Shown here: positions 1-64,000 of the stretch, one piece after another
How positions within the stretch are numbered: position 1 is the first letter of the stretch
How the letters are laid out: the number at the start of each line of letters is the position of its first letter
DNA from: Isoetes taiwanensis
Taxonomy: Eukaryota > Streptophyta > Lycopodiopsida > Isoetales > Isoetaceae
Direction: 5' to 3'
DNA: 64,000 bases
Assembly (NCBI GenBank): GCA_021234155.1
Contig: JAJEKV010000087.1
Span: forward strand, 1,435,409 to 1,499,408
Notes under the pieces: model-generated
Seen by the model: the letters and a program-made list of their open reading frames with translations, nothing else
Databases searched by the model: none
What the model was told of the DNA's origin: nothing
Program-made: the position numbers and the translations under genes

Positions 1-45
1 TGTCTACTTGTCCCAATAATCCATGTGCCTATGTCCAATAATCTA

Positions 46-645
46 TCAATGCAAGGTTGGTATCATCAGGGTTATTTTTCCAATACTTAATGTATTCAGA
101 AATGCCGTCCAATGTGCTTTGCAATGAATCCACTTTACAAAAGGGTTAAGAGCTTTTGGTTGACCCCGGGGAATCTTAAATTTACCATTTTCATCTTCAT
201 GCCATATAGGTACTCCCTCATCTGGCCTCCATTTATCATCTAAAGGTCTCATCTTCCATTGCATTATTGGCTTACTTCCCATGACCCAAAAAGTGTACTG
301 AAGAGGTAGATTGACCTTCCATATCAAGAGCATAACCTTCGATAAAATTCTTCCAATCAACCACCTCTTGTATGATCAACCCTATAGGAGAAGGTGAAAT
401 GCATTCACTAAGAACTTCCATTAGTCTAGGAAGATTAGTCACAGTTTGAGATTCTGGAAAGGGTCGGAAGGAGCAGCAGCAATCCACCTATATTCGAAAG
501 TCTTATTCATGCTATTTGATGGAGAAAGAAGCAATAAGGAAGGATCTATCCATTCTTCATAGTATACTTGGTGTTTAACATGATTTTCGAATTCTATTTT
601 CTTGGTTCTTATTGGTAAGCAGATGACAAATTGCAATCTATTCAA
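46..645 (-). pseudogene. Unrecognised protein-coding fragments, frameshifted
   Basis: Three short minus-strand frames follow one another and have the composition of real protein. The first (439-645) contains YEEWIDPSLLLLSPSN and FEYRWIAAAPSDPFQ. The second (272-487) contains RLMEVLSECISPSPIGL. The third (46-360) contains DDKWRPDEGVPIWHEDENG and PKALNPFVKWIHCKAHW. Their order and strand suggest one gene broken by frameshifts or introns, running off the left edge. I do not recognise the family. It lies downstream, on the same strand, of a Myb/SANT-like fragment, so both could belong to one DNA transposon, but no terminal repeats are visible. The coding call is an inference from composition. Confidence 0.35.
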
Positions 646-827
646 AACTGGCTAAGCTAGCTGGGTAAGGTTTTGGCCTTTCGTATTTAATTATGGATGG
701 CATGTGGTTGGTCTTAGTTTGGCAGAAGCTCAAGTTTTCTGCTCGGATTCATTCATCTTTTTTGGCAAGTAGTATTTCTTCAACTGTATCACGTTCCTTG
801 ATTTTTATATGCATTTGCAATTGTAGC

Positions 828-1487
828 TGCAATCTCTAAGCCTTGCCTCTTAATGGCAAGTGTCTCTCCATGCAACTCTTTCTGCATACTCTCTTGCCTT
901 GCACGCCATTCCATCTTGGATTCTTCACTGTTTTGCATCAAATTGATCCATCTACACCACGAGGCATTCTACCCCTTTTCTTCCCGCTGCTATACTCCAG
1001 GGGATTATCATTACCATCAATATTTCCACCATCAGGATCCACTGGTGTATTTGGGATCTCATTGACATCATCCTCATCTTGCATGATGTATGGGTCATTC
1101 CCTTGTATGGATTAACCAAATAAAATTTAGAGTATGAATGTAACATGAATAAATAAAATGACTAGAATAAGTACTACCTAGTGTTGAATGTGGATTGGTG
1201 AAAGAGCTTGAAATGGAAGATTCGGACACAAGGCCACCAGGATTAACTGATGTCTTTCTTCCATACCATCTGTCCATTGCATCATAAACACCCATGAAAA
1301 AGTTAGGAGGCAAATTGCAATCTTTGCGCTCCGCACTAGACATTTGCCAGTAGCTATTTCGCCCGCTAGGAATTTCCCTCTCATAATTATTGATCTTGTT
1401 AAAGTCTCCTGCCAACCCCTCCCATTTTGTCAAGCAAGCTTTATGAGATCTTCTAACCCAAATTCCACTGCCATAAGCGGCAGTTAC
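828..1487 (-). CDS. Myb/SANT-like (trihelix-type) DNA-binding protein fragment, two exons
   Basis: Exon one (1178-1487) has the tryptophan-spaced pattern of a plant Myb/SANT-like domain: RRSHKACLTKWEGLAGDFNK, then SYWQMSSAERKDCNLPPNF and YDAMDRWYGRK. It follows a CATGTAG acceptor-like site. A 76-bp GT-AG intron (1102-1177) joins it in frame to an acidic linker (NDPYIMQDEDDVNEIPN) and a basic stretch (SGKKRGRMPRG). That frame stops near 938. A shifted frame to about 828 continues with a helical, charged tail (QKELHGETLAIKRQGLEIA), so there is either another splice or a frameshift. Such proteins occur as host trihelix-like factors and as the Myb-like partner encoded by Harbinger-type transposons. 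The 5' exon is not identified. Family call fairly sure, function not. Confidence 0.55.
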
Positions 1488-3593
1488 CTACATGGCATCA
1501 ATTGCCATGAAATTTAACTATCATAGCCGATGTTGTGATTCTACTGCAGTGCCACATAGACGAATGTTCACATTGCAATCAAATTTCTGGAATTTGAACT
1601 GAACGGGCCTCTACCATCGGACCTCTACCATCAGATCTCTGATCTAAACCAGAAGCTAGTAGCCTATTTCTAGAGGTGTTCTCTCATGCGTTGGGGAAAT
1701 TCCCGAACACTGTTTTGCTACCGTCCACGTTGGCCAAAAATCCGTCCTATGACCCAACACGCCGGATCTCTTACGCCCAGTTCCTCCCCGGAATAGTAAT
1801 AACCGGCATTTATATCGTGTTTTAATTTCGATTTCTAGTCCTTTTTCTGGATTGGAGAGAGGAGCAGCCCATTTCTTCCCATTTCTTCCTTCTTCTTGAT
1901 TCGTGTATACTTGAGGGTAGGCATTTGTAGCCCTATTATTCTCGGCACCTGAAGCTTCTCCCCCGTGGCATTGTCCTTTGTGCGATTTTCTCCAACTTGG
2001 TGATGGAAGGAGCAGCACATATCATAGGTTATCTTGCTTGGGTTTGAGTTTTTTTCCAGATTGGACATGCTTTTCTTTTTTTCAAACTTGTTTTCTAGTA
2101 TAATTTATCGTCCATTCTTCCCTCTTTCTTGATTCGTGCATACTTGAGGTGAAAGGCATTTGTAGCCCTACTATTCTCTACGATTGAAGCCCCTGTGGCA
2201 TTGTCCTTCTGCGATTTTCTCGAGCTTGGTGATGGAAGGAGCCACATATATCATAGGTTATCTTGCTTGGGTTTGAGCTTTTTTTCGGATTGGACATGCT
2301 TTTTGTTGTTTCAAACTTGTTTTCTAGTATAATTTCATTATTGCATGAGATAATACAGGCCTTACATGGTTAGCTTTTGATCTCTCAGAGGCAAGCATCG
2401 AGTTCATCCAAGCATTATTCTTGGGCTGCTATATGTATTTGATTTATTTTAGACTAAGATGATGGCAATAATAATCCTCAATAATACTACAAGATTTTGT
2501 GTTTCAGATTGGTCTATTCTCGACCCCAAAATAATTCCAGATTCTCAAGGTTTGCTCTTTGAAACTGGTTATCTTCTTCTTGACATATTCTTAAGTGAAG
2601 CACCATTTCATGTAAGTACAAAAGTTAGATGCTTGAAGTTTTCATAAATCATGACTCATGATGCACCATGATAGGCTAAATAGTTCCTATTGATGTGCAT
2701 AGTATTTTGAGTTACTCTTATATGCATCTTTCTTGTCTTATCTTTAACAAAACTATAAACACTTACTTTTTGCTCTTACACAAAGGCACGATTGTTTTGT
2801 TTCGATTATAAGGTGTGCAATGTGCTTGAAGAATTTAGGAGATCCAGAGTGCAAAGACTTAATCAAGAGCTTGAAGAATTTAGAAGATGGATCTAAAACT
2901 TTTTGAATGAAGGATTCATTATTTGATTCTCAAACTTTGGATGCATTTAAACCTTACATGCATCAAGATGGATTAATGACTTGTAATTTCTTCTACAGTA
3001 ATCATACAAATTGTAGAGTAATTGTTTGTTTCAGGTATGAATAATAGTTGTAGGAAGATTCCTAAAAGTTGTAAAGTATTAGGAATTTTTCCTATTAAGG
3101 AAAAAAAGTTTCCCCAACATTACTCTCATCCTGTGAGCCAGACCGCAATTCTTTTTCTTCATATCCCAGGCTTTGTGCAGATAAAGTTACAGCCCCAATT
3201 TGCAAGAAGACTTTGATATTTAAACTAAAATATTGAATACTTTGCAAGTATACAACTGTTTGATTTTCTTGCAAGAGCACACCAAGTTATTCTTCCAATT
3301 ATGGCTTTTCACGCACAACAATTACATGTCATAATTTATAATGGACTATTATATTGAAACAAAAAAACATGAGTCTTTGACAACTTAACAACTTGAACAG
3401 TGCATTGGAATGGCACAGCAGGAGCCCATCCCTAGTATAATATGAACCAAAAATATGCAGAACATCCAACATTATCTAAAACTTCACATGAAGAAAACAT
3501 ATCCTACAAAAAGACAATGTTATTAGAAATAAATACAAAATCATAAAGAAAGTGTCTGAGTTTCATAAACTGAAATAAGATGCAACACCTTCA
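1488..3593. other. Non-coding stretch with one tandem duplication
   Basis: Apart from the duplicated block described separately, I see no gene here. Open frames at 1656-2068, 2459-2647 and 3022-3216 lack any recognisable motif and have skewed, pyrimidine-rich composition. The 2830-2890 part contains a small repeat of the phrase CTTGAAGAATTTAG. Confidence 0.4.
1880..2334. repeat. Tandem direct duplication, about 215-bp units
   Basis: The sequence from about 1880 to 2092 recurs at about 2110 to 2334. Shared landmarks are TTCTTGATTCGTG, GGCATTTGTAGCCCTA, GTGGCATTGTCCTT, GGTTATCTTGCTTGGG and GATTGGACATGCTTTT, in the same order and spacing. The copies differ by substitutions and small indels. No coding function is evident. 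Confidence 0.85.
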
Positions 3594-4562
3594 TTCTTCC
3601 TCTGAGGTCTCGGTATCACTTTCACCAAATTGCTCACGAACCAGCTCTATAGACTGCTTCTTATACAATGCTGCTGCCAAAGCAATGCGACGTGTCGAAT
3701 TTGCGGCAGAAATTGCCATTGTTGTCTTAGGAGCTTTTGAATCAATTAAATAGCTCGCTTCATTGTCATCTTTAAAGCGCCTTGTAAGGGCTTCCATGGG
3801 GTTTAAATTTAGTCCATTAGCTCTATGTAGACCATATGAAGCTGCTCTTGTCACCTTAGTACTCCTTCAGGTTCTTCCTGTACTCCCGTTCGTGCTTGAG
3901 TACAAAGGACTCAAGTGCCGGTTTGCCCTTCTTTGGATCTGTTGTTGGCTTCAGCCACTTGGGGTACGGGGGTGCTATTGCAGATTCTTCCTCCTCGTTA
4001 TTTACATTTGAAGGTCTAGGAGCCTTATACGTTGGTAACTTGACTCATCCTCGCCCGGGCTTCGATTGTCGATGAAGACGATGGCTGTCTGTCAATTCTC
4101 CCACTTTGCTTATGCTAACCCTTAGTTTGGTGTTGTTTTTATTTTCCGCCGGGGTTTCTTAGGGGTCTTTTCCTTTGGCCTCCTTCAGTTTATGTCGCTC
4201 CTCCTTCAACCTTCTGTGCTCCAGCTTCTCTGCAATTCTCTTCCTCTTTGCCGTTCTTTTCCTCTTTCCCATTTTCTTTTAACTTACGCGCTAGCTCCTT
4301 TGGCAGTGGTTGGTCCTCCTCATCCTCTTCCTCTCTGCCATTGCCCTGATTTTCAGGGTTTTCTTGATCATCAAGGTTTTGGGATTGCTCTTGCTCGTCT
4401 TCTTTGTCGGCTGATCCTCCTCCTCATCATGGATTTATATTAGGGTTTTCCTCTTGCCGGCTCGCTCTTGAGCCTCTCGCCTTCTGTTGGTTTTACGCAA
4501 GAACTTGGTATTGGTGTAATCATCCGCACAACCACTCAAGCGGTTTGTTTGGTGCGGGCCAT
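3594..4562 (-). pseudogene. Charged protein of unknown family with an H3-tail-like start
   Basis: The minus strand encodes a lysine/glutamate-rich product in several frames. At 4562 an ATG opens MARTKQTA and then a stop, identical to the first eight residues of histone H3. Downstream frames give NTKFLRKTNRRREAQERAGK, then PPYPKWLKPTTDPKKGKPA and LESFVLKHEREYRKNLKEY, ending in an 87-codon frame (3591-3854) with RRIALAAALYKKQSIELV and an acidic C-terminus (SDTETSEEE). The start is about 700 nt inside an LTR-element primer-binding site on the same strand (5267-5279), where gag would begin, so a gag-like protein is one reading. A decayed nuclear or nucleolar gene is another. I do not recognise it firmly, and frameshifts make it non-functional as written. 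Confidence 0.4.
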
Positions 4563-4769
4563 GTTTTGAAATAAGTTAATCGCCTTCCGAGTGCCTAGAA
4601 ATTGCCTTCTTGGACGGAGAGCAACTAGCTGGCGAAGAAAGGTGAAAATGAAGAACCCTAAAGGTCTATTTAAGGTCTGGGGGTTTTAGGGTTTGGACCT
4701 GCAATTTCATGTTATACCATTTTGTAAAGCATTAGTGTTTGTGAGATTAATACATTAGGTTCTTTCATG

Positions 4770-5080
4770 AACAAAGTACCCACCACTCACACAGTGCACG
4801 AGAAGTATTCTCAAAAGTTTTGGAAATGCCCAGGATGCACTCGTGAGGGGTCACTCTTTTTTTTACTCAAATTTTCGTTTTTATAACTAGTTTCTTAGTG
4901 TTAGAACATACATATTCCTAGCTTAGATTCAAGCTTTAAGCTACTCTGAGCTATCAGATTACTCTAATTATGCATCTATCTAGGTCAAAATTGGTCAACC
5001 ACTCACACAGTGCGCGAGAGCCTTGTTCAAAAATTTTGAAAATGCTCAAGCGACTGTGAGGGATCACTCCCTAATGGCCA
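4770..5080. repeat. Two diverged copies of an 85-bp motif
   Basis: The phrase CCACTCACACAGTG, then CGAGAG/CGAGAA, AAATGC and GAGGGGTCACTC/GAGGGATCACTC, occurs at about 4780-4855 and again at about 4997-5072. The block lies in the presumed leader of the retroelement whose primer-binding site is at 5267-5279. Confidence 0.7.
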
Positions 5081-5266
5081 AAATTTTTCAGGGTTTTTCT
5101 AATATTTTTGCTAACTTAACATTATCCTACCTTACTGTTCTAAGGATTGAATTTTTTTTTTTCAACTTTCGAGGTTCATGCTTGGTTTGTTATTTCCAAG
5201 ACTGAAGGTCTACTATTAGTCCTATAGGGAAATGGTCAGTGCCCGATCTTGGTCTTCCAAGATCAT

Positions 5267-5279
5267 GGCTCTGATACCA
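5267..5279 (-). other. LTR-retroelement primer-binding site (tRNA-iMet)
   Basis: The minus strand reads TGGTATCAGAGCC, the standard plant retroelement site complementary to the 3' end of initiator tRNA-Met. One base separates it from CGTCACA (5281-5287), a good 5'-LTR end. Confidence 0.8.
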
Positions 5280-5280
5280 C

Positions 5281-5560
5281 TGTGACGTCCCCTACTTCTT
5301 CTATGATGCCCCCATCATATTGGAAGCCGGAGTTCATCCCCCTGCGGCCTTGTTGATAAAGGCCTTCCACCTAACATCGATCCTGTGACCAAGGATCAAT
5401 GAGGAAGAATGGATGGGTCATTTATCCCGTCTTCCTTCGGGATCGACCTAGCTGTGGAAGCGTAAATAAACATAAGCACATGACATCAAATATAAACAGA
5501 GTCACCTCGAAGGGTGACCGTACCACATCATACATGTATCACAAGGCCCCCAAAAATGAA
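5281..5560 (-). mobile_element. Partial 5' LTR of a minus-strand LTR retroelement
   Basis: Reading on the minus strand, an LTR-like sequence ends ...GGGGACGTCACA one base before the primer-binding site. The plus strand here begins TGTGACGTCC and contains paired GATCGA/GATCC motifs and a compact, GC-richer stretch up to about 5560. Beyond that the sequence becomes AT-rich and repetitive, so the outer LTR boundary is not defined. No matching 3' LTR is recognised to the left. The element is probably truncated. Superfamily cannot be set from this piece. Confidence 0.5.
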
Positions 5561-5572
5561 CTTGTATAAAAA

Positions 5573-6000
5573 ACTAGCATGAAAACCAGTATGCATGTGG
5601 TTTTTTTATACAACAATTCACAACATAAAAAAAACCACGTGTCATTGCTGGTTTTGCAAAACCAATAATGGTCCATATCATGTTTTTTGTACTAATTCCA
5701 AATTTTATGCTAGTATTTAGAAATCATCATTAGTTTGTAAGATTGTTTTTAATTGTACATTGATTTAGCAAAATCATTGCTAGTTCATATCAGGTTTAAT
5801 TATATCAATTCTATAATCGCATAGTAGTTTTTTAATATTATCAATAGTTTAGAAGATGTGTTTTAAGCATATACTGATTATGGAAAACCATTGCTAGTCC
5901 GTACTATATTTAATTATATGAATTTAGTTTTTACAATGGTTTATGGGAATCATCATTAATTTATAGAATGATTTTTCTATATACATTTTTAATATCATAA
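5573..6000. repeat. AT-rich degenerate tandem repeat, period about 114 bp
   Basis: Phrases of the type ATCATTAGTTT...AAGATTGTTTTT, CATTGCTAGT...TTTAATTATAT and AATT recur near 5725, 5837 and 5951 with about 114-bp spacing. The copies are strongly diverged. No gene is visible from 5573 to 6410. Confidence 0.55.
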
Positions 6001-6419
6001 TTTCGGATGCTTTTACGTGGTAGTTGTTGCAAATTTTGGACAATATCGAGTTTTTCTTATTGGTTCGAGAACCATGTTAAGTTTTGCATTTCTAAAGTTT
6101 TTTGATGTGGTTAGTCACTATGCTTGTTAATAGTTTATTATTCTGCTAATCATATTATCAGTCTTGTAGTCTTCCAAATGCAAATGTTTTGGGCCTCCAT
6201 AAAAATGCAAAGCTTCTAACTAAAATGCTTCATAAAATCAAATACCTTATCAATAAATTTTGCAAAAAAGAAAAAAAAATGATGTGTCACGATTGGACAT
6301 GAACAACACAAGACATTTTGAGCTACACACATAAGTTTACAAGAGATTGAACTGAAAGAAAACATAATAGGTCTTTAATGATTACAAAGCAAAAAGAGAT
6401 GAACAAAGCTGAAGTACCC

Positions 6420-9400
6420 TCAAGTAGAATGTTTTTCAACCAAGCAGAAGCAAATATTTTTTCTTGTATCTTCCTTCATAACGTTTAAGACCCTTAAAAG
6501 ACAATCCCAAGACTGCCATCTGTTTTCCACATATGAAATTCCCAAACATTGTCGCCCCTTCTTAATTTTTGGTTCTAACCAGGTCAACTTTATCTTTTTA
6601 TCCTTCTCGTTAACTGCATTAATCCAAGCATACCAATAACCATCATGTGATGCTAAATGTGGGGCACTACCCCGTTTTATAGCTTGAATTGCCACAACAT
6701 CATCTACGAGAGGCCAGATTGGGACATTACCACACATGCATTTGGAGAAGCCTATCCGGCAATTTCGTTGTAATAGTCTCAAATGCAATCAATCTTTTAT
6801 CTTTCGCTGCTCGCATTGGTAGAAGACATATTTCTCGAAGAATATGTTGGACTGGCAAAATAGATTCATGATTGAATGGCTCCATGCTAGTAGCTAAGAT
6901 AGGCATCCCACTTGGTTCATCAACCTGAACTTTATTGTCTTGGATATGATATCTGTAGTAATCTGCTGCAAAATATACACTAGTTTCATCACCCTGTTTG
7001 TAAGAAAAAATGTATCTCATCTTACCATACCATTGACAATCCTCAATACCTTATTTTCCACCACAAGCGTATCACCAACTCTAAAAATTGATCCTCTTAT
7101 TAGGATAGACTTAAATTCTGAAACTTCACCTCCTGGAACCTCCCTTAAAGAGTGAAGCTCTTGGATAGCCCTTGCTTCATCTGGCGTACATTCCCTTGTT
7201 TTGTGGAATCCAAATCAATATACCTTTTCTAGAAATAAAATCCTTCCATTCAATGATGTCATACCTTTTGCATGATTCCCATAATTCAATAGCTATGGGT
7301 TGAGACTTTGCATGAAGTACACCAGTGGAAAACACATTCTGATGGACATATCTTAAAGTTGACTGCAAGTGCATAGTCGCACGCTCTGGAGGTAACAAGC
7401 CATCATTGTCTAAACTTTTCAAATGGAAGATCCTAGAAAACAAGATCCTGTTCTCCACACGTGCATAGGTCAATTCCATCTCTTTCTTATTTGTATGCAT
7501 TTGAATTAATTTTGCAAACGTGCTCTCAAAGTAATAGCACCAAGTAGCATCTGGTGGACCTATTAGTTCTATGTCATCCAAGACATGGCCTTCCCCAATC
7601 ATGTGCTCAAGAGGTGATGTATTACGGCCACAAAGAGCATTCCCTTTGATACCAAGCTTGCAATAACTTTCTAGCAAGATTACTTATTGTTTGTTCGGAC
7701 CACCCATTTGTTCTTGCAAAGTCATAGAAAATTCTAGTAAGATCGGTTGCAATTTGGCGAAATGGAAAAGTGTGATGGACACTAAATTTGGAGCCACATA
7801 GTCCGTGATACCATTGGCTGTAGAACTGATGCTCTTGTGCCTTAAAGAAGCCAAAGGCGTTTGAATGGATCTTCGGACACCTACCAGATTTCATTTTATG
7901 TGTCCGACGCCAATCATGGTTTGCAACCTCTCCATAGCGACTTTTTTCATTGCCCTCCTCCTTTATCGATCAAACATAAGCCTATTGCACTTATGCCAGA
8001 GATTCAATGCCAAGGTGTGCATAACGTCCACAATAGTATGATGTAATAAATTTAGACCATAAAAGGTGAAACAAACCCAAGAACATGCTAGTACCTCGAC
8101 ATTTTGTCTCTTGCAAAGATTGGGCACTCCATCATGCAATTCTTGAATGCTTCGAAGTACATGATCCATAGTTTTCTTTGCATCTGGAACTCGTGTTCTT
8201 CTCCAAAGATCCTCGTAGTAGTACTTCCCATCATTTGCAGCATCTAACACAAGATCGCATCTTCTACATGGTACCTTCCCACCTAAATAAAAAGAAAAAA
8301 GTAAAGATTTTGTCAATAGATGCAATCTTATGGTCAAATGTAAATAAATGCATATCGTCATCATGAAGCAAATCCCAGGAGTACACGTACCTGATGAGAA
8401 CTTTAAAATTTCGCATTGAGCTGGATGGTCTGCCGTTATAGCATATAAGAAACACCTTTGGTAGAAGACTTGTGGCAGCCCTGCATGAATATACTCGCTT
8501 CCAAGTGCATAATTGACCTTTACTCCAGTAACAAAAAGGTCCCTAAGCTCATCTACAAGTGGTTGTAGAAAGGGATCTAAGCTGTTAGTACTTGAACTGA
8601 TTCTTTCCTTTGGAATAAAAAGTACTGGAAATGTAACATCCCTTATTTTAGCTTCCACATGCTTCCCACCATTCAGAACTACCAATCGGACAACACCACT
8701 ACTCCTTATTGTGGTCCGGGTTGACTGAAATCCATCCCAATGCATCATCAATGCCAAGTTTCTAGGATCGCCAAAGCACTGTGTTCTATGATATGTATCA
8801 GGGCGAATACATTGTGGACATGTCAAAGTATACGTCTGATTACAATCAACAGATTCTTTATGTACATCAGGGCTGAAAGTCTTTATGACAGTTTTGCAGT
8901 GCTTGCATAATATTGGTAACTCCCATTTAGTTTGTGGATCCCAAAAATATTGCATTTCTCTCCATCGCTTTGCATGCCAGCATTCAGAAATCTTGGAAGG
9001 CCTCTCGTCGATTCCCTTGCCTATCCATGTTTCCCATTGTCGCCAATGCTCATTGTCATTATATGCTATGGTCTTGCTCTGACACCTTAGTCTCATAATG
9101 CTGCTGATAGGACTGTATAAAAATGTGACAGCATCCTTTCTGGTCTTGTCACAAATTGAGCATGTCTCGTGCTCAATGCAATTAGATTTACTAACCATGA
9201 GTCCATTTCTATCCCTTTTGCAGCTGCAGTTCATATCACTGCCATCTTCTATGACGTTGAATTTATAAACTACATCATCATCATGTATACAAACACTGTG
9301 CCTTTGCAAAGAAGGTAGGCCCATATCTGCATGCATTTTCTTCATGCACTTTAGACTGGTTGGAACATAGCAGCCATTTACCTTTCCAGTCCATGTACCT

Positions 9401-10077
9401 CTCGCGGCAATCACTGACGCTAAACAACTCCCATTGCTGTTCTGGAAAAGCAAAGACAACAATGCATCCTGAAGTGTTTCTGATGCATTATGCATGTCTA
9501 GAATACCCTGCATCTCAAGCAAATAAGCAATGAACTGGTTGTCAAGCATTGCATGCTGATTATCATCATCCGAAAGCTTCTCTTCTCCAAATGGGAACGA
9601 TCCAGCATCATGAATGTCAGGACCGAGATCATTAAAATCTACTTCTTCAGGACCGAGGTGATTTAGATCCTCTTTCTCATGTACATGTGCCAAATCATGG
9701 AAGGGTGATGTACCTGGATAATCTGCAGACTTGCTAGCTGAGTACGTCCCTTGTGCCGTGCTATTTCCTGTTTGGAATGCTTGTTGCTGGAGTTCAGTCA
9801 ATGAAACAATTGGATCTTTGTGCTTGGCATGTTTAACATGCTTCAAGTAACCCGCTCTACTAAAGGGTACACCAGAACTGTCTTGACATAAACAATAAGA
9901 GCATTTACAAATAACTCTATCCTCATCTTGTAGCTGAATGGCCTGATCTAATTTGCTTTGGGGCTGCTTCAGTCTATTGTGGTACCTATGTCGCTCTCTG
10001 CTCAATATAACACCTTCTGGATTAACCCTTGTACAAATAAGACACTTGCACAGGAGTGGCAGATGTCCATCTCCCAT
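6420..10077 (-). pseudogene. Tnp2/CACTA-type DNA transposase gene, broken
   Basis: The main frame starts best at ATG 10077 (MGDGHLPLLCKCLICTR) and runs to about 7963. N-terminal cysteine clusters (CKCLIC; CKCSYCLCQDS followed by H-x3-H-x2-H) resemble the C-x-C-x2-C heads of Tnp2-family transposases. Further on come CKHCKTV, MMHWDGFQSTRT, PCRRCDLVLDA and HTIVDVMHTLALNLWHK, the last resembling the Tnp2 (N/D)xMHxxxN segment. A 108-bp GT-AG intron (8283-8390) interrupts it and is itself open in frame. The C-terminal part continues in shifted frames: 7622-7894, 7177-7677 (GPPDATWCYYFESTFAKLI and ELTYARVENR, like DUF4218), 6727-7155 and 6420-6788. At least two frameshifts make it non-functional as written. 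Element ends were not found. Superfamily assignment rests on motif memory, not a search. Confidence 0.6.
8283..8390 (-). other. Intron within the Tnp2-like transposase gene
   Basis: On the minus strand CATCAG|GTACGTG at 8390 and TTATTTAG|GTGGG at 8283 delimit a 108-bp T-rich intron. Splicing joins EILKFSSG to GKVPCRRCDLVL in phase 1. The length is a multiple of three and lacks stops, so unspliced transcripts would also read through. Confidence 0.75.
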
Positions 10078-10099
10078 TCCTGCACAGCCAAATCCCAAT

Positions 10100-11640
10100 G
10101 TTAGACAATGGTTACCAATTGTACCAGATCATATCAATCCGAAAGTGCAATGGATAACTATCTTACCAAGGTTTGTATGTCTTTTCTTTTCCACCAGAGG
10201 TTAGATTAACTCCTGTTCATGCCTGAATATCAGAAAATGAGCTATGAATCAGGGTTCACAGTGCTCATCTGGAAGAAATAATTTGTATGAAAAAGGGAAA
10301 GAAATTGTGGAAGCAATGATTTGTATGCCAAAAACCGACTGAATTTGTAGAAGCTATAGTTTTATAAGAGCTGGATCTTACAGTTATAAGAGCTGCAAAA
10401 CTTTGGGCAATTTACAACAGAGTATGAAGTTGGGACGTACCTTGGCGCAGGTACATGCATTTGTCTGTAGCAATTCCGGGTGAAAATAGTTCTGATAGCA
10501 TTGTCACGATGTTTCATCAAATCCGCTGATTCCATCTGATCACGATGTTCCCAGGTACGGTTTTGTTCTGATCGGTGGCCGAAATGGGCATAGGTTTTTT
10601 CAAAAACGTACGGTTTGTTGATCTGTGGCAGAAATGGGCATAGGTTACAGGAATACAATTCGATGAAAATTAGGTTACATTTCGACTTTGAAATCTACGA
10701 TTTTTCTATTTCCTATGTCTAGAAAAACGAGTGCCCATTGTTGGCCTAATCCAAGCTTTGCATTATCAACAATTGCGTATATTTGCATCTTTCTTGCAAA
10801 TAAAAGACACGATGGTGAAATTTTTTATATCAAATCGACCGGCATCGAAAATGCAACCTCTGGGTGTCCATGTTCATTATTCGGTAGAACCGATGAATAA
10901 AAACCTGGGCATAATTTCCACCATTTCAACCTGATTGGTTAGAGTTATGTCCCCATAGGTCACGTGCTTTGTAACTTCCAGCATTTGTTCCAAATCAAAA
11001 TTACACCTAGTTCTTTTGCCAAATTGATCTCTATGTTTAATGACTAATGGTTTCATAACAAGATAGTTTGATTGATTAATAAGATCAGGCTATGTTCAAT
11101 GTTCTTGTCTCATTAACCATATGTTAATGGCACAAGTGAAGGGGATAACTAGATGACAAGTTGAATGTAGCATCTTGAATGTGCAAGATCACAAGGCAGG
11201 CAAGAATGGACATAACGTGGACAACATGAGTAGGCCAACTAACATAATCATGTAGTATATTCCTTGGTCGGCATGCTTGTGCTCCCATGAAAGAGCAATA
11301 CAATACATATTAAATCGAAGTTAGGCACATGGGAGATCACTTATATTCTATTGGTTGAATATATGGATAATATGTTAGAAAAGTCATTCAACTATGATAG
11401 AAGGGCCATATACATATATACTCTTGATTTAGCAAAGGTATAAATTGAAATTGAGTTGAATTATTTTCCTGCCTTAATTGAAGTGGTTGAAGCAGGCTCT
11501 CAAATAGGAAAAGAAAATGCAGCGGCTGATTTATTGAAAGTATGTTCTTGTGATAAATACGGCATATGCTTCTTAAGGATGGGGCTACTCTGTGTTTGTG
11601 TCCATTGGTCAAAAACAGGAACTCCTCGTGCCAAAGAAAA
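10100..11640. other. No gene recognised
   Basis: I see no supported gene in this stretch. Short open frames at 10362-10658, 10688-10934 and 11388-11662 show no family motif. The 10550-10640 part holds two copies of the phrase GAAATGGGCATAGG. It may include the outer part of the transposon carrying the Tnp2-like gene. Confidence 0.4.
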
Positions 11641-11649
11641 GGTAAGGTT

Positions 11650-12620
11650 TTACGGAACTTGATCTTCTTTGTATTTGTATCTGCAAGTTGGGATGTCTGA
11701 GCTTACCTAGAGTGTCCATCTCTGCTCTGAACTGTCTATCCCCTTATGCGTAAACAGGAGCCTCTTGATGCATATCATGGTGCCATCTCAAGAAGAGCTT
11801 TGTATGCTTGATCCCATTTAAGCAAGAACCTAAAATATTTTCTTTTGAAAAATCCTTGGTTGCAACCATGAGATCAGCTAGCTTAAGTGCAGTTGGCTTT
11901 TCAAACATGTCAACTCCAATGGTATTAGGGCTTTGATCCTCTTAACCCGATCATTCTAGCCCCTTGTCGTAGCCCTTTTAAGAGGCTTTTTCCTCTGCAT
12001 TAAAATGCACCATATGCATATTCAGCTATGCTTCCAATCCCTAAATTACCACCTCCTGCAAAACACAAAGAAACATGGCTATGGAGGATTTGCCCTTCTT
12101 AGCGCAGCGCTTTGCAATTGCCTTTGCCTTTTGCCAACTAGCGATCGGCCATTAAAGATCCCGATTTCTAGCAAAAAGATACGACAGAAAAACTTGAAAA
12201 AGGTGTATGCAATTACATGACGAGATTGTTGTCCTAAACATCGGATCCTTGAGACGAGCCAGCAGACCTATTGGTCGAGAATGCTTCCATTCAACTGGTT
12301 CATTTGAAGTTTTAACACATTCAAGTGCAGTTCCAACGCCTCCAGGAATGGATCCTCCTATGCTCTGTTTTGTGATATGTCTAACTTGACAAAGAAGGGC
12401 AGCATTTTACAGAGCTGATCAGGGATGGGACCTGTGAAAGTGTTACCGGATAAGTCTAGTGTGGTCGGGGGCTTGTACGGTCATTGAGTCCTGAAGGAAA
12501 ACTTCCCCAAGCTTGCCTCGGTGAGTGAGAGGCTCAACCGCTTTTGGCTCGGTGTATCAATAACGCTTCCCATGCTCTCTCAAAACTAGTAAGTTGATTG
12601 TCAACATTCATCATCTTAAC
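11650..12620 (-). pseudogene. BIR-like LRR receptor kinase pseudogene
   Basis: In minus-strand order the fragments match the layout of plant BIR-type LRR receptor-like kinases, which are plasma-membrane regulators of BAK1 co-receptors. First comes LSLSLTEASLGKF (about 12540). LRRs follow: FTGPIPDQLCKMLPFFVKLD (about 12380-12440), SIPGGVG and LKLQMNQLNGSI (about 12300). A possible ectodomain end follows near 12180. The kinase N-lobe is next: FEKPTALKLADLMVATKDFS (about 11850-11920) and FRAEMDTLGKLRHPNL (about 11683-11733). Frames change repeatedly and stops occur between motifs; the glycine loop and catalytic lobe are not readable. It is a decayed, partial copy. Family call is good; the precise subfamily is from memory of BIR1/BIR2-like sequences. 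Confidence 0.65.
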
Positions 12621-15430
12621 AATTAGAAAGTAGAAGACTTCACTCATAGGTAATGGAGGCGCTCAAATCCCTTGTATGATCCCAAGCATAGGCCCAACGC
12701 CTGCAGAAGTCTTGGCGTCAACTTTCCTCCAGATGGCTTGGTTGGTTAGATATGGTTTGTATAGCCCATTATACAACAGATTCATTGGGCAAAGGAATAT
12801 CAGGAATATTTAGTTATGTTGCATTCCATCTTTGCTCTCGAGAAGAGCACATGACCAGTTTATTCAAGATTTGACAAAGGAGAGCAAGGAGCCCTTGCAG
12901 CATCATCTGACAGCAGCAACAAGTCCTTATTCTCAACTATGGAGCTATGAAGACAGAGGGCTCTTGACTAGATCCAGTTTAAATGTTACATAATTAAGTT
13001 GAGTTACATTATATCGGACTATGTTTTTAAATAAAAGCATCGGTTTGAGCATTGTGCTTTAGACCTTGTGTTCCAAGCGTTTTGTCTCGTAATTAAGAAC
13101 AATGTCAAAGTAAGATTGTCTTATATAATAGTGAAACTTTCCGATCAATAATCATTAGATACAACCTCATATTTTTTAATCAAACAATGTTTCAAAGCAT
13201 TTAAGTTTATTGTGCTAATATCCTATTGTTTAAATTGGTTTTCCGTCAAGTGAAAAACTTTTTAGAATTTTTTTCAGATTGATTTTCTAAGGTTGTGGGA
13301 TTTTTTTTTATCGCCGCTAAAACTTCCGATTCGCCAAAAATCGGGCAATCGGTGGAGTATGATTTGAAATGCAAAAATAGAGATTGCATGTTGGTTGGCG
13401 GTTGGAGGAGCGTGGTTAACTTGGCATGAGAATGTTGTTTAATTCATGCCCGACTCCAAATTTGATATGGCAGTTTTGAGCCATATCCATTTTGTCGCTG
13501 TTAGTTTTGGCTATGGCGCTAGGTTTTTGCATCATGCTCTGCCGATCTCTCTTTGTGGAGATTTTCAATGTTCTGGCACAAACACCTGGGGTATGTAACA
13601 GCATCTCGCAAGTCTTCTATTGCTTTTATAGTCTAAAAATCCGCATTTCTTTGTTTTGGGGACGATGGGACTTACTTATCCATTTCCATTTTTGGGGAGA
13701 GAGCAAGGATGAAAGGCGTGGTGTCAAGCATCTTGGCCGCTTTGATTTGCACTGAAAACAAAATTGCATCTTGCAAGCAAGTCCCATCGTTCTGCAGGTA
13801 GAGCTTCCTATGTTCTTTCTGTTTTTCTGCAGCATGATATAAATTATCTTCTTGCTTTCAAGTGTCTTTTGGATGTCTGGAAAGTCGAATATGTTTCTTC
13901 TGCTAGAAGCTCTAAGCAGGTTTTGGAAGGTCAGATCAGGGTTTTAGAAGCTCAAATATCTTATGGGTTCCTAAATTTTCTTGAGGAACTGTGGTGATCG
14001 ACTGTATCTGTGGTTGGAAACTTCCTGCCAGAAATAGCTCTCTAAACTTTGGGATTTGTGGAGCGTTGGACTCAGCTTTCTAGGTCGTTTTGCAAGGCAC
14101 GCCGGGCGGATGCATGCATAACTTACATTTAGGTGTTAGATCTTTACTTGGCGTTGGCTCTTTTTTGGAGGCAACACATGCGGAAAACAAAGCACTTCAT
14201 GCTTTTCTTTAGCTATGCTGGGATGACTTTTTCTGGGATCTTTAAGTGATAGATAGGGTGATGGGGTCAATTTGGATGACCATATTGATCTGTAAATAGG
14301 ATAATTTTGACTTTTGGAAGTAGACATCATAGTCATAGAATATGTTACGGTTCTTGGAGATGGGCTGTAGTTTACGAGGATCAGGTAATTGCAGGACTGG
14401 AGAATTGTGGCATATTTTATTTGGATGTGATCCTTCTCTGACACCAGAGCAATATACATGACATGCATGCACGAGGGCTGAACAATTAATCCAACCAATT
14501 ACTTAATACTTCTATCATGGGATCACGATGGAAAGGGCTGCAATCTTTTCTCTACTTCTTGCTTTTCCAAACCGTTCTCATTATGTAAATACAATAATAT
14601 AGATCCATCTTGATTGTTGATACTAAGTAGAATATTAGCAGATCATGTGTTATCCTAGACATGAGCAGGATGATGTTAGTTGGCTGCGCATAAATGTTTT
14701 AAGTTTGGGTTTACAATTTCATTGTTGAAAAGAAAAGCAATACTTTAAGCGCAAGCCGTTATGCTTAGATCCACGAAAGATGAAGGTAAAGATACACAGT
14801 AAGTTTTTATTTGCTGGATGCGTCTATTTTTTCTTTCTAAGCTTTTGTCTACATTCTGATCTATATCCTTTCACTTGGCAGATTCTTTAAATGGATTTTA
14901 TTGTGGAGTCAATTTGTTGCAGGATTTTTCAATGTCTACATGGCTGGCTGCTGGATGATTGGCCTAACCGCCTCCAAACCTGGCTCCTAAGCCTTTTTAT
15001 CTCAAACAATGCTTTCGTTTCTCACCTAGCTGAAGAAGAGGTACTTCAACTGCTCTTGAAACTGGACAGAGTAGAGATAATTATTGTGCTGTCAAAGTTG
15101 TAGATCCTAATTTGGTAGTATAATCTATGGTATACTCTACAATGTATTGCTCTGCTTATGTTATAAAGATTGATCGTTTTTACTGTGTGATTTTTTTATT
15201 CAAGTTACAAGCATCTATTGCCAGATTGGTGTCATTGTGACGCATGCATGCATTTTTTTATTTGCTCAGATGAATGATGTTACAGATTCCCATGTCCACA
15301 TAACCTTAGGGCCACAAGATATCTAACATAACCACATCTAATTCTACAATAGATAGATAGATAGTATTTCAACAAGAATTCAGTTCCATCATTCGGCTGC
15401 GACCAAAAGACCACCTTCACTGCCTTAGAC
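12621..15430. other. No gene recognised
   Basis: The stretch is AT-rich with short unsupported frames (13416-13997, 14136-14498, 14891-15103). None carries a motif I recognise. A GATA microsatellite (GATAGATAGATAGATAG) lies at about 15350-15365. Confidence 0.4.
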
Positions 15431-15439
15431 TCCAAGGGC

Positions 15440-15535
15440 TCTTCTCATGGATCTACCAACCATCATGGTTTTGGAATGGGATTCTTCTTCTCATGGATCT
15501 ACCAACCATCTCATGGTTTTGGAATGGGATTCTGC
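15440..15535. repeat. Short tandem duplication, about 48-bp units
   Basis: CTTCTCATGGATCTACCAAC followed by CATGGTTTTGGAATGGG occurs twice back to back, the second copy with an extra CTC. Confidence 0.85.
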
Positions 15536-15699
15536 TATTACTGTAGAGTTCTGATGGGTGTTTCAGCCCCATCATAAAATGTACCATTCTTGCATTTCTT
15601 TTGTTCCATTGTTATTATTGTGTTTGGTGCCATCATACATGTATGATTTCTACAAATATCTGAATAAACTTCTGCCCCTATAGATGGCAATTCAACCTT

Positions 15700-16135
15700 A
15701 TTGGACGAATTATTTTGAGCAAATGGATCTGTTACACCCATTTGACATTCCACATACCGTATTTGTTGGGTAAGCATGTCATTATTCATCTAAATTGTAT
15801 TACTTCACCCACCATCTGGATAGATTATAGTTGAGGAGTAAACTATGCCTTGATAAACGAGATTCCAATGTTACCTTGCCCATATCAGCCTATGAACAAT
15901 ATCTAATGATGTTGAGATGATTCAAAGCATTATCGATTCCATTGGACCATATTTGTTGGATGAGTATGCCATCATTCGGTCGATTATATTTATTTTACTA
16001 TCTTCATGGATTATAGATGATGAACTAACCTATGCCTTGATAAATAAGATTCAAATGTTACCTTATATATCGCCACCCTTGGTAAACGAGATTCAAATGT
16101 TACCTTATATTTGCTAAACAATATCTAAAATGATA
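15700..16135. repeat. Diverged direct duplication, about 210-bp units
   Basis: The phrases TATTTGTTGG..TGAGTATGCCATCATTC / AAGCATGTCATTATTC, TATGCCTTGATAAA, AAGATT/GAGATTC and ATGTTACCTT recur in order in 15700-15905 and 15930-16135. The second copy has an extra internal duplication of GAGATTCAAATGTTACCTTA. Confidence 0.65.
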
Positions 16136-16232
16136 TTGATAATTGATGATCCAAAGCCAAACTAAGTTTAGTGACAAGCGTAATTGTGCAATTGTAGTAT
16201 TTCTTGATTGATGCTCACGAGTTTAGACCCTC

Positions 16233-16300
16233 GAGTCCATTAGGCCATTAGGTTAACACAACTTGGAGTCCATTAGGCCACTAGGTTAACACAATTTGGA
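16233..16300. repeat. 33-bp tandem repeat, two copies
   Basis: GAGTCCATTAGGCCA, then TAGGTTAACACAA and TTG, are repeated with a 33-bp period and two mismatches. Confidence 0.9.
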
Positions 16301-16610
16301 GTTTTCTTTGAACATGCAAAGTATATCAATTTCATGTTAAATCATATCCCTACGAAGGAGACTATACTTTAGATGGTTGTCTTATCTAATCATGTTGATG
16401 TTGATCTCCTATAAAAATGTTGCATGGGATATCATAAATAGGGGCTTTGAGAGTGGTTGGTTTTGCAAGAGTTTAAGCGCAAGTTGTTTTCCTTTCAATT
16501 TACAAGGCAAACGAAGTGGTTGGATTTTGTGACAGTTCAAATTGCTTCCATCAAGCATACTACGTTCTAAGGTGTTTCCTTTTCTTTAAAACTACGAGGG
16601 AAATGACACG

Positions 16611-16945
16611 GTGCCTATCCATTGGATAGCCCATCAAGAATGACATGCCTTCTTATACATGGGCCAAACCAACGTGGTACCCTTCTCTTGCAAGTTCTCT
16701 TAGCTATCTTACTTCAATATTGTAGAGGTATGATATATGCTTCCACAAACTACTATAACCATAATGCATGTATTTGGTCTAACCAAATGGTTGGTGCCTC
16801 TCTATCCATTTGGTAGCCCATTAAGAATGACGTGTCCTTTTTATGCCAATGTCGTGCCCTTCTTTTGGCAAGTTTTTCTTAATTATACTCTTAATTCAAT
16901 GTTTTCTATTGTAGATGTATGAACTATAACTATGTATATGACCAC
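16611..16945. repeat. Tandem duplication, 183-bp period
   Basis: The sequence beginning GTGCCTATCCATTGG at 16611 recurs beginning GTGCCTCTCTATCC at 16794. Shared landmarks include TAGCCCAT, AAGAATGAC, CCCTTCT, CAAGTT and AACTATAAC. The copies are moderately diverged; no coding frame is conserved. Confidence 0.8.
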
Positions 16946-17840
16946 CTAAATTTTGTAATGGCAAACGTTTAAAATTGTGAAGACCATGTACTTTAGTTTT
17001 GTTGATCCGTGGACTTTACAGAAAAAAACAAAGCTTATTGGGTAGTTTAGACATTATTTGACATCTTGAACAAAGTCCTAGGGATCTAAATCCTAACTTT
17101 CCAACCATGTTATACTCGATTATCAACAAAAACATGATTTTGTAGTCGGTTGTGTGACAACTACCAAGCCCAATCCTCTTTTAGATTTAGCAAGCTATTG
17201 TACACGTCTACAAATTAAAAGCAACCTACAACAAAAAAAAAAGAAATAGCATTCTATGAGAGTACAAATTATAATTTTATTATTCTTATTTGCATTCATC
17301 TTTTTCTTAAAGATTGTGACATATTGCTATATTTTAGACAAAACTCGGTCAAATTGACATCAACACAAATCAACATTTCTTTTCAAACCTGTGAGCAAAT
17401 TTCCTACACCAAAAAGCTTAATACCCAATGGACATGTCACGCTATTAAGCATGTTTTTGACCATAATGAGAACGCGTACATCCAAATTCAACATATTGAG
17501 CATGTTTCTAAAAATCTATTGATTGCCGAGGGAATACATTGAGCGTTCCACCCAACTCGTCCAATTACCTTCACAATTCTATTTATCTTCACATGACACA
17601 TTTAATTGTATCAAACGTTCCGGTCACATTCTTCTAAACACTTCTATTATTTCAATTAATAAACATCGTTGCCAAAACCATCAATCCCCAACTATGGTGT
17701 ATCGTGAAAATACTCCTACTTTTCAAAATGATTGTCCCTTTTACACTACACCAGCAACACCTAACCATAACATCATCTCCATAAAAATTACCACACAAAC
17801 AAAGATACACCGCAATAATGAAACAACCACCCCTTCAAAT
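16946..17840 (+). mobile_element. Probable Helitron body, 5' end undefined
   Basis: This AT-rich, A/C-skewed stretch (especially 17540-17840) precedes a canonical Helitron 3' terminus. It contains no Rep/helicase coding, so it would be a non-autonomous member. I could not place the 5' TC terminus, so the left boundary is nominal. Confidence 0.35.
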
Positions 17841-17878
17841 CGCTACTAAAGCCCGGCAACGCCGGGCACCATAACTAG
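17841..17878 (+). mobile_element. Helitron 3' terminus (hairpin plus CTAG)
   Basis: A GC stem-loop, GCCCGGC-AAC-GCCGGGC (17851-17867), is followed seven bases later by CTAG (17875-17878) and then T. This is the standard Helitron 3' structure: a short hairpin about 10 bases before CTRR, with insertion before a T. No transposase was needed to recognise it. Confidence 0.8.
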
Positions 17879-18694
17879 TATTAAGGTTAAATACCATGTT
17901 GCAATATCATATAAATAAATTTCACACAAGCCCTATTAGATACCATATAGTAGAAACTAGGTATAAATATGCCGCCTCAAAATCGTATCGATCAACTATT
18001 TGAGATCATAGAAAAAAAATCATACCAACAAAGTTAAACCATGTCAATTTGCCACGTTATATGTTGACCATTAAATGCTACAAAATATACGAATAATTTA
18101 CCAAGTCAATTTACTAGAGAGGATAGATGCTATAAAAAACCATTCGATTAAACTTTATATACTAAGTATTAGTTCATATCATACATTTTAAATTGCTGAG
18201 AAAACTAACTGAAATGATTACGTTTCAGTACCATGGAAGAAAATAGGATAAAAAAACTCATATTAGTATATTTAAATCAAGTACATTTATTACATTGTGT
18301 ATTGGTGATTAATCACTGTAAAGCATCATGATAAGTAACCAATGTAAAGCATCATGATAATTATGCACTTAAAATTACCGTGTCAATATACTAAAGAAGA
18401 TAGATGTGATCAAATACCAGTCTACCAAACTTGACATACTAAACGATAGTATGTATCATATAATTTAAGTAGTTATAAAGACCAATTAACATTGCCATGT
18501 TTCAATACCATGTCACAAAATAATGTTGGATTATCACCTTAGAAAAATATATTGATGAACCATATTGGATAACTAGACATGGTTTGTAAACTTTTGAACC
18601 CACTAACATGTACTGATTTATGGATTTGGTTTTCACCAATAAACCATTAAAAAAATCGTATTGGTTCAATTTTGGGGGCCTTGTGTATAGATAC
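17879..18694. other. AT-rich, no gene recognised
   Basis: Low-complexity AT-rich sequence with a small internal repeat: AAAGCATCATGATAA occurs at about 18318 and 18345. No supported coding frame. Confidence 0.5.
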
Positions 18695-19937
18695 ATCATA
18701 TCATCACCATCACAGGGGAAATCCTACCCAAGGCTCAGACTCCGGGTATGGACTGACGGCTTGGGTCTCCAGAAACCATTGCAGACGGAATTCATAAGAA
18801 TGGATTGGGCTGGCATAGAAACATGGCTGTTGGGTAGTCTGCTCCATCCGCCCCTCCCAGTGTACACTTTGCAGAATAGGTTGAAGAGTCTAGGGACTGG
18901 ACCGTGAAGCTTGCAGATGCGTAACCAAAAGGGCTACTACTGGGTTTCATCTCCCCGGTCCCGATGAGGCAGGAAGGGAATCACTCCCCCGAGAGGCATG
19001 CATGCCCCATCACAAGGCGGCTAGAGGGTCACCGCCCTTATTCGACTTGAACCTTATTGAAGGTAGATCACCACCCAAGAGGTGTCGAGCTCATGCCTTG
19101 CCCACCGCCGCGTTAGCAAAACCATTAAGCCTAGCCCGCTAAAAGATCCACGGTAGGCTTTACACCAAAGGGATCAGCGGTGATGGGACAAGTCCCCTTG
19201 TTCCACCGGTCCTAGCCCCGCCACTCACAATCGGGCTCTTGTACCGGGCGCGTGGTGGGAATTAATGAGGTTTATCTAGAATCATCACACTCTTGAAGGC
19301 TTCAAGGTCTCTACCCCCCTTCCCACACACACTGGAGAGCATAGAATGGAACATCATCATCAAAGAACTGAAATATTGAATAGAATCTAATCTATCTACC
19401 TAAACATACATGGTTAGGTTCACACGTTAAGGATGGTGATCTTAGGATCTATAAGGCTGCTAAGACTGATCTAACATACTATCCTAGCTCATTGCCGGGC
19501 TAAGAGTCGGCTTTGCACAATGGAATCATAGGTTACCTGATCCATGGCTTGCTCCAGCTCCCCGAAGCTTGCTGAAGATGGCTGCTCCTTAGAGAATTGT
19601 TGTAAAAATACAGCTCAGCGGCGCCTAGCAATGCGGAATAGCAGTTTGGCTTGGCCGGAATGGCCCAAGGAAGCCGAAATGCGAAACTGCAAAAGGGTTT
19701 AGGGTTTCTCCTTTTGTTCCTTTTACATGAACTTTTAGGTTTAGATTAGAAGAGACCAATGGGGCTTTGCCATTTGGCAAAGGGGTTTAATTGCATATGT
19801 TTAATGTACATTTGCACTTACGAGGTTGCCCCCTAGGCACAACCCTTTTCGGCTCTCAAGTACCTGTCATCGTGACATGTACACGTGACGTGGCAGTATA
19901 ATATATGTATTGGGACCATATGTTATGCCGGAACGTC
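18695..19937 (-). mobile_element. LTR-like sequence, minus strand
   Basis: On the minus strand a block beginning TGTGACGTTCCGGC (19937) has the layout of a plant LTR: an AT-rich promoter-like part (TATATTATAC), then a leader with AAACCCTAAACCC at about 19710, then a GC-richer transcribed part. The same TGTGACG terminus appears at 5281 on the other orientation. No purine tract is visible just before 19937, so the 3'-LTR reading is uncertain. The inner edge near 18695 is nominal. It sits directly beside the gypsy pol remnant and may be its LTR or a separate insertion. Confidence 0.35.
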
Positions 19938-19974
19938 ACATAGATTGTGCCATATATATGGGGTTAAGCATTGA

Positions 19975-21420
19975 TAACCGTGATTGATCATGAAGGGAGA
20001 CATCTTCGATGATTCTTGCTCATATTATTGCACGCAACTCAACTAGATGGATGTAATCGGCCCATTTGGATTGCTTGTTCTAAAGCTTCTCAACATGTCC
20101 TCCAAGATTCTGTTGGTGCGCTCCATTTGCTTATCTGTCTGTGGATGATAAGCAGAACTCATCCACAACTTGGTGCAGATCTTGTTGAAGACGTCTTGTC
20201 AAAAGGTGCTGATGAACTTCGAATCTCTATCAGAGACGATCGCCCTGGGCATTCCAAGCAATCTAAAAAAAATCTCTTTTGGATGCAACAAGGTTGTATC
20301 CAAAGCTATCTTTGTGGTGTGGCGTGGCAAGAATGTGCCATTTTAGATAACTCATCTACAACAACCATCAAGGCATCAAAGCTCCTTGTTGTTTTTGGAA
20401 TGCCCGCTACGAAATCCATGCTAACAACTTCCCACTACCAAAGGTTCCGAAGCTCCTGGGATTTGAAGTTGTTCTGCCATTTTCTGCTGACACAACTGGC
20501 ATTCTTGGATATACTTGGCTATCTACTTCTTTATGCTCGGCCAGAAGTAGCTACTTCTAATCTTGAAGTAGGTCTTTATAAATCTTGCATGGCCAGTAAT
20601 AGGGCTATTACACGTGTCATGTATGATTAGCTTCCTTACTTCTGATGCTTCAGGTACGCATAGCTTGTTCTTATGACATAAAAGATTGCCTTCCTTTCTA
20701 AAATGTTTGAAGATCTCTCTTTTCTAATCCGTCCTTGCGCTCTTGCAAAGACTAACCCATACGTGGTTGAACTCCATGCTAGAGGAGATGGCTTCTTCTA
20801 TCTTCTTGCGGAATTCGCTTATCAATGTAGAGATGGCATTGCAAAATGACATTTTAAAAGTTTGCCAACAAGTGGCACCGTCTTAACATCTCCAAGGCTC
20901 TCATCAAATGGATTGCATGCTCCTCCATTGATTTTCTATAGATCACGATGTCGTCAAAGAAAAAATTGATGACGAATTCATCTAAGAGATATCTGGAGAT
21001 GCATTCGTCAAGGGCATAAAAGTTGCCATCTTCCGACTTCCATCCTGGCCGAATGAATCCCTAAGTCGAACAACTCCTACAACTGCTTCTTGAGCTGCTC
21101 TACCTCGGGAGCGCTCGTTCTATAAAGAGCTTTGCTGGTCGGCTCTGCATCTGGTGCAAGAGTGGTTTCACACTATACGTCTCTATAGAGAAAAATCTCT
21201 TGAATTTCATCCAGAGATATATTGTGGGACTTCTTGATTAGCTTAGCAATCGGCTGAGGCAACTGTTCCTAAGTAGCATCTTCCTTCCTTCTTACTCTTG
21301 TTCTATGTGTGACCTCATCCCTCATGATATACTTAAGTAATTGCTTCACTAACATGTGTTGCGTGACTGAAATTACTTCTTTAATTTTGATTGATGGGTG
21401 CTTGCCATTTGGTGCTAGGA
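19975..21420 (-). mobile_element. Ty3/gypsy pol remnant (integrase, RT edge)
   Basis: On the minus strand, integrase-core motifs are readable at about 20098-20270: GMPRAIVSDRDSKFISTF, then DVFNKICTKLWMSSAYHPQ and TDKQMERTNRILEDML, including the conserved second aspartate and the glutamate-side helix. Upstream, at about 21080-21130, LYRTSAPEVEQLKKQL is the entry to gypsy reverse transcriptase. Between them the frame is broken by stops and deletions, and the RT active site is not recognisable. The order RT then integrase identifies Ty3/gypsy. The element is dead. Confidence 0.75.
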
Positions 21421-22560
21421 TAGACATATCTTACTTACGATAATCACTTATTGCCTTAGCCGGTTTTAAATATTTCATGTCTATTATGAGGTCATACTTG
21501 CCGATGTACGTAACTTCAATGCTTCACTTTGCTCTACTTAAGGTTGATGTCGAACTTGACTCTTGTTAGTTTGGTACTACTAATTGCTTAGCCTTGCTAT
21601 AATTTCTAGCCTAGATTTAGACTTAAGAGTCTTGCTCTTAAAGATGTCCGCCATCTAGGAGGTGCAAGGTTACAGGTTAAAGACTTATTTACATAAATCC
21701 TATGACCACAATGTTTTGTCGACATGACATTTCCTTTGGACACACGAAAAAAACTATCCAATCAAATAATTATTCTTGTTTTAGATCTAATCTATACTTT
21801 AGTATCCCCCTTTTCTTAATTATTACCCTCTTAAAATAGTCCCACCTTTGAGTTGATGCCATCTAAGAAATTGGCCGAACTTGTTAGATTGCTTCTCTTC
21901 ATTTGGTTGGATTATTCCTTATATTGTGGAGGTACTTGTCATATACATGGTCAACGCGTATCCTATTAATGAATCCTGCTTAGTGAGGTGATCAAGCTCA
22001 CGAAGAGGTTCCAATATATTGGATATCTGTCAACAATGTATATAATTTTAGTTACTCCATATGTTTTTCTTCCCAATCCCATCATGGATGTTATCATCCA
22101 TAATTCTAAGATATTCAGCTATCTAATAGATCCCCTAGCTTGTTAAAAGCTGGTGTACTCGTTAGTCATTGGAGTAGCAAGACGATGTTCCATGAATTTG
22201 TTGAAAAATTTGGTCTCCTTGGAGTTGTTGTATAATCATTCATGCGCCCTGCTATTTTTATCGAATATATTCTGACTGTGCTTGTCCTCAATGTTGGTGT
22301 TGACTTCCTTCGTGAAAGGTATCCACATTAGTGAACTTGATGACGTAGTGGACAACGTAAAGTCTTGGTGTCGCGTCCAAAAATATTGAAGGTGATATTC
22401 TCCACTCTCTAGAATCTTTCATGTTGACTCATCCTGTTTTGGAGGTTACAAGATTTCAGGATGATCCTTCTAACTTCTGAATCGATACTATTGTGTTGAC
22501 CTTGTCGATTCGATTCTCCGTCTTGGCGGTCACATGCAGTTGTTATAAGACTGATGATAA
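21421..22560. other. Decayed sequence, likely gypsy gag/protease side
   Basis: This lies upstream of the gypsy pol on its strand, where gag and protease would be, but I can read no zinc knuckle or protease triad. Nothing else is recognisable. Confidence 0.3.
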
Positions 22561-23440
22561 TGTTGATTGCTTTACCATTTTTGTGACTTTCCATATCGAC
22601 ATGCCCTTAAGCAATTGGGCAAAACTGTCCAGATATTTATGAGTAGTCAATTCTATCCATTTATGCCAGTGTCTCGGGAACGCGACACCCAGATCTACTC
22701 GAGCAATCTCCCATGGATCCATCACAATCCCTCCACTAGAATTATGCTCATCCTCGAGCATCACAATATCATAGACCACACTATCTCATGGCAAGTCATG
22801 ACCTACCGTCAAACGGTATTTCGGATCATATTTGCCCCCATGGAGACTCAAACTCAAGCCCTACTCTAATACCAAATAATGTAATGTTCCTAACTGACAT
22901 GCCCTTAACCAACTGGGGAAAATCGTTTAGACGTTTATGAGTAGTCGCTTCTACCCATTTATGCCGGTGTCTCAGGAATGCAACACCAAGTTCAACTCGA
23001 GCGGTCTTCCATGGGTCTGTTACAATCTCTCCCACTAGAACTATGCTTTTACCCATTTACACCGGTGTCTCAGAAACGCAACACCAAGATCAACTCGGCG
23101 GTCTCTCATGGGTCCGTTACAATCTCTTCCACTAGAATTATGCTCGTCCTCGAGTATCACAATACCATAGACCACACCATCCCATGGTATCCAAGACCAA
23201 GTCATGACCTATCGTCCAACGGTATTCCGAGTCATACTTGCCTCCATGGAGACTCGAACTCGAGCTCTGCTCTGATACCAAATGTAACATTCCTAACCGA
23301 CATGCCCTTAACCAACTGGGCAAAATCGTCTAGACATTTATGAGTAGTCGCTTCTACCCATTTATGCTGGTGTATCGAGAATACGACACCCAGATCTACT
23401 CGAGCAGTCTCCCATGGGTCCATTACAACTTCTAACTGTG
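22560..23440 (-). repeat. Tandem array of short PBS-bearing retroelement ends
   Basis: Three and a half related units follow each other. Each contains ATGCCCTTAA, CAACTGGG/CAATTGGG, TTATGAGTAGTC, CATTTATGCC, GTGTCTC and CTCGAGC; two then reach TCTGATACCA/TCTAATACCA and TGTAACATTCC/TGTAATGTTCC. On the minus strand this reads LTR end, TGTTACA, TT, then the tRNA-Met primer site TGGTATCAGAGC (23269-23280); a degenerate copy sits at about 22864-22875. The units are only 150-400 bp and non-coding, as in TRIM-type elements. A tandem arrangement suggests recombination between terminal repeats. Confidence 0.6.
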
Positions 23441-24820
23441 CAACTTCTCTTCTTGAGAGAAGTCTATTCGCGTCCATGTGCAGGGACTATAATCTTTACT
23501 TATTAGTTAATAATGCTGGTATTTGGTCCCCCATGGTATCTCTTTTTGTTGGTGTTTGGCCTCCAATCTCTAAGGTAGAAGGTCGCCATGATCTTGAGAT
23601 GGTGCTATCACGGCTAATGTAGCTGCTCTAAAGAATCGGAGCTGACGAGGAAGAAGTTGGTTGCCATCTGGTCGTACTCCTATTCCTGAGCAGTCTGTCC
23701 TTGCTGGCTTGTAATTCCTCCTTAGTCAACGCATCTTTGCTTGAAGTCTAGATCTGATACTACTATAGCCTATATATCTGAGATAGTTGCTCTTTCTAGG
23801 AGATATATCTAGTATCATCTCTTAGAAACTCTTGATGTAACTAGCCGATGAAGTTCTTTACTTGTTGGTGCATAGCTGTAACAATAGTCGTCGATGTGGG
23901 GCCCTGTCCCGAGACAATATGCACTTGGTGAATATCCTTGACTACAAGATGTTCCTTCCCTAATGTGATCAATGGCGTAAGTGCCTTGATGTCCATTAGC
24001 TATTGAATAGCCCTTCTTGGCAAGTCATGTGTCTATTCTTAATATCTCAATTGTCCTTTCTATAGATTCCTCGTTATTATTTGTGTTCAAGCTTCCTTGT
24101 ACACCATCTTGACATTTGATTTGCTGAAATTTCCTCCATAGTGTTGTCCTCTACTTTCGAATTCTTCGATGTTTGTCGAGTGGCTCTCGTGTCGAGGCTC
24201 GTCGAGAATCTACAACGAAGGTTTCCCTGACCTATTTGACTACCCTAAAGTGCACAAGGCATCTAATACTACCACAACACAATTATCTATATCTACGGAC
24301 TCTACAGTCTCTATATTTTTGCCTTTATCTACTCTAGCCCAAATGACCCCCTTGGCATTTGGCGCTTTACTAAGCACTGAGAAGGGTACTTATTTACTGT
24401 CATGGGGTGGTATAAGGAGACTTATTTTATGGGTATACTTGGTGTATTGGGCTAAAATTCCTAGGTTGAATGAATTCCTGAACAATTATCTGCGATACAA
24501 AGGTATGGCGGAAGACACTTGATGATGGTGCATCTATAGCATATGTGGGTGTGTCATACCAACGTGTGACAACAATTTCTAAGCCCTTGGGAACTAGCTG
24601 GGTTGCTAAAGGAAAAATTTGATTACACTATCTATGCGTAGACAAGAAGACGCTTAGCAAGATAAGAGTGAAAATTAAGCTAGGATGAATGCAAATGCGG
24701 TCTCTATCTAGCTTAAGGACTTGGTTCTAACTCTAAGGATCTTGGGCATTAATATTATCCAACATGATTAGAGCTTAAATTTAATTAAGGATTACAATTC
24801 AAACATAAATGATGCTCATC
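23441..24820. other. No gene recognised; one degenerate PBS-like site
   Basis: A further TAGTATCAGATC-like site on the minus strand lies at about 23751-23768, resembling a mutated primer-binding site. The 117-codon frame at 24169-24522 shows no family motif and I do not support it as a gene. Confidence 0.35.
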
Positions 24821-24850
24821 CTTAGTGGTTTGGCCAGAGGGTTTTGTTTT

Positions 24851-24898
24851 GGGTTGGATTGGGTTGGGTTGGGTTGGGTTGGGTTGGGTTGGGTTGGG
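24851..24898 (+). repeat. GGGTT pentanucleotide microsatellite
   Basis: Nine near-perfect GGGTT units, ending in GGGGTGGGG. It is a five-base unit, unlike the seven-base plant telomere repeat. Confidence 0.9.
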
Positions 24899-25321
24899 GT
24901 GGGGTGGTGGGCTGGGGGATAGGGTTCATCCACGTGGGTGGCAAGTTCGATTCATTTCTTGTGGGGATTTTTTTAAGATGAGGTCCAAATGGATTGAAAA
25001 GCTAGACTAGAGTGCTATAAAACACTAGAATACATAGCAGATAGCTAGAATGCACATAGAGAAATTTTGTAGTTAATTTTGCAAAATTTTCACTCAAGAT
25101 CCTAGCACCTGGGTTACTTCGCGCCATTCAATGTTTCGAGAGTCTCAGGATGTCCATTGGCGGGAGTGATCCGGTTGGACATGCTCCAGGTCTTTATAGC
25201 TTTATAACTTTGATTTCACTAGTTTTTTTGCTAACATGCATGTCCAGGCTCCTGAGAATCAGTTTCCTGTTCATGATAATTCTTCTCTTCACTTGGTGAT
25301 GTTTGGAATGAGGTTGCAGGT

Positions 25322-25672
25322 GTGGAGAATCATTCTAATTTGACCGTGTATTTGGGGTTTGTTCCTCATACTGATGTTGACAAATCGAACAAGATGTTGA
25401 AAATTAGATATAGTTGCAAGCATAAACGAAATCAGGTTTTATTTGATCTTTACAATTCTGGGTTTCTCAAGAGAAATGATCTGGTTTCTGACAGAAGTGC
25501 ATTAGCAGCGCAGCCTCTAAAGCAATCACTAACACTTGACATGCTTGAGTTATCTCAAAAGTTTTATGAGTTACAAGTGCTACCTTTCATGGCTGAAAAA
25601 TGTTCAAATTGTCAAGTAGACAATATAAAAACGTTCACTGCTAAGAGTATTGTTAGTTGCACGTATTTGTAG
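25322..25672 (+). CDS. Hypothetical 116-codon frame, unknown
   Basis: A single open frame with balanced composition: SNKMLKIRYSCKHKRNQVLF, FLKRNDLVSDRS, LDMLELSQKFYELQVLPF and a CxxC pair (EKCSNCQVDN). It could be an exon or fragment of a transposon-encoded or host protein. I do not recognise it. No neighbouring exon was found. Confidence 0.25.
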   Translation: MENHSNLTVYLGFVPHTDVDKSNKMLKIRYSCKHKRNQVLFDLYNSGFLKRNDLVSDRSALAAQPLKQSLTLDMLELSQKFYELQVLPFMAEKCSNCQVDNIKTFTAKSIVSCTYL

Positions 25673-25984
25673 AATTCAGCAGGTTACTTACATGGATTTA
25701 ACCTTGGGTTGAAGGCTGAATATGGTTTACTACAGAGACAAAAGAAGTTGTTTTATATCATTCCTTATATTTCCAGGAAAAGAGAATGGTACAGAGGCAG
25801 GATGTTATAGTTTAACACGAACATCAAGTGGCAGTCATAGTTACTTCTGTGGTTGAATTTGCTTCACATGCTGAATTTTTTCCAGACAGCTTTATATCTC
25901 AAAGAGATACTTAGCATTAGTAGTTCTAGTTTCGTTTTCGATTTTGAGTCACGTTAATCATCAGGGGGGATGTTATTGTGTGAC

Positions 25985-26885
25985 ATGTCACTACTCTCAA
26001 TATTGGAGTTCGTCAGGATTGCCCTTTATCTCCTACACTCTTTGGCTTGTACATTGATCAATTGGAAGAATGGCTTGATAATCATGGCGGCGGAGGTCCA
26101 CATTTGGCACACTATATTATTAGGCAACTTATGTATGCTGATGATGTTTCGCTTCTGGCACATACCGCTGCTAGTATGCAGCAACATTTACATGCTCTCC
26201 ACAATTTTGGTGAGAACACAGGTCTGCGTGTTAATCTCCAAAAGATCAAGCTTTTGGTAGTTCAATATTCTCGTCACAATGTTCCCACTATGCACTATGA
26301 TAGCCGCAAAGTTGAAGTTGTAGATAGCTACAAGTATCTTGGTGTAGAATTCTGTAAGAACACACTTTGGGAACAGTGTATTACCAAGCGGGTGGCTGCT
26401 GGATGGAGAGCACTCTATGCACTCTATGCAATGCAAAACAATTGTTTTCATGCAGAAATTCATGATTGGCCACGGAAAGCCCACTTGTTTCGGGCTTTGG
26501 TAAAGCCTGTTTTACTGTATGGTTCTGAAGTATGGGGGCCTGCCATTAGTGCTAGTGCTTGGGAGAGCTTGGAGCAGGTGCAAAAGTTCTTTCTCATTTA
26601 CAGCCTCAGAGTTAAAACAACAGTGCCCTATGCTATTCTTTTACAAGAGACATGTTTTTGGCCTCTTCAACATTCTGCCATGACGCGCCATCTCCACTAT
26701 ATCTGCAAGGTGCACCACATGGATGATGATAGGTATCCTGTTCTTGCACTTGCCATGGCTGAATCTCCTCAGCGTTTGAAACGATGTTGCAAAGAGCATT
26801 GCACTACATGGTTTTTGCGGTTGGGGGTAACCGAGGACCTGCGATGCTTGCCAGTTCTAATCCTGAGCTTTTGCAACAATATCTC
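25985..26885 (+). mobile_element. LINE-A, left part (reverse transcriptase)
   Basis: A 5'-truncated plus-strand non-LTR reverse transcriptase. GVRQDCPLSPTLFGLYIDQ (from about 25999) is RT motif 4/5, and YADD (26134-26145) is the catalytic motif, followed by the thumb (SYKYLGVEF) and LFRALVKPVLLYGSEVWGP. An in-frame TGA near 25980 closes the frame upstream; the codon at 26047 is TTG, not a true start. The frame continues to 26885, where the LINE-B target-site copy and poly-T begin, and resumes at 53224. This is an L1/RTE-like element interrupted by later insertions. Confidence 0.85.
26869..26885. repeat. Target-site duplication of LINE-B, left copy
   Basis: TTTTGCAACAATATCTC, identical over 17 bp to 53224-53240. 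It directly abuts the poly-T (26886-26897) that is the LINE-B poly-A tail on the minus strand. Confidence 0.95.
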
Positions 26886-28656
26886 TTTTTTTTTTTTAAT
26901 TGAAGGCTATTTATATTTATGTATATTAAGTGAGTACAAAAAACGTTTTGCAAGGGAAGTTTAACCCTAAAACTGATAAACTTTTAAAAAGATGAACTCA
27001 TGAAAAGAAATAAGTCCGAAAGCAATGTAGAAGCCGGAGAACAGATAACTGAAGTCAAGCAGATTTTAGTGTACTGTCTTGAGATTCTGGTTGGTGCATT
27101 TTCTTGCTTTCCCCTTGAAGATTGTGTGGAATAAGCAGTATAGACACATGCATGAGTCGGCCATTGCCATATTGTATCTTCCTTTGGCATCCTTAGTCGT
27201 GCAGATTAGCTCCCTTCTTATGTCGAATTTGATCACAAAGAAGATCCGCGCATGTGCGTAAGACGTGTGTACCAAGGTTTGAGCTGCTCCGAAGAATTTG
27301 ATCCACTGCTGATTTATGTCATCCTTAATTTTCTTCCATTGAAGCCGCCTGGTCATAAGAAACAGGGTATCTGCAGAAACAAACAGATCATCCATTAATT
27401 TCCATAATCCACTTAATACCATATTCTACCTGTTTTATGATCCCCTCAGGAGAGGTGATTTCACAGTTAAAGATGAAGGTATTCCTTCCTTTCCAGATCC
27501 TCCAGAGGAGGATATAAATCCTCCAATCGGTCGGATTGGTAGGCATAAAAAACTCCTTTTGACTAAGATCAACCATGTTCCGCCCTATAATATTAGAGGC
27601 TAACTCGAGAACCCATTCTGACCAGAGGCATGATCTGAATAGGTGATCCTCATCCTCTTTAGCAGCAAGGCATCTGTCACACAAATCCGAGTTAGTCATG
27701 GATAAACGAAATCTTTTGCAATTGGTCGCCAGGCCTTTGTGCCATAATTGCCACATAAAGGCTTTGATCTTTGGGTTTATCGGGCTCTTCCACATAAAGA
27801 CCAAATTTTTCCTGGCTATATCAGGAGAGACTCCCCATTTGAGGTGGATGGTGATATCCCGTTGACTCATCAAGAACTTGTATGCAGATTTAACAGTGTA
27901 ACCTGCTTTACCTCTATAGTTCCATGAATCAGAAGAGTGAGACCAAATACCCTGCAAGACAATATTAATGATAGCTTCATATAACATTCTCGTTTGGTCA
28001 TCCTCTTCAGCCAGCTTAGAGTTATGGAATAGGATAATGCCATTATCATCAAAGAGGTGGCTAACCAAAGTTATCCCCTTATTCTTCCATAGTTTTGCCT
28101 GATCAGGAAAGTGGCATGCCAAGCATAAGTTGGGATTGTCAAGGACTAGGGCTGGGTTCCAGAATATGGATTGCTCCATAGAGAGTCCTTTCTCCCAAGT
28201 ATACATCTGTCTAACCTCCAACCAGGCATAAATCCATTTCTTAATCAAACCAGGAACAGCAGCAGGGATAGAAAAGGGAAAGAAGATGGAATGGGGTAGC
28301 TCCATTTTGAGTGATCTCCAGCCATATAGATGGCATTTGCTAATGTAGTGCCTGATAAGAACTGAGATAGGATGCTTAATTTTGTCATAACAGGCTTTGT
28401 AGAAATACTTGGCGGCTAACGCTAAACCACGTTTTTGAATATTAATAGTTCCTGCACCACCATTTTTCTTGGGTTTGCAAAGCATTCCTCCATTGAGACA
28501 GATGCCAACATCTTTTTGTTTTGACCGTAAGCTATAAACCCGCCAATAATGCTCAAGCTTGTTAGTAACCTTTTTGGGGCAAGAATGACCGAGGATAAGC
28601 ATGATCGGACTTGTGTTGATCCGGCATCTAGGCGCTTTGGTAATTCTAAATTCATT
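26886..28656 (-). mobile_element. LINE-B, 3' part (zinc-binding C-terminus and tail)
   Basis: The minus strand encodes the C-terminal part of an L1-like ORF2: VGICLNGGMLCKPKKNGG (after the RT thumb), YTVKSAYKFLMS, then the reverse-transcriptase zinc-binding region WKSPINPKIKAFMWQLWHK with CDRC and EDEDHLFRSCLW (about 27640-27780). The frame ends near 27388, with a 3' region to the 12-T tract at 26886. At 28656 it is cut by the CACTA insertion and resumes at 51523. Compared with a full ORF2 the RT core is absent from both halves, so the element was internally deleted. A 557-codon frame reaching to 29061 is a fortuitous read-through into CACTA terminal DNA. Confidence 0.85.
28654..28656. repeat. 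CACTA target-site duplication, left (ATT)
   Basis: ATT directly precedes CACTACAA and is matched by ATT at 51520-51522, directly after TTGTAGTG. Three bases is the CACTA-superfamily duplication length. Confidence 0.85.
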
Positions 28657-29110
28657 CACTACAAGGGATAGTCGGCGTCCAAACGCCGCTGACGTCAAAA
28701 ACGGCGCGTCGTCGTCGAATATCGGCGACATCGTTGATTCAACGGCATTAACGTCGCTTCGGCGCCGTTCAACGACGTTTTCTCGGCTGACGGCGTGTCG
28801 GATTGGCTGCGGGCATGGTGCGCCGCCAAGCCGGGTAAAGCGTCGTGTCGTGCCATGTGCACAAAAAACGCCGTTTAACGTCGCCTCGTGGATCGGCGTG
28901 GCACATCCGGTTGCGCGTTTGGCTGGCGACATGCGGCACGCCAACCGTGTTACGCCATCGTCGACGTGGCGTCGTTGAGCGGCGACTAAAAATCTGACGT
29001 GACCGGGGTCGGCCGTGGTTTGCCGACATGCCGGCCGGGGCACGCCAAAGTGTCCTGCCACGTCGACGTGACGTCGTTAAACGACGCCTAGAATATCTGA
29101 CGTGGCGGCG
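28657..29110. repeat. Left subterminal repeat zone of the CACTA element
   Basis: CpG-rich sequence with many CGACG/CGTCG words, including GCGCCGTTCAACGACG (about 28764) and CGTCGTTAAACGACGCC (about 29070), in both orientations. In En/Spm elements such arrays bind the element-encoded TnpA-type protein; that role is inferred here. Confidence 0.75.
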
Positions 29111-29282
29111 GTTTTTTGCCGTGGCACCGGATCTTATTCAAGGCTGCAATCTAAAAACTTGATCTCCCACATGGGTTTTCTAGTTTTAAATCTGATTTCT
29201 TTTGGGCCGGGGGTTTTTTTTTTTTTTGGGAAAAAAAAAAACGTCTTGAAAAAAATTTTTAATGCCGACGCCGCTTATCGTT
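29111..29282. other. Spacer with homopolymer tracts inside the CACTA element
   Basis: Includes a 14-T run (about 29216-29229) followed closely by an A-run and GCCGACGCCGCTTATCG, a last subterminal-like word, before the tandem array begins. Confidence 0.6.
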
Positions 29283-32200
29283 TGGAATGCCAAAATTACC
29301 CTATGGACTAAGTTACACCTGGGGCTTTGCAAAAAACGACACACTTACGCCCTACATTGCAAAGATTATTGACCACCTCCCTAGGCCAATTGAGCACATG
29401 AGATAGTTTGGCTTCTTCAAGAAGGGGTGGGCTTCGGCCACAAAACTTGGTCCCTAGGGCAATGTCGACGCTCGAAAGTCCATTGGCGAGACAGATCACG
29501 GCTATGAGAGGGGAAGTTGCCCGTCCCCGCTGTGGCCTTCGGGAGAGGAATTTTGGGGCAAGTTGCTTCCGGGTGGTTTTAGGGTCCGTGCTCTGGCGCC
29601 AACACCCCCTACCTCAAGACACGCGCCAAGGTCCTAGTCAACCGGACAAGGATAGAGCCTCCAAACGTAAACCCTATGAGTTGCCGGGTTCTAGCAGGGG
29701 GGTTTGCGTTTTTGGGTGCCGAAGTTTTGGTCTTTTGCACTTGGGACGTGGCCAATCACATGCGATTGAGAACGCTGAAGCAAGGGGAACCGACGGAATG
29801 GAGTTTGGACCTGTACTCCTCCGTTGTGGCGGTTAGAAGTCAAGGGCCGCTGGCAAAGAGTAGCAAGACATTCGTAAATTCGTAATTAATGCATAGTACG
29901 GACTTAAATTCTGATTTTTGTCACCTAGCTTCCTAAGTCATCGCCAACATCTGAGCCAACTTTCAAAAATTTTGGATAAGGTTTAGATCAAATAGTTTGC
30001 ACTAGAACAGTCCGGGCAGCTTTGTTGTTGGGCAGCCGAAGCAAGCACACTTGCCCAAGTCAAACAAGGCCAGGACCTTGCAAGGCCTCCTCATTAGAGG
30101 GGAGAGTCCAACCCCGTGAGGCGAGCCCCAAAAGCTTCCCCGAGGCGCCTTTCCCGGCAAAGACTCACGGGGGTACGCTTTAAAGACCACACTTCCGGAT
30201 CTCGGTTCCGATCCGGCCGTTGAATCCTTTGTTCCGGGAACCTGGTCCGAGAAGGTCCAAAAATCCAACATCCGTCCGGGAGAACATATCAAACCGCTAA
30301 GCCCGGCAGGGCGACATGTAGAAACCAAAGTGTTTTGTCGTTCGGACATGCGGAGGTTCGAAATGCCGATCCGACTTCGCCACATCGTCCGGAATGCCAA
30401 AATTACCCTAGGGACCAAGTTACACGGCCGTTTTGCAAAAAAAAGAAACACGCCCTACATTGCGAGATTCGCGTACCACCTCCTAGGCCAATTGATCACG
30501 AAAGTGTGTTGCACATGAGATAGTTTGGCTTTCTTCGAGAAGGGGTGGGCTTCGCCACAAAACTTGGTCCCTAGGGCAATGTCGACGCTCGAGTCCATTG
30601 GCAAAGATAGATCACCTGGTTCGAGAGGGGAAGTTGTCCGTCCGTCGCTGTGGCCTTTGGGAGAGGAATTTTGGGGCAAGCTGCGTCCGGGTGGTTTTAG
30701 GGTCCGTGCTCAAGGCCAACACCCCCCTCTACCTCAAGACACGGCCAAGAAGGTCCTAGTCAAATCGACAAGGATAGAGCCTCCAAACGTAAACCCTATG
30801 AGTTGCCGTGTTCTAGCGTGGTTTGGCGTTTTGGGTGCCGAAGTTTTGGTCTTTTGCACTTGGGACGGGGGTCATCACATGCAGTTGAGAACGCTGGCAA
30901 GCTGAACCGACCGGAATGGAGTTTGGACCTGTATCTCCCCGTTGTGGCGTTAGAAGTCAAGGGCCGCTTTGCAAGAAAGCAAGACATTCGTAAATTCGTA
31001 ATTAATGCATAGTAACGGACTTAAATTCTGATTTTTGTCAGCCTAGCTTCCTAAGTCATCGCCAACATACAGCCAACTTTCAAAAATTTTGGATATGGTT
31101 TTAGATCAAATAGTTTGCACTAGAACGTCCCGGCAGCTTTGTTGTTGGGCGCCGAAGCCGGGCACACTTGCCCAAGTCAAACAAGGCCAGGACGTGCAAG
31201 GCCTCCTCATTAGAGGGGAGAGTCAGAACCCCATGAGGCGAAGCCCCAAAAGCTTCCCCCGAGGCAGCCTTTCTCGGGCGGCCAGCGGGGCGTGACGCTA
31301 AAGACCACACTCCAGGATCTCGGTTCCGTGATTCGACCGTTGAATCCTTTGTTCCAGGAACCTGGTAGAGAAGGTCCAAAAATCCAACATCCGTCCCGAG
31401 AACATATCAAACCGCTAAGCGCCCCAAGGGCGGCGGTGTAGAAACCAAAGTGTTTTGTCGTTCGGACATTGCAGTAGGCTTCGAAATGCCGATCCGACTT
31501 TGCCACATCAGTCAGGAATGCCAAAATTACCCTAGGGACCAAGTTACACGGTTGGTTTTGCAAAAGAAAGAAACACTTACGCCCTACATTGCATTATTAT
31601 TCGCAGCCCACCTCCTAGGCCAATTGACTACGAAAGTGTGTTGCACATGAGATAATGGCCGAGAAGGGGTGGGCTTCTCGCCACAAAACTTGGTCCCTAG
31701 GGCAATGTCGACGCTCTCGAGTCCATTGGCAGACGGATCACGGATTCGAGAGGGGAAGTTGCCCGTCCCGTCGCCGAGTGGCCTTGGGGAGAGGAATTTT
31801 GGGGCAAGCCGCTTCGGGTGGTTTTAGGGTCCGGTGGCTTCGCATCAACACCCCCTCTACCTCAAGACGGCAAGAAGGTCCTAGTCAAATCGACAAGGAT
31901 AGAGCCTCCAAACGTAAACCCTATGAGTTGCCGTGTTCTAGCGGGGTTTTGCGCTTTGGGTGCCGAAGTTTTGGTCTTTGCACTTGGGACGTGGCGATCA
32001 CATGCGATTGAGAACGCTGAAGCAAGGGAACCGACGGAATGGAGTTTGGACCTGTACTCCTCCCAGGCGGTTAGAAGTCAAGGGGCTTTTGTAGTAGCAA
32101 GACATTCGTAGAATTCGTAATTAATGCATAGTGGGACTTAAATTCTGATTTTTTTGTCACTAGCTTCCTAAGTCATCGCCAACATACAGCCAACTTTCAA

Positions 32201-35200
32201 AAAATTTTGGATATGGTTTAGATCAAATAGTTTGCACTAGAACGGTCCGGCAGCCTGTTGTTGGGCACCGAAATGGCACACTTGTCCAAGTCAAACAAGG
32301 CCAGGACCTTGCAAGGCCTCCTCATTAGAGGGGAGAGTCCTAACCCCGTGAGGCGAGCCCCAAAAGCTTCCCCGAGGCCTATTATTTCTCGCAGCGGCCT
32401 CACCGGGGCGACGCTAAAGACCACACTCCCGGATCTCGGTTCCTCGTGATCCGGCCGTTGAATCCTTTGTTCCGGGAACCTGGTCCCAGAAGGTCCAAAA
32501 ATCCAACATCCGGCCTGGAGAACATATCAAACCGCAAGCGCCCCGGCGGCGATGTAGAAACCAAAGTGTTTTGTCGTCGGACATTAAGGAGGTTCAAATG
32601 CCGATCCGACTTCGCCACATCGTCAGGAATGCCAAAATTACCCTAGGGACCAAGTTACACGGTTGGTTTTGCAAAAGAAAGAAACACTTACGCCCTACAT
32701 TGCAAAGATTCGCCAGCCCACCTCCTAGGCCAATTGACTACGAAAGTGTGTTGCACATGAGATAGTTTGGCTTCTTCGAGAAGGGGTGGGCTTCTCGCCA
32801 CAAAACTTGGTCCCTAGGGCAATGTCGATGTTCCGAGTCCATTGGCGAGAGACAGATCACGGTTCCAGAGAGGGGAAGTTGCCCGTCCGCGCTGTGGCCT
32901 TCGAGAGGAATTTTGGGGCAAGCCGCTTCGGGTGGTTTTAGGGTCCGCGGTTCCTCAAGGCCAACACCCCCTCTACCTCAAGACACGGCGCAAGGTCCTA
33001 GTCAACTCGACAAGGATAGAGCCTCCAAACGTAAACCCTATGAGTTGCCGGGTTCTAGCGGGGTTTGGCGCTTTGGGTGCCGAAGTTTTGGTCTTTTGCA
33101 CTTGGGACATGGCGCATCACATGCGATTGAGAACGCGAAGCAAGGGGAACCGACGGAATGGAGTTTGGACCTGTACTCCCCGTTGTGGCGGTTAGAAGTC
33201 AAGGGTCGCTTTTGCGAGCAAGACATTCGTAAATTCGTAATTAATGCATAGTACGGACTTAAATTCTGATTTTTGTCAGCTAGCTTCCTAAGTCATCGCC
33301 AACATCTGAGGCCAACTTTCAAAAAATTTTGGATATGGTTTAGATCAAATAGTTTGCACTAGAACGGTCCCGGCAGACTGTTGTTGGGCAAACCGAAGCC
33401 GCACACTTGCCCAAGTCAAACAAGGCCGGGACCTTGCAAGGCCTCCTCATTAGAGGGGAGAGTCCGACCCCGTGAGGCGAGCCCCAAAAGCTTCCCGAGT
33501 ACCGGTGTCCGGCGGCAAGCCCGCCGGGGCGACGCTAAAGACCACACTCCCAGATCTCGGTTCCCGTGATCCCATCGTTGAATCCTTTGTTCCGTGAACC
33601 CGGTCCGAGAAGGTCCAAAAAATCCAACATCCGTCCGGGGAGAACATATCAAACTGCTGGCGCCCCAGGGGCGAGGCGACGATTGTAGAAACCAAAGTGT
33701 TTTGTCGTTCGGACATTGCAGAGGTCTCGAAATGCCGATCCGACTTTGCCACATCGTCAGGAATGCCAAAATTACCCTAGGGACCAAGTTACACGGTTGG
33801 TTTTGCAAAAGAAAGAAACACTTACGCCCTACATTGCAAGATTCGCCAGCCCACCTCCTAGGCCAATTGACTACGAAAGTGTGTTGCATATGAGATAGTT
33901 TGGCTTTCTTCGAGAAGGGGTGGGCTTCGGCCACAAAACTTGGTCCCTAGGGCAATGTCGACGCTCGAGTCCATTGGCAGAGAGATCACGGTGAGAGGGG
34001 AAGTTGCGTCGTCCGCCGCCGGGCCGGGAGAGGAATTTTGGGGCAAGTCGCTTCGGGTGGTTTTAGGGTCCGTGCTCGCATCAACACCCCCTCTACCTCA
34101 AGACACGGCCAAAGGTCCTAGTCAAATCGACAAGGATAGAGCCCAAACGTAAACCCTATGAGTTGCCGTGTTCTAGCTGTGGTTTTGCGTTTTGGGTGCC
34201 GAAGTTTTGGTCTTTTTGCACTTGGGACGGGCCGCATCACATGCGCTTGAGAACGCTGAAGCAAGGGGAACGACGGAATGGAGTTTGGACTGTACTCCTC
34301 CCGTTGTGGCGCTTAGAAGTCAAGGGCCGCTTTTGTAGTAGCAAGACATTAAGTAAATTCGTAATTAATGCATAGTACGGACTTAAATTCTGATTTTTTG
34401 TCACTAGCTTCCTAAGTCATCGCCAACATACAGCCAACTTTCAAAAATTTTGGATATGGTTTAGATCAAATAGTTTGCACTAGAACGGTCCGGCAGCCTG
34501 TTGGGCAAGGCCGAAAGCGGCACACTTGTCCAAGTCAAACAAGGCCGGGACCTTGCAAGGCCTCCTCATTAGAGGGGAGAGTCCAACCCCGGGAGGCCGA
34601 GCCCCAAAAGCTTCCCCGAGGCAGCCTATTAAGCCTCGCCGGGCGTGACGCTAAAGACCACACTCCCCGGATCCGGTTCCGTGATCCGGCCAGATTGAAT
34701 CCTTTGTTCCGGGAACCTGGTCCGAGAAGGTCCAAAAATCCAACATCCGGAGGAGAACATATCAAACCGCTGAAGCGTCCCCGAGGGCTTACGGTGTAGA
34801 AACCAAAGTGTTTTGTCGTTGGACATTGCGTGAGGTTCGAAATGCCGATCCGACCGCCACATCGTCCAGGAATGCCAAAATTACCCTAGGGACCAAGTTA
34901 CACGGTTGGTTTTGCAAAAGAAAGAAACACTTAAGCCCTACATTGGTAAAAAGATTCGCAGCCCACCTCCTAGGCCAATTGACTACGAAGTGTGTTGCAC
35001 ATGAGATAGTTTTGGCTTCTTCGAGAAGGGTGGGCTTCGCCACAAAACTTGGTCCCTAGGGCAATGTCGATGTTCGAGTCCATTGGCGTAGACAGATCAC
35101 GGTTTCGTGAGAGGGAAGTTGCCCGTCCGTCGCTGTGGCCTTCGAGAGGAATTTTGGGGCAAGCCGCTTCGGGTGGTTTTAGGGTCCGTCTCAAGGCCAA

Positions 35201-38200
35201 CACCCCTCTACCTCAAGACCGGCCAAGGTCCTAGTCAAATCGACAAGGATAGAGCCTCCAAACGTAAAACCCTATGAGTTGCCGTGTTCTAGCGGTGGTT
35301 TGGCGCTTTGGGTGCCGAAGTTTTGGTCTTTTGCACTTGGGACATGGCGATCACATGCGATTGAGAACGCGAAGCAAGGGGAACCGACGGAATGGAGTTT
35401 GGACCTGCACTCTCCCGCCAGGCGCTTAGAAGTCAAGGGCCGCTTTTGCAGAAAGCAAGACATTCGTAAATTGTAATTAATGCATAGTACGGACTTAAAT
35501 TCTGATTTTTGTCAGCTAGCTTCCTAAGTCATCGCCAACATACACAGCCAACTTTCAAAAATTTTGGATATGGTTTAGATCAAATAGTTTGCACTAGAAC
35601 GGTCCGGCAGCCTGTTGTTAAGCCGAGCTGGCACACTTGCCCAAGTCAAACAAGGCCAGGACCTTGCAAGGCCTCCTCATTAGAGGGGAGAGTCCGAACC
35701 CCGTGAGGCGAGCCCCAAAAGCTTCCCCGAGGCAACTGCCTCCGGCAAATAGCCCGGCCGGGGGCGACGCTAAAGACCACACTCCCGATCTCGGTTCCTC
35801 GTGATCCGACCGTTGAATCCTTTGTTCCGTGAACCTGGTCCGAAGGTCCAAAAATCCAACATCCGTCCGGGAGAACATATCAAACCGCTAAGCGCCCCGC
35901 GGGCGACAAAAAGTAGAAACCAAAGTGTTTTGTCGTTCGGACATTACGGAGGTTCGAATGCCGATCCGACTTCGCCACATCGTCCGAATGCCAAAATTAC
36001 CTAGGGACCAAGTTACGGCCGGTTTTGGGTAAAAAGAAAGAAACACTACGCCAGACATTAAAAGATTCGCCAGCCCACCTCCTAGGCCAATTGATCACGA
36101 AAGTGTGTTGCACATGAGATAGTTTTACGCTTCTTCTCGAAGGGGTGGGCTTCGGCCACAAAACTTGGTCCCTAGGGCAATGTCGACGCTCGAGTCCATT
36201 GGCGAGACAGACATCACTTGCCCGAGAGGGAAGTTGCCCGTCCGCCGTGGCCTTCCGGAGAGGAATTTTGGGGCAAGCCGCTTCCGTGTGTTTTTAGGGT
36301 CCGTGCTCGCATCAACACCCCCTACCTCAAGACATCACGCCAAGGTCCTAGTCAAATGACAAGGATAGAGCCTCAAACGTAAACCCTATGAGTTGCCGTG
36401 TTCTAGCGTGGTTTGGCGCTTTGGGTGCCGAAGTTTTGGTCTTTTGCACTTGGGACGTGGCGCATCACATGCGCTTGAGAACGCGAAGCAAGGGGAACCG
36501 ACGGAATGGAGTTTGGACCTGTACTCCTCCCGTTGTGGCGCTTTAGAAGTCAAGGCCGCTTTTGTAGTAGCAAGACATTCAGTAAATTCGTAATTAATGC
36601 ATAGTACGGACTTAAATTTGATTTTTGTCAGCTAGCTTCCTAAGTCATCGCCAACATACATGCCAACTTTCAAAAATTTTGGATATGGTTTAGATCAAAT
36701 AGTTTGCACTAGAACGGTCCGCAGCTGTTGTTGTTGGGCGCCGAAGCTGGCACACTTGTCCAAGTCAAACAAGGCGGGACCTTGCAAGGCCTCCTCATTA
36801 GAGGGGAGAGTCCGAACCCCAGGAGGCGAGCCCCAAAAGCTTCCCCGAGGCAGCCTATATTCGCAGCGCCCACGGGGCGACGCTTAAAGACCACACTCCC
36901 CGGATCTCGGTTCGTGATCCGACCGTTGAATCCTTTGTTCCGTGAACCTGGTCCGAAGGTCCAAAAATCCAACATCCGCCGGGAGAACATATCAAACCGC
37001 TGAAGCCCTGGCGGGCGACAGTGTAGAAACCAAAGTGTTTTGTCGTCGGACATTGCGGAGGTTCGAAATGCCGATCCGACTTTCGCCACATCGTCCGGAA
37101 TGCCAAAATTACCCTAGGGACCAAGTTACACGGTTGGTTTTGGCAAAAGAAAGAAACACTTTACGCCCTACATTAAAGATTCGCCAGCCCACCTCCTAGG
37201 CCAATTGACTACGAAAGTGTGTTGCACATGAGATAGTTTGGCGCTTCTTCGAGAAGGTGGGCTTCTCGCCACAAAACTTGGTCCCTAGGGCAATGTCGAT
37301 GTTCGAGTCCATTGGCAGAGAGATCACGGTTGCGAGAGGGAAGCGCCCGCCCCGCCGCTGTGGCCCGGAGAGGAATTTTGGGGCAAGCCGCTTCCGGGTG
37401 GTTTTTAGGGTCCGTGGCGTCAAGGCCAACACCCCCTCTACCTCAAGACACCGGCAAGCAAGGTCCTAGTCAACTGACAAGGATAGAGCCTTCAAACGTA
37501 AACCCTATGAGTTGCCGTGTTCTAGCGTGGTTTTGCGTTTTTGGGTGCCGAAGTTTTGGTCTTTTGCACTTGGGACATGGCCGATCACATGCGATTGAGA
37601 ACGCGAAGCAAGGGGAACCGACGGAATGGAGTTTGGACTCAGACTCCTCCCGTTGTGGCGCTTAGAAGTCAAGGGCCGCTTTTGCGAGAGCAAGACATTC
37701 AGAATTCGTAATTAATGCATAGTACGGACTTAAATTCTGATTTTTGTCAGCCTAGCTTCCTAAGTCATCGCCAACATACTGAGCCAACTTTCAAAAATTT
37801 TGGATATGGTTTAGATCAAATAGTTTGCACTAGAACGGTCCGGGCAGCCTGTTGTTGGGCACCGAAGCCGCACACTTGCTCAAGTCAAACAAGGCCGGGG
37901 ACCTTGCAAGGCCTCCTCATTAGAGGGGAGAGTCCGAACCCGGTGAGGCGAGCCCCAAAGCTTCCCGAGGCAGCCCTGTCCCGGGCTCCCCGGGGCGACG
38001 CTTAAAGACCACACTCCGGGATCTGGTTCCCGTGATCCGGACCCTTGAATCCTTTGTTCCGTGAACCTGGTCCGAAGGTCCAAAAATCCAACATCCGGCC
38101 CAGGAGAACATATCAAACCGCCGGGCTGCCCCGCTGGGCGACAAGTAGAAACCAAAGTGTTTTGTCGTTCGGACATTACGGAGGTTCAAATGCCGATCCG

Positions 38201-40016
38201 ACTTCGCCACATCGTCCGGAATGCCAAAATTACCCTAGGGACCAAGTTACACCTGGGCCGGTTTTGCAAAAGAAAGAAACACTTACTGCACATTGCAAGA
38301 TTCAGCAGCCCACCTCCTAGGCCAATTGACTACGAGTGTGTTGCACATGAGATAGTTTACGCTTCTTCGAGAAGGGGTGGGCTTCGCCACAAAACTTGGT
38401 CCCTAGGGCAATGTCGACGCTCGAGTCCATTGGCGAGATGTGATCACGGTTCCAGAGAGGGAAGTTGCCCGTCCGCCAGCGTGGCCGGGGAGAGGAATTT
38501 TGGGGCAAGCCGCTTCGGGTGGTTTTAGGGTCCGTGCTCAAGGCCAACACCCCCTCTACCTCAAGACACGGCAAGAAGGTCCTAGTCAAATCGACAAGGA
38601 TAGAGCCTCCAAACGTAAACCCTATGAGTTGCCGTGTTCTAGCGGTGGTTTGGCGTTTTTGGGTGCCGAAGTTTTGGTCTTTTGCACTTGGGACATGGCC
38701 GATCACATGCAGTTGAGAACGCGAAGCAAGGGAACTGACGGAATGGAGTTTGGACTTGTACTCCTCCCGTTGTGGCGCTTAGAAGTCAAGGGCCGCTTTT
38801 GTAAAGAGCAAGACATTCGTAAATTTCGTAATTAATGCATAGTACGGACTTAAATTCTGATTTTTGTCGCCTAGCTTCCTAAGTCATCGCCAACATACAT
38901 GCCAACTTTCAAAAATTTTGGATATGGTTTAGATCAAATAGTTTGCACTAGAACGGTCAAGGCGGCTTTGTTGTTGGGCAGCCGAGCTGGCACACTTGCC
39001 CAAGTCAAACAAGGCGGGACCTTGCAAGGCCTCCTCATTAGAGGGGGAGAGTCCGAACCCCGTGAGGCGAGCCCCAAAAAAGCTTCCCCGAGGCAGCCTT
39101 TCGGCAAAGCCCCACGGGGCGACGCTTAAAGACCACACTCCCGGGATCTCGGTCTCGTGATCCGACCGTTGAATCCTTTGTTCCGTGAACCTGGTCCGAG
39201 AAGGTCCAAAAATCCAACATCCGTCCGGGAGAACATATCAAACCGCGAAGCGCCCCAGCGGGCGACAAAGTAGAAACTAAAGTGTTTTGTCGTTCTGACA
39301 TTGCGGAGGTTCAAATGCCGATCCGACTTCGCCACACGTCCGGAATGCCAAAATTACCCTAGGGACCAAGTTACACCTGGCTTTTTGCAAAAATAAAGAA
39401 ACACTTACGCCCTACATTGCAAAAGATTCGCCAGCCCACCTCCTAGGCCAATTGATTCACGAAAGTGCGTTGCACATTAGTTTTGGCGCTTCGAGAAGGG
39501 GTGGGCTTCGCCACAAAACTTGGTCCCTAGGGCAATGTTGACGCTTTGAGTCCATTGGCGAGACGTGATCACGGTTCCGGAGAGGGGAAGTTGCCCGTCC
39601 GCCGCCCGGGCCTTCGGGGAGAGGACTTTTGGGGCAAGCCGCCTCGGGTGGTTTTAGGGTCCGTGCTCAAGGCCAACACCCCCTCTACGCCAAGACACGG
39701 CGCCAAGGTCCTAGTCAAATCGACAAGCATAGAGCCTCCCAAACGTAAACCCTATGAGTTGCCGGTTCTAGCGGGTTTTGCGTTTTGGGTGCCGAAGTTT
39801 TGGTCTTTTGCACTTGGGGCGTGGCCAATCACATGCGAATTGAGAATGCGAAGCAAGCGGAACCGACGGAATGGAGTTTGGACCACTCCTCCCCGCTGTG
39901 GCGCTTAGAAGTCAAGGCCCGCTTTTGCAAAGAGCAAGACATTCGTAAATTAAAAGTAATTAATGCATAGTAACGGACTTAAATTTGATTTTTGTCGGCC
40001 TAGCTTCCTAAGTCAG
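29283..40016. repeat. Tandem array of a 1.12-kb unit, about 9.6 copies
   Basis: The anchor TAATTAATGCAT recurs at 29883, 30999, 32118, 33238, 34362, 35474, 36591, 37709, 38829 and 39957, giving spacings of 1112-1128 bp. Other invariant words are CCAAAATTACCCTAGGGACC, CTTGGTCCCTAGGGCAATGT, GAATTTTGGGGCAAG, AACGTAAACCCTATGAG, GATCAAATAGTTTGCAC and CATTAGAGGGG. The first copy is partial at its left, the last ends at CTTCCTAAGTCA. All copies have the same orientation. No reading frame survives in all copies because of frequent 1-4 base indels, so the unit is most likely non-coding. I recognise no known repeat family in it. Confidence 0.95.
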
Positions 40017-40430
40017 CTAGCTTGTTGAGATAAACTACATCTTCGCATGTTGGTAGGGTATTAGTTCTCATAGCGGGGACAAAATTAAAAAATAAATATA
40101 TATATAAATGTCGTCAGAATGTTTAACACGTAGCTACATATACTATTGGTGGAAACCTAACCTTTTAAATCTAACAAAATAAAATTTTAAGATAAACTAC
40201 ATCTTTGCATGTTGGTAAGGTATTAGTTATCGAAAGGTGTAAGGTATTACTAGTTATCATCATCGTATTATATACCTCATAGCTCAACGGATGTACCACA
40301 AAACATTGAACATTTTCATGGTGGTATATTTCATAACTTTAACGGGTGTAGCAAGTCAAATAAACCCCTATCCAGTTAAATAAACCCATGTATCAAGTGT
40401 ACATGCATTCAAAAAAAAAAAAAAAAAAAA
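40017..40430. repeat. AT-rich linker with a 40-bp repeat and poly-A
   Basis: GATAAACTACATCTTCGCAT / GATAAACTACATCTTTGCAT followed by GTTGGTA(G/A)GGTATTAGTT occurs at about 40030 and 40192. A 20-A tract (40411-40430) precedes the first copy of the 2.8-kb duplication. Confidence 0.8.
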
Positions 40431-43280
40431 CCTTAAACCTGTTCAAACAGACTTTCTACCTTTCCAAGACCTTTTGCAAAGACCTTTTTAAGGTACAATT
40501 AGCAGCCCTAAGTTTAAAACAGGTGTATTTCAACTTAGGCCATAACATGGTTACAGTTTCAACAATAAACACATACATCTCAATTAGAATATTCAAACTT
40601 AAAGGCCGACCTTAATGCCAAAGAAACTTGTTTTTCCAAAATTGTCACATTACAAGAGAAGAGTTCCTGATATTCTAGACAGCAATCAGAATACTTATAT
40701 CCATTAAACTTACAGCAATATCCAGCAGGCCATATGGATTAAGAATGTAATGCCCTTCAAGAATTCAAAACATTAGATCTCCAAAAATCCAATAGTACAA
40801 AGATATCTCAGCGAAAAACTTCCTTTATCATGTCTTGTAAGCTTATCCAAATTTGAAATAATTTGAACGAACATACACAGGAGCAAGAAATCCCGTTACC
40901 TGCAGTGAAACCAGAGGACAGTTAGCCTAAGAAGGGTAAGAGCCTAAGTCACTAGCAGGTAAGCTACGGATCTCTTGGGCTCATCGCCCTTCACCTTGCA
41001 TGTTTGTAAAACAAATGCAGGTAGGTCCAATCATGTAACTAGCATCAGCAAGAGCATACTGTGTTTATAGCCATTATTACCATTTAGGCATAAAGCAATA
41101 GAGGAAAAGGGAAAAGGACCTCAAAATGATCAAGTTCCAAACCTGCTCAGTAATTAGAATTTCCATAAAGCCAATGTGTAGTAGTACCGTTAACCATTTC
41201 ACATCCAGCCCTAGTTCTAGAATTCTAAGTATTTTCTGCAATTAGCCCCAAGCATTTACACTATGGCACTGTTAAAGCTATCTCAACATGAAGTTAATGT
41301 CTGCAAGACTCTAAATCACTATAAACCTGTTTTATTAATACCAACAAACAAACTGATATACATCAGAGTGATATTTTAATAAAACGCACAATGGTTCCTG
41401 GAGCAAAGATAACATCAATAATCATTTTAATTTAAACAAACTGCAGCCATCATAAAAGTGCAGCAAGCTACAGCAACATGCAGCAAGCCCCAAGGCAACA
41501 GGGAAAATATGTGCATGCATGCCTTCTTAAAAATTGAAGCTACACGGTTTCAGCTAGTCAGCCAGTATTAATGTAAATGGCCAGGAATATTAGATCCATA
41601 CATAACTTAGAGCAGGATAAAGATATCAGAACTGAAAATGCCCTAAGATCTAAGTTAAGATAATAACTGAAACGTCATGGGTGGATGTAAAGCACCACAT
41701 CTGCTAATAGTCCTGATTAAGGATATCCAACTCTGTGTCAAATTATATATCCTATCATAAACTAGAGAGTTAAATACTATATTATCCGCTCTGTTGCTTA
41801 CACTAGGCTAGCATATCTTATGTACAATAGCTCAGCCAGATAGAAATGGAAATTTCACTATAATTTAAAGTTAGCATACTGCAATCTCAGATCACCTTAA
41901 ACAAATGCAAATCCCAGTTCTAGAACCAAGCTATATCCTACACAAGTGTAATATCCCATAATATGCAGCCATTTTCAAGCGAATATGCTGTAACATAGAA
42001 TTGATTATGCATCCAACCTGAATTGTAGATGTCGGATTATCTTTAGTTTGAGCAGCTGGTGGAATGCAGACACCTGATGGGTACGAATTTAAGTGCTAGT
42101 GCCATGTGCAAATGCCATTGTAGCCGTGGTAGAGGGCGCTTCCGGGGTGCCTTCCATAGATTTTGAATTTTTTCCATCTCCTTGTTCCTTGTCGGCTCTT
42201 GCAAATTCTCAGCGATTCTAGTGAGCCCATAAGGAGTTCCTTTGCAATTTTTTACAGAGAACATAATATGCAAGGCTGCCAAGCGCATGCTACATTCAGA
42301 TTACCTTTCTTTCATGATATGCTAAGCCATGTTTCTGAGCGGCAAATCCTCAACAATCCTGCTATATATGGCAATTTTTTCCGGGCCGATTTACTAAAGC
42401 CCTTGATACCGTCTGTCCTACAGTCATCAAATACGCCTGCATGCCTGGAGGCCAGCTCCGATTCAAGAATGTACATGTCCAACTACTTTTTCCGGTATCA
42501 TGCCTTGTGCTTACTTCTGTTGCCGTTTATTCGCAACCCTAAAATGCAGAGATGTATAATTTAACAATAAGCAATAAGCATTTGTATAATTCCAGTTTCA
42601 CCTTATAGAATACATGATTTTAACTTGTTTTGGAAGTTCCATGGTCCACATATATCTTGTTCCACTTCACGTACTTACCATGCTCTAAGGCCACAACACT
42701 TAGATCTGCCCATATAACTTAGATCTGCCCATATAACGTCCATCAGCCATATGTAGACTAGAAAATCCTCTAGTTTATCAATTTTCTTTTTTACATGCCT
42801 TTGCAATAACATGCATCCTAGAAAGTCAAAACAAGTTCCAATGTCTAGATAATTCAACTCGGAGAGATTTTACCTTTTACTTGTGAGCCCAATTCGCCCG
42901 AGAAGAGAAGGAAAAGGCACTTATCCCATACATATTTAAGCAAAGCTTAAAACTCAAGTCAGGTTCACATTCCAAGGTTCACATTCCAACGTGGGAAAGG
43001 GTTATATGAGTCATACCATAAACAGATTATCAGTTACAGTCCCACATGATAAACAGAAGCACATCATAGACTAAACCCATCTTATCATTATATCTGGTGA
43101 TTTAACCATAATAACCATAACACCAATAAATTCAAGGTTATGGACAATATTCTAAAAAAGCTCCATATTTGTAACTCACAACTGCATTACACTGGTTCCC
43201 CATGTTCTTGGGAACTTTGAAAACTAAACTTTATATTGCCTCATGTTACGCATAAAAATCTCGATCATTATAATAAAAAA
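40431..43280. repeat. 2.85-kb direct duplication, copy 1
   Basis: Starts CCTTAAACCTGTTCAAACAG and ends CTCGATCATTATAATAAAAA, matching copy 2 (44234-47040) almost throughout. Copy 1 has an extra ~35 bp near 40565-40600. Contained frames (42043-42564) are fragmentary: on the minus strand ESELASRHAGVFDDCRTDG and MAFAHGTSTQIRTHQ-like pieces recur in both copies but shift frame. Exons of an unknown gene are possible. No domain is recognised. A small internal repeat of TTAGATCTGCCCATATAAC lies near 42710-42735. Confidence 0.9.
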
Positions 43281-44233
43281 AGCCTGCCTCCTACCGTAGG
43301 TCAGGGTGGGCCAAAATTCATAAATAGATTTAGCAACAAGGAGAGGAGGACCTTGTTGCCAAAGCCCTACCCTACCTATATTGCCTAATTGTACAAGTAT
43401 TTATTATTCTTTAACGTGCCAATGGCAAGCAAGTGGACCAATAAAGAGAGCAAGCTACATGTTAAGAGTACTAGTATGTACGAATGCCTGCCTACCCTAT
43501 ATATGTTCCAGAAATATAATGTATGCACATTACATTTTGAAAACTTGATCAAAAACTTCTTTATTGTATAGAATGCAAAGAAGCATCTGAGTGAGTATAG
43601 ATATAAGGAAAAATCTCGAAAAGGATTACCTTCAAAGCTCGCCCAGTATGGTCTGCAATAGCCCAATGGCAATTCATATTCATAAGCCCAATGGCAATTT
43701 ATTTCATATGAAAGTCTTCTTGAAAAATTATGTCCAATCTCATCATGTACCAAAAGGTCTTGGTGAGGTTGTTGACCCACAACTATTCATATGAAATATG
43801 CTTCTCAATAAGTCATCGATAATCCAGCACAGTCTTAATAGAGAAGTCAGGTTCCATAATGTCATTAACATTTAGAACAGTCAAGGGTTGCATAATGTCA
43901 TTAACATTTAGAACAATCAAGTTGCACGTACCATACTGCAACTAGAACAGGAGTCTCAAGCTACAAGTGCTGAGGTGCATTTCCTTATTCTTGATATATG
44001 CCAAGACAGTTTGAACTCCAGAGCTCGGACTGTCCTATCTGCAATACTATATGAGTTGTACAGGTTCACTTATCGATTACTTGCATTAGAATAATCCTTT
44101 CCAGCATCCGTCATTCTCCTAATAATCAATATAGTCATCAGTACTTATGAATATTTTAAACAACCACCTGAAAATTGAGTAACCATGACTATGGTCTCTA
44201 GTATAACTAGAGAACTGAGTATTGATAAAAAAA
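43281..44233. other. Spacer between the two 2.8-kb copies
   Basis: AT-rich sequence with a 33-bp internal repeat (ATAATGTCATTAACATTTAG at about 43857 and 43893). The 131-codon frame 43385-43780 has no recognised motif. No gene is supported. Confidence 0.5.
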
Positions 44234-47034
44234 CCTTAAACCTGTTCAAACAGACTTTCTACCTTTCCAAGACCTTTTGCAAAGACCTTTTTAAGGTACA
44301 ATTAGCAGCCCTAAGTTTAAAACAGGTGTATTTTAACTTAGGCCATAACATGGTTACAGTTTCAAACTCAAAAGCCGACCTTAATGCCAAAGAAACTTGT
44401 TTTTCCAAAATTGTCACATTACAAGAGAAGAGTTCCTGATATTCTAGACGTTGAATCGAATACTTATATCCATTAAACTTACAGCAATATCCAGCAGGCC
44501 ATATGGATTAAGAATGTAATGCCCTTCAAGAATTCAAAACATTAGATCTCCAAAAAATCCAATAGTACAAAGATATCTCAGCGAAAAACTTCCTTTATCA
44601 TGTCTTGTAAGCTTATCCAAATTTGAAATAATTTGAACTTAACATACACAAGGAGCAAGAAATCCTGTTACCGCAGCGGGAAACCAGAGGACGCTTAGCC
44701 TAAGAAGGGTAAGAGCCTAAGTCACTAGCAGGTGTAAGCTACGGATCTCTTTGGGCTCATCGCCTTCACCTTGCATGTTTGTAAAACAAATGCAGGTAGG
44801 TCCAATCATGTAACTAGCATCAGCAAGAGCATACTGTGTTTATAGCCATTATTACCATTTAGGCATAAAGCAATAGAGGAAAAGGGAAAAGGACCTCAAA
44901 ATGATCAAGTTCCAAACCTGCTCAGTAATTAGAATTTCCATAAAGCCAATGTGTAGTAGTACCGTTAACCATTTCACATCCAGCCCTAGTTCTAGAATTC
45001 TAAGTATTTCCTGCAATTAGCCCCAAGCATTTACACTATGGCACTGTTAAAGCTATCTCAACGTGAAGTTAATGTCTGCAAGACTCTAAATCACTATAAA
45101 CCTGTTTTATTAATACCAACAAACAAACTGATATATATCAGAGTGATATTTTAATAAAACGCACAATGGTTCCTGGTGCAAAGATAACATCAATAATCAT
45201 TTTAATTTAAACAAACTGCAGCCATCATAAAAAGTGCAGCAAGCTAAAGCAACATGCAGCAAGCCCCAAGGCAACAGGGAAAAGATGTGCATGCATGCCT
45301 TCTTAAAAATTGAAGCTACACGGTTTCAAATTAGTCACCAAGATAATGTAAATGGCCGTGAATATTAGATCCATACATAACTTAGAGCGGGGATAAAGAT
45401 ATCGAACTGAAAATGCCCTAAGATCTAAGTTAAGATAATAATCAAAACGTCATGGGTGGATGTAAAGCACCACATCTCGCTAATAGTCCCGATTAAGGAT
45501 ATCCAACTCGTGGTCAAATTATATATCCTATCATAAACTAGAGAGTTAAATACTATATTATCCGGGCCATTTGCTTACACTAGGCTAGCATATCTTATGT
45601 ACAATAGCTCACGATAGAAATGGAAATTTCACTATAATTTAAAGTTAGCATCTTGCAATCTCGCATCACCTTAAACAAATGCAAATCCCGGTTCTAGAAC
45701 CAAGCTATATCCTACACAAGTGTAATATCCCATAATATGCAGCCATTTTCGCTTAATATCTTTAACATAGAATTGATTATGCATCCAACCTGAATTGTAG
45801 ATGTCGGATTATCTTTAGTTTGAGCAGTTGGTGGAATCGCACACCTGATGGGTACGAATTTGAGTGCTAGTGCCATGTGCAAATGCCATTGTAGCCGTGG
45901 TAGAGGGCGCCCGGTGCCTTCCATAGATTTTGAATTTTTCCATCTCCTTGTTCCTTTGTCGGCTCTTGCAAATTCTCAACGATTCTAGTGAGCCCATAAG
46001 GAGTTCCTTTGCAATTTTTACGAGAGAACATAATATGCAAGGCTGCTGCCGCATGCTACATTCAGATTACCTTTCTTTCATGATATGCTAAGCCATGTTT
46101 CTGGGCGGCAAATCCTCAACAATCCTGCTATATATGGCAATTTTTTCCGGGCCGATTTACTAAAGCCCTTGATACCGTCTGTCCTACAATCATCAAATAC
46201 GCCTGCATGCCTGGAGGCCAGCTCCGATTCAAGAATTTACATGTCCAACTACTTTTTCCGGTATCATGCCTTGTGCTTACTTCTGTCGCGTTTATGCGCA
46301 ACCCTAAAATGCAGAGATGTATAATTTAACAATAAGCAATAAGCATTTGTATAATTCCAGTTTCACCTTATAGAATACATGATTTTAACTTGTTTTGGAA
46401 GTTCCATGGTCCACATATATCTTGTTCCACTTCACGTACTTACCATGCTCTAAGGCCACAACACTTAGATCTGCCCATATAACTTAGATCTGCCCATATA
46501 ACATCCATCAGCCATATGTAGACTAGAAAATCCTCTAGTTTATCAATTTTCTTTTTTACATGCCTTTGCAATAACATGCATCCTAGAAAGTCAAAACAAG
46601 TTCCAATGTCTAGATAATTCAACTTCGAGAGATTTTACCTTTACTTGTGAGCCCAATTCTGGCCTGAGAAGAGAAGGAAAAGGCACTTATCCCATACATA
46701 TTTAAGCAAAGCTTAAAACTCAAGTCAGGTTCACATTCCAAGGTTCACATTCCAACGTGGGAAAGGGTTATATGAGTCATACCATAAACAGATTATCAGT
46801 TACAGTCCCACATGATAAACAGAAGCACATCATAGACTAAACCCATCTTATCATTATATCTGGTGATTTAACCATAATAACCATAACACCAATAAATTCA
46901 AGGTTATGGACAATATTCTAAAAGCTCCATATTTGTAACTCACAACTGCATTACACTGGTTCCCCATGTTCTTGGGAGCTTTGAAAACTAAACTTTATAT
47001 TGCCTCATGTTACGATAAAAATCTCGATCATTAT

Positions 47035-47040
<6 letters not shown>
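44234..47040. repeat. 2.85-kb direct duplication, copy 2
   Basis: Colinear with 40431-43280 at high identity. Differences are concentrated at CAG/CTG/CCG triplets (for example GACAGTTAG at about 40917 against GACGCTTAG at about 44691). It ends directly at a 41-A tract rather than at the spacer sequence that follows copy 1. Confidence 0.9.

Positions 47041-47079
<39 letters not shown>
47039..47079 (+). repeat. 41-base poly-A tract
   Basis: Uninterrupted A run at the junction between the second 2.8-kb copy and an internal copy of the CACTA subterminal motif. Confidence 0.95.
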
Positions 47080-47081
<2 letters not shown>

Positions 47082-47084
47082 AAA

Positions 47085-47165
47085 AAGCATAAACGCCGCT
47101 CAACGACGCTTTTTGTCGCCGCTTAACGACGCCACGACGCCGCTTAACGACACTGCGGATTTTAA
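47085..47165 (+). repeat. Internal cluster of CACTA subterminal-type repeats
   Basis: Three consecutive copies, ACGCCGCTCAACGACGC, TCGCCGCTTAACGACGCC and ACGCCGCTTAACGACACT, match the motif found at both ends of the element, 18.4 kb from the left end and 4.4 kb from the right end. This suggests that one element end was captured or that two related elements fused. Confidence 0.8.
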
Positions 47166-48300
47166 ATCGAAAACAATGGCAATCCCCGCTTATTTTCGAG
47201 CAAGCAAAGCTTATGGAGGAGCATTTTTTGAGGCGACAAGCGCGGATCTACTTTGGGGTCTATTCTAAGTGTAAGACAAGCTTCATAAGGTATGTTTTGG
47301 ATCAACCAACCTTCGCTTTTTGAATCTAAACTTGTTTTTGGGTAGATTTAGGGCTTTTTGTATTTGTTGTTTGTTCTTCCTTCAACCTTCATTCTTCTTC
47401 TTCCATTCTTGCATCCTTCTTCCATACATATTCTTCCATTCCCTTTGTCATCTTCTTCTTCGATTCTTCCTCCTCTTATACTACTTCTTCCTCCTCTTAT
47501 TCAAATTCTTACTCTTAATCCCTCCTCTTGCGCTTCATCTTCTTCAGTATTCTTCCTCCCATTTTCGGGTTCCTCCTCTTCTTCTTAGCCTTTTCTTCTT
47601 CGGAATTCTTCCATTCTTTCTTCTAATTTTTTTCCCATCTAAGAAGACGCGTTAAAAGGCAGACCCTTCTTCTTTCCAAAATTTTTCCTTATTAGTTGTT
47701 TTATACTATTTCTTTTTCTAATCATTGAATTTTTTTTGTTTTGCATGTACACTCCTAGCAAAATGTGTTGTTCTTGCAAAACAAGTTGGCACCTCTTCCG
47801 TGTAAGGATTTAATTTTTTCAATACGCTTAATAAAATACTAATGCTTTATTTAGGTTAAATTGTTATCCAAGAAGGGACGCCATTGAAACCACCCTCCCC
47901 ATTGATTTTCCATATTTTTGTTTCCTTTAAGTTGTTTATTTATACTAATATTTTACTAATCATTGAATTTATTGTTTTGCATGTACACTCCTAGCAAATG
48001 CGCTGTTTGTGCAAAAACAACTTTACACCTTGTAAATGTGTAAGCATTTAATTTTCAATATGCTTAATGTATTGATTAATGTATTTAGCTTAATTTATTG
48101 ATTAATGTATTTAGCTAAAAAATTGGGGCTTCATTTATTTTTGTATTTTTTAATATATTTGGTTTACATCATTTAATGACGTTAAAATCTTATATTTCTT
48201 TTTATTGGTTAAATTCATTTTATAGGCTTTAAATTAAATGTATTAACTTCATTCATAATAAATGTGTTATTATTATTTTTTTCAATTTATAAAACCCCAA
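47166..48300. other. Pyrimidine-rich stretch, no gene
   Basis: 47380-47640 is strongly C/T-rich (TTCTTC and CCTCCTC words), which makes long but low-complexity leucine/serine/phenylalanine frames. 47740-48140 repeats TTTTGCATGTACACTCCTAG with AAAAT(G)TG and ATTAATGTATTTAGCT words. Nothing coding is supported. Confidence 0.5.
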
Positions 48301-48660
48301 ATCAGTTATGTGACTACCATACTTGATATTTCCGGATCGAAATACCAAGTTCCGCCTTTGGCGACCCTAGAAAAATTGCCGTGAAACAATTTCCTAGGCG
48401 GTGATAGGGACCGGACTTAATTACTTTGTAACAATAGTACATCGATTCCAAAGAAACTTTTATTTCGAAAATAATACACTCGCATTATTTCAAATGCATA
48501 AAACATATTATACATGAATAATATAAGATAAAAATATCAGAATAATACCTTATGACAAACAATCAAAGTAATTAATACACTGTATGTTCTCCCAATGGAA
48601 ATATCTTACTTGAAATCAAGTTTAATGAACCATCTGCTTAGAACGCGATATAAACATCAA
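48301..48660. other. LTR-leader-like sequence of unknown origin
   Basis: The order TTTCCGGATCGAAATACC, GGCGACCCTAG, AAAAATTGCCGTGAAACAAT and GGCGGTGATAGGGACCGG resembles the start of some plant gypsy LTRs, but no TG terminus, PBS or coding region accompanies it. Confidence 0.25.
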
Positions 48661-48795
48661 AGCATGGAGCAAGAAACCCCGGGTTACCCGCAGAGAACCT
48701 AAAGGACGCTTAGCCTTAATCGTGGTAAAAGCCTAAGCTACTAATGTGTAAAGCAAGAGGTTTCTTGGGTATTCCCCTTCACCATGACTTTAATG
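48661..48795 (-). other. Third, diverged copy of a block shared with the 2.8-kb repeats
   Basis: GGAGCAAGAAA, the word GTTACC, GGACGCTTAGCC, GTAA(A)AGCCTAAG and CCTTCACCATG match 44655-44780 and 40881-41005 in order, although the surrounding DNA does not align. Conservation of this 125-bp island beyond its surroundings suggests an exon or a regulatory element. On the minus strand a CTGCAG|GTAAC junction occurs in copy 1. Confidence 0.5.
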
Positions 48796-49599
48796 GTATT
48801 GGTCTCACTATGTAGTCATCGAGAATACCTCAGATTTGCATGACTAATGTGCAAAAGACAATAGCAAACAAATATAATTACCTGTGACTCTTGAATATGG
48901 GTGACATCATGTGTTCATAAATGTTTATTAGATACTCACGTGAGAGTCCTCCCTTACCTTGGAGTCCTCTCTAAAATCTTCTGCTCACAAACACCCTTAA
49001 ACAATAAGCTAGCCACTGTGATAATATATTTTAAAGCAAGACCCTACCACTGTGCACATGAATCAGCGAACACTTCTTCATTATGTACAGCCACGTTTTT
49101 TATTGGATCAGTCCCATTCTTATTTTCCATCCAAACCTAGTCAATCTATAGTATTATAACCCCAAATAATGGCAATCAGCTTGTGCCAACATACATTTCA
49201 ATCAAATCACTATTATTTCCATCTTGCATACATAGTGAGCCATTAAGATTAATAGATCTGTCCGGGTACCTCATTGAATAGTGCATATACTCATCACCAC
49301 AACTAAATAATGACAGTATTATATGCTTAGTTTCTGCCCAACTATTCCTTCTAAAAGTCTTACTAGAAATCTGCATATCATGCATACATTAATAATATCA
49401 TGAACATGGTATATAATAGTCTTATTCTGTGTGAAATAGATTTAATAATGTTTCAAATCAATCAGCAAATCCAGCTAAATAATAAGGAAGAACATTCATC
49501 CATTAGATTAGTCATTCAACTACTTGTTATTAATTTCACTTTGAACATGTTCTTAATAGCATATGTGAGATTACATGGTTAGCATTAAACTTTGAATAG

Positions 49600-49970
49600 C
49601 TTTAGCTCCGTGAGGGAAATCCCGTGGTGTCGCTTTGTGCCTTGTTGCTAATTTCTCGTCCTTGGAGTTGGCATCTTGTTGGCTAAGGATTCGTTACCAG
49701 CTTTGCTCTTGGGGACGGCTTCAACTACCTCACCTATCTTCTTGATCCCTTCACCATCTTTTGCATTGATACACTCATTCAAATTGGCTTTGTTGGGCAC
49801 ATCTATAGCTCCCCCTTGCTTTGTTGCGGGTTAGCAGCCCTACTTAAATAAATCAGATCTTTTTCCTCTTGGGAGCTAGGGACTGGCATCCATCTCAAGC
49901 TTTCTTCGGTAGACATGTTAAGATCCCCTTTCTTCCCCCCATGCTCAAGGGCAAGATATCTGTGGTTCAT
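49600..49970 (-). pseudogene. Short broken ORF inside the CACTA element
   Basis: From ATG 49970 the minus strand reads MNHRYLALEHGGKKGDL, then STEESLRWMPVPSSQEEKDL and YLSRAANPQQ. After a one-base shift near 49820 it continues IDVPNKANLNECINAKDGEG, KKIGEVVEAVPKSKAGNES to about 49640. Composition is protein-like and hydrophilic. I do not recognise the family. It is the best candidate for a coding exon in the right part of the element, and could be a TnpA-like accessory protein piece, but that is only a guess from position. Confidence 0.35.
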
Positions 49971-50644
49971 TTGAGGAAGACGGACTCAAAGAATGCATTC
50001 ATCAATCTCGCTATTATATAGACCTGATCACGGCCCTTAGTAATGGTAACCGCGACACTAGTCGCGGTCCTTGTTCAAATCCGATTATCTCTCAGATATC
50101 AACAAATGCAAATACCGCCTATATTTTCTCGAAATTGGTCTTGGCCAGGAAGTGTCCTTTGTTCTCCATCCATTACGATGTCGGGCAAATTGAACCCTAA
50201 AAATATGAGAATCGTAGATTATCATTTTTACATGTTAGGGTGAGATTCGACTAGGACTTTAAAATGTTTAATTTTAATTAATTGCCCAATATAATTTTGC
50301 CATGTCAAAAAGTCGTTGTTGTGATTTATTCCACTTGAGTGGAAGTTAATTAAAATACTTATGTGGCGCTACATGAGTTTTTAAAGGATGTACCTTAATA
50401 TTACCGGCCCTAAAAAATAATATATGTGTCCCTTTGCTCAAATATTGCCACGCGGATCTCTATTTTGTTTTTTTGTTCTATTTTTCTTTCTTGATCCTTT
50501 AATGTGTCCTACGTGGATTTTTTATGTTTCATATGTGGAATCACCCCGTAGAAATTGCTACTTAAATTAAGGAACTTTAATGCCACGTCATTAAAGAACG
50601 TTCACCGTAATGGAATCTCACCCTTAATATAAGACATACATTTT

Positions 50645-51078
50645 TCAGTAAGTACTTCTTTAAGTGTTAGCTAAGGTTAACTTGCTCCAACACGTCACAT
50701 ATTTTAACTTAGGTATTAGGCTATGCCATACTTATTGTAGAACTAGTCTCCATTCCCTAGAGTAAACCATTTACTTCCTATTTCAGTATATTGTAACACT
50801 TACTGCATCATATTTGTGTATATATTATTTTCATGCCAGAGCACATTTCTTCAGGTGAGTATGTCTTTAAAGACAGTACTAGCAAAGGTCTGTTGTGCCA
50901 CCATTGTCGCTTGTTTTAACCTTGGCATTATGCTCTCCTTTGTGCTATACATATTGTGAAACAGGTCCCCATTGCACAGTGTAAACCTTGTCCACCTATG
51001 CTCAATATGCTGTACCCTTTACTGCAATATGCATGTGTATAGACTTATGTATCATCCGCTAACATGTCAAAGCACATT
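50645..51078. repeat. Diverged tandem duplication, about 210-bp units
   Basis: TCAG(G)T(G)AGTA followed by GTCTTTAA/CTTCTTTAA, TATTAGGCTATGCCATAC / GCATTATGCTCTCC, CTCCATT/CCCCATT, AGTAAACC/GTGTAAACC, TTACTGCA, GTGTATA, CATG(C/T)CA and AGCACATT recur at 50645-50848 and 50852-51078. The block lies just inside the right subterminal zone. Confidence 0.6.
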
Positions 51079-51114
51079 ATCCGGGCCATCTTAATAAAAA
51101 AAAAATTTATTTAA

Positions 51115-51519
51115 GTTAGCAACGCCGTTAAACGACGTTGTTTAAGTGGTCGCCATCGGCCAAGAACGGCGCCGGGTAACGCCGCTTGCCACCCGCCACG
51201 CATGTTACGGTATCGCGACGCCGTTTAAACGACCGCCAAACACGCGGGCTGCCACGCCGCACCCGCCGGCCGACGCCATGTCGGGTCGTACCGCTGGCGC
51301 AGCCACGCGGTAACGCGGGCGCCGCTGAACGACGCCGTCGCCGCTTTAAGACGCCCGCGTTGGTTGCGACGCATATAGCGCACGCGATAAAGGTCGCTTT
51401 ATCGACGCCCGACGCCGAATAGATCGTCGTTTATCGACGCTTTGACGTCGATCATCGACGCCTAAACGACGCCTGGACGCCGAATAAGACGCCGTGAATG
51501 CGGCTTTAATTTTGTAGTG
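51115..51519. repeat. Right subterminal repeat zone of the CACTA element
   Basis: CpG-rich sequence with CGCCGTTAAACGACG (about 51123), CGCCGCTGAACGACGCC (about 51323), ATCGACG words and CGCCTAAACGACGCC (about 51457), ending in TTGTAGTG. It mirrors the left zone. Confidence 0.75.
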
Positions 51520-53223
51520 ATTGCAAGTTTAGTGACTCCCTCATGAAGGATTGGCTAGGCCTTTTAAAGAATCCCCGCCAGAAGGCCATCAAAGCCTGTG
51601 GGTTTTGCCATTCTCCATGCCCATAATTAATTGTTTGAGTTCACACTGCGGAAAGGGGAGGAAATCAAGTCATTTTGATCCCCGCTAACTCTCGCCTCAA
51701 TATTAATAAATCTATCCATCTCAGCTTCTGTGCAATCAGTGTTGGTACCCATAATATTGGTAAAATGGTTTACAACTGCCCTTTTAAGATCATTGTCTCC
51801 AGAGATGATTGAATCATCAATTTTGATTTCATGAATCTGATTTCTCTTTATTCTGGTTTTAGTTTTGATGAAAAAATATTTGGAATTACACCTCTCATCC
51901 TCTTTTAGCTCCTTGATCTTAGCCTTTAATTTCCATCCCTTGGCAATGTCAAGCTCTGCCTTTTCAATCTGAATTTTAATTTCATCCTGCTGATCAGTGG
52001 GAGTGGTGCTCAGTCTATCTCTAAGGGTAGCTAAGGTGGCCTGCTTTTGGTAATGGATTTCTTTACCCCAAACTTTAAGCCAACATTTAATGTGTTTGGC
52101 TAGGTTAATCCACCACCACATCCAGCCACTTTCTCCCACAGGCTTGGGATGGCAATTGTAAATATTCTCTAAATTGGCTAGGAAATCATCATGATCAAGA
52201 AGGCTGACATTCATCTTAAAGAAAGATTTTCTGGTCTTTTGAATGCCAATACTACTTATATTAATCAGCTGAGGGTAGTGGTCAGAAAGGGTATAGCCAG
52301 TGAGATTATCAACCCTGCTACTCTTAGTCCACAGGTCTTCACTAAGATAAAATCTGTCATGCAAGCAACATATAGGGTTAACTCTGTGATCTGACCAGCT
52401 GAACGAGTTGGGTTTAATTGTAGCCAGCTTAAGGTTATGGGTGGAGAGCAGGTTAGCCCAAGCACACATCTCGTGAGGCAAAAGGGGCTTAAAATTTCTA
52501 TTTTTCATGCAGCTATCAGTCACCATATTGAAATCACCACCTAACAACAGATCATCTACATCTAAATTAGCTAAGCTAGAGTTAATTTTATTCCAGATTT
52601 CAATCCTATCAGAGGGATTGTGGAGAGAGTAGACATTAACCAAAGCAATCTTACCCGTTCCAATCTTGCCAATCAAGATCTGCCATCTACCATTATTATC
52701 ATGAATCATATGATCGACTTGAAGATCAATTTTCTGGTTCCAAGCAATTGCTATACCCCAGTAAGAATCAAGTAGCGTTTAAACCAATTCTCAAAATTTG
52801 GGGGAAGAGCCCTTGATATGATGATCTTATGGTTGGGATCATGAATTTTATGCTCTTGGATGAAAAGAATGTCAGGGTTGAGGGAGGAAAGACAGACTTT
52901 TAACCGCTCCCTTTTAATGGGATTGTTGATACCCTGGGGATTCCAGGTGATAATCCTTAAAGATGTATACATTAAAAAAATTGAGAAAGATTTTTGTCCA
53001 TTCTGGACCTATTGGCTGAATTTCTGGGGCTAACTCTGATTGGTCCAGCATAAGATTTCTTCCTACCCCTGCCCCTCTTCTTAGTAATTTGCTTCCAGCT
53101 TTCGTCATCACAAGAGATCAAGAAATCATCCTCTGAGTTGTAGGTAACTGATTCAACATCAGAAACATCATATTGATGGTCCTCTTTGATCGGGAAGGAG
53201 AGGGTCATGATGCCGTGATCTCA
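51520..53223 (-). mobile_element. LINE-B, 5' part (ORF1 end, endonuclease, RT start)
   Basis: From 53208 the minus strand carries the end of ORF1 (hydrophilic, KKRGRGRKKSYAG). Its TAA overlaps the ATG of ORF2 at 52972 (TAATG, stop-restart). ORF2 opens with an apurinic-type endonuclease: RIITWNPQGINN, IQEHKI, then after a frameshift near 52750 LLLGGDFNMV (about 52540), SFSWSDHRVNP and LSDHYPQL, covering the expected metal- and phosphate-binding residues. A linker follows with SKYFFIKTKTRIKRNQI, then MAKPTGFDGL, the first RT motif (about 51590-51610), in another frame. The element is 5' truncated at 53223 and cut by the CACTA element at 51520. Confidence 0.85.
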
Positions 53224-53240
53224 TTTTGCAACAATATCTC
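53224..53240. repeat. Target-site duplication of LINE-B, right copy
   Basis: TTTTGCAACAATATCTC, identical to 26869-26885. Removing everything between them restores a continuous LINE-A frame. Confidence 0.95.
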
Positions 53241-53858
53241 AATGGTCGCTTTTTCTCAAAAGATATGGGACGCAGCTATCTTTGGCCCAAGTGAAAACGG
53301 GTCATTATATGCACACATAAATCCCACCTTGGCACTGTGGCCCCAAGCTTATTTGCTTGCTTCATTGTCCGTGAACAAGTTTGTAGCTATTGCATCAATT
53401 CGCATTGTGGTCCCATAGGTCTCGGATTGAAACAGTAGATGGGCCGCAAAGAATTGCCGCCAGAAGAGAGACTATGTGCCTGTAGGTTATTGAAGATGAA
53501 AGCCATACTTTCCCCGAGTTGCCCCGCTTTTGAGATAGTCCGGAATCATTTTTTGACCTTAGCATTCCATTTCACGCCCACAACTTCTCGTGAGCACCAT
53601 CTGCATGATTTGGCATTATACATACTTTGAGGTTCTAGATAAACGTGCCACCATCATCGAGCCCCGGTGAGTCATTATCTCCGATTGTCTAGTATCATCA
53701 ACACTGCAAAGGTTTTTCCCTTGAAAACCTTTCGAGGCAGGGGTTTTTTAATCCTAGTAGTAATGATTATACTAGCCCATTGTATGGGTCCCATGATCTA
53801 TTGGTCTCCGTGGACGTTAAAAAATCTATTCTATTCTATTCTATTCTATTCTATTCTT
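53241..53858 (+). mobile_element. LINE-A, right part (C-terminus and 3' tail)
   Basis: The LINE-A frame resumes in phase (KIWDAAIFGPSENGSLYAHI, ALWPQAYLLASLSVNK). Then, after frameshifts, it gives ELPPEERLCACRLL and SPSCPAFEIVRNHF, the usual basic loop plus cysteine pattern at the C-terminus of plant LINE ORF2. A 3' region follows and ends in an (ATTCT)n tract at about 53824-53858, taken as the element's simple-repeat tail. The outer target-site duplication was not found. Confidence 0.7.
53824..53858 (+). repeat. ATTCT microsatellite
   Basis: Six to seven tandem ATTCT units. It is probably the 3' tail of LINE-A. Confidence 0.9.
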
Positions 53859-55522
53859 AGGTGACAAGCATGCCACGTATATTGCTAACATGGCTTTCCT
53901 ATAAAACCATAGTCATGCTTTATAGTTCTTCATCCAATTTACTCATAGCCCAGCTATATCGTGTATCTCTTTCATTTTAGCATATATGCATATAGAGTTT
54001 CTTCAACATTCATAATACATCAAGAAATCCACATCAAGCAGAGCAACAAAACCTGGTGGTCATGGCAAATGCCCAAATTGAATCCACATATTGTCACCTA
54101 TTTGGTATCAAGATGCATGCAAGTCTGAAACAAACTTTTCAAATAGTCGGGTACTTCTTGAAAGCACCTGTTCTTCATATTACAAAGTGCTTTGCATCAT
54201 TGAATATACAGTAGATTAAACCTTGATGCAGAGGTTTCCAGGGTTGAGAATGTATTGTATTTTCCCAGGTACCAACATAGACTTGAACTTTGGAGGCAAA
54301 CTGGTGCCATGTGCATAATATTCAAATCAGTTAGTCCTAGTCAGCACGAGTACCATTTAATGATGAGCTAGAAGATTAATTAAAATGCACCTTAATAAGA
54401 AGGTACTCGCCTAGGTTTCTAGAGGTTCCTTCAACATGGTAAATAAAAAAATTGCACCACCACATTAGGAAGACGAGCATGCAATAGAACAAAGCAAAAT
54501 CCTGCATAAGAAGGCAACCAAGCAAAGAAGACCGTAAAAACTTCACCGTGGCATCATCACATTGTCTTTCTTACCGTGGCACACATAATACAGAAAATGG
54601 ATAATTTCAAGCTGCTGCAAACATCCTGTCCTTCCATATATATTTAGAATATACTACCAAGTATTTAGATATTGATGTTCTAAATAGTTCAAATGTTGCA
54701 TCCCAATTACCACGATCTTGGTAGAGAATGGACATGTGTTGCTTATTCCCTTATCAAATTGGAAAATGTTAGTATACCCATGAATCATGTTTGTGTCTCC
54801 TCGCAAATACTGCTATTTGCAAATTGTAACCTATGCACCATCTTTTGATGCCTAAGAAAATTGCAATGTTTCTTAAATATCCTCTATCTTCGTTTAAAAC
54901 AATTTGAAATGGCAAGGAAAATGTTTTATTTCTCCTATATTTGTTGTAAGCCTAGTAGCAAAACAAACTAATTTAGTGACCTTCATATTGAAATGAACAA
55001 ACTTGAAGTTGTTGATCGCAGCTTATGCTATATGAGCAAAAACATCTATGGCACAAAGTCATGAATATGCCAACTGAGTAGAAACATCTATTCACAAAGT
55101 TCGATAATAGAATTAAATGAATTGAATTGGCTTTTACTGATCATGGAGACTAGATGGACCATAGAACCCCAACAAACAAACAACCCACCTATTATTGTCC
55201 AGGATTAATCGAGGTGAAAACCTTAGCAACAATAAGGGATCCTTTAAAATAAAAGCAAACAACAATATACTTGTGGGGACATGCATATCAATATGGTATC
55301 TTGTGCTCAACCAATAAACTCAAGAAGGTGAAAGTACTTAATGTAAATATTATTCAAAGTTGCCCCTATGAAATATTAGACTTGACTTCAAAGACATTGA
55401 CATGTCACCACATAAAGCAATGTTAGTCAATGCTGGTGTTTGTGGCTTAAAAAATGCTACTATTTTATTGGCTTCTCGAGATTATGTTCCTCTGATAATA
55501 TCATTTTCCTTACACAAGAAAG
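53859..55522. other. AT-rich intergenic sequence, no gene recognised
   Basis: No supported frame longer than about 60 codons apart from 55402-55522, which reads KNATILLASRDYVPLII and then runs into the LINE-C target site. I see no family match there. Confidence 0.4.
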
Positions 55523-55535
55523 AAAATGATCCATG
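55523..55535. repeat. Target-site duplication of LINE-C, left copy
   Basis: AAAATGATCCATG, repeated exactly at 59570-59582 after the A-rich tail. Confidence 0.9.
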
Positions 55536-58500
55536 TTCTGGCATGAGCAGGTTGCCGATGGGAGCGGAGTTGATTAGGTCGCAGCGAGGCGCTATGTGAG
55601 GCACCGGCTCGCCGCCTTTGTGCGATTCTCCCTCGAGCATCGGATTTGACGATTTTTGGTGCGCTGGAAAGTTCTGGACTGTAAGCCTTTTCCATCGCTG
55701 TATGGCATCAGGCAGCCCAACATTTGGGATTTGGGGTTTTTGGCCTCTATGGTTAACCCTAGTATGTCTTCCTCAATTGTTATTTCTTCTGTCAATTCTG
55801 CTTCCATGGCACTAGGATATCCTTCTATTGCTTTCTCTTCTATTTCTGCCTCCCCTATGCAATCATGTGCTTCTATAATTCATCCTTCCTGCTTGCTAAC
55901 TCATGTCTCAATCCTCTTGCTTTTGAACATCATCCACCGCTAGTGCATCCACTAATTTTGCAATAATTCCTCAATGTTTCCTCGTCTGCTTGAATGTGGG
56001 TCCTTGTTCTCTCAGACATCCCAGCCCCCTCGCTTCCCATTTTCCATCTACCTTTATTGATTTTTGCCTCTACTCCTTCTTCTTCTCATGGATCTTCTTT
56101 GGACCTCTAGTGATACAATTGCTCGTGTGTCATGTGCATGCTTTAGTGATTGGATAAAGCGTGATATGACATCTGGTATACGCTCTGCTCGTGTTATGGC
56201 TGCTATGAATATTATGATGGAGAATAACAAGAAGGAAGTGTCTGCATATCTGAAGGAGTTACAAGTTGTGGAAGGTAAGATGGACATTCAACTCCCTTCA
56301 GAGAGTGTCTTTTACAAGATCTAATGAGTGCGCTTAACGCCATAGGGGGCTTCCTCAGAGTTGAAATTGATCACGGATACATGTATAGTGTATTCAGAAT
56401 CTTGTCTCTCATGTTGTTGTGTGTCACTTTACTGGTCAGTTTGTCGATCTTAGAAGGATGGGCTTTTGGTTAAAGCAGCATCTACAGAGATTGGGCTTAC
56501 CCCAACATGAGTCTCTGAAAGTCCTTGATAAGCAAAACAATTATTTACTGATCATGTTTGGGTCTCCCATAGCGGTTGATAAGCTGGTGGAGCCGGGGGT
56601 AGATCCTTTATGGGGGCACTATCTTTTGTATCAGGTATATACACTCATGGCTTTTTGCCTAGCAAGACTAGTGCACTTCAGATGCCATGCTAGTTTGCCT
56701 TGGAAGATTTTCCTATTGAGTTGCAAGTTTCAGAGTTCATGATGGCTATTGCTAGTGGCTTGGGCCTCCATCTTGCTCATTCTATTATGAATGGGCCTCG
56801 TATTTGTGTCTTTCTTCCAGCTGATGCATCTCTCCCAAAATCTGTTGTGGTCAATGGTCCACTATTCTTCAAATATGGTTTGTCGTTACTTAATGGTCCT
56901 GAGCTTGCAGACATGTTTCCTGCTGCAGAGGCATTCTCTAGTTTTCAAGATTAGAATAACACTTTGCTCCTCGCAAAGATCTCGCGACCCCATGGCCAAA
57001 TATTCCATCTTCCTTGATTGATCCCTCCAGCCTTGGCAACTTTGGGTTCTAGCCACCGCCTCCCGTGGTCTATTCTGCCGCCTTCCTCCCTCCCTCTCCT
57101 CCTCCTCCTTTGCGTCCCAAGCTGCTCTTTCTGATGAGCAATGTGAGAGGCTTGCAGTCATTGCTCGCAAACAGGAATGACTGGAAGCATCTCGAGGTGA
57201 GTGGTCCATCCCTCATATGAAGAGAGTTGCCCGTCGGAGAAACACTATTGTACCACGATCTCTTCCCGTTGGGTGTGCTATTCCAATTGAACCAAGTGGC
57301 TACCATTGTTACAACTCTTCCCGTCATCATCCGGATCGACTCCGGGCCGATCGTGGAAGTATCATCCGCTAATAGTGACTCCATGGATTTCGACACCGCC
57401 ACCAGACCCCCTACATTATTTATGAAGCCGGGTTTCGAATGTTCGGGTGTTGCTTCTTCCCCAACTAAAAGGAGCAGACTTTCCATGGCTCTTTGCTAGG
57501 TTGAATTCAGATTTCTATTGTTCACGATACGAGAGCACAAGTGCAAAAAGGAGGATGTACAAAAGGTAGCTTCTGTGGTAGATAGGCAATATAACATCTT
57601 GGTAGCTGCAGCAGATTCGGCGAAAAGCTGGGGTCCTTACAAAGATGGAGACATGAGAGAGCAAATACATTCACTCATGCCGACAGACTACAGGGTGTCT
57701 ATTGTACCATCGATGGCCAGCAGGAAAATCGATTTTGGCTAGCATTAGACAGATGGAAGCTGAAAGCAAGTTCATCACGCCGAAGTTAAAGCTGTGCTTG
57801 CAATGGTTCAAAGAGGGGATCGCCGTGATAGGCTTCTTTTTAGAGCTGAAAAATTCGAGACAAGCTTCTCGCGATGGTGTCTCTAAGTTCAAGAAAGGCC
57901 TCTCACCTTTGATCCCGAAAGCAACTTAAGTTCTTTTGCATGGCCACTTTTTTCTTCCTTTTTTTTGCTTCCGCCTTCCCTTCCAATCGATTTTCGTGAG
58001 GCATTACCGGCAAAAGATACATCCTATTATATCCGAGGAGCAAAGATCTACTCTAGAAGTAGAGATTATGGTGAATGACTTAGCAGATGCTACCTTCCTT
58101 TGAAGAAAGGAAAGTGTCCCGAATTGATGGTATTTGTATAGAGTTCTTTCATGAGTTATGGATTGGGTTGGCGGCGATGTGTAATGACGCTGCTTCTCAG
58201 ATTTCAAGAAGCAAAGGCGCCTAGACAAAATTTTAACTCGAGCTGCATTTCTTTTATTCCCAAGTGTAAGGAACCTCATCAATTTCGACCGGGCGCCTAT
58301 CACCTTGCTATCTTCCGTGGTACAAGATTTTTGCCAAAGCTTATGCACAAAAGCATGGGGATATTCTTGTTGATTCCATATTCGGGCCGTGGTTTCGCCA
58401 TCACCGATGCATACTAAACAATGTAGTTGTTGCCTATGAAGGTATTTATCGGGCTCGATTTCAAGGCATGTATATTTGAACTGACTTTGCAAAAGCCGCA

Positions 58501-59569
58501 TGATAGTATCGACCTGGCCTTTTAGAGAAATGTCTCTTTACGCTTTGGTTTTGTGCACAATTCAAATACCTACCATCATGAGGCTTCATTATTCCGCCAT
58601 TTCTATTCTCTTCCAAGGGGAACCCCTCAAGATTCTTTTCGTGGGTCGCGGGCATCCGCCGCCCATTAGCCCATTAGCTCCATTGTTATTTACGCTTGTG
58701 GCGTAGGTCCTTGCCTGTGGCTTCCTATAAACAATGGGTCACAGAGAGATCTCAGAATCAATATACCGGATGACACTTTCTTTTTTTCCGAGGGCGATGA
58801 GCAAAACTGCAAGAACGCCGCTTTCCTTTGTTGGATTCTTTTTCCCTAGCATCCTGGTATTTTTGTGGGTTGGCGTATGCACAAAGGCTATGGGCATTGA
58901 CTCTCCGGGGCCCACCATGTGTAACTCCCTTCCATCCATGGAAGATCCTTCCCCATGGTAAAGCAACCAAACTTCTTGGTATCCTTGTAGGTGTTCATAT
59001 ATCTCATCAGAGATGCTTGGGAGGCAGTGATTAAGGGCTTGAAAGGCACCTTTTCTCGATAGTTTACAGCCTAAGCTTTCCATGGCGATAGTAATCGCTG
59101 TGGCTAAGTCGGGCTTTTAAGTAGCATCCATGTATATATGGCTTCGCTCATGTTGGCTCCAAAGTTTAAAGTATCCGCTTTATGGTGGCAAGTCATTTAT
59201 CGTTAAGTTCACGCTGCTAATATTATGGGGCACGATTTCATCCAGAGACCGTGACTTTGTCCCTTATGTGCACAGAGGGACTGAGACAATTGAGCATTGC
59301 TTCACCGTGGTAGACAGACGCGCCGTGCATGAAATAGGATTGTGGCTTCAAAGGGCATTTCATTTGGCTTCTGCATGGATCATTTAGTCCATTTGGAAAA
59401 GAAGGAATCTTCTCATATTCAAAGGTCTTGCTTGTTCAAAGGCACAAATCCATTTAAGTGGGGTGGTTTTGCTCTGGTGGACATTCTCTCCACTGAGTTT
59501 TTAGTCCCCATTGTACTTTGTAACTTTCTCTGGATAATAAAGGCTCAAGTCCTTCCAAAAAAAAAATAA
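55536..59569 (+). mobile_element. LINE-C, full insertion, degenerate
   Basis: A 4,034-bp L1-like element bounded by a 13-bp duplication and ending in CCTTCCAAAAAAAAAATAAA. The ORF1 region is at 55.6-57.5 kb. The ORF2 endonuclease start is EHKCKKEDVQKVASVVDRQY (from about 57530). RT motifs include RIDGICIEFFHELWIGL (about 58115), AKAYAQKHGDILVD (about 58335), PLAPLLFTLVA (about 58670) and the thumb KLLGILVGVHIS (about 58970). Frames change many times and the FADD-type catalytic motif is not readable. At 4.0 kb it is shorter than typical 6-kb plant L1 elements, so internal deletions are likely. It is dead, but structurally complete at both ends. Confidence 0.85.
56064..56954 (+). pseudogene. 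LINE-C ORF1 (DUF4283-like) remnant
   Basis: Successive frames give LKQHLQRLGLPQHESLKVLD and NYLLIMFGSPIAVDKLVEPG, then LEDFPIELQVSEFMMAIASG and NGPRICVFLPADASLPKSVV. The order (hydrophobic plus VDKL segment, LP-x-ELQ, then GPR-hCV-hhxAD) follows the DUF4283 layout of plant LINE ORF1 and related zinc-knuckle proteins. A frameshift near 56650-56700 separates the two parts. No zinc knuckle was found. Family call is tentative. Confidence 0.45.
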
Positions 59570-59582
59570 AAAATGATCCATG
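59570..59582. repeat. Target-site duplication of LINE-C, right copy
   Basis: AAAATGATCCATG directly after the A-rich tail; matches 55523-55535. The exact split within the A run is ambiguous. Confidence 0.9.
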
Positions 59583-59732
59583 CTCTTCATGAAATTATCT
59601 ATGATCCATATCCTAGTACGCCTCTCCAATCTCCATTTTATGTAAATCTTCCTCATATGCCTATCCTATCTTTATCAAATAACCACCCACTGCACCACCC
59701 AACCCTTTCCCCAACCCTACTGCTAGTTATTT

Positions 59733-60600
59733 ATTGGTGTTATGGTAACAATGGAGAACTGGTGCATGGTCCAAATTTATAGCATGTGGCAAGGACCCAT
59801 GGAAAACCTTGAGATGTTTATTTTCCCAAACATCATCTAATCTTAATGACTTATTTTGCTTTGAATGGACTGGGAGGCACATATACAACCATTACTTAGA
59901 TCAAGATAGGATCATAAATGTGATGCTTATAGTAGGGATGTTCATAAACTTGACATGTTCTTTTCAATGTACAATCTTGTAAACCCCAAAAAAAGAAATG
60001 GAGAAATTGTCTTGTTATTGTCAAATTTTTGCCATTGTCAAGTGATATTAGTCGAGATACGAGATGTTATTGATGAGGGTTTGAGGTCTTTGATAAAAGC
60101 ATCCTTGCACTTTGGGATTCCTAAAGCCACATTTAGGAATTGGGTTAATGGGATATGCGTCGAGAAGTTCGAAGCAACCCAAGGCATTTGAAGAGGCAAA
60201 ACTTGTGAATTGGTGTATGCAAATGTGTGATGAGGGTTGAGGGAGAGTATAGGTGAGATGTCTATGAACAGGTGCAAAGGAATGTTGTGAAATTGATTGC
60301 TGTGCTTGTTTTGCCACGTCATCGTATCTTTAGCTAAGACCAGGAAACGACAAAACTTTCCAATTTCTTTCAAGTTTTTCGCTTTTTGTTTATTGGTGTT
60401 GAGAACAGACCGATGGTCCAAATATATAGCATGGTCGAATGTCAAGGACCCATGAAAAACCTTGGGTGTATATTTTCCCAAGCCATCAAAAATCTTCAAC
60501 GATTCCTTTTCTTTGATCTACATAGGATCATAAACATAAACGTACAATCTGGTACTCTTTTTCTGAATGGAGAAATCGTCTTCAGAAACCTTGCTTTTGG
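59733..60600. repeat. Two diverged copies of a ~250-bp sequence
   Basis: ATTGGTGTT, GATGGTCCAAAT/CATGGTCCAAAT, TATAGCATG, AAGGACCCATG, AAAACCTTG, ATTTTCCCAA, ATAGGATCATAAA, GTACAATCT and GGAGAAAT.GTCTT occur in order in 59733-60020 and 60390-60590. The region between holds short frames (59955-60191; 60038-60499 on the other strand). The first includes a helix-turn-helix-looking SLHFGIPKATFRNWV, but nothing firm. Confidence 0.7.
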
Positions 60601-60711
60601 GCGCAGGAATAAAGGAGATGAAGTGCAAAAATGTCGCCCTTGCCGCACAGTAAGCTCTGCTCCACAGTTCTATAAATCAGCCTACAAGGAAAACCACTGA
60701 GGGGATCAAAT

Positions 60712-60759
60712 ATCCCACAGGAATATCTAGCAGAAGAAGACAACGGAGTATGATAAAAG
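60712..60759 (+). promoter_or_regulatory. snRNA promoter: USE-like element and TATA box
   Basis: ATCCCACAGGA (60712-60722) matches the plant upstream sequence element RTCCCACATCG in its core. TATGATAAAAG (60749-60759) is a TATA-like box about 30 bp before the U1 start. The spacing is close to that of Pol II-type plant snRNA promoters. Confidence 0.7.
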
Positions 60760-60782
60760 AAAAGGAGAGGGCACATTGCACC

Positions 60783-60939
60783 ATACTTACCTGGGCGGGG
60801 TTTATCGGTGATCAGAAAGGCCGATGGCCTAAGATGGTTTGCGCCATTGCACCAGGGCGTGGATTGTCTTAGCATCTCCTCAAGGGGAGAGTGCACGTCA
60901 TAATTTGTGGTAGTGGGGGCTCGCGTTCGCGCGGCCCCC
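60783..60939 (+). ncRNA. U1: U1 spliceosomal snRNA
   Basis: A 157-nt match to plant U1. It begins ATACTTACCTG (60783-60793), which pairs with 5' splice sites. Stem-loop I carries GATCAGAAAGG, one transposed base from the usual U1-70K loop. Stem-loop II has ATTGCAC (60846-60852), the U1A-binding loop. The Sm site AATTTGTGG lies at 60902-60910, and the final GC stem GGGGGCTCGCG...GCGGCCCCC closes it. Upstream USE and TATA elements and a downstream 3'-box-like CAACCAGTATT (about 60954) support a real, transcribable gene rather than a bare pseudogene. U1 defines the intron 5' end in the nucleus. It is transcribed independently of its neighbours. Confidence 0.93.
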
Positions 60940-60950
60940 TTCTATTGAAT

Positions 60951-60965
60951 CAACCAGTATTTCAT
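60951..60965 (+). terminator. snRNA 3'-end box
   Basis: CAACCAGTATTT, 12-15 bp after the U1 3' end, fits the plant 3'-box consensus CA-N(3-10)-AGT-N-N-AA loosely. Confidence 0.5.
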
Positions 60966-63130
60966 ATTTGTGTTATTGAAGCTTTTACTTTGTTTTACAG
61001 TTGAAGCTGGTCTAAGCTCTGGTGTCAAGTTGAAGCTGGTTTAAGTTCTGGTGTCAAATTTTAACAGATAAGTAAATTAAACTTTGAAGTCTTCTCTGAG
61101 AAAGAACATAGTTTTGAAGTCTCCTGAGGTGTGTTCATTGTGACAAGCATCCAAAGTATAAAGGAGTTGGGAGTATAAAGGAAGTTTAGTTAAATTTAAG
61201 ATCTTCTGAAGATCGTTTGTATGTGTTACTTCCATCTTAGAAATAGATGGCTACCTCCTCCTTGCTGCATAGCTTTTACAGGAATACCTACATTATACTT
61301 CTTTAATATTACGTGGTAGGGAAGTTTGGTTAAATTTAAAAATCTTCTGAAGACCGTATGCTCGCATGTGTTATCTTTCCCGTCTCAGCTAAGCAGTTTT
61401 ACCACTTCTTTGATATTACCTGGTGATTGCAACTGCATGACGATGCATTTTGGTATGAATTTTCAGAATTAAGATTGTTCAGATCATTGACAAAGAAGGA
61501 AGCAAAAGACAGCAATGCTCTTGATATAAAGTTTCAGAGGCAGAAAAGCTACAAACATTAGAGGTGAGAATTCCCGATTGTAATGACTGGAAAATGTTAT
61601 GGATGCTGGGATTAGAAGTGTCTCGTGCAATGCAAATGTGTGAGACATTTTTAGTTGTTCGTTTGAACTCTTCATTGTATGGTAATATAATGCTGAAAAC
61701 CCACGTTTGAAGGTACAGTTTTTATGTTTGACTTAACTTTTAGACGAGTTGCCTATCAAGAACTCATCTTATAATTTTAATCGTTGTGCAGAATGGTCAT
61801 GAGATGCCACCTGAAAATGGGGTATCTGTTCAAAAGTGTTAATGACAAGCTGGTGTCAAAGAATGCTAACTTGGCATCCATGATATATTACATCAGCCAT
61901 TGATCATTTCCACCGTGCATATTAACATGCAGTTGCGGTAGTGGTTCTTTGAGAGTTGGCATTAGAAAGGTGCTGTAATTTTTAAGAGAGGGAAGACAAA
62001 TCATTGTGGAGATAGAGTTCCATGTTCTAACTAGCACCAAGACTATCGAAGCAGAAAGATGCCTGAGATTCGTACAGTTCCCTGTACATTAGTACGCCCC
62101 TTGTTATGGAGGAACAAATGCCAACGTCAGTTTGTGTTAGAGGTGCTTTGCCAACGTCAGTTTGTCTTATGGAGGAGAAAATGCCAGCCAATGTGTGTTA
62201 AGAGTCAGGTCCTGTGTACCCATGCAGGATATGTTGGTATGCCTGCTTGACAACCAGAATTAGGCACTATGATTCCACAACCAAAAACCATTCAAGTCTT
62301 TGGTTATTCAAAAATGAAGGCCAAGATACCTAACTTATCAACAGAGTTTCATTTCAAGCAAGTGAGGTTGGTTGTGAACATACTGAGGATCTTATTGTCC
62401 CACATTTTGAGGAAAACATTCTTCTGCGAAGAAATAATCTCATTTGGTAAAGCTATCTGCCTTTCCAAAATTATAGAGCAGATATGAATTTGCATTTCAA
62501 TATTCAGCAACTTAAAACAACGATGACAGCTTGGATTTCCTATTTCAAAAATAGTCACATATCATCTCAATGAAAAGATCTTTGGATCTGAACATTCAGT
62601 TTGCCATCTACCTCAACCAAAATCCAGTAAAATTTTGTAAGCAAGTTCTCCAGTTCATTGAAGATGAAAAATCACAAGACAATGTATGTCAATAAAGAAC
62701 ATGTCAAGATTTATAAATGTTCTATCTTGGGGATATCCAAGTTCATGATTTCGTCTAGATCTAACAACATGGTTGTGGCATACAGCCTTAGATGTGCATC
62801 CCAATCCGCTCAAAGGAACCTGAACATTGGCATACCTCGTGATCGAAGGAGGTCATTGCTCATTTTCCTTCTTTCAGCGTGACCTAAAAAGAAAGGCAAT
62901 GGCACTTTACACGCCATTTGCCATCAAACGATTTGCCCTTGAAGATCATTTATTCGCTAGCTTTGTAGTGTAACTCAAGAATCCGCATCATCTCCGACAT
63001 TTCCAGCGTTATCTGTCTGCAACTATTTGATCCAAGGCACGGGAACTGGACGACATGCATAACTGGAAATAAAGGCAATCTCTCCCCTTATAACCTTTGC
63101 ACGGTTAACATTTTCTGCTAACGGCAATGT
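60966..63130. other. No gene recognised; small direct repeats
   Basis: Contains three minor duplications: AGTTGAAGCTGGT(C/T)TAAG plus TCTGGTGTCAA at about 61000 and 61028; GTTAAATTTAA plus ATCTTCTGAAGA at about 61190 and 61328; and TTGCCAACGTCAGTTTGT-like at about 62117 and 62149. Frames at 62059-62882 show no motif. Confidence 0.45.
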
Positions 63131-63144
63131 TTTACCTCTAGATT

Positions 63145-64000
63145 ATGCAACGACAATGTTTTACAGGTTTGAAATTGTACAGGCTCATGAACCTAGCAGC
63201 AGGAAGCCCTGCTAGAGTCACCTTCATTAGCATCTTGAATGCGTTTGATGGACCTGAATTTCGAGCAGAAGGAAAATGCATCCGTGCCCATATTATTGAT
63301 TATGAGCTTCAAATGGACCTTTTGATTGTTAATTCTGTTATAAGCATGTATGGAAAGTGCAATAAGCATAGAGTATGCCTGGAGGCTATTTGATAATCTC
63401 CCATATAGAGACATTGTATCTTGGAATGCAATGATTGCTGCTTATGCCCAGAATGAAGATTCTATTATGAGCTTCGGTCTTTTTAGACAAATATACCTGG
63501 AGGGAGATGAACCAGATTCAGCTACGTTTGCCAGTATTCTTAATACTTGCTGCAGCCCAGATGCCTTTGCAAAAGGTAAACAGCTCCATGTTTGTGTCCT
63601 TGATAGGCATCTTGAGTCTGATACTTGTTGTTGGTACAGCACTTGTGGATATGATTGGAAAGTGTGGTAGTCTCGAAGATGCACAAAGAATGTTTAATAA
63701 AATGCTGAAGAGGAATGTTGTTTCATGGAATGCAATTATTACGATGTTTGTTCACCATGGGAACGATAAAGAAGCGCTTATTTACTTCCATCAAATGCAA
63801 CTAGAAGGCCAAGTTCCAAACAAAATAATATTCATCTCTCTTTTCAATACATGTGCCAACTTGGCTGCATTAACAGATGGGATGCAGATACATACTTTGA
63901 TCATGGAGAATGGGTATGAAATAGATGTTCTTGTGGGAAATGCTCTTATAAATATGTACAGCGGATGTGAGGACTTACAGAATGCACAAGGCGTGTTTAA
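63145..64000 (+). pseudogene. PLS-type pentatricopeptide repeat protein, frameshifted, partial
   Basis: PPR proteins of this class bind organellar RNA in chloroplasts or mitochondria. The sequence reads GLKLYRLMNLAAGSPARVTF, ILNAF, GKCIRAHIIDYELQMDL and NSVISMYGKC, then YAWRLFDNLPYRDIVSWNAM and GLFRQIYLEGDEPDSATF, then GTALVDMIGKCGSLEDAQRM, RNVVSWNAIITMFVHHG and VGNALINMYSGCEDLQNAQG. These are typical P, L and S repeats. One extra base at about 63364 and another at about 63623 shift the frame twice; correcting for neither, the gene is broken. The true 5' end is missing: the best start signal is either ATG 63145 or an exon beginning after TTTTACAG at about 63165. The 3' end lies beyond the window, so any E/DYW domain is unseen. 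Confidence 0.8.

Follow-up and report, generated by a model that had tools for sequence, protein, structure and literature searches.

How does a DNA transposon in which no transposase can be recognised come to be 22,863 bp long, and what would move it? This is the question raised by positions 28657 to 51519 of the window, by which we mean the whole stretch of 64,000 nucleotides analysed here, from a plant-like host genome of 1.66 Gb. The span, from CACTACAAGGG at 28657 to TTTTGTAGTG at 51519, is a CACTA (En/Spm-type) element, as first annotated: the inverted CACTA tips CACTACAA stand at both ends, flanked by an ATT/ATT target-site duplication and followed inwards by subterminal repeats. Very probably it is a non-autonomous family member, moved by the Tnp2-type enzyme of elements that share its ends, and enlarged by an array and two insertions. 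The features are as follows.

27388 to 28656, minus strand: interrupted LINE, zf-RVT part, left flank (PF13966, E=3e-12)
28654 to 28656, no strand: left target-site duplication copy, ATT, with uninterrupted LINE matches at the site
28657 to 29276, plus strand: left terminal region, CACTACAAGGGATAGTCG end and CpG-rich subterminal repeats (CGACG, CGCCG); end common to the Tnp2-coding loci C222 and C941
29277 to 40015, plus strand: tandem array of ~1.12-kb units, nine complete and a final one truncated at unit position ~677; about 52% GC
40016 to 40430, plus strand: conserved spacer with an A-tract at its end
40424 to 47044, minus strand: probable derivative of a retroelement, nested in the A-tract, with a 945-bp inner part between its direct repeats
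47055 to 48294, plus strand: conserved core segment, in 10/10 members examined (only 922 bp in C1045)
48294 to 51093, no strand: second insert, ~2.8 kb, within an A/T-tract
51093 to 51519, plus strand: right terminal region, CpG-rich subterminal repeats and end TTTTGTAGTG; end common to the Tnp2-family loci C952 and C913 (L044, L045)
51520 to 51522, no strand: right target-site duplication copy, ATT
51627 to 52778, minus strand: interrupted LINE, endonuclease part, right flank (PF03372, E=2.5e-4, 21.3 bits, below the cut-off of 24.5)

The ends cannot be put down to chance, since the exact left 18-mer has 314 copies genome-wide and the exact right 18-mer 101, against 0 for each in the reversed control. 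A reiterated subterminal motif, by which the CACTA superfamily is partly recognised, is present in the form of putative binding repeats: CGACG occurs 15 times in the left 620 bp and 13 times in the right 427 bp, CGCCG 13 times in each, and both are missing (0) from one 620-bp flank. CGACG is not specific, being found 17 times per 600 bp in a Tnp2 element with a different end. Folding of the left terminal region beats 20 shuffles (z=-4.2). The element interrupts a LINE, and 21 of the 40 scored matches to the joined flank continue through the joint; of the remaining 19, two are the flanks in the window themselves and 17 are partial.

The search for further copies proposed in the initial annotation recovered copies with both ends, in 33 correctly oriented pairs (32 distinct left ends), whereas two wrong-arrangement controls yielded 1 each, and perfect 3-bp duplications border 7/7 relatives fetched whole, which were selected because both their ends had matched. 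The element is not, as had been claimed, exceptionally large: it ranks 27th in size among 32 end-paired copies ranging from 3.5 to 29 kb, five of them longer, in a partial sample that covers 100 of the 314 exact left ends, 100 of the 101 exact right ends and the 40 + 40 best end matches, and published CACTA elements reach 16-20.5 kb (PMC2613891, PMC6431247). The family is a new one of a known kind, and its core order is left end, array of ~1.12-kb units, conserved 1.2-kb segment and right end. Among its eight whole members the window element has the most divergent ends, with mean identities to the others of 79.1% (left) and 76.5% (right), compared with 85.4% and 87.1% for the other members among themselves.

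The array starts directly inside the left end in 8/8 whole members, and its last unit ends at unit position 676-677 in all eight (8/8), whilst its size differs from copy to copy, with 9.6 units in the window element and about 2.6-6.6 in seven relatives. Such an inherited array presumably changes its copy number by unequal exchange. Its units are not homogenised locally, since their identity is 89.4% within elements (n=78) and 89.3% between elements (n=517). That the unit might be a gene was considered and ruled out: its consensus frames do not exceed 151 aa, eight array ORFs gave no protein family in Pfam at E<=0.1, and positions 32000-34500 gave no Rfam match at E<=0.5. It is because of this long array, together with two insertions into A/T-tracts of its own, that the element attains 22.9 kb.

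The interior had been described as filled with tandem and segmental duplications, and of this the array bears out the first part only. What was taken for segmental duplication of CACTA DNA, the direct repeats at 40424-43281 and 44227-47044 (95.1% identical by BLAST, 95.9% in global alignment), is more likely, on sequence comparison, the direct-repeat pair of a nested retroelement within the element's own A-tract. The first insertion would then probably derive, with its flanking direct repeats, from an abundant retroelement that codes for RT. It is improbable that 40424-47044 is instead duplicated CACTA interior DNA with no nested retroelement at all, as could be argued from its two head-to-tail copies being 95.9% identical, from partly similar DNA at the same place in C1025 and C919, and from the shortness of its similarity to RT-coding elements, among which no copy was found whose direct repeats match most of 40424-43281. 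Against this, the DNA is missing in 5/7 relatives and sits within an A-tract, and its inner part shares 70 bp with that of an RT-coding element (78.6%, E=3e-7) and, like C1034, terminates in GGTAGGAGGCAGG. Moreover, the repeat ends are 75-77% alike to repeats in C1078, C1025 and C919, and the repeat recurs as pairs 3.4-3.8 kb apart (C1089, C1093, C941, C46), which fits a recurring unit, and also a tandem repeat.

The RT and ORF1 of two 29-kb relatives were considered as CACTA genes. This reading was rejected because their orientations are opposite, their similarity is 42% and 33%, and direct repeats of their own flank them. In three further RT copies (16, 10 and 9 kb), nothing matched the CACTA core or the right end of C1048 and C1078, array matches having been filtered out of this comparison. 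The RT of this nested class in the relatives gives weak RVT_1 matches (E=2e-4 and 4.7e-4, below the cut-off), nothing meaningful against solved structures and nothing above cut-off in NCBIfam. Penelope-like retroelements have a Penelope-type RT with a GIY-YIG endonuclease, and long repeats with a hammerhead ribozyme. The nested class, tentatively likened to them, resembles them in its RT with a weak RVT_1 match, in its long direct repeats and in having no other Pfam domain that was found. It differs in that four of its ORFs in the relatives gave no GIY-YIG match, that no hammerhead ribozyme was matched by Rfam at gathering score in seven loci or at E<=0.5 in window positions 40000-51519, and that it sits in A/T runs or (TA)n. 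It is tempting to speculate, and we do so tentatively, that the nested DNA might be a non-autonomous derivative of an undescribed and very abundant class of plant retroelements, with direct repeats of 2.5-3.9 kb around an ORF1 of ~520 aa without Pfam match and an RT-only ORF of ~700 aa, no integrase or endonuclease having been found, which inserts into A/T-tracts and (TA)n. The A-tracts of the CACTA element could then serve as landing pads, turning it into a growing carrier of such DNA, and the nested class may be more interesting than the CACTA element itself.

No transposase was found inside the element, in agreement with what had been supposed. Pfam detected none in 12 of the 38 stop-to-stop ORFs of at least 60 aa in 40016-51519 or in eight array ORFs, the sole match at E<=0.1 in these 20 ORFs being DUF4609 (E=0.077, below its cut-off). 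When the element was searched by tblastn with Tnp2 proteins and with ORFs of at least 60 aa from four Tnp2-family loci, nothing coding was recovered; a single frame on the minus strand, across the right subterminal repeats, gave a hit at E=1e-5. Transposase exons between 40 and 51 kb, which would have spoken for an autonomous element, are thus not seen in the ORFs scanned or by tblastn. It is very unlikely that we are dealing with a decayed autonomous CACTA element that lost its transposase, in this copy, when nested insertions replaced or disrupted the gene. Insertions do exist in it, and over stretches of 68-160 bp the core segment is weakly similar (69-78%) to Tnp2-family loci, which hints at common descent, but the first insert is missing in 5/7 whole relatives and the second, at this site, in 9/9 relatives, seven whole and two partly fetched relatives contain no Tnp2 match at E<0.01, and the array lies directly inside the left end in 8/8 whole copies. 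A 5.6-kb relative at C790, with neither insert and no Tnp2 match, mostly refutes this reading.

If the element is non-autonomous, its enzyme may come from elsewhere, and the suggestion that it depends on a Tnp2-type enzyme in trans gains from the existence of Tnp2-coding loci with its exact left or right end. Crossing end positions with Tnp2 positions, in a search restricted to 38 Tnp2 places chosen by eye on contigs shared with listed ends, uncovered four. C222 and C941 have the exact left end, with Tnp2-like DNA, interrupted by stops, about 4 kb inside and in the same orientation; their left 160 bp are 64-90% alike to the eight whole members (shuffled control, computed on one pair: mean 43%, max 57%). 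In C952 and C913 it is the exact right end that is present, at 24 and 27 kb past Tnp2, the compared sequence omitting about 18-21 kb in between, and their right 200 bp are 62-87% alike to members; the exact left end is absent within 60 kb of their Tnp2. The ends of the window element itself are 74.5/64.1% (left) and 75.1/61.6% (right) alike to these loci. Tnp2-bearing DNA is 93-95% alike among the four, and 91-92% upstream of Tnp2, and in C952 the Tnp2 part directly adjoins DNA that resembles, at 91%, the right-hand 3.7 kb of L044 without its final ~90 bp. Close Tnp2 relatives at C941:14430896 and C909:3781496 have long open frames. No one assembled copy unites CACTACAAGGGATAGTCG, Tnp2 and TTTAATTTTGTAGTG; the two ends are linked to Tnp2 by different loci. 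Within the 5.5 kb retrieved upstream of ten other Tnp2 loci, this left end is missing every time (10/10). Chance may account for some neighbourhoods of Tnp2 and ends: at C908:23269794 the Tnp2 is found not inside the nearby left end but 6.5 kb outside it, on the wrong side, and in C1055 a Tnp2 occupies the opposite strand. Taken by their sequence similarity, the end-sharing loci are the likely enzyme source for the window element. The initial annotation had pointed to a Tnp2-like gene lying 18 kb further left, but this gene, or a close relative of it, is hardly credible as the source. It gives a Transposase_21-like match at 7963-10128 (E=8.9e-5, 22.2 bits, below cut-off), yet tblastn aligns it with nothing in the end-sharing lineage at E<1e-3. 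It is 29% identical to two other Tnp2 proteins, has no CACTACAAGG near it within the window, and by sequence belongs to another lineage.

By analogy with En/Spm, a Tnp2-type transposase and a partner binding the subterminal repeats, both supplied by end-sharing elements, would act on the CACTACAA tips and CpG-rich subterminal repeats and move the element by cut-and-paste, each insertion duplicating 3 bp, as when this copy entered a LINE. Under this interpretation we have a clear case of a DNA transposon without its own transposase that attains 20-30 kb through an inherited long-period satellite array and through hits by other mobile DNA on the A-tracts it carries, and for which common ends point to a candidate transposase lineage. 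The family may also serve to disperse a ~1.1-kb satellite across the genome.

Non-autonomous members of the CACTA or En/Spm superfamily include dSpm-type elements, which the window element resembles in its CACTA tips, 3-bp duplication and repeated subterminal motif, in the lack of any transposase found and in its end-sharing Tnp2-coding relatives; its interior of ~1.12-kb units and 1.2-kb core, however, is no simple deletion of the sampled Tnp2 elements. Jozin of Chenopodium is a 16.5-kb, transposase-coding CACTA element with an internal satellite array of 171-bp monomers near its 3′ end (PMC8978399). A satellite array inside a CACTA element is thus common to both, whereas here the units are of ~1.12 kb, lie just inside the left end and occur in 8/8 whole copies without transposase. 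Tgmt* of soybean, a 20.5-kb putative autonomous element, is likewise similar in length, CACTA ends, 3-bp duplication and asymmetric subterminal repeats, but encodes Tnp2 together with a putative DNA-binding protein, neither of which was found in the window element (PMC2613891). Comparable in size, finally, are the enlarged En/Spm families of Chondrus crispus, of 16-20 kb, which carry 4-5 ORFs (PMC6431247), whereas the window element owes its length to its array and inserts.

The CACTA element, 22,863 bp long, has these ends:

28657: left end, CACTACAAGGGATAGTCG, with ATT outside
51519: right end, TTTAATTTTGTAGTG, with ATT outside

ATT thus flanks the element on each side as a 3-bp duplication. 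The left flank carries a zf-RVT match on the minus strand and the right flank an endonuclease match slightly below the cut-off, and from their sequence the two look like parts of a single minus-strand LINE. The genome is a 1.66-Gb assembly of 1110 contigs whose transposon content suggests a plant. When both flanks were fused around a single ATT and searched in it, 21 of the 40 scored matches spanned the joint, at 78-88% identity; of the remaining 19, two are the flanks of the window itself and 17 are partial. The result amounts to a clean empty-site test. At ~28593-28596 the interrupted LINE is without ~0.93 kb present in its paralogues; matches to these break at query 87-90, as at C1039:6060659 to 6061590. 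Another LINE, in the opposite orientation, is represented by an RVT_1-bearing ORF at 25984-26964 (plus strand). Also outside the element, short stretches of ~98 and ~400 bp are duplicated in tandem at 22582-23428, and a U1 spliceosomal RNA gene or pseudogene lies at 60783-60941 (plus strand, 131 bits).

Genome searches with the terminal 300 bp of the element returned 467 candidates for the left and 417 for the right, of which the best 40 were scored in each case; the exact left and right 18-mers occur 314 and 101 times, against zero for either reversed-pattern control. Pairing 126 left with 104 right ends at most 60 kb apart gave 33 correctly arranged pairs, against one opposite-strand and one wrong-side pair as controls. 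One left end is counted in two pairs, its reuse being the 46-kb pair, which leaves at least 32 distinct copies, between 3.5 and 29.1 kb long. Counted from the smallest of these 32, the window copy ranks 27th, in a sample that takes in 100 of 314 occurrences of the exact left end. Perfect 3-bp duplications surround all seven relatives fetched whole (5.6-16.3 kb). Other copies with both ends support the family suggested in the initial annotation. The window copy is 79.1% (left 300 bp) and 76.5% (right) like other members, which among themselves reach 85.4% and 87.1%, and this places it on a divergent branch.

The family core runs from the left end (620 bp) through a tandem array, an A-tract spacer and a conserved 1.2-kb segment to the right end. 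The array holds 9.6 units in the window copy and between about 2.6 and 6.6 in each of the seven relatives, a number that presumably shifts through unequal exchange, and its final unit stops at unit position 676-677 in all eight whole copies. No coding content was recognised in the units. Outside the window the unit found 5318 first-look candidates, eight of which were scored, on eight contigs; a check of neighbours took in five of these (C1048, C985, C930, C1063 and C1037, leaving out C1095, C557 and C1084), and all five adjoin the family's right end or core. Units are as different inside one element (89.4% identity) as between elements (89.3%), whereas the AT-rich core is more alike (96.6% among nine relatives, 94.2% between these and the window copy). 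Either unit diversity predates the spread of the copies, or GC-rich DNA evolves faster, the unit mismatch rate being 13.8% at CpG positions and 5.9% at others; both may hold together.

Two inserts lengthen the window copy. In five of the seven relatives 40430 is joined straight to 47055 via the A-tract, where C1025 and C919 hold about 3.3-3.7 kb and the window copy 6.6 kb, made of two 2.86-kb direct repeats (95.9% alike, K2P 0.043) around 945 bp. This inner part terminates in GGTAGGAGGCAGG ahead of the repeat, as it does in C1034. Retroelements coding for reverse transcriptase (RT) were found in the fetched stretches as follows:

L023:1223-5066 (C1048): copy inside a CACTA relative
L026:4529-8543 (C1078): copy inside a CACTA relative
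L028, L030, L031: further copies of the class

Their direct repeats at C1034, C1048 and C1078 measure 2.5-3.9 kb and are 97.7-99.2% alike; between them, at C1048 and C1078, sit an RT-only ORF of 685-720 aa and a second ORF, of 515-528 aa, that matches no Pfam family. The C1034 and C1048 copies sit within (TA)n, and the C1078 copy is bordered by a one-sided A-run. The class is abundant, with at least 62 genomic matches to the RT query (62 scored among 4696 first-look candidates). The 6.6-kb insert likely belongs with it, as 70 bp of the inner part match that of the C1078 element (78.6%, E=3e-7) and 130-146 bp at the end of the repeat are 75-77% like repeats of C1078, C1025 and C919, likenesses too short for proof. 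The window repeat also occurs paired elsewhere, at 3.4-3.8 kb spacing (C1089, C1093, C941, C46). The second insert, about 2.8 kb (48294-51093), lies inside another A/T-tract and is missing from its site in all nine relatives; similar DNA occurs at two places in C1054 and in C952. A segment resembling window 40131-40404 recurs in the C1048 relative (L022-L024) as identical copies of 275-415 bp, found at several positions of a single element, a sign that DNA around a nested insertion was recently duplicated.

That the element seems to lack its own transposase, as initially annotated, agrees with the searches: twenty ORFs (including 12 of the 38 of at least 60 aa in 40016-51519) gave DUF4609 (E=0.077) as sole Pfam match at E<=0.1, and Tnp2 protein queries found nothing in the element. 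The left end is missing from the 5.5 kb upstream of all ten Tnp2 loci sampled. Crossing end positions with Tnp2 positions identified loci which share ends with the element. C222 and C941 each have an exact left end with co-oriented Tnp2-like DNA about 4 kb inside it, and at C908 the distance is 13.9 kb; at C952, C913 and C1055 an exact right end lies 18-27 kb past Tnp2. There are counter-examples, with Tnp2 6.5 kb outside a left end at C908 and on the other strand at C1055. As far as C222, C941, C952 and C913 were fetched, what they have in common with the window family is chiefly the termini (64-90% over the left 160 bp, against a shuffled-control mean of 43% and maximum of 57% for one pair; 62-87% over the right 200 bp), the core segment giving short weak matches only. 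Since their Tnp2-bearing DNA is 93-95% alike, and 91-92% upstream of Tnp2, carriers of the left end and carriers of the right end form one lineage. C952 has no left end because a piece with 91% identity to the rightmost 3.7 kb of L044 (a stretch from this locus), minus its last ~90 bp, joins directly to the Tnp2 part, at a point corresponding to about 1.06 kb inside the C222 left end. Several stops interrupt the Tnp2 frames of C222 and C941:3729684; close relatives at C263, C1082, C909 and C941:14430896 have stop-free frames of 423-508 aa. Directly upstream of Tnp2 in one CACTA relative, a SET-domain-like ORF (L043:4298-5305; PF00856, E=1.2e-6, above cut-off) is perhaps a captured gene piece.

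The proposal of a Tnp2-type enzyme acting in trans gains from these shared ends but loses its candidate in the window, where the Tnp2-like gene belongs to a lineage distant from the end-sharing one. Its ORF reads:

7963-10128, minus strand: Tnp2-like ORF, 721 aa (PF02992 E=8.9e-5, below cut-off)

Against the end-sharing lineage as enzyme source, the window copy has the most divergent ends among the eight, the stretches fetched at C952 and C913 cover less than half of the DNA from Tnp2 to the right end, and no copy among those assembled has both ends together with Tnp2.

The element duplicated 3 bp on insertion, its family has spread, and its ends are common with a Tnp2 lineage; by analogy with En/Spm, where TNPD and TNPA are both needed (PMC2613891), that lineage would mobilise it in trans. 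Long CACTA elements (16-20.5 kb; PMC2613891 and PMC6431247) and others holding satellite arrays (PMC8978399) are already known. Compared to the latter, the present family differs in its units of ~1.12 kb, in an array found in all eight whole copies, and in the lack of a transposase match in all eight.
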